From Odontesthes bonariensis (Eukaryota; Chordata; Actinopteri; Atheriniformes; Atherinopsidae): a DNA stretch of 64,000 bases. The DNA lies in NCBI RefSeq assembly GCF_027942865.1, contig NC_134526.1:3030470-3094469 (forward strand), written 5' to 3'. The notes beneath the pieces are model-generated. The model ran no database searches and had not been told where the DNA came from. It saw only the letters and a program-made list of their open reading frames with translations. A program made the translations under genes and the position numbers. Shown piece by piece: positions 1 to 64,000 of this stretch (the first letter of the stretch is position 1; each line of letters starts with the position of its first letter).

Positions 1-347
1 AGAAAGAACATGCTCCTTGAGTGACTTTGTCTTTGACAGGAATGGTTTTATGATTGTTGTCTTGGGCCACATGTAGAACTAACCAGTTTTCAAATTAAGC
101 TTGCAATTCGTATAGTGGCAGCTACCTTTTTGTGTGTGTTTTTTTTTTTTTTTTAAATTTAAAATTTTTTTAATTTAAAGGTTACTTTATGCTTTTATAC
201 TTTAAGTAGGTTTTGGAGCACATACTTTTTCACTTTTACTTGAGTAAAGAGGTCAAGTTGATACTTCAACTTTTACCAGAGTGTTTTTAAACTGCAGTAT
301 CTATACTTCTACTTAAGTAACAAATGTGTGTACTTTTGACACCACTG
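1..347. mobile_element. Right end of a Tol2-like hAT DNA transposon (cut by window start)
   Basis: This stretch is nearly identical to 9272-9616, the right part of the complete hAT element at 7311-9616. It ends in the inverted-repeat terminus GACACCACTG at 347, followed by the 8-bp target copy CATGACAG (348-355). It interrupts the LINE that continues at 356. The left half lies outside the window. The terminus and the ACTTAAGTA-rich subterminal sequence resemble Tol2 and related hAT elements. No transposase coding is seen here. Confidence 0.8.
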
Positions 348-1788
348 CATGACAGGTAACAGAAAAGTGGTCAAACTGGTGGGAAATAAAAAAGGTTCAG
401 TTAAATCTACCAATCTATTGAATATAGTGTGTCAACCCCGAAACACACCAGTATCACCTGTTGTCTCCACGAGATTAGCCCTACTCAATATCAGATCACT
501 AGCCAACAAATCCCTCGTAGTAAATGACATGATCATGACCTATAATCTAGACTTTTTATTTCTTAGTGAAACATGGCTGACTGAATGTAGCTGTGATACC
601 ATTCTCAATGAGGCCGCACCAACAAATTTCAGTTTTATCAATAAGTGTCGAAGTGGTAAGAAGGGCGGGGGAGTTGCCGCCATTTTTAAATCAGTCTTTC
701 AGTGCAAAGAAATTTTACTTGGTGATTTTAGCTCTTTTGAATATCTCTGTTTTTTGTAAAGGGGGATCCAAAAGTTATCTTCCTAATCATTTATAGACCA
801 CCAAGATACCCAGGAACTTTCTTTGATGAGTTTGCTGAACTGCTGTCAGTTATCTGCACTGACTATAACTTTTTTATCATAACTGGGGATTTTAACATTC
901 ACATGGACAGTAACATGGACACTAATGCCAAAGAACTCTGCTCTCTACTTGACACTTTTGGCCTCCTTCAACATGTGAATGGACCCACACATACTCGAGG
1001 CCACACACTGGATCTGGTTATCTCTAAAGGTGTTGACATTTCTTCTGTTGATATCAAGGACGTGGCGCTCTCTGATCATTTCTGTGTGTTCTCTGACTTA
1101 CAGTTAACTCCAAACATTCAGTTAACCCGTGTGTCTGTTAGAAAAAGGTACATAAATGAGAATACCAGTGCTAAGTTTATGGAAGTTATAGCTATGTCAT
1201 CAACTGCGAGTGCAGAGACAGTTGATGAACTCTTAGATAACTTTAACTTGAAAATCTCAATTGTCATGGATACTGTTGCACCTGTTAAAAATAAGATGAT
1301 CTTGAGCAGAAAGCGAACACCATGGAGGAACACTATTATGGTAAAGGCCTTGAAAACAGAATACAGGAAAGCAGATGAATGGCGAAAAACTAAACTTCAA
1401 ATTCACCATGACCTCTACAAACAACGTCTTTGTAATTTTAATCACGGGTTACTCCGGGCTAGACAGCAACACTTATCTGAAATGATTAATAAGAACATCA
1501 ACAACACTCGTGCTCTGTTTGCTATGGTTAATAAGCTGACAACCCCCCCAAAACAGATAGTTTCAGAACTCTGTTCCACAGAGAAATGCAATGAATTTGT
1601 TTGTTTTTTCAATGAAAACATCAAATCTATAAGGCTAAATATCAACATAATAAAATGACGCAATCCTTAAAACCACCTAGGAATCAATCAACTATGATGT
1701 CAGAATTCAATACAGTTGACCAAAAAACCATAGAAGAAACAGTCCAGCATCTTAAACCATCGACATCCTGTCTTCGACATCTACTCTT
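348..1788 (+). mobile_element. L2-like LINE fragment, endonuclease region of ORF2 (spacer of hsp70 unit 1)
   Basis: This is a non-LTR retrotransposon fragment on the plus strand. Open stretches 349-759 and 903-1658 encode an apurinic-like endonuclease with the family landmarks LALLNIRSLANKS, FLSETWL, GKKGGGVA and SDHFCVFSDL. Relative to the LINE at 17137, one A is missing near 757 (TTTTTTGTAAAG against TTTTTTAGTAAAG). This breaks the frame, and unit 2 shares the defect. The reverse transcriptase is absent: the element stops near 1788, where it is joined directly to half of a TTAA MITE. The junction recurs in units 2 and 4, so it predates or spread with the array. L2/CR1-group assignment rests on recognition of the endonuclease and of the RT and 3' tail in the unit 3 copy. 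Confidence 0.85.
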
Positions 1789-1789
1789 T

Positions 1790-1990
1790 TGAACGCATAT
1801 TGTTCTGAGAAGCAAAACGCTTTATTTTTTAAACCCCAGCCAACTAGCCGGACTACCTTCATCAACACCAAAACGAGGCTGGAACTCTGCTCACAGGACG
1901 CAGCAGGGGGTAAGAAGATGTTCAGAAATGATGCTGCTGATATGGGATGTTACACAGCTTCATGTCAAAAGAGGCGAACTATCCCTTTAA
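1790..1990. mobile_element. Right half of a TTAA-flanked MITE
   Basis: The segment matches the right half of the complete MITE at 21331-21713 and ends in the terminal repeat GGCGAACTATCCCTTTAA. The left half is replaced by the truncated LINE. TTAA ends are typical of piggyBac or Kolobok superfamily elements; I cannot choose between them from the termini. Confidence 0.7.
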
Positions 1991-2057
1991 TCATCTGATA
2001 TTTGAAAATTAAATATTTTTCAAAAGAACAACTTTAGTTATTCAATTCATTTTCATC

Positions 2058-2063
2058 TTTATT
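2058..2063 (-). terminator. Polyadenylation signal AATAAA of hsp70 copy 1
   Basis: TTTATT on the plus strand reads AATAAA on the gene strand, about 215 bases beyond the stop codon. The same hexamer is kept at 11326-11331, 21782-21787 and 29394-29399 in the other three units, so a short 3' UTR of about 220 bases is conserved across the array. Confidence 0.7.
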
Positions 2064-2277
2064 GCAATGCCCAGCACAGCAGGGATGAAAACACTCATCC
2101 AAACATTCGTCATTCTTATTCCACATGAACCAAACATACTGACATTAAATATAAATTTATAGTTTCTGTTCAAACTCCAGAAGATATTAAAAATATTTAC
2201 AGTTCTTAAAGTGTCTGTGGCACACGAGGCAGGAGCTCAGAGTTGAGCAGAGATCAGAGTCCACATTAAGGGCCACC

Positions 2278-4209
2278 TTAGTCCACCTCCTCAATAGTCG
2301 GCCCCTGGCTGTCGGCCCTCGCCTGCTCTCTGCACCCAGCGGGCATCCCTCCCTGGGGCATCCCTCCCTGGTACAGCTTGCTGATGACGGGCTGGCACAC
2401 CTTCTCCAGCTCTTTCTGCTTGTCTTGGTACTCGTCTTTCTCAGCCAGCTGGTTGTTCTCCAGCCAGGCGATGGTCTCCTCACACTTCTCGGCCACCTTC
2501 TTCTTGTCCTCCTCGCTGATTTTGCCCTTCAAGCTCTCGTCCTGCACGGTGCTCTTCACGCTGAAGGCGAAGGACTCCAGGGAGTTCCTGGCAGCCATTT
2601 TGTCCCTCTGCAGGTCGTCCTCGGCTTTGTATTTGTCAGCGTCCTGCACCATCCTCTCGATGTCCTCTTTGCTCAGTCGGCCCTTATCGTTGGTGATGGT
2701 GATCTTGTTCTCTTTGCCGGTGCTTTTGTCCACCGCCGACACGTTCAAGATCCCGTTGGCGTCGATGTCGAAGGTGACCTCGATCTGCGGGACCCCCCTG
2801 GGAGCGGGTGGGAGTCCCGTCAGCTCGAACTTGCCCAGCAGGTTGTTGTCCTTGGTCATGGCCCTCTCCCCTTCGTAGACCTGGATCAGGACCCCGGGCT
2901 GGTTGTCAGAGTAGGTGCTGAACACCTGGGTTTGTTTGGTGGGGATGGTGGTGTTGCGTTTGATCAGGGACGTCATCACCCCTCCGGCCGTCTCGATACC
3001 CAGGGACAGAGGCGCCACGTCCAGCAGCAGCAGGTCCTGAACGTTGCCCGAGGTGTCGCCCGAGAGGATGGCGGCCTGGACGGCGGCGCCGTAGGCCACC
3101 GCCTCGTCCGGGTTGATGCTCTTGTTCAGCTTCCGGCCGTTGAAGAAGTCCTGCAGGAGTTTCTGGATTTTGGGGATTCTGGTGGAGCCTCCCACCAGGA
3201 CCACGTCGTGGATCCGGCCCTTGTCCATTCTGGCGTCCCTCAGGGCTTTCTCCACCGGCTCCAAGGTTCCCCTGAACAGGTCGGAGCACAGCTCCTCAAA
3301 GCGAGCCCTGGTGATGGAGGTGTAGAAGTCGATGCCCTCAAACAGAGAGTCGATCTCGATGCTGGCCTGGGAGCTGGAGGACAGGGTCCTCTTGGCCCTC
3401 TCACAGGCTGTGCGCAGCCTCCTCAGGGCTCTCTTGTTCTGGCCGATGTCCTTCTTGTGCTTCCTCTTGAACTCCTCCACAAAGTGGTCGACCATGCGGT
3501 TGTCAAAGTCCTCTCCGCCCAGGTGAGTGTCTCCGGCCGTGGCCTTCACCTCAAAGATGCCGTCTTCGATGGTCAGGACGGACACGTCGAAGGTGCCCCC
3601 GCCCAGGTCAAAGATCAGGATGTTCCGTTCCCCGGACTTGCCTTTGTCCAGACCGTACGCGATGGCGGCCGCCGTCGGCTCGTTGATGATCCGCAGGACG
3701 TTGAGTCCCGCGATGACGCCTGCGTCTTTGGTGGCCTGTCGCTGGGAGTCGTTGAAGTACGCCGGGACCGTGATGACGGCGTTGGACACTTTTTGGCCCA
3801 GGTAGGCCTCGGCGATCTCCTTCATCTTCACCAGGACCATGGAGGAAACCTCCTCGGGGTAGAAGGCTTTGTCCTCCCCTTTGTACTCTACTTGTATTTT
3901 GGGCCTCCCTCCCTCTGAAACCACCTTGAAGGGCCAGTGCTTCATGTCCGCCTGCACCACCGGATCGTCACACTTTCTCCCGATCAGTCTCTTGGCATCA
4001 AACACAGTGTTGCTGGGGTTCATGGCCACCTGGTTCTTGGCTGCGTCCCCGATCAGCCTCTCGGTGTCGGTGAAGGCCACATAGCTGGGGGTGGTCCTGT
4101 TGCCCTGGTCGTTGGCGATGATCTCTACTTTTCCGTGCTGGAAAACCCCCACACAGGAGTAGGTGGTGCCCAGGTCGATGCCGATCGCTACGCCTTTGGC
4201 TGCAGACAT
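2278..4209 (-). CDS. hsp70: Heat-shock protein 70 kDa, copy 1 (inducible cytosolic type, 643 aa)
   Basis: ATP-dependent chaperone of cytosol and nucleus that binds exposed hydrophobic peptides with J-domain and exchange-factor partners. The CDS is intronless. It holds all three Hsp70 signatures: IDLGTTYS at residues 11-18, [12 protein letters not shown] near 199-210 and [13 protein letters not shown] near 337. The linker DLLLLDVAP, the substrate-binding domain, the helical lid and the C-terminal EEVD (the TPR-cochaperone tail of cytosolic Hsp70s) follow. Length matches the family (about 640 aa). The start is fixed by the conserved [15 protein letters not shown]-terminus. The tail has two GGMP units. 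Compared with the other copies it has Lys in FNGRKLNKS (about residue 360, where the others have Asp or Glu) and Arg in DKGRIHD. It looks intact and is the lowest-coordinate member of a four-gene head-to-tail array. Confidence 0.97.
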
Positions 4210-4860
4210 CTTGGCTGTGTTGGCTTTGTGTCCTAAAGGTGCAGAGACACAAATGAGCAGGAGCGTGAGAAAAGTAAGTGAACATCTGCAGCAGCTGTTG
4301 GAGCTTCAGCTGTTTTCTATCAAAAGAAACTGAGTCCCAGCATCAGAGGACTGAGGTCATACAGAGTGAATGCATCACTAAGTCTTTTTACTTCAAATCA
4401 CATGAATTAAATATATCAACACAGAACAAAAACAAAACCATTAAACTGTTAAATCTTCAACAAGACACAATTATTTAGATACACACAATAAGCTTCTGTT
4501 CACTTTAATGTAACAGAACCGCAAAATTAGTCAGAAAAGCAGGTTACTGACAGATTTGAACAGTTCTGTGATAAGTCAGAGCTTCTTGTATTCTTACTGT
4601 ACAAAACAAGTATGATTATACAAACATTTTTTTTTTTAAATAAAGTAACTAAGTAGTCGTAAATTATTTATTTTGGAGTTAACAAACAGAAAAATATACA
4701 TAAGTAGACCTTTAAAATAGGGAAAACTTTAGATGAGCACTTACTCTGGCTGGAAGTTAAAAATGAAGATGGATTTGAATTAAAATCAGTTCCTCTCCGC
4801 GGCGCAGATCGTCTTCAGCTCCGGTCTTCTGTGTCTCTTCTCGGATCTCTTCTTGTCTGA
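4210..4860 (-). other. hsp70 copy 1 5' UTR with probable intron
   Basis: On the gene strand a good donor (CCAGA|GTAAGTG, boundary 4745/4744) and a pyrimidine-rich acceptor (CTGCACCTTTAG, boundary 4233/4232) would remove a 512-base intron from the 5' UTR. The untranslated first exon would run from roughly 4860 to 4745, followed by a 23-base leader before the ATG. The first exon has no upstream ATG. Both splice sites are conserved in all four units, while the intron interior tolerates a 600-base transposon in units 2-4, which supports the model. Transcript start and splicing are inferred, not seen. A promoter lying directly before the ATG is the alternative. Confidence 0.65.
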
Positions 4861-4886
4861 ACTGCCGGTGTTCACCTCCAGCACTG

Positions 4887-5012
4887 TTTTTATTCTTCTT
4901 CGCTCCCTTCTCGTTGTTTCTCGAGGTTTCCATTGACTCTCTTGTCCAATCACAGCTCGGCGCGGCGCTCTGCGTCATGACGTCATCTGCTAGAAGTTTC
5001 TCCTGCCTTCTC
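4887..5012 (-). promoter_or_regulatory. hsp70 copy 1 heat-shock promoter
   Basis: Reading upstream on the gene strand: a TATA-like ATAAAAA at 4893-4887; a heat-shock element in 5-bp register (TTC 4908-4910, TTC 4918-4920, GAG 4923-4925, TTC 4928-4930); an inverted CCAAT box (CCAAT on plus strand 4946-4950); a perfect CRE palindrome TGACGTCA at 4978-4985; and a second heat-shock element (GAA 4992-4994, TTC 4997-4999, TTC 5007-5009). The phased NGAAN/NTTCN modules are the HSF1 binding pattern, so heat induction is expected. Spacing is preserved in all units. Confidence 0.75.
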
Positions 5013-6885
5013 GTCGCTCAGAGAAATCGTTAGAAGTGTTAAACAGAAAAATATTGTTTTAGATCATTTAAGATTCATCCTCTAAATACAGTAAGAGTGA
5101 CAACGAATATGGACAGACTGATGTTGAAAAGCTCCGTGAAAAATTCAAGTAAATCAGGACACAAATCTACTTTAAAACCAAACGTAAATTGAAAACTTCT
5201 TAATATTTCTTTAAAATCTAAAATCTGTTATTGGATAACAAGATTTAATCCATGCCGAACATTTTAGAAGACATTAGAGATTATTATGAATTAGCGGGTT
5301 CTTTTCACAACTCTGTAAAAATAACCAGGAGACCAGAAAATGCTTTAAAACGGTCATTTTTTAAATGGAGTCTTGGTGCACAGTGTCTATGTTTGGAGAA
5401 AGAGACATTTAATCAACATTTACATATAAAATGGGATATTTTTATTTGAAAGTGAGGTCAGTGTGTTGATATTTACGACAAGTGCTTAAAAATTCAAAAT
5501 AATTCACAAAACATAAGCCTTTTAGACTTTTTCTTCCATCAGAGTATACTCTTTAATAGTTTATTTGTGTATTTTTATTTATGGCCTCGTGCAGGTGCCA
5601 TATCTTTGTGTTGATGATCAACTCAAATAATTTGATTTTCATAGCACCAATTCCCAACAAAAGACATCTCAAAACACTTTAATTAAACTTGTTTAATTTA
5701 TTTTTAAAGTCCACACAGTTCGACCCAGTTATTTTCCAAATCAGCGTTTGGTTGCTGGAGCTGGTAAAGATAGTTTTCAATATTTAATGATGTGTTTCAG
5801 CTGCTCAGGTTGGTAAAACTGTCAAAGAAAACAGAGTTAAAGAGTAAAATGAGCACATGCTGATACTTTAGTTTCTTCTGGATGTGAAATATCTACATTA
5901 TTAGAATATAAACACAATTAATGGGATCCTAAATGTAAGGGGGAAATTATTACCATAAGGAGCATTAAAACCTTTTAATTAGGTACAAGATTTGGAAAAA
6001 CACAACTTTTTAACACTAGAAATGCAATCAAAACCAAAGACAAACAATGAATGTGAGAACATTTTCAAACTCTTTAAAGTCTCAGTTTTGTCTTCTTTAA
6101 GGAGTTGAACAAGGAGGCAGGCTGAACATTTACTGTAGATGTGACATAACTCTGTGTTCCTCGGCGTAGTTTGGAGATGAATTAGGTCAACAGGATGTGT
6201 TCATTCTCTCACCTGAGAGCTAAACATCTGCTGTAATATGAAAGGTGGTTAAACTAAAGTTCTACAGTGTTGTTATGTTAGTTGTTTCCACCAGATGTCA
6301 CCAAAGTTTGGATGTTTTAAATCAGCGAACAGCAGGAAAATATTGACCAGACTCAGATTTATTTTGTTTCCTGCCTTTATAACAACATTAATGATTTTCT
6401 TTTTAATTATTAGCAACATAGAAGATAATGCAGTTGTTGTTTTATTAAAACAGGAATAAATAAGTTGAACTGTTTGGTATTTATTAGTTGGGAATGTCGT
6501 AAACTTTATAAACTTACCTTCAGTCATTTTAACTTTATTTTTAAAGTCCAAACAGTTCGACCCAGTTATTTTCCAAATCAGCGTTTGGTTGCTGGAGCTG
6601 GTAAAGATAGTTTTCAATATTTAATGATGTGTTTCAGCTGCTCAGGTTGGTAAAACTGTCAAAGAAAACAGAGTTAAAGAGTAAAATGAGCACATGCTGA
6701 TACTTTAGTTTCTTCTGGATGTGAAATATCTACATTATTAGAATATAAACATAATTAATGGGATCCTAAATGTAAGGTGGAAATTATTACCATAAGGAAT
6801 ACTAAAACATTTTAATTAGGTACAAGATTTGGAAAAACACAACTTTTTAACACTAGAAATGCAATCAAAACCAATTAATCAAAAC
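5013..6885. other. hsp70 unit 1 upstream block with an internal direct repeat
   Basis: AT-rich sequence with no recognisable gene; small open frames here (for example 5252-5449 and 6273-6617) look accidental. It contains a direct repeat of about 335 bases, at 5698-6033 and again near 6533-6871, about 834 bases apart (both include the motif CAGTTATTTTCCAAATCAGC). The second copy runs straight into the LINE. Units 2 and 3 show the same arrangement. Unit 4 has only the first copy, followed by unique sequence, so the second copy marks the array junction. Confidence 0.75.
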
Positions 6886-8188
6886 CTTCACCAGCCCCAA
6901 CAGCCCAACAAGTGGAGTCTCCCCCAGCCCCAGTGGGAAACCCCCAGACTTCGCCCCCCCGGACCCCACCCAGCCCCCAGCTCTGGACTCCTCACTTCTG
7001 GATTTCCCTGACAGGATGAAGAGCCTTCTCAATATTGGAATCCAATTGACTCCACGCAAAAATCCCATATTCTTCCCCCCTAACATCCCACCTCATCCAG
7101 CCCCTCCCATTCCACCACGTCCATCACGTTGGAAACAACCCTCAAACAAAAGTCACCAAGCCCCCCCACCTCCTCTGAATCATCATATCTGTGAGTCTGA
7201 CTGATATGTGCCGGGTCCAGGCTGTAATACTGATATCAAGAATGCTCTTCCCCAGATAAAGTCAGGGCCCTATGGAGTTCAGACAGCCTTTTCAATCCCT
7301 GTGATGACAGCAGAGGTGTCAAGTAACAAAGTACAAATACTTTGTTACTGTACTTAAGTACACTTTTTATGTATCTGTACTTTACTCCATTACTTATTGT
7401 TCTGCCTATTTCTGACTTCTACTCATTACATTTTCACACAAGTATCTGTACTTTCTATTCCTTACATTTTCAAAACAAACAGCCTCGTTACTCTTGGCTT
7501 CAGTTTAATGTTTATGTATTTCAAATCATGTGCGCCATCCAATACAGATCAGTGGCGCCATCCACACCTAGTGAGAACGAGTGTAATTGGATGAATCATA
7601 TAACGCAAACACTCATCGGTTAGGCTATTCATCAAATTTGTGCTGACACACAAGGAAATCGTCATTCGTCAGAAGCAAGCAGATGTTCTACAAACTGCAA
7701 ACGTGAAGCGTCTAACATAATCTTAGTGTGTATGCAAAATTGTTGCACTCTCCTACTCCGTGCCATTTTCAGAGCGTTTTAGGTGCTCTGTATGTAGTGA
7801 TAAAGAGCTCATTTTCATTTCAGTTTTTGTCTTGACTGTCAGCTATGACAAAGGGGGGAACGTGCGTGTGTATAACATTTTTTCTTTGAATTTTTCAGGC
7901 AGTAAGACTTTTTGTTTGTTTTTTTGATGGGACCAGGGGCGTCTGTAGCTTGAGCAAACATTCGGGGCTGTAGCCCAGACATGAAAATAATTTTTAACGG
8001 GGGTCAGGGGGTTTTTCCCCCAGGATTTTTTTTAAAAAAAGGGGGTGTTAAAATGAAAATTTAACACAGTTCATGACCAGCTGCTTAACATGTTGAATGC
8101 CGAGCTGTGAATGTTGGCATTCATGTTTTGATAAAATGCCGAGATCCATATATCCAAATGCTGACATTGTGTCTTTGTTAGCCTAACG

Positions 8189-8960
8189 GTGCGTTCACAC
8201 CAAACGCGATGCGAATATTCGCACCGCCTTCATCGCGCGATCGTTGCCGCAGGTGTAAATTAAATTCCATCGCCTCAAACGCCTCTTTCGCGCGAGTAAA
8301 AAACGAGTGAATAGCTCAAGGGGCTATCCATGGCTGATCGCTCCTTGTACCTGCTGTGGCAGTCCGAGATTCGTCTGAAACGCACACGCCATCGTGTCTG
8401 GGTCAGTGACATCATCCGGTGGTGCATTCAGCTCGGATAATTTCATCGCCTTCTACAGGAGTTGCGTCTGGATGACGGCCGCCTCCAGCGGCACCCCAGG
8501 CCCACCAGGACCCAGCCCGACGACCCGCTCGGGAGGACCGGCGCCTGCAGCCGGCGTCCCGCCGAGAGATCACGGCACCGATCCTCCCGAGCGGGTCGTC
8601 GGGCTGGGTCCTGGTGGGCCTGGGGTGCCGCTGGAGGCGGCCGTCATCCAGACGGAACTCCTGGAAAAGGCGGTGATTTAATTTTTTTTATTTTATTTTG
8701 TCAGGGACCATGTGCAAAGTACATTAATTACAAAGTAAAGAGATGACCTGCACCAGATTGTAGCTTAGAAGCTAATTTCCATCTGCAGTCCCATCTGCAT
8801 GTCACAGACAGCGCCTGTCCATCTGTCTCCACGTCACTGTCGTCCAGAATCTCAACGCTGATAGGCTGTCTGGCGCGAATATATCGCCAAAGTTGGATTT
8901 TTTGAACTCGCGCGAATCGCATATTTTCAATCGCGCGGCGGCCACCGCATCACCGCACCG
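8189..8960 (+). mobile_element. PIF/Harbinger transposon remnant nested in the hAT
   Basis: It begins with GGTGCGTTCACACCAAACGC, a typical Harbinger-type terminus, and has CGCG-rich subterminal sequence at both ends (TTCGCGCGAGT near 8288, its complement near 8910). Between these lies the start of a HARBI1-like transposase: a frame reading RHRVWVSDIIR then LRLDDGRLQRH resembles the family's N-terminal LRLDDGRFQRYFR. The reading frame is broken and the catalytic nuclease part is missing. I do not see a matching right terminus, so the right boundary is approximate. Confidence 0.65.
8447..8672. repeat. Long GC-rich palindrome (91-nt arms, 44-nt loop)
   Basis: Arms 8447-8537 and 8582-8672 are reverse complements with about three mismatches, all near the outer ends. 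The arms are the first part of the Harbinger transposase reading frame, duplicated in opposite orientation. A transcript of either strand would fold into a long, nearly perfect GC-rich hairpin. Confidence 0.85.
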
Positions 8961-11057
8961 CTCCTCACTGCACCTCAGAATCCTGCGGTCTGAGCTGGTT
9001 ACAAAGTTGCATGATGACAGCAGCGCCGCGGTAGTCTATCACCGCTCAAAGTGTGGTCCCGTGACGGAGCTCTCCTTCTTTTTCTTCTTCTTCGTTCTTC
9101 TTCTTATTATTATTATTATACATATTTTTCTTTATGTCAGTCCAGAGAGATTCGGGGCTGAAGCCCCGAATGACCAGGTCTCTCGACGCGCATGGATGGG
9201 ACGAACATGAATACCTCACGACCTACCTCTTGAATACTACCTCACGTGTAATTAAATTCCAATAAAGTTTGAGAAAGAACATGCTCCTTGAGTGACTTTG
9301 TCTTTGACAGGAATGGTTTTATGATTGTTGTCTTGGGCCACATGTAGAACTAACCAGTTTTCAAATTAAGCTTGCAATTCGTATAGTGGCAGCTACCTTT
9401 GTGTGTGTTTTTTTTTTTTTTTTAAATTTAAAATTTTTTTAATTTAAAGGTTACTTTATGCTTTTATACTTTAAGTAGGTTTTGGAGCACATACTTTTTC
9501 ACTTTTACTTGAGTAAAGAGGTCAAGTTGATACTTCAACTTTTACCAGAGTGTTTTTAAACTGCAGTATCTATACTTCTACTTAAGTAACAAATGTGTGT
9601 ACTTTTGACACCACTGCATGACAGGTAACAGAAAAGTGGTCAAACTGGTGGGAAATAAAAAAGGTTCATTTAAATCTACCAATCTATTGAATATAGTGTG
9701 TCAACCCCGAAACACACCAGTATCACCTGTTGTCTCCACGAGATTAGCCCTACTCAATATCAGATCACTAGCCAACAAATCCCTCGTAGTAAATGACATG
9801 ATCATGACCTATAATCTAGACTTTTTATTTCTTAGTGAAACATGGCTGACTGAATGTAGCTGTGATACCATTCTCAATGAGGCCGCACCAACAAATTTCA
9901 GTTTTATCAATAAGTGTCGAAGTGGTAAGAAGGGCGGGGGAGTTGCCGCCATTTTTAAATCAGTCTTTCAGTGCAAAGAAATTTTACTTGGTGATTTTAG
10001 CTCTTTTGAATATCTCTGTTTTTTGTAAAGGGGGATCCAAAAGTTATCTTCCTAATCATTTATAGACCACCAAGATACCCAGGAACTTTCTTTGATGAGT
10101 TTGCTGAACTGCTGTAAGTTATCTGCACTGACTATAACTTTTTTATCATAACTGGGGATTTTAACATTCACATGGACAATAACATGGACACTAATGCCAA
10201 AGAACTCTGCTCTCTACTTGACACTTTTGGCCTCCTTCAACATGTGAATGGACCCACACATACTCGAGGCCACACACTGGATCTGGTTATCTCTAAAGGT
10301 GTTGACATTTCTTCTGTTGATATCAAGGACGTGGCGCTCTCTGATCATTTCTGTGTGTTCTCTGACTTACAGTTAACTCCAAACATTCAGTTAACCCGTG
10401 TGTCTGTTAGAAAAAGGTACATAAATGAGAATACCAGTGCTAAGTTTATGGAAGTTATAGCTATGTCATCAACTGCGAGTGCAGAGACAGTTGATGAACT
10501 CTTAGATAACTTTAACTTGAAAATCTCAAATGTCATGGATACTGTTGCACCTGTTAAAAATAAGATGATCCTGAGCAGAAAGCGAACACCATGGAGAAAC
10601 ACTATGATGGTAAAGGCCTTGAAAACAGAATGCAGGAAAGCAGATGAATGGCGAAAAACTAAACTTCAAACTCACCATGACCTCTACAAACAAAGTCTTT
10701 GTAATTTTAATCACGGGTTACTCCGGGCCAGACAGCAACACTTATCTGAAATGATTAATAAGATCATCAACAACACTCGTGCTCTGTTTGCTATGGTTAA
10801 TAAGCTGACAACCCCCCCAAACAGATAGTTTCAGAACTCTGTTCCACAGAGGAATGCAATGAATTTGTTTGTTTTTTCAATGAAAACATCAAATCTATAA
10901 GGATAAATATCAACATAATAAAATGACGCAATCCTTAAAACCACCTAGGAATCAATCAACTATGATGTCAGAATTCAATACAGTTGACCAAAAAACCAAA
11001 GAAGAAACAGTCCAGCATCTTAAACAATCGACATCCTGTCTTCGACATCTACTCTTT

Positions 11058-11258
11058 TGAACGCATATTGTTCTGAGAAGCAAAACGCTTTATTTTTTAA
11101 ACCCCAGCCAACTAGCCGGACTACCTTCATCAACACCAAAACGAGGCTGGAACTCTGCTCACAGGACGCAGCAGGGGGTAAGAAGATGTTCAGAAATGAT
11201 GCTGCTGATATGGGATGTTACACAGCTTCATGTCAGAAGAGGCGAACTGTCCCTTTAA
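11058..11258. mobile_element. Right half of a TTAA-flanked MITE (unit 2)
   Basis: Same half-element and same LINE junction as in unit 1, ending in GGCGAACTGTCCCTTTAA. See the complete copy at 21331-21713. Confidence 0.7.
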
Positions 11259-11325
11259 TCATCTGATATTTGAAAATTAAATATTTTTCACAAGAACAAC
11301 TTTAGTTATTCAATTCATTTTCATC

Positions 11326-11331
11326 TTTATT
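11326..11331 (-). terminator. Polyadenylation signal of hsp70 copy 2
   Basis: AATAAA on the gene strand, about 215 bases beyond the stop codon, at the same relative place as in the other units. Confidence 0.7.
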
Positions 11332-11545
11332 GCAATGCCCAGCACAACAGGGATGAAAACACTCATCCAAACATTCGTCATTCTTATTCCACATGAACCA
11401 AACATACTGACATTAAATATAAATTTAGAGTTTCTGTTCAAACTCCAGAAGATATTAAAAATATTTACAGTTCTTAAAGTGTCTGTGGCACACGAGGCAG
11501 GAGCTCAGAGTTGAGCAGAGATCAGAGTCCACATTAAGGGCCACC

Positions 11546-13537
11546 TTAGTCCACCTCCTCAATAGTCGGCCCCTGGCTGTCGGCCCTCGCCTGCTCTCTG
11601 CACCCAGCGGGCATCCCTCCCTGGGGCATCCCTCCCTGGGGCATCCCTCCCTGGGGCATCCCTCCCTGGGGCATCCCTCCCTGGGGCATCCCTCCCTGGT
11701 ACAGCTTGCTGATGACGGGCTGGCACACCTTCTCCAGCTCTTTCTGCTTGTCTTGGTACTCGTCTTTCTCAGCCAGCTGGTTGTTCTCCAGCCAGGCGAT
11801 GGTCTCCTCACACTTCTCGGCCACCTTCTTCTTGTCCTCCTCGCTGATTTTGCCCTTCAAGCTCTCGTCCTGCACGGTGCTCTTCACGCTGAAGGCGAAG
11901 GACTCCAGGGAGTTCCTGGCGGCCATTTTGTCCCTCTGCAGGTCGTCCTCGGCTTTGTATTTGTCAGCGTCCTGCACCATCCTCTCGATCTCCTCTTTGC
12001 TCAGTCGGCCCTTATCGTTGGTGATGGTGATCTTGTTCTCTTTGCCGGTGCTTTTGTCCACCGCCGACACGTTCAAGATCCCGTTGGCGTCGATGTCGAA
12101 GGTGACCTCGATCTGCGGGACCCCCCTGGGAGCGGGTGGGAGTCCCGTCAGCTCAAACTTGCCCAGCAGGTTGTTGTCCTTGGTCATGGCCCTCTCCCCT
12201 TCGTAGACCTGGATCAGGACCCCGGGCTGGTTGTCAGAGTAGGTGCTGAACACCTGGGTTTGTTTGGTGGGGATGGTGGTGTTGCGTTTGATCAGGGACG
12301 TCATCACCCCTCCGGCCGTCTCGATACCCAGGGACAGAGGCGCCACGTCCAGCAGCAGCAGGTCCTGAACGTTGCCCGAGGTGTCGCCCGAGAGGATGGC
12401 GGCCTGGACGGCGGCGCCGTAGGCCACCGCCTCGTCCGGGTTGATGCTCTTGTTCAGGTCCCGGCCGTTGAAGAAGTCCTGCAGGAGTTTCTGGATTTTG
12501 GGGATTCTGGTGGAGCCTCCCACCAGGACCACGTCGTGGATCTGGCCCTTGTCCATTCTGGCGTCCCTCAGGGCTTTCTCCACCGGCTCCAAGGTTCCCC
12601 TGAACAGGTCGGAGCACAGCTCCTCAAAGCGAGCCCTGGTGATGGAGGTGTAGAAGTCGATGCCCTCAAACAGAGAGTCGATCTCGATGCTGGCCTGGGA
12701 GCTGGAGGACAGGGTCCTCTTGGCCCTCTCACAGGCTGTGCGCAGCCTCCTGAGGGCTCTCTTGTTCTGGCTGATGTCCTTCTTGTGCTTCCTCTTGAAC
12801 TCCTCCACAAAGTGGTCGACCATGCGGTTGTCAAAGTCCTCTCCGCCCAGGTGAGTGTCTCCGGCCGTGGCCTTCACCTCAAAGATGCCGTCTTCGATGG
12901 TCAGGACGGACACGTCGAAGGTGCCCCCGCCCAGGTCAAAGATCAGGATGTTCCGTTCCCCGGACTTGCCTTTGTCCAGACCGTACGCGATGGCGGCCGC
13001 CGTCGGCTCGTTGATGATCCTCAGGACGTTGAGTCCCGCGATGACGCCTGCGTCTTTGGTGGCCTGTCGCTGGGAGTCGTTGAAGTACGCCGGGACCGTG
13101 ATGACGGCGTTGGACACTTTTTGGCCCAGGTAGGCCTCGGCGATCTCCTTCATCTTCACCAGGACCATGGAGGAAACCTCCTCGGGGTAGAAGGCTTTGT
13201 CCTCCCCTTTGTACTCTACTTGTATTTTGGGCCTCCCTCCCTCTGAAACCACCTTGAAGGGCCAGTGCTTCATGTCCGCCTGCACCACCGGATCGTCACA
13301 CTTTCTCCCGATCAGTCTCTTGGCATCAAACACAGTGTTGCTGGGGTTCATGGCCACCTGGTTCTTGGCTGCGTCCCCGATCAGCCTCTCGGTGTCGGTG
13401 AAGGCCACATAGCTGGGGGTGGTCCTGTTGCCCTGGTCGTTGGCGATGATCTCTACTTTTCCGTGCTGGAAAACCCCCACACAGGAGTAGGTGGTGCCCA
13501 GGTCGATGCCGATCGCTACGCCTTTGGCTGCAGACAT
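11546..13537 (-). CDS. hsp70: Heat-shock protein 70 kDa, copy 2 (663 aa, expanded GGMPQ tail)
   Basis: Full-length cytosolic Hsp70 with the same start, three signatures, linker and EEVD end as copy 1. It is 20 residues longer because the C-terminal disordered tail has six GGMP units instead of two, encoded by a tandem array of a 15-bp unit at about 11610-11700. Other differences from its siblings are Ser in KKDISQNK (Gly in the rest), Asp in FNGRDLNKS (the usual vertebrate residue) and LSKEEIER shared with copy 3. No break is seen. Function should equal the other copies; the lengthened tail lies between the lid and the EEVD motif, so a change in cochaperone spacing is possible but unproven. 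Confidence 0.97.
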
Positions 13538-14795
13538 CTTGGCTGTGTTGGCTTTGTGTCCTAAAGGTGCAGAGACACAAATGAGCAGGAGCGTGAGAAA
13601 AGTAAGTGAACATCTGCAGCAGCTGTTGGAGCTTCAGCTGTTTTCTATCAAAAGAAACTGAGTCCCAGCATCAGAGGACTGAGGTCATACAGAGTGAATG
13701 CATCACTAAGTCTTTTTACTTCAAATCACATGAATTAAATATATCAACACAGAACAAAAACAAAACCATTTAACTGTTAAATCTTCAACAAGACACAATT
13801 ATTTAGATTAGAGATACTCATTGCGCGGCTCCTCAAGCTTTAATTGGCGGCTCGCACTCGCATAGTAGCTTATAACAATCTGGTAAAAATAACAATATTT
13901 TTTTTCAAATAACATACAGAGAATACTGCACAGTATTAAGTATTTTTATTAATTATTAATTAAGGCTTAATGGTGTTTCCTAAAGAGGGAACTGTTAAAC
14001 CTGGCAACGCAGCCCGCTTAAACCACCTCAGACTTGACCACAGAGCAGCTAGCTCCTTTAGCGCGAGATGCAGGCACAATGGATCGGTTTTTAATTATAA
14101 AAGGGCAAAAATCAGCACAAAAACCATGCTCATCTTGAATGTCTCACTATGATTACAACAACAAACTACAAATACAACATGAAGAAAGTCGAGCACATGC
14201 ACGCCAGCTTCCACTCATCCCAGTATTAAGGTAAATGTGGTCTGAATTGAAAATGTATTGGCTGTGTTGTTTCTTTTTTTGTGGGATGTTTTATATGTAG
14301 AAATGCATATTTGCAAAAGGGGACTTTAGTATGTTGTGGTAAAAGTGGCTCTTCCCTTGATTTTGCTGCCAATGTGGCTCTGGTGAAATAAATTAGTGAG
14401 TATCACTGGTTTAGATATACACAATAAGCTTCTGTTCACTTTAATGTTACAGAACCGCAAAATTAGTCAGAAAAGCAGGTTACTGACAGATTTGAACAGT
14501 TCTGTGATAAGTCAGAGCTTCTTGTATTCTTACTGTACAAAACAAGTATGATTATACAAACATTTTATTTTTAAATAAAATAACTAAGTAGTCATAAATT
14601 ATTTATTTTGGAGTTAACAAACAGAAAAATATACATAAGTAGACCTTTAAAATAGGGAAAACTTTAGATGAGCACTTACTCTGGCTGGAAGTTAAAAATG
14701 AAGATGGATTTGAATTAAAATCAGTTCCTCTCCGCGGCGCAGCTCGTCTTCAGCTCCGGTCTTCTGTGTCTCTTCTCGGATCTCTTCTTGTCTGA
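13538..14795 (-). other. hsp70 copy 2 5' UTR with probable intron
   Basis: Donor GTAAGTG (boundary 14680/14679) and acceptor CACCTTTAG (boundary 13561/13560) match copy 1. The predicted intron is 1119 bases rather than 512 because it holds the hAT MITE at 13809-14408. The untranslated first exon would be about 14795-14680. Confidence 0.6.
13809..14408. mobile_element. hAT MITE (Charlie-like) in the hsp70 copy 2 5' UTR intron
   Basis: The ends read TAGAGATACTCA on the left and TGAGTATCACTG on the right, an imperfect hAT inverted repeat. Flanks ATTTAGAT (13801-13808) and GTTTAGAT (14409-14416) are an 8-bp target duplication with one mismatch. The empty site ATTTAGAT is intact in unit 1 near 4473-4480. 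Inside, ATGGATCGGTTTTTAATT with downstream AAAGGGCAAAAATC resembles the first codons (MDRFLI) of hAT transposases, so this looks like an internal deletion derivative. Matching copies lie at 24220-24824 and 31817-32421. Confidence 0.85.
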
Positions 14796-14821
14796 ACTGC
14801 CGGTGTTCACCTCCAGCACCG

Positions 14822-14945
14822 TTTTTATTCTTCTTCGCTCCCTTCTCGTTGTTTCTCGAGCTTTCCGTTGACTCTCTTGTCCAATCACAGCTCGGCGCGG
14901 CGCTCTGCATCATGACGTCATCTGCGAGAAGTTTCTCCTGCCTTC
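14822..14945 (-). promoter_or_regulatory. hsp70 copy 2 heat-shock promoter
   Basis: TATA-like ATAAAAA (14828-14822), proximal heat-shock element with TTC at 14843, 14853 and 14863 plus GAG at 14858, inverted CCAAT at 14881-14885, CRE TGACGTCA at 14913-14920, distal heat-shock element with GAA 14928, TTC 14933 and TTC 14943. Order and spacing equal copy 1. Confidence 0.75.
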
Positions 14946-16812
14946 TCGTCGCTCAGAGAAATCGTTAGAAGTGTTAAACAGAAAAATATTGTTTTAGATC
15001 ATTTAAGATTCATCCTCTAAATACAGTAAGAGTGACAGCGAATATGGACAGACTGATGTTGAAAAGCTCCGTGAAAAATTCAAGTAAATCAGGAAACAAA
15101 TCTACTTTTAAACCAACCGTTGATTGAAAACTTCTTAATATTCCTTTAAAATCTAAAATCTGTTATTGGATAACAAGATTTCATCAATGCCGAACATTTT
15201 AGAAGACATTAGAGATTATTATGAATTACCGGGTTCTTTTCACAACTCTGTAAAAATAACCAGGAGACCAGAAAATGCTTTAAAACGGTCATTTTTTAAA
15301 TGGAGTCTTGGTGCACAGTCTCTATGTTTGGAGAAAGAGACATTTAATCAACATTTACATATAAAATTGGATATTTTTATTTGAAAGTGAGGTCAGTGTG
15401 TTGATATTTACGACAAGTGCTTAAAAATTCAAAATAATTCACAAAACATAAGCCTTTTAGACTTTTTCTTCCATCAGAGTATACTCTTTAATAGTTACTG
15501 TGTGTTTATTTGTGTATTTTTATTTATGGTTTGGCCTCATGCAGGTGCCATATCTTTGTGTTGATGATCAGCTCAAATAATTGGATTTTCATAGCACCAA
15601 TTCCCAACAAAAGACATCTCAAAGCACTTTAATTAAAGAACCCAGTTATTTTCCAAATCAGCGTTTGGTTGCTGGAGCTGGTAAAGATAGTTTTCAATAT
15701 TTAATGAAGTGTTTCAGCTGCTCAGGTTGGTAAAACTGTCAAAGAAAACAGAGTTAAATACTAAAATGAACACCTGCTGTTACTTTAGTTTCTTCTGGAT
15801 GTGAAATATCTACATTATTAGAATATAAACACAATTAATGGGATCCTAAATGTAAGGGGGAAATTATTACCATAAGGAGCATTAAAACCTTTTAATTAGG
15901 TACAAAATTTGGAAAAACACAACTTTTTAACACTAGAAATGCAATCAAAACCAATTAATCAAAACCAAAGACAAACAATGAATCTGAGAACATTTTCAAA
16001 CTCTTTAAAGTCTCAGTTTTGTCTTCTTTAAGGAGTTGAACAAGGAGGCAGGCTGAACATTTACTGTAGATGTGACATAACTCTGTGTTCCTCGGCGTAG
16101 TTTGGAGATGAATTAGGTCAACAGGATGTGTTCATTCTCTCACCTGAGAGCTAAACATCTGCTGTAATATGAAAGGTGGTAAAACTAAAGTTCTACAGTG
16201 TTGTTATGTTAGTTGTTTCCACCAGATGTCACCAAAGTTTGGATGTTTTAAATCAGCGAACAGCAGGAAAATATTGACCAGACTCAGATTTATTTTGTTT
16301 TCTGCCTTTATAACAACATTAATGATTTTCTTTTTAATTATTAGTAACATAGAAGATAATGCAGTTGTTGTTTTATTAAAACAGGGATAAATAAGTTGAA
16401 CTGTTTGGTATTTATTAGTTGGGAATGTCGTAAACTTTATAAACTTACCTTCAGTCATTTTAACTTTATTTTTAAAGTCCAAACAGTTCGACCCAGTTAT
16501 TTTCCAAATCAGCGTTTGGTTGCTGGAGCTGGTAAAGATAGTTTTCAATATTTAATGATGTGTTTCAGCTGCTCAGGTTGGTAAAACTGTCAGAAAACAG
16601 AGTTAAAGAGTAAAATGAACACATGCTGATACTTTAGTTTCTTCTGGATGTGAAATATCTACATTATTAGAATATAAACATAATTAATGGGATCCTAAAT
16701 GTAAGGTAGAAATTACTACCATAAGGAATACTAAAACATTTTAATTAGGTACAAGATTTGGAAAAACACAACTTTTTAACACTAGAAATGCAATCAAAAC
16801 CAATTAATCAAA
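14946..16812. other. hsp70 unit 2 upstream block
   Basis: AT-rich, no gene seen. It carries the same 335-base direct repeat as unit 1 (first copy about 15645-15955, second about 16464-16805). The first copy lacks about 35 bases at its left edge (AATTAAAGAACCCAGTTAT), a small deletion private to this unit. Confidence 0.7.
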
Positions 16813-19709
16813 ACCTTCACCAGCCCCAACAGCCCAACAGGCGGAGTCTCCCCCAGCCCCAGTGGGAAACCCCCAGCCTTCGCCCCCCCGGACCCCACCC
16901 AGCCCCCAGCTCTGGACTCCTCACTTCTGGATTTCCCTGACAGGATGAAGAGCCTTCTCAATATTGGAATACAATTGACTCCACGCCAAAATCCCATATT
17001 CTTCCCCCCTAACATCCCACCTCATCCAGCCCCTCCCATTCCACCACGTCCATCACGTTGGAAACAACCCTCAAACAAAAGTCACCAAGCCCCCCCACCT
17101 CCTGTGAATCATCATATCTGTGAGTCTGACTGATATGTGCCGGGTCCAGGCTGTAATACTGATATCAAGAATGCTCTTCCCCAGATAAAGTCAGGGCCCT
17201 ATGGAGTTCAGACAGCCTTTTCAATCCCTGTGATGGCAGGTAACAGAAAAGTGGTCAAACTGGTGGGAAATAAAACAGGTTCAGTTAAATCTACCAATCT
17301 ATTGAATATAGTGTGTCAACCCCGAAACACACCAGTATCACCTGTTGTCTCCACGAGATTAGCCCTACTCAATATCAGATCACTAGCCAACAAATCCCTC
17401 TTAGTAAGTGACATGATCATGACCTATAATCTAGACTTTTTATTTCTTAGTGAAACATGGCTGACTGAATGTAGCTGTGATACCATTCTCAATGAGGCCG
17501 CACCAACAAATTTCAGTTTTATCAATAAGTGTGGAAGTGGTAAGAAGGGCGGGGGAGTTGCCGCCATTTTTAAATCAGTCTTTCAGTGCAAAGAAATTTT
17601 ACTTGGTGATTTTAGCTCTTTTGAATATCTCTGTTTTTTAGTAAAGGGGGATCCAAAAGTTATCTTCCTAATCATTTATAGACCACCAAGATACCCAGGA
17701 ACTTTCTTTGATGAGTTTGCTGAACTGCTGTCAGTTATCTGCACTGACTATAACTTTTTTATCATAACTGGGGATTTTAACATTCACATGGACAATAACA
17801 TGGACACTAATGCCAAAGAACTCTGCTCTCTACTTGACACTTTTGGCCTCCTTCAACATGTGAACGGACCCACACATACTCGAGGCCACACACTGGATCT
17901 GGTTATCTCTAAAGGTGTTGACATTTCTTCTGTTGATATCAAGGACTTGGCGCTCTCTGATCATTTCTGTGTGTTCTCTGACTTACAGTTAACTCCAAAC
18001 ATTCAGTTAACCCGTGTGTCTGTTAGAAAAAGGTACATAAATGAGAATACCAGTGCTAAGTTTATGGAAGTTATAGCTATGTCATCAACTGCGAGTGCAG
18101 AGACAGTTGATGAACTCTTAGATAACTTTAACTTGAAAATCTCAAATGTCATGGATACTGTTGCACCTGTTAAAAATAAGATGATCTTGAGCAGAAAGCG
18201 AACACCATGGAGGAACACTATGACGGTAAAGGCCTTGAAAACAGAATGCAGGAAAGCAGATGAATGGCGAAAAACTAAACTTCAAATTCACCATGACCTC
18301 TACAAACAAAGTCTTTGTAATTTTAATCACGGGTTACTCCGGGCCAGACAGCAACACTTATCTGAAATGATTAATAAGAACATCAACAACACTCGTGCTC
18401 TGTTTGCTATGGTTAATAAGCTGACAACCCCCCCAAAACAGATAGTTTCAGAACTCTGTTCCACAGAGAAATGCAATGAATTTGTTTGTTATACTGCTGA
18501 ACAGGTTGGAAACCTGGGCAGGACTCAGCGGGACAGTCCTAGAATGGTTCAGGTCCTACTTGGAGGAGCGGAGTTATTTTGTGACTATTGAAAGTAAACA
18601 ATCTGATCGAGTGGCTATGACATGTGGAGTTCCTCAGGGGTCAGTTCTTGGACCCCTTATGTTCACCCTATACATGCTGCCTCTGGGTCAAATTCTGAAG
18701 AACTCTAAAGTCAACTACCACAGCTATGCAGATGACACACAGATATATCTGGCACTGTCTCCAGATGACTGCAGTCCTATAGAGTCATTGTGCGACTCCT
18801 TAGAGCAAGTCAAAAAGTGGATGAACCAAAATTTCCTTCAGTTAAATCAAGAAAAAACTGAGGTCATTGTGTTTGGCAACAAAGAGAAGAGGTTTGCTGT
18901 CAGTAAACATCTTGAGTCACTGTCTCTAGAAACTAAAGACCAAGTCCGGAACCTCGGCGTGCTGATAGACTCACACCTGACCTTCAACAATCATATCAAA
19001 TCAGTCACCAAATCAGCCTTTTATCAACTTAAGAACATATCCAGAATTAAGGGTTTCATGTCCCAAACAGATCGGGAGAAGCTAATTCATGCTACATGCT
19101 AATGCTAACGGTCTTCTGACTGGACTCCCCCAAAAGAGTCTCAAACAGCTGCAGCCCGAGTTTTAACCAGAACAAAGAGATCACATCACATCACCCCAGT
19201 TCTCAGGTCTTTACATCGGCTCCCGGTCAGATACAGAATAGATTTTAAAGTTCTGCTACTCGTCTACAAATCACAGAATGGTTTAGGTCCAGAACACATG
19301 AATGACATGCTGGCAGAGTATAAACCCAGCAGAGCTCTGAGATCTGCTGACTCAGGTCAGATAGTGGAGCCCAGAGTTCAAACTGGACCCGGTGAAGCAG
19401 CTTTTAGCTGTTATGCTGCACACAACTGGAACAAACTACCAGCAGAACTGAAATCAGCCTCAACTGGAAGCACTTTTAAATCCAGGTTAAAAGCATTTCT
19501 CTTTCCGTCTGCTTATGGTTGAGTTTATATTTTTCTTTTCCCTTCTTCTTTGATTGCTTTTAACTGTGTTTTAATTTTTAAATTCTCTTTAAATTGCTTG
19601 TTTTTATGCTGCTTTATGCTGTTCTTTTAAATGCCTTGTCTTTATGTAAAGCACATTGAGTTGCCTGAGGTATGAGATGCGCTATATAAATAAAGATGCC
19701 TTGCCTTGC
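16813..19709 (+). mobile_element. L2-like LINE between hsp70 copies 2 and 3, with RT and 3' tail
   Basis: The most complete LINE in the window. The frame at 17137-18591 covers the whole endonuclease domain without the frameshift seen in units 1 and 2, and shows the uninterrupted hAT target. Around 18490 it jumps from the post-endonuclease linker to ILLNRLETWAGLSG, so several hundred bases of the RT N-terminal half are deleted. The RT palm follows (18492-19102) with GVPQGSVLGPL and the catalytic YADDTQIYL box. A frameshift near 19100 precedes the C-terminal part (about 19130-19522, KLPAELKSAS and TFKSRLKAFLF). The 3' end has AAAGCACATTGAGTTGCC and finishes in a short TGCCT repeat, the L2 style of tail. 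Dead by internal deletion and frameshift. Confidence 0.88.
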
Positions 19710-20280
19710 CTATCTTTTTAGCCCAGATTTGACCCTGAAAGACCGTAGCTGCTTCAATTCATCCACAATTCTAACAGACATGGCACAAATCTGCATTTCT
19801 TTGGATCACCCATGTAATTTTAACCAGGGGTTACTCCGGGCAAGACAGCAACACTTATCTGAAATGATTAATAAGAACATCAACAACACTCGTGCTCTTT
19901 TTGCTATGGTTAATAAGCTGACAACCCCCCCAAAACAGATAGTTTCAGAACTCTGTTCCACAGAAAAATGTAATGAATTTGTTTGTTTTTTCAATGAAAA
20001 AAAATTAAATCTATAAGGCTAAATATCAACATAAATCAGCAAAATAATAAGATGACGCAATCCTTAAAACCACCGAGGAATCAATTAACTATGATGTCAG
20101 AATTCAATACAGTTGACCAAAAAAACATAGAAGAAACAGTCTATATAAATAAAGATGCCTTGCCTTGCCTATCTTTTTTGCTCAGATTTGACCCTGAAAG
20201 ACCGTAGCTGCTTCAACTCATCCACAATTCTAACAGACATGGCACAAATCTGCATTTCTTTGGATCACCCATGTAAGACA
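19710..20280 (+). repeat. Tandem duplication of LINE tail plus flank, with a second LINE fragment
   Basis: A flank of about 105 bases beginning CAGATTTGACCCTGAAAGAC occurs at about 19725-19812 and again at about 20185-20275, each time directly after the LINE tail TATATAAATAAAGATGCC. Between the two copies lies a second LINE fragment (about 19813-20140, ORF2 linker) joined abruptly to its own tail at 20141. The pattern fits unequal exchange between two LINE copies, one heavily deleted. Confidence 0.7.
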
Positions 20281-21330
20281 TAGCTCATAAACTTTGGGCT
20301 GTACATACCCAGATTACATGTGTCTGTTGGAAATAAGACGTCTGCTAAGAAGACGCTGGCGGCATTGCAGAAACAGGTTGATTGGAAACTAACCATTTAA
20401 TCTTTTTTTTTAATAACAGATATTCACAGGAGCAGGTATTACTACAAAATTGGGAATTATTCAATTAAAAAGTACATTAAATCTGTTAAAACTGAGCTTG
20501 GTCTATAAGATGATTATCAAATCAAACATCAGAGCATGTGACAGAATGACATAAATACACTCTGTACACGTTTATCATTGAGGCATCGTTTACATCTGGA
20601 GGGAACTATTCTATGTTCTTTAAGTAAAGGACCCGGATACGCCCATCCCTGCCTTTGCACTACTTTTCATGCTCTAAAAGTCAATTCACAGGTTAACATA
20701 CTTTAAAGGAGGAGCTTTTACAACATGACACTTTAAATGACCAAAATGGTAAATAAAAGGGAAGAAGCTGTTCATGACTGGATATTCAGTGTGGACTCCA
20801 TCCATGAGCCGAGTGTGGTTATCCCTCAGAGGACTGCAGAGCAGCTGGACCGGTTCACAGGGTCTCACTGCCAAGGATATTTCTGAAATGTGAAGCATCT
20901 GAAAGCCCGTGTTTCCTGATGAAACGTGTCATGCAGGCTGCTGAAGTAACACAGTTCAACTGCGACATCTAGTGGTGCTAACGCACACTGTGCTGCCCGT
21001 TTCGGTTTCGTCAACAAGGAGCAAGAAGGTGGAAATGCTGTGATTTCATCTCAGCTTATGGGGGGAAAGTGAAAGTTTGAATGTGATTAATCTGCCGACA
21101 TGAATGATTTAAACCAGAGTTCAAACTAAAAATAGAAAAACACATTGAGATTTATTTACCAACTTTTTATAAGAAGGTCCAACAAAGACTGAACAGCAAG
21201 TGACCAAATTTCAGATATAAATATGAATAAAAAACTGCATCCGAACTCAGAAATATTCAGCTGTGGCTTCTTCAGCACAATTAAAATGTCCTTCTCCCTC
21301 CAAATGAGAACCGAAGCGGAACTGTTGCTT
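20281..21330. other. Sequence present only in the unit 3 spacer
   Basis: About 1 kb between the LINE and the complete MITE that is missing from the other three spacers, where LINE and MITE are fused. I see no convincing gene: the frame 20686-20898 on the minus strand lacks recognisable similarity. This is probably the ancestral hsp70 3' flank, deleted from the other units. Confidence 0.6.
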
Positions 21331-21713
21331 TTAAAGGGATAGTTCGCCTCTTTTGGCTGCTGATGCCTGCCGACAGCCGCGCCTGTTACGGTGTTTGCTG
21401 CTCGGTCTGCACAGCAGGCAGTGATACGAAGGGAGAGAAAATAGGGCCAAGCGATTGTGAGGTCTGACTTTTTCCTGTAGAACGATTTTGTGATGCAAAT
21501 GTATTACTCTGTTGAACGCATATTGTTTTGAGAAGCAAAACGCTTTATTTTTTAAACCCCAGCCAACTAGCCGGACTACCTTCATCAACACCAAAACGAG
21601 GCTGGAACTCTGCTCACAGGACGCAGCAGGGGGTAAGAAGATGTTCAGAAATGATGTTGCTGATATCGGATGTCACACAGCTTCATGTCAAAAGAGACGA
21701 ACTATCCCTTTAA
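21331..21713. mobile_element. Complete TTAA-flanked MITE (383 bp)
   Basis: TTAAAGGGATAGTTCGCCTC on the left is mirrored by GACGAACTATCCCTTTAA on the right, with TTAA at both outer ends. The right half is the piece fused to LINEs in units 1, 2 and 4. A related copy lies in intron 4 of the protease gene (48348-49038). TTAA target use points to the piggyBac or Kolobok superfamilies. Confidence 0.8.
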
Positions 21714-21781
21714 CTCATCTGATATTTGAAAATTAAATATTTTTCACAAGAACAACCTTAGTTATTTAATTCATTTTCATC

Positions 21782-21787
21782 TTTATT
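21782..21787 (-). terminator. Polyadenylation signal of hsp70 copy 3
   Basis: AATAAA on the gene strand at the conserved place, about 215 bases after the stop codon. Confidence 0.7.
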
Positions 21788-22001
21788 GCAATGCCCAGCA
21801 CAGCAGGGATGAAAACACTCATCCAAACATTCGTCATTCTTATTCCACATGAACCAAACATACAGACATTAAATATAAATTTATAGTTTCTGTTCAAACT
21901 CCAGAAGATATTAAAAATATTTACAGTTCTTAAAGTGTCTGTGGCACACGAGGCAGGAGCTCAGAGTTGAGCAGAGATCAGAGTCCACATTAAGGGCCAC
22001 C

Positions 22002-23948
22002 TTAGTCCACCTCCTCAATAGTCGGCCCTTGGCTGTCAGCCCTCGCCTGCTCTCTGCACCCAGCGGGCATCCCTCCCTGGGGCATCCCTCCCTGGGGCAT
22101 CCCTCCCTGGTACAGCTTGCTGATGACGGGCTGGCACACCTTCTCCAGCTCTTTCTGCTTGTCTTGGTACTCGTCTTTCTCAGCCAGCTGGTTGTTCTCC
22201 AGCCAGGCGATGGTCTCCTCACACTTCTCGGCCACCTTCTTCTTGTCCTCCTCGCTGATTTTGCCCTTCAAGCTCTCGTCTTGCACGGTGCTCTTCACGC
22301 TGAAGGCGAAGGACTCCAGGGAGTTCCTGGCGGCCATTTTGTCCCTCTGCAGGTCGTCCTCGGCTTTGTATTTGTCAGCGTCCTGCACCATCCTCTCGAT
22401 CTCCTCTTTGCTCAGCCGGCCCTTATCGTTGGTGATGGTGATCTTGTTCTCTTTGCCGGTGCTTTTGTCCACTGCCGACACGTTCAAGATCCCGTTGGCG
22501 TCGATGTCGAAGGTGACCTCGATCTGCGGGACCCCCCTGGGAGCGGGTGGGAGTCCCGTCAGCTCGAACTTGCCCAGCAGGTTGTTGTCCTTGGTCATGG
22601 CCCTCTCCCCTTCGTAGACCTGGATCAGGACCCCGGGCTGGTTGTCAGAGTAGGTGCTGAACACCTGGGTTTGTTTGGTGGGGATGGTGGTGTTGCGTTT
22701 GATCAGGGACGTCATCACCCCTCCGGCCGTCTCGATACCCAGGGACAGAGGCGCCACGTCCAGCAGCAGCAGGTCCTGAACGTTGCCCGAGGTGTCGCCC
22801 GAGAGGATGGCGGCCTGGACGGCGGCGCCGTAGGCCACCGCCTCGTCCGGGTTGATGCTCTTGTTCAGCTCCCGGCCGTTGAAGAAGTCCTGCAGGAGTT
22901 TCTGGATTTTGGGGATTCTGGTGGAGCCTCCCACCAGGACCACGTCGTGGATCTGGCCCTTGTCCATTTTGGCGTCCCTCAGGGCTTTCTCCACCGGCTC
23001 CAAGGTTCCCCTGAACAGGTCGGAGCACAGCTCCTCAAAGCGAGCCCTGGTGATGGAGGTGTAGAAGTCGATGCCCTCAAACAGAGAGTCGATCTCGATG
23101 CTGGCCTGGGAGCTGGAGGACAGGGTCCTCTTGGCCCTCTCACAGGCTGTGCGCAGCCTCCTCAGGGCTCTCTTGTTCTGGCCGATGTCCTTCTTGTGCT
23201 TCCTCTTGAACTCCTCCACAAAGTGGTCGACCATGCGGTTGTCAAAGTCCTCTCCGCCCAGGTGAGTGTCTCCGGCCGTGGCCTTCACCTCAAAGATGCC
23301 GTCTTCGATGGTCAGGACGGACACGTCGAAGGTGCCCCCGCCCAGGTCAAAGATCAGGATGTTCCGTTCCCCGGACTTGCCTTTGTCCAGACCGTACGCG
23401 ATGGCGGCCGCCGTCGGCTCGTTGATGATCCGCAGGACGTTGAGTCCCGCGATGACGCCCGCGTCTTTGGTGGCCTGTCGCTGGGAGTCGTTGAAGTACG
23501 CCGGGACCGTGATGACGGCGTTGGACACTTTTTGGCCCAGGTAGGCCTCGGCGATCTCCTTCATCTTCACCAGGACCATGGAGGAAACCTCCTCGGGGTA
23601 GAAGGCTTTGTCCTCCCCTTTGTACTCTACTTGTATTTTGGGCCTCCCTCCCTCTGAAACCACCTTGAAGGGCCAGTGCTTCATGTCCGCCTGCACCACC
23701 GGATCGTCACACTTTCTCCCGATCAGTCTCTTGGCATCAAACACGGTGTTGCTGGGGTTCATGGCCACCTGGTTCTTGGCTGCGTCCCCGATCAGCCTCT
23801 CGGTGTCGGTGAAGGCCACATAGCTGGGGGTGGTCCTGTTGCCCTGGTCGTTGGCGATGATCTCTACTTTTCCGTGCTGGAAAACCCCCACACAGGAGTA
23901 GGTGGTGCCCAGGTCGATGCCGATCGCTACGCCTTTAGCTGCAGACAT
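22002..23948 (-). CDS. hsp70: Heat-shock protein 70 kDa, copy 3 (648 aa)
   Basis: Intact cytosolic Hsp70 with all signature motifs and the EEVD terminus. The tail has three GGMP units, one more than copies 1 and 4. It carries DAKMDKGQ and FNGRELNKS, shared with copy 4, and LSKEEIER, shared with copy 2, so it mixes variants of both neighbours. Synonymous changes are also few. Expected role and regulation are as for the other copies. Confidence 0.97.
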
Positions 23949-25215
23949 CTTGGCTGTGTTGGCTTTGTGTCCTAAAGGTGCAGAGACACAAATGAGCAGG
24001 AGCGTGAGAAAAGTAAGTGAACATCTGCAGCAGCTGTTGGAGCTTCAGCTGTTTTCTATCAAAAGAAACTGAGTCCCAGCATCAGAGGACTGAGGTCATA
24101 CAGAGTGAATGCATCACTAAGTCTTTTTACTTCAAATCACATGAATTAAATATATCAACAAAGAACAAAAACAAAACCATTTAACTGTTAAATCTTCAAC
24201 AAGACACAATTATTTAGATTAGAGATACTCATTGCGCGGCTCCTCAAGCTTTAATTGGCGGCTCGCACTCGCATAGTAGCTTATAACAATCTGGTAAAAA
24301 TAACAATATTTTTTTTCAAATAACATACAGAGAATACTGCACAGTATTAAGTATTTTTATTAATTATTAATTAAGGCTTAATGGTGTTTCCTAAAGAGGG
24401 AACTGTTAAACCTGGCAACGCAGCCCGCTTAAACCACCTCAGACTTGACCGCAGAGCACGCTAGCTCCTTTAGCCAGCGCGAGATGCAGGCACCATGGAT
24501 CGGTTTTTAATTAAAAAAGGGCAAAAATCAGCACAAAAACCATGCTCATCTTGAATGTCTCACTATGATTACAACAACAAACTACAAATACAACATGAAG
24601 AAAGTCGAGCACATGCACGCCAGCTTCCACTCATCCCAGTATTAAGGTAAATGTGGTCTGAATTGAAAATGTATTGGCTGTGTTGTTCCTTTTTTTGTGG
24701 GATGTTTTATATGTAGAAATGCATATTTGCAAAAGGGGACTTTAGTATGTTGTGGTAAAAGTGGCTCTTCCCTTGATTTTGCTGCCAATGTGGCTCTGGT
24801 GAAATAAATTAGTGAGTATCACTGGTTTAGATATACACAATAAGCTTCTGTTCACTTTAATGTTACAGAACCGCAAAATTAGTCAGAAAAGCAGGTTACT
24901 GACAGATTTGAACAGTTCTGTGATAAGTCAGAGCTTCTTGTATTCTTACTGTACAAAACAAGTATGATTATACAAACATTTTATTTTTAAATAAAATAAC
25001 TAAGTAGTCATAAATTATTTATTTTGGAGTTAACAAACAGAAAAATATACATAAGTAGACCTTTAAAATAGGGAAAACTTTAGATGAGCACTTACTCTGG
25101 CTGGAAGTTAAAAATGAAGATGGATTTGAATTAAAATCAGTTCCTCTCCGCGGCGCAGCTCGTCTGCAGCTCGTCTTCAGCTCCGGTCTTCTGTGTCTCT
25201 TCTCGGATCTCTTCT
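23949..25215 (-). other. hsp70 copy 3 5' UTR with probable intron
   Basis: Conserved donor (boundary 25096/25095) and acceptor (boundary 23972/23971) predict a 1124-base intron that includes the hAT MITE at 24220-24824. The first exon has a private 12-base duplication (CAGCTCGTCTG repeated near 25157-25180). Confidence 0.6.
24220..24824. mobile_element. hAT MITE in the hsp70 copy 3 5' UTR intron
   Basis: Same element at the same site as 13809-14408, with flanks ATTTAGAT and GTTTAGAT. The identical insertion point and the shared mismatch in the right target copy show that units 2-4 inherited one insertion rather than gaining it separately. Confidence 0.85.
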
Positions 25216-25248
25216 TGTCTGAACTGCCGGTGTTCACCTCCAGTACCG

Positions 25249-25372
25249 TTTTTATTCTTCTTCGCTCCCTTCTCGTTGTTTCTCGAGCTTTCCGTTGACT
25301 CTCTTGTCCAATCACAGCTCGGCGCGGCGCTCTGCGTCATGACGTCATCTGCGAGAAGTTTCTCCTGCCTTC
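25249..25372 (-). promoter_or_regulatory. hsp70 copy 3 heat-shock promoter
   Basis: TATA-like at 25255-25249, proximal heat-shock element (TTC 25270, TTC 25280, GAG 25285, TTC 25290), inverted CCAAT 25308-25312, CRE 25340-25347, distal heat-shock element (GAA 25355, TTC 25360, TTC 25370). Confidence 0.75.
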
Positions 25373-27265
25373 TCGTCGCTCAGAGAAATCGTTGTGTGTT
25401 AAAGTGTTAAACAGAAAAATATTGTTATAGATCATTTAAGATTCATCCTCTAAATACAGTAAGAGTGACAGTGAATATGGACAGACTGATGTTGAAAAGC
25501 TCCGTGAAAAATTCAAGTAAATCAGGAAACAAATCTACTTTAAAACCAAACGTTAATTGAAAACTTCTTAATATTTCTTTAAAATCTAAAATCTGTTATT
25601 GGATAACAAGATTTAATCCATGCCGAACATTTTAGAAGACATTAGAGATTATTATGAATTAGCGGGTTCTTTTCACAACTCTGTAAAATAACCAGGAGAC
25701 CAGAAAATGCTTTAAAACGGTCATTTTTTTAAATGGAGTCTTGGTGCACAGTGTCTATGTTTGGAGAAAGAGACATTTAATCAACATTTACATATAAAAT
25801 TGGATATTTTTATTTGAAAGTGAGGTCAGTGTGTTGATATTTACGACAAGTGCTTAAAAATTCAAAATAATTCACAAAACATAAGCCTTTTAGACTTTTT
25901 CTTCCATCAGAGTATACTCTTTAATAGTTTATTTGTGTATTTTTATTTATGGCCTCGTGCAGGTGCCATATCTTTGTGTTGATGATCAGCTCAAATAATT
26001 TCATTTTCATAGCACCAATTCCCAACAAAAGACATCTCAAAGCACTTTAATTAAACTTGTTTAATTTATTTTTAAAGTCCAAACAGTTCGACCCAGTTAT
26101 TTTCCAAATCAGCGTTTGGTTGCTGGAGCTGGTAAAGATAGTTTTCAATATTTAATGAAGTGTTTCAGCTGCTCAGGTTGGTAAAACTGTCAAAGAAAAC
26201 AGAGTGAAATAGTAAAATGAGCACATGCTGAGTCTTTAGTTTCTTCTGGATGTGAAATATCTACATTATTAGAATATAAACACAATTAATGGGATCCTAA
26301 ATGTAAGGGGGAAATTATTACCATAAGGAGCATTAAAACCTTTTAATTAGGTACAAGATTTGGAAAAACACAACTTTTTAACACTAGAAATGCAATCAAA
26401 ACCAATTAATCAAAACCAAAGACAAACAATGAATGTGAGAACATTTTCAAACTCTTTAAAGTCTCAGTTTTGTCTTCTTTAAGGAGTTGAACAAGGAGGC
26501 AGGCTGAACATTTACTGTAGATGTGACATAACTCTGTGTTCCTCGGCGTAGTTTGGAGATGAATTAGGTCAACAGGATGTGTTCATTCTCTCACCTGAGA
26601 GCTAAACATCTGCTGTAATATGAAAGGTGGTAAAACTAAAGTTCTACAGTGTTGTTATGTTAGTTGTTTCCACCAGATGTCACCAAAGTTTGGATGTTTT
26701 AAATCAGCGAACAGCAGGAAAATATTGACCAGACTCAGATTTATTTTGTTTCCTGCCTTTATAAAAACATTAATGATTTTCTTTTTAATTATTAGTAACA
26801 TAGAAGATAATGCAGTTGTTGTTTTATTAAAACAGGGATAAATAAGTTGAACTGTTTGGTATTTATTAGTTTGAAATGTCGTAAACTTTATAAACTTACC
26901 TTCAGTCATTTTAACTTTATTTTTAAAGTCCAAACAGTTCGACCCAGTTATTTTCCAAATCAGCGTTTGGTTGCTGGAGCTGGTAAAGATAGTTTTCAAT
27001 ATTTAATGATGTGTTTCAGCTGCTCAGGTTGGTAAAACTGTCAAAGAAAACAGAGTTAAAGAGTAAAATGAACACATGCTGATACTTTAGTTTCTTCTGG
27101 ATGTGAAATATCTACATTATTAGAATATAAACATAATTAATGGGATCCTAAATGTAAGGTGGAAATTATTACCATAAGGAATACTAAAACATTTTAATTA
27201 GGTACAAGATTTGGAAAAACACAACTTTTTAACACTAGAAATGCAATCAAAACCAATTAATCAAA
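25373..27265. other. hsp70 unit 3 upstream block
   Basis: AT-rich, no gene seen. Both copies of the 335-base direct repeat are present (about 26062-26400 and 26918-27265); the second runs into the next LINE. Confidence 0.7.
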
Positions 27266-29124
27266 ACCTTCACCAGCCCCAACAGCCCAACAGGCGGAGT
27301 CTCCCCCAGCCCCAGTGGGAAACCCCCAGCCTTCGCCCCCCCGGACCCCACCCAGCCCCCAGCTCTGGACTCCTCACTTCTGGATTTCCCTGACAGGATG
27401 AAGAGCCTTCTCAATATTGGAATACAATTGACTCCACGCCAAAATCCCATATTCTTCCCCCCTAACATCCCACCTCATCCAGCCCCTCCCATTCCACCAC
27501 GTCCATCACGTTGGAAACAACCCTCAAACAAAAGTCACCAAGCCTCCCCACCTCCTGTGAATCATCATATCTGTGAGTCTGACTGATATGTGCCGGGTCC
27601 AGGCTGTAATACTGATATCAAGAATGCTCTTCCCCAGATAAAGTCAGGGCCCTATGGAGTTCAGACAGCCTTTTCAATCCCTGTGATGACAGCTAACAGA
27701 AAAGTGGTCAAACTGGTGAGAAATAAAACAGGTTCAGTTAAATCTACCAATCTATTGAATATAGTGTGTCAACCCCGAAACACACCAGTATCACCTGTTG
27801 TCTCCACGAGATTAGCCCTACTCAATATCAGATCACTAGCCAACAAATCCCTCGTAGTAAATGACATGATCACGACCTATAATCTAGACTTTTTATTTCT
27901 TAGTGAAACATGGCTGACTGAATGTAGCTGTGATACCATTCTCAATGAGGCCGCACCAACAAATTTCAGTTTTATCAATAAGTGTGGAAGTGGTAAGAAG
28001 GGCGGGGGAGTTGCCGCCATTTTTAAATCAGTCTTTCAGTGCAAAGAAATTTTACTTGGTGATTTTAGCTCTTTTGAATATCTCTGTTTTTTAGTAAAGG
28101 GAGATCCAAAAGTTATCTTCCTAATCATTTATAGACCACCAAGATACCCAGGAACTTTCTTTGCTGAGTTTGCTGAACTGCTGTAAGTTATCTGCACTGA
28201 CTATAACTTTTTTATCATAACTGGGGATTTTAACATTCACATGGACAATAACATGGACACTAATGCCAAAGAACTCTGCTCTCTACTTGACACTTTTGGC
28301 CTCCTTCAACATGTGAATGGACCCACACATACTCGAGGCCACACACTGGATCTGGTTATCTCTAAAGGTGTTGACATTTCTTCTGTTGATATCAAGGACT
28401 TGGCGCTCTCTGATCATTTCTGTCTGTTCTCTGACTTACAGTTAACTCCAAACATTCAGTTAACCCGTGTGTCTGTTAGAAAAAGGTACATAAATGAGAA
28501 TACCAGTGCTAAGTTTATGGAAGTTATAGCTGTCATCAACTGCGAGTGCAGAGACAGTTGATGAACTCTTAGATAACTTTAACTTGAAAATCTCAAATGT
28601 CATGGATACTGTTGCACCTGTTAAAAATAAGATGATCTTGAGCAGAAAGCGAACACCATGGAGGAACACTATTATGGTAAAGGCTTTGAAAACAGAATGC
28701 AGGAAAGCAGATGAATGGCGAAAAACTAAACTTCAAACTCACCATGACCTCTACAAACAAAGTCTTTGTAATTTTAACCACGGGTTACTCCGGGCTAGAC
28801 AGCAACACTTATCTGAAATGATTAATAAGATCATCAACAACACTCGTGCTCTGTTTGCTATGGTTAATAAGCTGACAACCCCCCCAAAACAGATAGTTTC
28901 AGAACTCTGTTCCACAGAGGAATGCAATGAATTTGTTTGTTTTTTCAATGAAAACATCAAATCTATAAGGCTAAATATCAACATAATAAAATGACGCAAT
29001 CCTTAAAACCACCTAGGAATCAATCAACTATGATGTCAGAATTCAATACAGTTGACCAAAAAACCATAGAAGAAACAGTCCAGCATCTTAAACCATCGAC
29101 ATCCTGTCTTCGACATCTACTCTT
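27266..29124 (+). mobile_element. L2-like LINE fragment between hsp70 copies 3 and 4
   Basis: It includes the proline-rich leader and the endonuclease region with no hAT insertion. The frame 27590-28186 is open through IIYRPPRYPGTF and then stops at CTGTAAGTTATC, the stop shared with unit 2. A private 2-base loss near 28530 shifts the frame again. It is fused at about 29124 to the MITE half, as in units 1 and 2, so the RT is missing. Confidence 0.85.
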
Positions 29125-29125
29125 T

Positions 29126-29326
29126 TGAACGCATATTGTTCTGAGAAGCAAAACGCTTTATTTTTTAAACCCCAGCCAACTAGCCGGACTACCTTCATCA
29201 ACACCAAAACGAGGCTGGAACTCTGCTCACAGGACGCAGCAGGGGGTAAGAAGATGTTCAGAAATGATGCTGCTGATATGGGATGTCATACAGCTTCATG
29301 TCAAAAGAGGCGAACTGTCCCTTTAA
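29126..29326. mobile_element. Right half of a TTAA-flanked MITE (unit 4)
   Basis: Same half element and LINE junction as in units 1 and 2. Confidence 0.7.
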
Positions 29327-29393
29327 TCATCTGATATTTGAAAATTAAATATTTTTCACAAGAACAACCTTAGTTATTCAATTCATTTTAATC

Positions 29394-29399
29394 TTTATT
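29394..29399 (-). terminator. Polyadenylation signal of hsp70 copy 4
   Basis: AATAAA on the gene strand at the position conserved in all four units. Confidence 0.7.
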
Positions 29400-29613
29400 G
29401 CAATGCCCAGCACAACAGGGATGAAAACACTCATCCAAACATTCGTCATTCTTATTCCACATGAACCAAACATACTGACATTAAATATAAATGTATAGTT
29501 TCTGTTCAAACTCCAGAAGATATTAAAAATATTTACAGTTCTTAAAGTGTCTGTGGCACACGAGGCAGGAGCTCAGAGTTAAGCAGAGATCAGAGTCCAC
29601 ATTAAGGGCCACC

Positions 29614-31545
29614 TTAGTCCACCTCCTCAATAGTCGGCCCCTGGCTGTCGGCCCTCGCCTGCTCTCTGCACCCAGCGGGCATCCCTCCCTGGGGCATCCC
29701 TCCCTGGTACAGCTTGCTGATGACGGGCTGGCACACCTTCTCCAGCTCTTTCTGCTTGTCTTGGTACTCGTCTTTCTCAGCCAGCTGGTTGTTCTCCAGC
29801 CAGGCGATGGTCTCCTCACACTTCTCGGCCACCTTCTTCTTGTCCTCCTCGCTGATTTTGCCCTTCAAGCTCTCGTCCTGCACGCTGCTCTTCACGCTGA
29901 AGGCGAAGGACTCCAGGGAGTTCCTGGCAGCCATTTTGTCCCTCTGCAGGTCGTCCTCGGCTTTGTATTTGTCAGCGTCCTGCACCATCCTCTCGATGTC
30001 CTCTTTACTCAGTCGGCCCTTATCGTTGGTGATGGTGATCTTGTTCTCTTTGCCGGTGCTTTTGTCCGCCGCCGACACGTTCAAGATCCCGTTGGCGTCG
30101 ATGTCGAAGGTGACCTCGATCTGCGGGACCCCCCTGGGAGCGGGTGGGAGTCCCGTCAGCTCGAACTTGCCCAGCAGGTTGTTGTCCTTGGTCATGGCCC
30201 TCTCCCCTTCGTAGACCTGGATCAGGACCCCGGGCTGGTTGTCAGAGTAGGTGCTGAACACCTGGGTTTGTTTGGTGGGGATGGTGGTGTTGCGTTTGAT
30301 CAGGGAAGTCATCACCCCTCCGGCCGTCTCGATACCCAGGGACAGAGGCGCCACGTCCAGCAGCAGCAGGTCCTGAACGTTGCCCGAGGTGTCGCCCGAG
30401 AGGATGGCGGCCTGGACGGCGGCGCCGTAGGCCACCGCCTCGTCCGGGTTGATGCTCTTGTTCAGCTCCCGGCCGTTGAAGAAGTCCTGCAGGAGTTTCT
30501 GGATTTTGGGGATTCTGGTGGAGCCTCCCACCAGGACCACGTCGTGGATCTGGCCCTTGTCCATTTTGGCGTCCCTCAGGGCTTTCTCCACCGGCTCCAA
30601 GGTTCCCCTGAACAGGTCGGAGCACAGCTCCTCAAAGCGAGCCCTGGTGATGGAGGTGTAGAAGTCGATGCCCTCAAACAGAGAGTCGATCTCGATGCTG
30701 GCCTGGGAGCTGGAGGACAGGGTCCTCTTGGCCCTCTCACAGGCTGTGCGCAGCCTCCTCAGGGCTCTCTTGTTCTGGCCGATGTCCTTCTTGTGCTTCC
30801 TCTTGAACTCCTCCACAAAGTGGTCGACCATGCGGTTGTCAAAGTCCTCTCCGCCCAGGTGAGTGTCTCCGGCCGTGGCCTTCACCTCAAAGATGCCGTC
30901 TTCGATGGTCAGGACGGACACGTCGAAGGTGCCCCCGCCCAGGTCAAAGATCAGGATGTTCCGTTCCCCGGACTTGCCTTTGTCCAGACCGTACGCGATG
31001 GCGGCCGCCGTCGGCTCGTTGATGATCCGCAGGACGTTGAGTCCCGCGATGACGCCCGCGTCTTTGGTGGCCTGTCGCTGGGAGTCGTTGAAGTACGCCG
31101 GGACCGTGATGACGGCGTTGGACACTTTTTGGCCCAGGTAGGCCTCGGCGATCTCCTTCATCTTCACCAGGACCATGGAGGAAACCTCCTCGGGGTAGAA
31201 GGCTTTGTCCTCCCCTTTGTACTCTACTTGTATTTTGGGCCTCCCTCCCTCTGAAACCACCTTGAAGGGCCAGTGCTTCATGTCCGCCTGCACCACCGGA
31301 TCGTCACACTTTCTCCCGATCAGTCTCTTGGCATCAAACACAGTGTTGCTGGGGTTCATGGCCACCTGGTTCTTGGCTGCGTCCCCGATCAGCCTCTCGG
31401 TGTCGTTGAAGGCCACATAGCTGGGGGTTGTCCTGTTGCCCTGGTCGTTGGCGATGATCTCTACTTTTCCGTGCTGGAAAACCCCCACACAGGAGTAGGT
31501 GGTGCCCAGGTCGATGCCGATCGCTACGCCTTTGGCTGCAGACAT
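29614..31545 (-). CDS. hsp70: Heat-shock protein 70 kDa, copy 4 (643 aa)
   Basis: Intact cytosolic Hsp70 with all signatures and EEVD. It has two GGMP units, as in copy 1. Private changes are Asn for Thr in AFNDTERL (ATPase domain, about residue 47), Ala for Val in SAADKSTG (substrate-binding domain) and Ser for Thr in [14 protein letters not shown] and GRELNKS are shared with copy 3, LSKEDIER with copy 1. It is the outermost unit on the upstream side, and its 5' flank continues into unique sequence, so it probably keeps the ancestral upstream context. Confidence 0.97.
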
Positions 31546-32812
31546 CTTGGCTGTGTTGGCTTTGTGTCCTAAAGGTGCAGAGACACAAATGAGGTGGAGC
31601 GTGAGAAAAGTAAGTGAACATCTGCAGCAGCTGTTGGAGCTTCAGCTGTTTTCTATCAAAAGAAACTGAGTCCCAGCATCAGAGGACTGAGGTCATACAG
31701 AGTGAATGCATCATCAAGTCTTTTTACTTCAAATCAAATGAATTAAATATATCAACAAAGAACAAAAACATAACCATTAAACTGTTAAATCTTCAACAAG
31801 ACACAATTATTTAGATTAGAGATACTCATTGCGCGGCTCCTCAAGCTTTAATTGGCGGCTCGCACTCGCATAGTAGCTTATAACAATCTGGTAACAATAA
31901 CAATATTTTTTTTCAAATAACATACAGAGAATACTGCACAGTATTAAGTATTTTTATTAATTATTAATTAAGGCTTAATGGTGTTTCCTAAAGAGGGAAC
32001 TGTTAAACCTGGCAACGCAGCCCACTTAAACCACCTCAGACTTGACCGCAGAGCACGCTAGCTCCTTTAGCCAGCGCGAGATGCAGGCACCATGGATCGG
32101 TTTTTAATTAAAAAAGGGCAAAAATCAGCACAAAAACCATGCTCATCTTGAATGTCTCACTATGATTACAACAACAAACTACAACTACAACATGAAGAAA
32201 GTCGAGCACATGCACGCCAGCTTCCGCTCATCCCAGTATGAAGGTAAATGTGGTCCTAATTGAAAATGTATTGGCTGTGTTGTTTCTTTTTTTGTGGGAT
32301 GTTTTATATGTAGAAATGCATATTTGCAAAAGGGGACTTTAGTATGTTGTGGTAAAAGTGGCTCTTCCCTTGATTTTGCTGCCAATGTGGCTCTGGTGAA
32401 ATAAATTAGTGAGTATCACTGGTTTAGATATACACAATAAGCTTCTGTTCACTTTAATGTTACAGAACCGCAAAATTAGTCAGAAAAGCAGGTTACTGAC
32501 AGATTTGAACAGTTCTGTGATAAGTCAGAGCTTCTTGTATTCTTACTGTACAAAACAAGTATGATTATACAAACATTTTATTTTTAAATAAAATAACTAA
32601 GTAGTCATAAATTATTTATTTTGGAGTTAACAAACAGAAAAATATACATAAGTAGACCTTTAAAATAGGGAAAACTTTAGATGAGCACTTACTCTGGCTG
32701 GAAGTTAAAAATGAAGATGGATTTGAATTAAAATCTGTTCCTCTCCGCGGCGCAGCTCGTCTTCAGCTCCGGTCTTCTGTGTCTCTTCTCGGATCTCTTC
32801 TTGTCTGAACTG
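31546..32812 (-). other. hsp70 copy 4 5' UTR with probable intron
   Basis: Donor (boundary 32693/32692) and acceptor (boundary 31569/31568) are conserved, giving a 1124-base intron that contains the hAT MITE at 31817-32421. Confidence 0.6.
31817..32421. mobile_element. hAT MITE in the hsp70 copy 4 5' UTR intron
   Basis: Third copy of the element described at 13809-14408, at the same site with the same flanking target copies. Confidence 0.85.
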
Positions 32813-32834
32813 CCGGTGTTCACCTCCAGCACTG

Positions 32835-32958
32835 TTTTTATTCTTCTTCGCTCCCTTCTCGTTGTTTCTCGAGCTTTCCGTTGACTCTCTTGTGCAATCA
32901 CAGCTCGGCGCGGCGCTCTGCGTCATGACGTCATCTGCGAGAAGTTTCTCCTGCCTTC
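32835..32958 (-). promoter_or_regulatory. hsp70 copy 4 heat-shock promoter, CCAAT box altered
   Basis: TATA-like 32841-32835, proximal heat-shock element (TTC 32856, TTC 32866, GAG 32871, TTC 32876), CRE 32926-32933, distal heat-shock element (GAA 32941, TTC 32946, TTC 32956). The inverted CCAAT box is GCAAT here (32894-32898), the only one of the four units in which it is changed. Confidence 0.75.
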
Positions 32959-34440
32959 TCGTCGCTCAGAGAAATCGTTAGAAGTGTTAAACAGAAAAAT
33001 ATTGTTTTAGATCATTTAAGATTCATCCTCTAAATACAGTAAGAGTGACAGCGAATATGGACAGACTGATGTTGAAAAGCTCCGTGAAAAATTCAAGTAA
33101 ATCAGGAAACAAATCTACTTTTAAACCAAACGTTAATTGAAAACTTCTTAATATTCCTTTAAAATCTAAAATCTGTTATTGGATAACAAGATTTCATCAA
33201 TGCCGAACATTTTAGAAGACATTAGAGATTATAATGAATTACCGGGTTCTTTTCACAACTCTGTAAAAATAACCAGGAGAATAGAAAACGTTTTAAAACG
33301 GTCATTTTTTAAATGAAGTCTTGGTGCACAGTGTCTATGTTTGGAGAAAGAGACATTTAATCAACATTTACATATAAAATTGGATATTTTTATTTGAAAG
33401 TGAGGTCAGTGTGTTGATATTTACGACAAGTGCTTGAAGATTCAAAATAATTCACAAAACATAAGCCTTTTAGACTTTTTCTTCCATTCAGATTATACTC
33501 TTTAATAGTTACTGTGTGTTTATTTGTGTATTTTTATTTATGGTTTGGCCTCATGCAGGTGCCATATCTTTGTGTTGATGATCAGCTCAAATAATTTGAT
33601 TTTCATAGCACCAATGCCCAACAAAAGACATCTCAAAGCACTTTAATTAAACTTGTTTAATTTATTTTTAAAAAGTCCGAACAGTTCAACCCAGTTATTT
33701 TCCAAATCAGCGTTTGGTTGCTGGAGCTGGTAAAGATAGTTTTCAATATTTAATGATGTGTTTCAGCTGCTCAGGTTGGTAAAACTGTCAAAGAAAACAG
33801 AGTTAAATAGTAAAATGAACACATGCTGTTACTTTAGTTTCTTCTGGATGTGAAATATCTACATTAGTAGAATATAAACATAATTAATGGGATCCTAAAT
33901 GTAAGGTGGAAATTATTACCACAAGGAGCATTAAAACCTTTTAATTAGGTACAAGAATGGAAAAACACAACTTTTTAACACTAGAAATGAAATCAAAACC
34001 AAAGACAAACAATGAATCTGAGAACATTTTCAAACTCTTTAAAGTCTCAGTTTTGTCTTCTTTAAGGAGTTGAACAAGGAGGCAGGCTGAATATTTACTG
34101 TAGATGTGACATAACTCTGTGTTCCTCGGCGTAGTTTGGAGATGAATTAGGTCAACAGGATGTGTTCATTCTCTCACCTGAGAGCTAAACATCTGCTGTA
34201 ATATGAAAGGTGGTAAAACTAAAGTTCTACAGTGTTGTTATGTTAGTTGTTTCCACCAGATGTCACTAAAGTTTGGATGTTTTAAATCAGCGAACAGCAG
34301 GAAAATATTGACCAGACTCAGATTTATTTTGTTTCCTGCCTTTATAACAACATTAATGATTTTCTTTTTAATTATTAGCAACATAGAAGATAATGTAGTT
34401 GTTGTTTTGTTAAAACAGGGATAAATAAGTTGAATTGTTT
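32959..34440. other. hsp70 unit 4 upstream block
   Basis: Homologous to the upstream blocks of units 1-3, with only one copy of the 335-base repeat (about 33660-33995). Homology ends near 34440-34500, where units 1-3 instead join the second repeat copy. No gene seen. Confidence 0.7.
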
Positions 34441-34985
34441 TATATTTGTTAGTTGGGAATGTCGTATTCTTTATAAACTAACCTACAAAGCTTCAGTCAT
34501 TTTAACCATCTTCCTTTTATTGTTCGTTTGTGTGTGAACATTTTTATGTGACATAGTGTTAACCTTCAACAGATCAATTTAAAGAGATAAGTTTATGATT
34601 GTGGCTTCTGTATAGTATCTATCTTTATTATGCTTAGGAACAGGCTGCTGCTGTTTTGGTTAATTGTTTTCTCACTGCAGTGACATGAATAATAATAAAA
34701 AGTTTTGTTTCCGTCTCAGTAAAAGAAGAAATCAGTCACAAAGGTCAGTTTAGTCCTGAAGAATGTAAAAGAACAAAGTAAACATGGTGTTAAATGGCTG
34801 AGAGACAGCCTTAGTTCGGTTGAGGTTGCACCTACTGTGACGTTAAAGGTCACGTCGTGTTTCCACGACAGAACATTCCAGACCCGTGACACCATCAGCT
34901 CCTTCAACAGCATCAGCTTTATGACGTTTCTGCTGGAATTCCGATCAAGGATTTACGAATAAAACTTTCCCTCCGCAGAAAAACA
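34441..34985. other. Unique flank of the hsp70 array
   Basis: No gene recognised; frame 34716-34913 (minus) is probably chance. It holds a GAA-CA-TTC heat-shock half-site pair near 34872 (GAACATTCC), but isolated dimers of this kind are common. Confidence 0.4.
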
Positions 34986-34988
34986 CTA

Positions 34989-35482
34989 GGGCTGGGCGAG
35001 TTAACTCGTTATTATCGCATTAACTTGTTAATTATTTAACGCCGATAAATATTTTATCGCGCATTGACGCAGGTTTTATTATTTATTTTATTATTGTAAA
35101 AGTCTGTTGCTTTCTGCTGCAGATCCACCAAACATGGAGAAGGGTACGGAACTTTTACTCGGCCATTTTCATTTTAAAGTTGGACATCACCGCTACAGGA
35201 GCTCCTCGGTCTCTGTGTGAAGCTAACAGAGCTTACCGGCGCTACTTCCTGTTTTACTGGTTTCAACATAAAAGCACGTATTTCAAAACAAATTTTTGAA
35301 AAAACACCTGCATTTACAGCCAAGTTGAATTGTGTTCTCAGCGTAGTAGTTCCAGTCTAAAATATCACTTAAAGGCAAAACACACAACTGATAGCAGTAC
35401 TACTTTTGGATTCATTATGGGATTCTGCGTACAAATGCGATTAATCGTGATTAATCAGGGAAATCATGTGATTAATTAGAAA
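34989..35482 (+). mobile_element. Broken BED-finger hAT element (non-autonomous)
   Basis: The left end TAGGGCTGGGCGAGTTAACTC matches the complete element at 46720-47953, as do ATGGAGAAGGGTACGG near 35133 and the subterminal GCGATTAATCGTGATTAATC near 35439. The right terminus is missing and the BED-finger frame is interrupted by unrelated sequence. It has only one copy of the AAAAGTCTGTTGC segment that is amplified in the other copy. Confidence 0.75.
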
Positions 35483-35721
35483 ACACACACTCTCCTCTAA
35501 ACCATATCAGGTAAAGGTTGTTTATCACCAGAGGGTGAACGTCTTGGCAATCATACTAGCTCTCTGTCTTACTTTGCTTTGATTGGCTCTTGGACTTTAA
35601 TCTTTTCAGGAAATCTGTTCTGACCTCCTTTTGTTATCAGAGGAAACTTTTTACTGTAAATGATCAAGAAGTAACAAACTAATAATAGATTAATTGTGTT
35701 CTGGAGCTGATTCTACTCCAG

Positions 35722-35762
35722 GATGTGACCTCCATGTTGGAGGTCACATCCAACATGGAGGT
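35722..35762. repeat. Pair of overlapping short palindromes
   Basis: GATGTGACCTCCA (35722-35734) and its complement TGGAGGTCACATC (35738-35750) form a 13-bp stem with a 3-base loop. The segment CCTCCATGTTGG pairs again with CCAACATGGAGG immediately downstream, so two alternative hairpins share one strand. Confidence 0.8.
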
Positions 35763-35885
35763 CCAGGGTGTGGTGGGGGTGGATGTTGGGCCCACACGGG
35801 TTTCAGAAGTGTCATTAAACACAACCGACCGCCATTTTTAGAAGGTGGCCGATCATGGCACACTGAACGGCTGCTGTTACTGTGA

Positions 35886-36022
35886 CTAAAATGCTTTTAG
35901 TGCTTATATTTATTTTATTTTATGTTATTGTGATTGCAATGCTTTTATTTTATGTAAAGCACTTTGAATTGTTTGTACATGAAATGTGCTATATAAATAA
36001 ATTTGATTTGATTTGATTTGAT
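35886..36022 (+). mobile_element. 3' end of an L2-type LINE or L2-dependent SINE
   Basis: The stretch AAAGCACTTTGAATTG, then AAATGTGCTATATAAATAAA, ends in a (TTTGA)n microsatellite tail, the usual L2 3' end in fish. Only the last about 140 bases remain. A near copy lies at 45880-45953. Confidence 0.75.
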
Positions 36023-36035
36023 AAAATGGATCTAA

Positions 36036-36113
36036 CGTGTGAGGTGCTGAATCTCAGTCAAAGTGGGGTCGGTGAGGCTGTGGGTGAGAATCTCCACGGG
36101 CAGGTTCAGTAAC
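36036..36113 (-). pseudogene. Possible terminal exon with F-box-like sequence
   Basis: On the minus strand a pyrimidine-rich acceptor (TTTTTTCCTTCTCAG) is followed by an open 78-base stretch that begins LLNLPVEILTHSL and ends QHLTR then TAG. LPVEIL with spaced Leu resembles the start of an F-box (Skp1-binding) motif. No matching upstream exon is visible nearby, so this may be an orphan exon, a gene tail or chance. Confidence 0.25.
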
Positions 36114-38043
36114 TGAGAAGGAAAAAAGACAAAGTCATATGTTTTCATACAGGTCTGTCAACATAGCGAAGGTCACAGTGTACAAACACAGGCTGAACAT
36201 AAAGATTCTTCTCATGTTACAGCTCCAATAAAAAGAACAAAGAGCCGCTGTTTATGATCATAAATACAACTGTGATTCAGCAAAGGTTGGGAACGTGCAA
36301 ATTCCCTTTTAAAATCATAAAAAACACAGATTCTTACCTTCATTTTTATCTCTGATTTCACTGTGGACAGTTTGAACTGAAGATATTTCACGTTTTTCTC
36401 GGAAATACTTCATTTAACTTGTTAATATACATTAATTCTGACATTTCAGACATATTCCAAAGACGTTCTGACATCGAGGATACCGAGTGATGAAGAGTTT
36501 CAATTGTCCCATTCATACACTTTAAGGTGTGTTTGCAGGACGGGTTTGTGTTTACTTTAAAAAGCTCACATCACAGATGAGTAAAGTCATCCCTGAGGCT
36601 CCCTGTGCGTCACATATACAGCCTGAATACCATGAAGCAGCAGGAATGCAGCGCTGCAGGCCCTGCTGGCAGATACGCCATAAGAAGTGACATAATCCTG
36701 GTGGTTTTAGTTGTGTAATTACAGAAAATACAACAACAATAACAGAAAACATCAGAGAAAAAACAAAAAAAAATATTTCAGAAAACAGATTAAACCAACA
36801 ACACAGAAGAATCTCAAGAGTTTTCCTTCTCCCTCCATCATGCTTTCTGGTTAGTTGATATGTCCGTTGACACGTTTCGGTCACATGAATGACTGAATGA
36901 ATGTGGTTTCGTGTTTCAGATTCACAGATTTAATTTGCAGCTGGTGACAAACAAACTGGAGGAAGTGATCTAGTTAGATTCAGACCTTCAGGTTGATTTG
37001 GACCATTCTCTCCAAGTGATTCCTTTTTCATGTTTTTGTAGTAATTTCTGATTTTTCATCCCCTGCTGTGTCCTGGGGGTTCACTTTCTTTCTGCTTTCG
37101 CCTGCCCCCCCTCATTACCTTCTGGCCTTGTGTTACATGTTCAGATGTCAGTGTTTGTGGTCTTACCTCAAAAAACCACAACAGGTCGATGAATCACAGC
37201 TACTTTCTGAGTCACATGAAAAAGAAATTAAACCCTCTTTCATCTCAAAGGTTTCATGTAAAGAGACATTATAAAATACTCTGTTTCTTCCCAGATTTGA
37301 AAAAGAAGTAAATATAACCCAGCCGCGGCTATTCAGAGACAACAGGGGAAGCCGGGCAGCCTCTCCCATTCTCTGGCCAAATTGCTACATCTTCAATGTT
37401 AAATTGACGATAAAACAGTTATTCACAAAACACAAGATATGCCCAATACTGCATTTACTTTCATAACTACAACATGTTGTCCTGTAGCTTAATGAAGTGA
37501 TTTGTTCTGAAATCGCCGCCGTTCACCGAGGAAATCATGTTATGAAGCCGCCACTAACAGCCAGGCTTCCGAGCCGAGGGCTGCCCGGCTTCAGGAGGGG
37601 GCGGGAGAGTCAAGTTTTTTCTACAATTCTAGGTCATTCATTGGCTAAATCGACAAAAACTCATCACTTCCGAGGCTGCCCGGCGTCTCTGGGGGTAGAT
37701 CAGACATGGGCGTGTCAATATGAGGGGCTGTGTCGTGATGATTGGAGTTAGTGTTTGTCCATCATGAGAGATTCTGTGGCAGCCGAATTTTTAAGCGGGG
37801 AGAAGCACGCTGGAACTTCAGTCCCAAAGCGGATACCAAAGAGACTGGTTGTCTGTGAAAGTGCTGTCGGAGTTTCACTCATTTCCCATCGTTTCCATTT
37901 CCATCCTCACACACATACACTTTTGTAAATATTACACTGTAAATAAGAAACGTATCCTTGTTGTTTAGAAGTTTTGTCAATCATATTCATGTTGTGCATT
38001 TGTTTGTCGTGTTAGCTAGTAGTTTTGTCACAATGGCGTAATA
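36114..38043. other. Non-coding stretch with a GC-rich inverted repeat
   Basis: No gene is recognised; the frame 36552-36884 (minus) shows no family motif. A GC-rich section at about 37320-37800 has a perfect 14-bp inverted repeat (GAAGCCGGGCAGCC 37348-37361, complement 37579-37592) and a third partial copy near 37673, suggesting an old non-autonomous DNA element. Confidence 0.4.
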
Positions 38044-39570
38044 CCTGACCCTAACGATGATGGTTTACTGACCTTAACCGTGATGGTTTACTGACCCTAA
38101 CGATGATGGTTTAATAACCCTAACGATGATGGTTTACTGACCCTAACGATGATGGTTTAATAACCCTAACGATGATGGTTTACTAACCCTAACCGTGATG
38201 GTTTACTGACCCTAACCGTGATGGTTTACTAACCCTAACAATGATGGTTTACTAACCCTAACCGTGATGGTTTACTGACCCTAACCGTGATGGTTTACTG
38301 ACCCTAACCGTGATGGTTTACTGACCCTAACCGTGATGGTTTACTGACCCTAACCGTGATGGTTTACTGACCCTATCCGTGATGGTTTACTAACCCTAAC
38401 AATGATGGTTTACTAACCCTAACCGTGATGGTTTACTGACCCTAACCGTGATGGTTTACTAACCCTAACTTTGATGGTTTACTGACCCTAACCGTGATGG
38501 TTTACTGACCCTAACCGTGATGGTTTACTGACCCTAACCGTGATGGTTTACTGACCCTAACCTTGATGGTTTACTGACCCTAACCGTGATGTTTTACTGA
38601 CCCTAACCTTGATGGTTTACTGACCCTAACCGTGATGGTTTACTAACCCTAACCGTGATGGTTTACTAACCCTAACGATGATGGTTTACTAACCCTAACC
38701 GTGATGGTTTACTGACCCTAACAGCGATGGTTTACTGACCCTAACGGTGATGGTTAACTAACCCTAACAGCGATGGTTTACTGACCCTAACGGTGATGGT
38801 TAACTAACCCTAACCGTGATGGTTTACTGACCCTAACAGCGATGGTTTACTAACCCTAACCGTGATGGTTTACCGACCCTAACGGTGATGGTATACTGAC
38901 CCTAACGGTGATGGTTTACTGACCCTAACCGTGATGGTTTACTAACTCTAACCGTGATGGTTAACTGACCCCAACGATGATGGTTTACTGACCCTAACAG
39001 CGATGGTTTACTAACCCTAACCGTGATGGTTTACTGACCCTAACCGTGATGGTTTACTAACCCTAACTTTGATGGTTTACTGACCCTAACCGTGATGGTT
39101 TACTGACCCTAACCGTGATGGTTAACTGACCCTAACGATGATGGTTTACTGACCCTAACCGTGATGGTTTACTAACCCTAACGATGATGGTTTACTGACC
39201 CTAACGATGATGGTTTAATAACCCTAACGATGATGGTTTACTAACCCTAACCGTGATGGTTTACTGACCCTAACCGTGATGGTTTACTAACCCTAACAAT
39301 GATGGTTTACTAACCCTAACCGTGATGGTTTACTGACCCTAACCGTGATGGTTTACTAACCCTAACCGTGATGATTTATTGACCCTAACCGTGATGGTTT
39401 ACTGACCCTAACCGTGATGGTTTACTGACCCTAACTGTGATGGTTTACTGACCCTAACCGTGATGGTTTACTGACCCTAACCGTGATGGTTTACTGACCC
39501 TATCGGTGATGGTTTACTGACCCTAACGGTGATGGTTAACTAACCCTAACCGGGATGGTTTTCTGACCCC
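38044..39570. repeat. 23-bp minisatellite with telomere-like hexamer, about 66 copies
   Basis: The unit CCCTAACCGTGATGGTTTACTGA repeats for about 1.5 kb, with variants at CCGTGA (CGATGA, CAGCGA, CTTTGA, CAATGA) and ACTGA (ACTAA, AATAA). Every unit carries CCCTAA, the vertebrate telomere hexamer complement, but it is interrupted by 17 other bases. A stretch of identical variants starting at TTTAATAACC recurs at 38156 and 39214, 1058 bases (46 units) apart, which shows higher-order duplication. Confidence 0.92.
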
Positions 39571-40689
39571 AACCCTGTCATGTTTTTGAATAAATCCAAC
39601 CAGGAAGTGGAAAAGGTGTTTCAGTAAAAAGCCGTTGGGTTATTAACTGAACTCAGAGGTGAAAAAGTCTTTGTTTTGTGTTGGTCTTGGACGTGTGTCT
39701 CTCCGTCCATCAAACGACCACACAGGTTGCTTGTTCATACCCTGAAATATGACCCATAATGTCTTTCAACTAATTTTCAACTAATTAATCAAAAAAGTCA
39801 CAAATTCCTGTGAGGGAGGAAAGTTGGGGAGGTTGATGACGCCTTTATGTAAAGAGTTTTCAACTGTTGGAAGTGAGTTCGGCAGCCAGATTCCACAGAT
39901 TTTTCTCTTCTGAGTTACAATCACTTCATTCTATCACTTCCTGGTTGGGTTGAGATGATAACATCACATGTTCAGGGTTAAAATGGCCAGATTTTGTGTC
40001 ACCGTGACAACTTGACCTTACACGCAGCTGCTTTCAGTTTCTTTGACCTTAATATTAGGTTGTTATTGACTGCGTTAAACATCCAATGAGACTTTTTTTG
40101 GGAGGACGGCCATCTTGCTTTATGAGGCCTCCATCCTGATCAGACTTTACACCTCTTGGCTCCTTCTACTGTCACTGGTCACTTTATATTTTTATATTTT
40201 TTATATTTTATATTTTTAAACAATTTTTTTTTTAATTCTTAGATAGTTTTGAAGTGCTTATTATTGTATAAACATTATTATTGCTTTATCATGTCTGCTA
40301 CTGGATGCTTGAACAGTGGTGACCCAGTAGAAGCCATCTTCCTCCTGGTGATGATGTCGCTTTGGATCACGAGTTGTTCCAAACCTTCTCCTCACATTTC
40401 TTCTTCCAGAGCTGCTTCGGCTTTCTAACATGTTTTAAACAAAGCTTCATCTTTCTCATCCTAAAGTTCATAAACGGTTTGCAGCTTGTGATGAAGCCTC
40501 TGTATTTACTCTGTGAAGTCTCCCTGGTGCTGACTTGACTAACACGTCTTCTTCCTGAAGAGTCTTGTTTGCTTTGCTGGATGTTTATAAAGGGATTTTC
40601 TTTCAATCCTGTGATCTCTGTTGTCTTATGAGCTCTGTTGGCAAATCTAAAGAACAGCGTATGAACACAACTGCCATCGAGACGTCACT
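39571..40689. other. Non-coding stretch
   Basis: No gene or clear repeat recognised. The minus-strand frame 40367-40606 lacks recognisable motifs. A T/A-rich tract lies at 40188-40235. Confidence 0.4.
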
Positions 40690-41035
40690 TTGGATACAGA
40701 AACCGTCTCAGATGTCATTCAGCCACTAACGTTCATGTTAAAGAACAGTTTCTGCCCCCAGGCCATCAGGCTACTCAACCAGTAATTCATTAGCACTCAA
40801 GCCACTTTAGTTATTTACTTATTTCCAACTGTATATATAAATCGCTGCACATTTCACTTAAATTTTTATGCACAGGTAAATTTGTTTTGTTTTTTTAATG
40901 CGCAGTTTTTCTACCTTATCTTCTTCCTTCTCAATTTATTTAATGCTGTTGGCGACGCCTCGTCACCAAGAATTTCAATGGATAGCATGACCCTGTGTCT
41001 CTCTGTACAGATGACAATAAATCTTGAATCTTGAA
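40690..41035 (+). mobile_element. 3' end of a non-LTR retrotransposon
   Basis: The sequence reads roughly KNSFCPQAIRLLNQ near 40738-40785, a C-terminal motif of fish LINE ORF2 proteins. An untranslated tail follows, ending GACAATAAATCTTGAATCTTGAATGAATC, here with an AATAAA signal and TTGAATC repeats. The rest of the element is missing. Confidence 0.55.
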
Positions 41036-41700
41036 TGAATCAAAAACTGCATCTGAATAAGTCGACTAAATGACCAGAAATGGAATCATCATCAGAGGTT
41101 TCTTTTTAGGAAAAGCTACACCTGAATTCTCTTCTGCCCTTCGTGTTTTTCTCACTTCAAAAGGTCGACTCGTGTACTGTCTGTTCTTGCATGACATACT
41201 AAATATGATCCTCCATTCCACTTCGCCTACAACCACGAAATCCCTCCACTTTCTTCCTCTTTATCGGCCTTTAAACAGCACTTTGACTGCACGTTACGGT
41301 CTGACAGCAGCCTCCACATGCTAATGACACACCCAGAATTACCTGCTCAAAGGGTGAAGAAATAAAGAAGAATAGAAACAGCTGTTGCTCAACTATTCTT
41401 GGTCTGCTGATAGAAATCAGGGATTAATAAACCCTTCCTTCTGTCTGTCTGTCTGTGAATACTTCCAAATTAAATCTGAGCTAAGTTTGATCAAACAGCT
41501 AAAAAATGGTGTTTTTCTCTGGATATTTCAGGGCCCACCTGCCTGCCTTTGGCCTGGTTTGTAGAGAGGTGCGTCTGAGGCATAAAGGCGTGGCTCCATG
41601 AGTTTGACGGGAGTTGACAGGAAGGCAGGTTACAGAGAGTCACTCCCTCATAAAGCAGCAGCAGTCACTCAGCGATCAGACTTCAGACACAAACAATCCC

Positions 41701-54164
<12,464 letters not shown>

Positions 54165-54200
54165 GGCTTTTAATGAGCGCTGAGCTCACCGGATCAGACA

Positions 54201-54206
54201 AATAAA
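54201..54206 (+). terminator. Polyadenylation signal of the serine protease gene
   Basis: AATAAA 36 bases after the TGA stop, implying a very short 3' UTR. Confidence 0.65.
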
Positions 54207-56140
54207 ACCGACTTGGAGTCAAAATCTTTAAACATGGGGTCATATTTATTTTGAGAATCAGTCTTTCTAAAACAAGCAAAATTCTGATCATGGGCTAAAA
54301 AAAAAAAATTATTCTAATTTCATGTGTTTTAATCGTTTAACAAGAATCGGAGCCACAAATATGCAGGAAAAGTCTGTTTTCATTGATAATGAATCAGCAG
54401 CACTTACCTTTTACCTGCTAATGTGGAGCTGGATTCTGGGTAATTTCTGTTCTTTTTATTGTAAAATTACTCCAATAAATAACTAAATTAGATAACAATG
54501 TCTGATCAATAATTTCATGTTTTAATTGATTAAACCTGCAGTACTATTGAATGAAAAAGTAACGTATCGATTGTAATTAATCATTCCATCAGCAGTTTAC
54601 TTTAAAACGCGTGATTGTCAACATACGAAAGGTTTTTACTGACCAAACTGAAAAATAGATGAGTTAATTATGCATCTCATATGAATGATTACTAATAATA
54701 AATAAGTGTAAACTGATTTGTGCAGACATTAATACATATTCTAATTTTTATTCGGCTTCTTTATTAATTTATCAACCATTTTTTACTAAATAAAATAAGA
54801 TTAAACTAAACTTATTATGAAGGTGAAATATTACACGTGGAAATTAGAACTATTCATAAAAGCAATACATTTAAATTCACATTCATATGTTTTCAGGTCA
54901 GAATGAATCAAAATTCATTAACTTTATTAGATCTAGATTTAAATGACAACAAATGCTGAAAAGTTATGTTGAATGAAACATTTAAATTAAACCAGTTATG
55001 ATATTCCATAATCTTAATACGAGGTACCAAAGTGTTGAATCAAGGATTAAATATTTTCAGGAATAAAAAGATTAAAGATGCAACGTCAGAATTGTAAAGT
55101 GGGAAGCATTAGGTGCACATTTGGTGACTGTAATAGAATTTAAAAGTTAATTTTCCCAATTTTTTCTCAAATTCAAACACTGACACAATATTTAGGGAAA
55201 ATAATGAAACAGAAGTGTATATTTCTAAGTTTTTGTATCTTTATCTTTGGGTTTTACAGTATTTAAGTTAAAATAAAGCATAAAACCTACTTCATTACCA
55301 AAATCCTAACTGTCTATTTTGTCACTCTCTGGACACTCTTTTGTATTACAGCAAGCAGTTTTGAAACCTTTTTTTATTTTATTTTCTCAGGTTTTTAAAG
55401 TGAAACATTTTTCTGTAAGTTTCAGCTCTCTGTTTTCACGAACACAAATATTAAACGTTTACACTGATGCTGAATTGAAGCAGTTTCTGAACTGAGTGAC
55501 AGTGAAGAAACCACCTGATTTCTGACTTTATTCATGTTTAATCTGTTTCTGTGGAGGAACTTTTACTTTTAACACCTCTGAATGTTTGAACTGACCACAT
55601 GCAGCTGGAATCTGCTTTTTAAGCACTAATACATGAAGAAATCAGATCATATTGATGTAATTTATTCTCAGAGGTGGTCAGATAAACAGTGGTTGCATCT
55701 GTTTTATGTTGGGAACAACATTAAACAGTAGGAAACAACACAGACTGTGAACTGTCTGACATACCGACTGTGTGAAGTTAAATAATTCCTATTTTCCACA
55801 TTTGAAGCTGTGATAGTTTAATGGAAACTCTTTGTTGTGTATTTCTGGAAGGTGGCTGAAAGTAAAGCCAATATGAAAAATCACCACACATTCCTTCTTC
55901 ATGTTGTCTGTTTTTTTGTTCAATAAATAATGACACAGAATATGTCAGGTGTTGTTGATTTGTGGTAGATTTACCTCATTTTAAGAGCTGCTTAGAACCA
56001 GATGATTTCTTGTTTTATCAAAACTCTAAATGAGATAATAATAAGATGTATATATATCAAATAATAATGTTGTTATTTGAGTATTTGAGGAGCAGAGATG
56101 TTCAGAGGATCTCCAATATGACCATAAATGTGTTTAAAAC
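54207..56140. other. AT-rich intergenic stretch
   Basis: About 1.9 kb with many stops on both strands and no recognisable gene, RNA gene or repeat family. Confidence 0.5.
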
Positions 56141-56149
56141 AATGTTCCT

Positions 56150-56480
56150 CAGAGAAAGATTGGAAGGGATTTGCATATTTCTCCCTCTGCAGGGCAGATT
56201 ATCATTAAAGCATTCAGGGAATCTGGAGGAGTTTCAGTGTAAAGGACGAGGGAGCAAGCCTAAGCTGGACCCCCATGACCTCTGACTGCTCAGACGGCGC
56301 TGCATCAAGAACCCTCATTCATCAGCAGGTGATAGAAGCACACGGACAAGGGATTACTGTGGGAAACCGTTGTCAAGCACTACGATACAGAGTTCCATTC
56401 ACAGACTTTACTGTGCAGAGAAGAAGCCTGATGTTAACCTGGTCCAGAGGCGGACAACAAAGTATATGCTATATTCTACA
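56150..56480 (+). pseudogene. Tc1-like transposase N-terminal remnant
   Basis: Broken frames read GRGSKPKLDPHDL, then LRRRCIKN, GKPLSSTTIQSSIHRL and KKPDVNLVQRR. This is the paired-like helix-turn-helix DNA-binding part of Tc1 transposases. Stops and shifts interrupt it and the catalytic domain does not follow. Confidence 0.75.
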
Positions 56481-56759
56481 TTAATTTTGATGAATTTTTA
56501 TGTTGTAGAGTTGTGAATTTATTTTATCAATGGAGAAATTGAGCAGCCTTGCTTTGTTGTCTACAGTAGTAGATAAACCCTCATCTTACATTGAAGCTCC
56601 CAGATCAAGGAAGTGACGTCGACGCAGCTTTAGCAGCAGAGAAGCTATTAGGCTTGTGTTGATAATAATAAAGTGAGTGAGTACAGACCATATTTGTACT
56701 ACTGTAGAAGTTTGGTGTCATGGCATGTGATTTTAGTGTGGTAATTTTGGAGATACTGC

Positions 56760-58354
56760 CAGGGTCCATTAACCCTTGTACGAAGCTATTCGGGGTAACT
56801 CGGTAACTCGGCTGATGTTCGGCCAAGATCGGAAAAACTTCGGGTGGGCTACTTGACTGGATGTCACGGTTCAAATGACCTCATTGTGAATCTACTCCGA
56901 ACAATCTCTTTAAATGCATAAAACACCCAATAATTATGGGTGCCAATGCCGAGGGGATTAGACACACATCTTACTCTGTTGCCACACTCTTATTTTTCCG
57001 TTTCCGCCCGAAAGTTTGGCGCGCTACTAGTCTGGCAGCGATGGTCAAACCGACATAAAAAGCACACCGCTGCGTGTGCATCGATCGGGAATGGTGTGCA
57101 ATGACTTTTGGCTCTCATTAGTCACAAGAAATTCTGGCAAAATAAGAAAAATTTGTAAAATTGCGGATGGGAAAATGCATTAGAAATACTCGTTGAGTGC
57201 CAAAATGGCCTATATTAGAGACCTTATAACTCAGCCATAAAGCAGAACCCATACCTCATTCAAACTTTTTATGTGACAGGAGACTCTCAGCATTAACTGA
57301 ATCAAAGGGTTTGTATATATATTATACAGCTGTGACACAACGGCAGTTTACGTTTTAGGGAGACGACATCTCAGCTCAGGTGTCTCTCCCACTCTACTGC
57401 TCACTCTAAATTCGAGACTGCACCAATTCCTCAAACAAATGTCTCTCATGTCCGAAATATCTATCCGATTTGGACAGATTTTTACTTCAAAACGTAGGCA
57501 TTTTTGTCCTCTTTCACACAAAGTCATACTCATTGAGCTTTGGCACACAGATTTCTTACAAATTGCCTCTGAGCTCAGAGGTCGCCTCTCCATTTCCATT
57601 ATAAACGTCTAAAATCATAAAATTCCAGTGAAAAATGATTTTAAAACTGCCATAAAAAACGAGCCACACATAATAGCCAAATGAAAATTACACCACTGGC
57701 TTCTGCCGTCTCCTGGGGCGCTCACAGTTAAAAAATTATTCGGATACGGCATTTACTTTTCGAACACCGACCGTTTTTTCGAGACAGTCGAGTGCAGTCA
57801 AAATTAGTCTGACCATATGCCAGTTTGACGAGCCGCTGCTGGTTCCGTCTCCGTAGCGACGCATTAGGAGCCTGCTCCTGTTACCGGGGCAACGCCTTGT
57901 TAGCCTGCTCTGTTCTAAGACTGCTTATGAGGGCAGAGCCAAGATGGCTGCCCTGTTATAACAGCTTAATGTTATAAATCTGATCTGCGTTTTTCCTTTA
58001 AACTGATACTGAGGGGAAGTTTGAAAATACCCACAATGCAATCGGAAAATGTATTGAAAAGTGCTTACCGAGGCCATTTTGAAAATGCCATAATAAAGTA
58101 TTTTAAATAGGACCTTGATAAAAATGACATAGCTGTCTACAGCACACCTGTCTTCTCCATTTTGGGACTCGCAGAGGTGCAAAATTTAATGGGAAAAATC
58201 GATTGAAAAGCACTTAACAAGCCCCAAAATGCATTTTGAAAATGCCAAAAAAGCTGTATTTTAAACAGGACCTTGATAAAAATGATATAGCTGTCTTCTC
58301 CATTTTGGGATTGTCAGAAGCTCAAAATGCAACGAGAAAATCGATTGAAAAGTA
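56760..58354. repeat. Block of fish interspersed repeats with internal duplications
   Basis: A phrase CATAACTCAGCCATA with CCTCATTCAAA and ATGTGACAGGAGAC occurs near 57226 and again near 59387. A unit of about 150 bases (GAAAATGCC, then TATTTTAAACAGGACCTTGA, ending AAAATCGATTGAAAAG) occurs near 58070, 58220 and 59215. No protein family is recognised. Confidence 0.6.
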
Positions 58355-59195
58355 CGGTGGCCGAGAAGGGCAAAACAAAATTACAAACTCTGAAACACTT
58401 TTACATTTTGGAAAACAAAATAACATTTCCCAAAACAAATTAACATTTCAGAAAACAAATTAACATTTCAGAAAACAAAATTACAAACTCTGAAACACTT
58501 TTACATTTTGGAAAACAAAATAACATTTCCCAAAACGAATTAACATTTCAGAAAACAAATTTACATTTCGCGAAACACTTTTACAAGTTCCGAAACAAAT
58601 TAACATTTCACAAAACACTTTTACAAAGTCGACAATATTACGGAAAGGGAGGTTCCAAACCTCCAAGCTCCGAGGTTGACCCGGAAGTTATAACGGAAGC
58701 CTTCGATTTGAACAGCGATATAGCAGCGTTTCAAAACGCTGCTATATCGCTGTTCATCTTGGATCACTATGAATTCAAACTTATGTATGTTTTTATTCTG
58801 ATATGCTTATTTGTTCTTCATTTATTATTAATGATACTTGTCATGTTTTTGCACTATTTTTGTATCTTGTAAAGCAAAATAAAGTTGGATTAAAAAAAAA
58901 AAAAAAAAATCACTATGAATTCAAATCGAAGGCTTCCGTTATAACTTCCGGGTCAACCTCGGAGCTTGGAGGTTTGGAACCTCCCTTTCCGTAATATTGT
59001 CGACTTTGTAAAAGTGTTTTCTGAAATGTTAATTTATTTTGGGAAATGTTATTTTGTTTTCCAAAATGTAAAAGTGTTTCAGAGTTTGTAATTTTGTTTT
59101 CTGAAATGTTAATTTGTTTTCTGAAATGTTATTTTGTTTTCCAAAATGTAAAAGTGTTTCAGAGTTTGTAATTTTGTTTTGCCCTACGGCCACCG
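58355..59195. mobile_element. Long-inverted-repeat (foldback-like) element, 841 bp
   Basis: Ends CGGTGGCCGAGAAGGGC and GCCCTACGGCCACCG are flanked by TA on both sides, suggesting a TA target duplication as in Tc1/mariner elements. The two arms (about 58355-58690 and 58920-59195) are long imperfect inverted repeats. They are built of degenerate 20-bp modules such as AACATTTCAGAAAACAAATT and carry a shared inner segment with GGAGGTTCCAAACCTCC. The centre is a second palindrome, GAACAGCGATATAGCAGCG and its complement (58709-58754). A later retro-insertion splits the right arm. No coding potential. Confidence 0.85.
58780..58908 (+). mobile_element. Short polyadenylated retro-insertion with 17-bp target duplication
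   Basis: The 129-base insert ends in AATAAA (58878-58883) and an A17 run. It is flanked by exact copies of ATCACTATGAATTCAAA at 58763-58779 and 58909-58925. This is the hallmark of LINE-mediated reverse transcription of a 5'-truncated messenger or LINE tail. The source transcript is not identified. Confidence 0.88.
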
Positions 59196-60590
59196 TAGAA
59201 AAGCACTTAATGAGGCCATTTTGAAAATGCCATTAAAGCTGTATTTTAAACATTACCTTGATAAAAATGACACGGCTGTCTACAGCAGACCAGAAATTTT
59301 GGACCTCGCAGAGGGATTTTCAGTGAGAAAATCGATTGGAAAGCACTTAACGGACCAAAAATGACAAAAAATGCCCTGTTTTGGAGGCCTCATAACTCAG
59401 CCATACAAAATCACAGAGACCTCATTCAAAGTTTATATGTGACAGGAGACTTTCAACTTCAAATAAACTAAAATTTGTTTTTTTTATAGTGCGGGCAGTA
59501 GATTGGGACCCATCAAAATTTCTTCAGAAATTTTCTAGTCTAAATTTATTAGCCGTTCACAAAGTCATTGATGACTTTCCATCATGTACAATGATGTCAA
59601 GTCACAACACATTAAACTCATGATCAAAGGTAACTGTAGCAGCACAGGTCCAATGAAACATCATACAGATGTTCTTTTTAAAATTTTATTTTGTCTCTCT
59701 CTTCTTTCATCTCTTTGTAAGCCTCATACTAGTGTCCACCATCATAACAGCTCCAAAAACACGTCAGCATCACGTACTCAGAATGAATCAAAGGAATTTA
59801 CAAAAATGTGTGAAATCGTCCAAGAAAGAAACATCGTTAACACCGTAACAACATAAAACAATCGCGGACATTTACTGTGTTGTGGACCGCGTGCAGAGTT
59901 AGATCACGTTGGAGACGTGTTTCCTTCCTCAACGTCCATGTTGGATCTGACCCATAATGCTACAGGTCATGTGACCGGTTACATTACAGTAATGAAAACG
60001 AGAACATTCCCCAACAAAATGACAATGGAAGGTTTTAGAGAATCCTTTAACCATCTTATTTATTACATTTTGAATGGCAACAGAGCAGAAGCTAAGACAC
60101 AGCACTGAATGACAAAGGCTGCTACAACAGCAAGCTAAGGCAGGGCAAACAAGGATTTGGATAGAACAAAAACCCAGGAGCAGATATACTGGGAGGGATG
60201 ATTGGATGGGTGAACGCAGGTGAGTAATGACCACAGGGAGCAGGTGGTAACATGGTGAAAGAAAGGCAACTGAGGACATCTAGGGACAATGGCAGGAAAC
60301 AACATGAAAAATGAACTTAGAGACTAGAAGTAAAGACAGAGTCCAGACGAGTTAAATCAGAAAAGATATTAAATATACAAAAAGGAGCTAAACTAAGGCT
60401 GAGAACTGAATCAAATCAAGAATCAGTCAAAAGAAAAGTGAAGGATGGCCAGCCATTTTCTGTGGTTGAAGATGGGGGCTTTCGAAGGTTTGGAAGCATC
60501 CTTGACCCCACTTATATCATTCTTATGCCCTTCTGGGTAGAAAGGCCTTGAAGCCAATGGTGGGACGTACGTTATGAAAAGACTAGGAAG
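59196..60590. other. Repeat remainder and non-coding stretch
   Basis: 59200-59470 continues the repeat block split by the foldback element. From 59480 to 60590 I see no gene; frames 59584-59856 and 59929-60279 have no recognisable motif. A hAT fossil begins after this. Confidence 0.4.
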
Positions 60591-60599
60591 AATGCAACT

Positions 60600-61420
60600 G
60601 CTGAGGCAAAACAGACCGTAACAGTTAGTCTTACTGCAGATATGTGGACATCCTTTAATATGGATGCCTAGTTTGCTGTTACAGTTCATTCGTTGTTGGG
60701 CAACTTAGAACTTAACTCTCAGTGGGTCTATATGATGAGATTAATTTGATTATAGCTATAGTTGGGTTATGCTCCTTATTTGAGCAAGGGTCATTATCCT
60801 TGGATATATGGGAGTGAATGAATGGAATCATTGGCACAAAGCACGTCATACCCCGGTATGATAGGTGGTGCTGTACCCATTTCAACTATTGCTACTTCCA
60901 CTTCCTATTTCAAATTAGAACTTAACACTGTCATTTAAGGAGTTCAAAAGTCTTCTGTGTCACACACACCAGCCAACTTAGCTGATGCAACTAGAGGTAT
61001 CATACCCGAGTGGTGCATTACAGACAGGGTCCCTGTTATGATCACAGATGGGCCCCACTACATTGTTGCAGGGGATTAGACACATTTACTGTTTTGCTCA
61101 TGTTCTCCAACGAGTGTTGAAGAAATCTTTAGCATAAGCCCCAGAGTAGGCAATCTGAACCCAGGCCATCAAAGTGGTCAGTTACTTCAAATCTAGCACT
61201 ACTGACAAGGAAAAGCTTAGTGCAGTCCAAACACGTCTGGAGATGGCTGTACTGAAGATGGTGCAGATTGAACCAAGATGGAACAGCACTTTCACCATGC
61301 TACAGAGGCTCTGGGAGCTCTAGGGGCCTCTTGGGGCAGCTTTGGCCTCCCTTGCCACTGACAGGCAACCCAACAGATCTGTCAGCAGTTTGAAATTCAT
61401 CTGGGCTGATGGCAGCTCAG
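60600..61420 (+). pseudogene. Degraded hAT transposase
   Basis: Broken frames give LTADMWTSFNMDA near 60630, IPEWCITDRVPVMITDG near 61000 and a run near 61260 reading roughly PRWNSTFTMLQRLWEL. These are landmarks of hAT transposases (catalytic DDE/RNase H region and the downstream W-N-S-T motif). Numerous stops and shifts make it an old fossil. Termini are not identified. Confidence 0.75.
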
Positions 61421-61764
61421 TGATTCCTCTCTGATGTCACAGTTTGTCACATGAGCAGCAAACTAACTACAGCTGACATCAACTGAATGGTCTCAGCTGA
61501 AGTGAGCTGCAGAGAAACACAACATGCTGATACTCAGTGTGAAGCTTTGACTGGAAACTCCCAGAAAAACAATATAATGGCAGCTTCCATCTTTAAAGGA
61601 CCGGAAGAGGAAGAAGTTTCCAAGGAATCATTCAGAAGAGTTTCAAACAGAAACTGACTGAATCCATGAATCTGAAAAGGTGTTTCTGAGTGAAAGAGAC
61701 AGACATGAACAGACTGAACTATCTGTTCAGCAGGGATTCTCTGACAGGAGGACACTCTGTATAC

Positions 61765-62479
61765 TCAGCACAGAGACACTGAGGAACCAGGTGAACCTAA
61801 CCAGACTCCAAATCCAGGATGCAGAGGTTCTTCAGTGAATGTGGTGCTGAAGGTGTGGAGGTGGATCAGTGTGTCAGAGGAGACGCTGTAGAAGGACAGA
61901 GTGCCAGCAGGACGGTCCACATACACTGCTGCTCTGTTACAGACAGAGGAGGAGGAGGAGGGGATGGATGTTTCTTTGTTATTGTGCCTCACAGAGTAAC
62001 CTAAACTTTCAGAGCAGCTCAGACTCCAGGACTGATCATTGTATCCAAACAAACAGTCTCTGTCTCCTCCTTCTCTCCTGATTCCTCTGTAACTCACTGA
62101 TATATCAACCTCTCCTCTCCACTCGACCTCCCAGTAACAGCGACCAGTCAGAACATTTCTACACAGCAGCTGAGGCCAGTCATCAAACCTGTCTGGATGA
62201 TCAGGATATGACTGAACCTCCTCCACATATGTCACCTTCCTGTTGTTGTCAGACAGTTTCAGTTCTCTGTTCACTGTGTTTGTGTCAATTGTGAGTTGAC
62301 AGGAATCTGATGGAGAGAACAAACACAATCCAGCTGCAGTTATTGATCTATCATCTGTTCACTTTGATCAATGAGTGATGTGACAGTGTGAAGATGGCTG
62401 GATGTCATGAATCAGATGAAGAACACACTCACACTTCCTCAGCCCTGGTGTCAGCCATCGTTCTCCAGCAGGCTCCACC
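61765..62479 (-). CDS. PRY-SPRY (B30.2) terminal exons of an NLR- or TRIM-type gene, partial
   Basis: Two exons on the minus strand: 62479-62433 and 62306-61765 with stop. The first, with acceptor CTCCTTTCAG and donor GTGAGT, encodes VEPAGERWLTPGLRKY, the linker typical of teleost NLRC3-like genes. It joins in phase to SCQLTIDTNTVNREL, the start of the PRY. SPRY landmarks CYWEVEW, YNDQSWSLSC and PLHPGFGVWL follow. The domain binds ligands in immune NLR and finTRIM proteins of fish. The NACHT and leucine-rich-repeat exons expected upstream are not seen; a Harbinger element starts only 80 bases away. The gene may be cut, or continue beyond 64000. Confidence 0.8.
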
Positions 62480-62973
62480 CTGAAAGGAGGAGGGGGGTCA
62501 GAGCAGCACCGTCTCTTTCAGCATCAAACATGGACATTACATGGCTCTCACACACACTTTGGGCCTCATGCAAGAACCGTTCGTACGCACAGATTTGTTC
62601 TTAAATCGTCCGTACGAGTGATTTAAGAGAATTTGCGCATTCACCAATCTTTTCGTATTTTACGTTTTCTTTCAGGTACGAACAGAATTTACGAGTGATC
62701 CAGAGCTGTCGTAGGAGTTTCGTATAATAGTCCGCTGTTATTCCAATCAAGTTTGCTTGACTAATGGATTGTATATTTAATTACTTTGAAGAAAACATAA
62801 ATAAATATACATTATACCCCATAATTATGCTGACATTATTCTGTTTGACTTAAATTGTGCACTAATTGAAGGTTAATTTGACTCTGTATATAACAAGGTC
62901 AATGGGAAGCGTAACCAGCGGCTGTCTTGCTACTTTTGGATGCCTTAGCGTGTCAGGCTCTTGAAGAGAACGC

Positions 62974-63500
62974 GTGGAGACAGACGAATGGCTGACATCG
63001 CGATTAAGATTCCCAAGGACTGTGCTGCTGCAACTATGCAGCTTGCTGGAGCCACAACTTCAGAGAAAAACACGCCGATCAAACCCAATTCCACCACACG
63101 TCCAGGTCCTCACCACCCTTGGATTTTTGGCCACTGGAACCTTTCAGAGGGAGAATGGAGACAGATCGGGGGTGTCCCAGTCCTCTGTGAGTCGTGCGCT
63201 CCCCTTGGTCATCAAAGCTCTCATCAGTTTATCATCCATGGTACATCAGATTCCCATACACCGCAGTCCAACAAGTACAAATTAAGAGGGACTTTCATGC
63301 CGTGGCTGGACTGCCAATCATAATTGGAGCACGAGACACATACGCATCAAAGCACCCGTGCTGTCGTGGAGCGCACTGAGCTGAAGGCCAGGTGGGTGTG
63401 TCTCGATACCTCGTTCATGGCGCAATATTGCCATGAACGAGGGTCTCCACCTGAACCAGCCCAGGCAGACCAGAAGGTGTGGTGCCAGAAGACCCCCCTC
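62974..63500 (+). pseudogene. Harbinger (HARBI1-like) transposase, broken
   Basis: Frame 62974-63285 encodes TSRLRFPRTVLLQL, then PPHVQVLTTLGFLATGTFQ and SGVSQSSVSRALPLVI, the helix-turn-helix N-terminal part of HARBI1-type transposases. A TAA near 63283 and a frame change separate it from a nuclease-domain start that reads roughly IGARDTYASKH in another frame near 63324. The DDE catalytic domain is incomplete, so no active enzyme is expected. Confidence 0.75.
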
Positions 63501-63602
63501 ATGGACCACCCCATCAAAGTGCCATCATGATGAGGCAACAACTGATTGCACGGCTTTAGTTGCAGTCATCGATTGCCTGCCCAGGGCGAGACGTTTTTTT
63601 TT

Positions 63603-63839
63603 TTAAGCCATTTTCATATCAAACCATTTCTTCTGTATTTCGGTGACATCACGAACTACAGATGACATAGAATTAACAGCACTCGTAATTGCTTCCCATT
63701 TCTTGGCTTTAGCAGGTCCCGTAATTCCACTGCTGACACTGCTAAAAATGACAGATTTTCCTTTCTTAATCTCTGAAAGCAGAACTTCAGTCTCAGAGCC
63801 CCTAAAGTTGTACTTTTTGCGCCTTGATGCCATTCTCAT
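63603..63839 (-). CDS. Myb/SANT-like DNA-binding protein of a Harbinger element (78 aa)
   Basis: The frame reads MRMASRRKKYNFRGSE, then EVLLSEIKKGKSVIFSS, AKKWEAITSAVNSMSS and EIQKKWFDMK. Regularly spaced Trp and hydrophobic residues mark the Myb/SANT-like (NAIF1-type) trihelix domain, which in Harbinger elements helps the transposase enter the nucleus and bind the termini. The frame is shorter than full partners and may be truncated at its C-terminus, but the domain itself is uninterrupted. Confidence 0.7.
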   Translation of the reverse strand: MRMASRRKKYNFRGSETEVLLSEIKKGKSVIFSSVSSGITGPAKAKKWEAITSAVNSMSSVVRDVTEIQKKWFDMKMA

Positions 63840-64000
63840 AACTCAACACTCAACACTTCCTGGCACAGGAGAGAGGAAGCACAGCCTTATATGATATAAT
63901 TTAGGGCGTGGAGTATGCAAATCTACTATCCTCGTGCACGTGAACTTAGATACGCACAGGTGTGATTCATCATTTACGCAGGTCGTTTACACACTTTTTC

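What the first reader, a model, noticed from the sequence alone, without database searches (positions are those of the whole stretch)
1790..34440. Four-gene head-to-tail hsp70 array with LINE spacers
Four near-identical Hsp70 genes on one strand share promoter, 5' UTR intron and 3' flank, separated by copies of one L2-like LINE. The repeated LINE and MITE blocks give long homology for unequal crossover, so copy number may vary between individuals. The ATG-to-ATG distances (9328, 10411, 7597) differ mainly by transposon content.
Basis: partly seen in the sequence, partly recalled or inferred. Interest (0 to 1): 0.7.

Follow-up and report, generated by a model that had tools for sequence, protein, structure and literature searches.

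The report
Recent tandem array of hsp70 genes
Four nearly identical, intact heat-shock protein genes sit one after another because a whole block (gene plus transposon-filled spacer) was copied repeatedly, and the copies have since swapped pieces; tandem hsp70 clusters of this sort are already known in fish and flies, so this is a good new example rather than a new kind of thing.

Summary
In detail: four intact cytosolic-type hsp70 genes lie head to tail on the minus strand, with exactly the ATG spacings given. Two corrections. (1) The LINE copies are not separate insertions: LINE, 3' flank, gene, 5'UTR intron, promoter and upstream block form one repeated unit with identical junctions, and the array runs off the left window edge, so four is a minimum. 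(2) A ~606-bp hAT-like MITE lies in the 5'UTR intron of h2, h3 and h4, while h1 has the empty site.

Transposon insertions and one deletion explain nearly all spacing differences. Two markers (intron MITE in units 2, 3, 4; LINE-tail deletion in units 1, 2, 4) do not fit one duplication tree without an extra event, and 16 of 32 informative sites conflict with the best tree, against about 0.3 expected. The units have therefore most likely exchanged sequence, as unequal crossover or gene conversion predicts. Coding dS (0.9-2.6%) overlaps flank divergence (1.7-3.3%), so the array is young as a whole. Copy-number variation between individuals is plausible but was not testable. New member of a known kind; interest 0.25.

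The parts
2278..4209 (-). hsp70 gene h1, 643 aa, 2 GGMP units, ends EEVD
11546..13537 (-). hsp70 gene h2, 663 aa, 6 GGMP units, ends EEVD
22002..23948 (-). hsp70 gene h3, 648 aa, 3 GGMP units, ends EEVD
29614..31545 (-). hsp70 gene h4, 643 aa, 2 GGMP units, ends EEVD
4210..4744 (-). h1 5'UTR tail and about 0.51-kb 5'UTR intron without the MITE; empty site at 4469-4488
   Evidence: donor and acceptor strings at -539 and -28 from the ATG; empty site. Splicing itself not tested
13809..14409 (.). hAT-like MITE (about 0.6 kb, 7-of-8 matching target duplication) in the h2 5'UTR intron; ends approximate
   Evidence: the hAT label is recalled
24220..24825 (.). same MITE in the h3 5'UTR intron; ends approximate
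31817..32422 (.). same MITE in the h4 5'UTR intron; ends approximate
4886..5001 (-). putative h1 promoter: two HSE-like sites (-792, -722 from ATG), ATTGG box (-743), TATA-like AATAAAAAC (-685); same layout in h2, h3, h4 (h4 reads ATTGC)
6521..6546 (.). unit junction J (unit end joined to a truncated second copy of block A); the same 26 bases at 16452 and 26903
34494..34510 (.). right end of the array; homology to the other units stops at 34506
7311..9617 (.). M2: 2307-bp hAT-like insertion in spacer S1; its right part is also in S0 (1-348); empty site in S2 (17227) and S3 (27680)
349..1786 (+). LINE 5' part (endonuclease region), spacer S0, cut by deletion D
9618..11054 (+). LINE 5' part, spacer S1, same deletion D junction
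17233..20276 (+). LINE sequence in spacer S2; keeps the RT region (18476-19102) and two LINE 3' ends (19803, 20262); has its own internal rearrangement
27686..29122 (+). LINE 5' part, spacer S3, same deletion D junction
21330..21713 (.). TTAA-ended MITE with both ends in the 3' flank of h3 (spacer S2); its left part is missing in S0, S1 and S3
1..348 (.). right part of the S0 copy of insertion M2: the array continues left of the window; a fifth gene is predicted there
   Evidence: the fifth gene is inference

Best explanation
A recent tandem array of at least four stress-inducible, cytosolic-type hsp70 genes in an animal genome (probably a teleost; inferred). One block (LINE, 3' flank, hsp70, 5'UTR intron, promoter, upstream block A) was first duplicated head to tail by a join with little or no homology (junction J). 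It then multiplied by homologous unequal crossing over, carrying the LINE along. hAT-like elements inserted, and one deletion removed the LINE tail in some units. Later unequal crossover or gene conversion reshuffled the units, so that different parts of a unit have different closest relatives. Function: several near-identical genes, each with its own promoter, would raise the dose of inducible Hsp70. Shown: genes, unit structure, shared junctions, marker and site conflicts. Inferred: order of events, heat induction, dose effect, ongoing copy-number change.
For: Four intact ORFs, 4 of 4 full-length HSP70 matches. Junction J occurs three times with the same 26 bases, and the unbroken right edge once; the block A/LINE junction is the same in 3 of 3 places inside the window; the deletion D junction is in 3 of 4 spacers. 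Intron MITE in units 2, 3, 4 with the empty site in 1; deletion D in units 1, 2, 4, while unit 3 keeps both MITE ends and LINE 3' ends: two derived states that overlap without nesting. dS 0.009-0.026, dN 0.002-0.005, dN below dS in 6 of 6 pairs (no formal test). Two HSE-like sites before a TATA-like box in 4 of 4; of 500 base shuffles per gene, 0.2-0.6% reached that count.
Against: A runs test on the order of informative sites is not significant (p 0.16), so long clean conversion tracts are not shown; a post hoc contrast (13|24 at 10 of 13 sites far upstream, 6 of 19 elsewhere) gives p 0.03 only. HSE-like sites each have one core mismatch, and a stricter scan found none. h4 has a changed ATTGG box. 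Precise loss of the MITE in h1 would remove the structural conflict, though not the site conflict. In 4 of 6 pairs dS is below upstream divergence, for h1-h4 nominally so (p 0.011, uncorrected), so some extra homogenisation of the genes is not excluded. Expression, other individuals and assembly correctness were not testable.
Confidence: 0.85

Rival explanations
1. Assembly artefact: allelic haplotypes or repeat units were wrongly strung together, inflating the copy number.
For: Units differ by only a few per cent, a range that heterozygosity can approach in some fish (recalled); no reads were available.
Against: No N in the window; junction J is present three times and needs units joined head to tail; unit-specific structural states differ; conflicting sites are spread over four units.
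Confidence: 0.08
2. Independent LINE and MITE insertions between already old hsp70 genes, with the genes kept alike by selection only.
For: Counting all sites, the genes are clearly more alike (0.5-0.8%) than the upstream block (1.7-3.3%).
Against: LINE copies share their ends and differ by 13-19 of about 1255 aligned sites; dS (0.9-2.6%) overlaps the flank range; the junctions are shared.
Confidence: 0.02
3. Simple stepwise tandem duplication with no later exchange; the conflicts come from parallel mutation and precise loss of the MITE in h1.
For: Runs test not significant; hAT elements can excise (recalled).
Confidence: 0.07

Closest known systems
Teleost hspa1a/hsp70 tandem clusters (mudskipper Boleophthalmus pectinirostris, zebrafish, stickleback, Tetraodon; Fugu cluster of five, Lim and Brenner 1999)
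   Same: Several hsp70 genes in tandem; numbers differ between species, which the authors say may mean independent origins (passages of PMC6406738; the Fugu paper was seen only as a reference there and is not held)
   Different: The passages I saw give no unit anatomy; here the spacers are one duplicated LINE-bearing unit with insertion markers, and an intronic MITE separates h1 from h2-h4
hsp70 cluster of the soldier fly Stratiomys singularior
   Same: Four tandem hsp70 genes plus one inverted, unequal spacing, a Mariner fragment in intergenic DNA, conversion among genes, structural polymorphism between clones (abstract and passages of PMC3071340)
   Different: There coding regions are homogenised while intergenic regions share only short homology; here the whole unit is homologous and coding dS overlaps the flanks
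Drosophila hsp70 arrays
   Same: Tandem duplication, concerted evolution, transposons near heat-shock promoters (passage and reference list, search listing of PMC2793543; otherwise recalled)
   Different: Other gene order and other transposons (recalled)
afgp locus of Antarctic notothenioids
   Same: Segmental tandem duplication of a gene block marked by a transposon motif, varying gene copy number (abstract and passages of PMC13131655)

Membership tests
Cytosolic Hsp70 (HSPA1-type) | Full-length HSP70 domain | tested here: met
   4 of 4: PF00012 positions 1-599 of 599; best solved match of h1 is Heat shock 70 kDa protein 1A, 7kw7
Cytosolic Hsp70 (HSPA1-type) | C-terminal EEVD and GGMP repeats | tested here: met
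   4 of 4 proteins end in EEVD, with 2, 6, 3 and 2 GGMP units; that these define the type is recalled
Cytosolic Hsp70 (HSPA1-type) | Uninterrupted coding sequence | tested here: met
   Single open frames, no internal stop
Cytosolic Hsp70 (HSPA1-type) | Heat-shock elements in the promoter | tested here: inconclusive
   Two HSE-like sites with one core mismatch each in 4 of 4; stricter scan found none
Cytosolic Hsp70 (HSPA1-type) | Heat-induced expression | not testable with these tools
   No expression data
Teleost hsp70 tandem cluster | Two or more hsp70 genes in tandem | tested here: met
   Four same-strand genes, dS 0.009-0.026
Teleost hsp70 tandem cluster | Conserved neighbours (hsp70.1 and hsp70.2 separated by nlk2, cdipt and TAO2 in spotted seabass) | tested here: inconclusive
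   I scanned 16 of the 247 right-flank open frames of 45 aa or more with Pfam: trypsin-like and PRY-SPRY exons and transposon domains, none of those neighbours; small exons would be missed, and the left flank is outside the window
Teleost hsp70 tandem cluster | Host is a teleost | not tested
   Inferred from recalled transposon families and gene content; the genome search did not complete
Concerted-evolution array | Sequence exchange among units | tested here: met
   Structural and site conflicts; clustering of the sites not significant (p 0.16)
Copy-number-variable locus | Different unit numbers in different individuals | not testable with these tools
   One sequence only

The most novel reading that the evidence does not exclude
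The array is a live copy-number locus in which unequal exchange is still adding and removing whole hsp70 units, and the intronic MITE splits the genes into two expression classes (h1 without it, h2-h4 with it), so that individuals differ in Hsp70 dose and induction.
Probability: 0.25. Interest if true: 0.5.

Novelty: new member of a known kind. Interest (0 to 1): 0.25.

Why it matters
The unit-specific markers (intron MITE, spacer hAT-like insertion, deletion D, GGMP number) make this array readable: units can be told apart in long reads, so exchange and copy number could be measured directly and tied to heat tolerance.

Tried and rejected
Independent LINE insertions: rejected, same junctions and homologous positions. 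Promoter loss in h1: first suspected from the ~600-bp gap upstream of its ATG; rejected, the gap is the intronic MITE and the putative promoter lies beyond it. Strong coding-only homogenisation: not supported, since dS overlaps upstream divergence, with 1 of 6 pairs (h1-h4) nominally lower at p 0.011 uncorrected. Block A as a transposon: rejected as the main reading, because the left end of its second copy is the unit junction J. Where that second copy (A2) came from stays inference: the three A2 copies differ by 1-3 of about 345 sites, the four A1 copies by 6-14 of 314-346. A local duplication followed by LINE insertion as the origin of A2 was considered; I saw no match between S2 beyond the LINE and the units or right flank to support it. 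Relatives in viral contigs: the hsp70 query gave one hit (64% identity), the LINE query none; uninformative. tRNA scan (bacterial settings) and Rfam scan of the window: nothing. Papers: 9 searches. I saw passages of PMC6406738, PMC10531354, PMC8646100, PMC3071340, PMC13131655 and PMC7466066, no whole text. Against a general trend: no tandem hsp70 duplication was seen in Sebastiscus, and in the Antarctic rockcod hspa4b and hspa13 were duplicated but hsc71, hspa6 and hspa12a were not. Columns left out of the site count: all columns with a gap in any unit (so the MITE, absent in h1), the extra DNA of S2, insertion M2, and stretches outside the four chosen blocks.

Full report
What is there. Four intact hsp70 genes lie on the minus strand at 2278-4209, 11546-13537, 22002-23948 and 29614-31545. 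4 of 4 match the Pfam HSP70 model over its full length, and the best solved match of h1 is Heat shock 70 kDa protein 1A. All four proteins end in EEVD and carry 2, 6, 3 and 2 GGMP units. A tblastn of h1 finds no other hsp70-like sequence in the window at E 1e-3. ATG-to-ATG distances are exactly those reported.

Unit anatomy. Self-alignment shows that the repeated unit is not the gene alone. Left to right it is: LINE, 3' flank with a TTAA-ended MITE or its remnant, gene, 5'UTR intron, exon 1 and putative promoter, and an upstream block A1 with about 0.5 kb more. A junction J follows, then a second, truncated copy A2, which runs into the next LINE. J is present with the same 26 bases at 6521, 16452 and 26903, while at 34494 the sequence runs on into DNA not shared with the other units. 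The left window edge lies inside the array: 1-348 matches 9272-9617. Four genes is therefore a minimum, and a fifth is predicted to the left (inference).

Gene parts. All four genes have the same donor and acceptor strings of a 5'UTR intron, a TATA-like AATAAAAAC, an ATTGG box (ATTGC in h4) and two HSE-like sites, each with one core mismatch; a stricter scan found none. In 500 base shuffles per gene of the 200 bp before the TATA-like box, 0.2-0.6% reached two such sites. The first AATAAA lies 215 bp after each stop, before the 3' MITE. Splicing and transcription were not tested.

Three structural markers. M1: a ~606-bp hAT-like MITE in the intron of h2, h3 and h4, with a 7-of-8 matching target duplication; h1 has a single target copy. 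M2: a 2307-bp hAT-like insertion in spacer S1, whose right part is also in S0; S2 and S3 have the empty site. D: a deletion joining mid-LINE to the inside of the 3' MITE in S0, S1 and S3; S2 keeps both MITE ends, the RT region and LINE 3' ends. Each ATG-to-ATG distance splits into upstream, spacer, 3' flank and coding parts: 3101+3743+493+1991, 3702+4273+490+1946 and 3745+1428+493+1931. Against the h3-h4 distance, h1-h2 gains 2315 in the spacer (M2 is 2307) and loses 644 upstream (M1 is 606); h2-h3 gains 2845 in the spacer, the DNA that S2 keeps.

Exchange between units. M1 groups units 2, 3 and 4; D groups units 1, 2 and 4. Both read as derived states (an insertion with target duplication; a truncation), and they overlap without nesting, so one tree cannot hold both without an extra event. 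They lie about 2.7 kb apart, either side of the gene. Independently, 5940 ungapped columns in four blocks hold 32 two-against-two sites: 16 for 13|24, 8 for 12|34 and 8 for 14|23. Against a simple picture of long conversion tracts, a runs test on site order gave p 0.16; a post hoc contrast of far-upstream sites with the rest gave p 0.03.

Age and selection. Pairwise dS is 0.009-0.026, upstream divergence 0.017-0.033, intron 0.005-0.024, and the LINE block differs at 13-19 of about 1255 sites. In 4 of 6 pairs dS is below upstream divergence, in 2 above; only h1-h4 differs nominally (p 0.011, uncorrected). So the unit as a whole is young, and some extra homogenisation of the genes is neither shown nor excluded. 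dN is 0.002-0.005, below dS in 6 of 6 pairs, as expected for genes under constraint.

How it most likely works. A founding head-to-tail duplication made junction J with little homology. Homologous misalignment of 7-10 kb units then allowed unequal crossing over to change copy number and conversion to mix markers. Each gene carries its own putative promoter, so the likely effect is more inducible Hsp70 per stress. Expression and variation between individuals were not testable.

What is known. Tandem hspa1a genes are reported in mudskipper (seven hspa1a-type copies; the expanded hspa1a genes in tandem clusters), zebrafish, stickleback and Tetraodon, with species-specific numbers (passages of PMC6406738); none in Sebastiscus (passage of PMC10531354). 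A soldier-fly cluster shows a similar mix of tandem genes, transposon fragments and conversion (abstract and passages of PMC3071340). This locus is a new member of that kind. I did not see this exact array in the nine paper searches named under Tried and rejected, but I do not know the species, so that says little.

Counts were gone over again. Mended: number of flank frames scanned (16 of 247), part ends, the statement on dS against flanks, the seabass neighbours, the rockcod result and the palindrome identity. Pfam was run on the other three genes.

Noticed in passing
52241-53442: A 55-bp minisatellite of about 22 copies inside what looks like a LINE C-terminal ORF (recalled likeness); because 55 is not a multiple of 3 the same peptide cycles through the frames with a 55-aa period, and long ORFs stay open in more than one frame. 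The weak Pfam matches to it look spurious.
   Followed up: no
47938-48348, 51152-51610, 53859-54161: Exons of a trypsin-like serine protease gene on the plus strand, matching consecutive parts of the Pfam Trypsin profile (49-139, 135-177, 177-220), with a MITE and the 55-bp minisatellite between them.
   Followed up: partly
61768-62358: PRY-SPRY (B30.2) exon on the minus strand.
   Followed up: no
21330-21713 and 48348-49038: Two copies of one TTAA-ended MITE; an inner segment of about 92 bp is in opposite orientation relative to the rest in the two copies.
   Followed up: no
38045-39574: 23-bp satellite of about 66 copies whose unit contains CCCTAACC, resembling telomere repeats.
   Followed up: no
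8443-8676: Palindrome of about 234 bp, arms 88% identical, inside the spacer hAT-like insertion M2.
   Followed up: no
47497-47817 and 44033-44314: Transposon remnants: a zf-BED frame (E 4e-8) and a weak DDE_3 match below its cut-off.
   Followed up: no
L001:2344-3561: An IMG/VR contig encodes an Hsp70 64% identical to h1 over residues 205-613; viral gene or host contamination was not examined.
   Followed up: no
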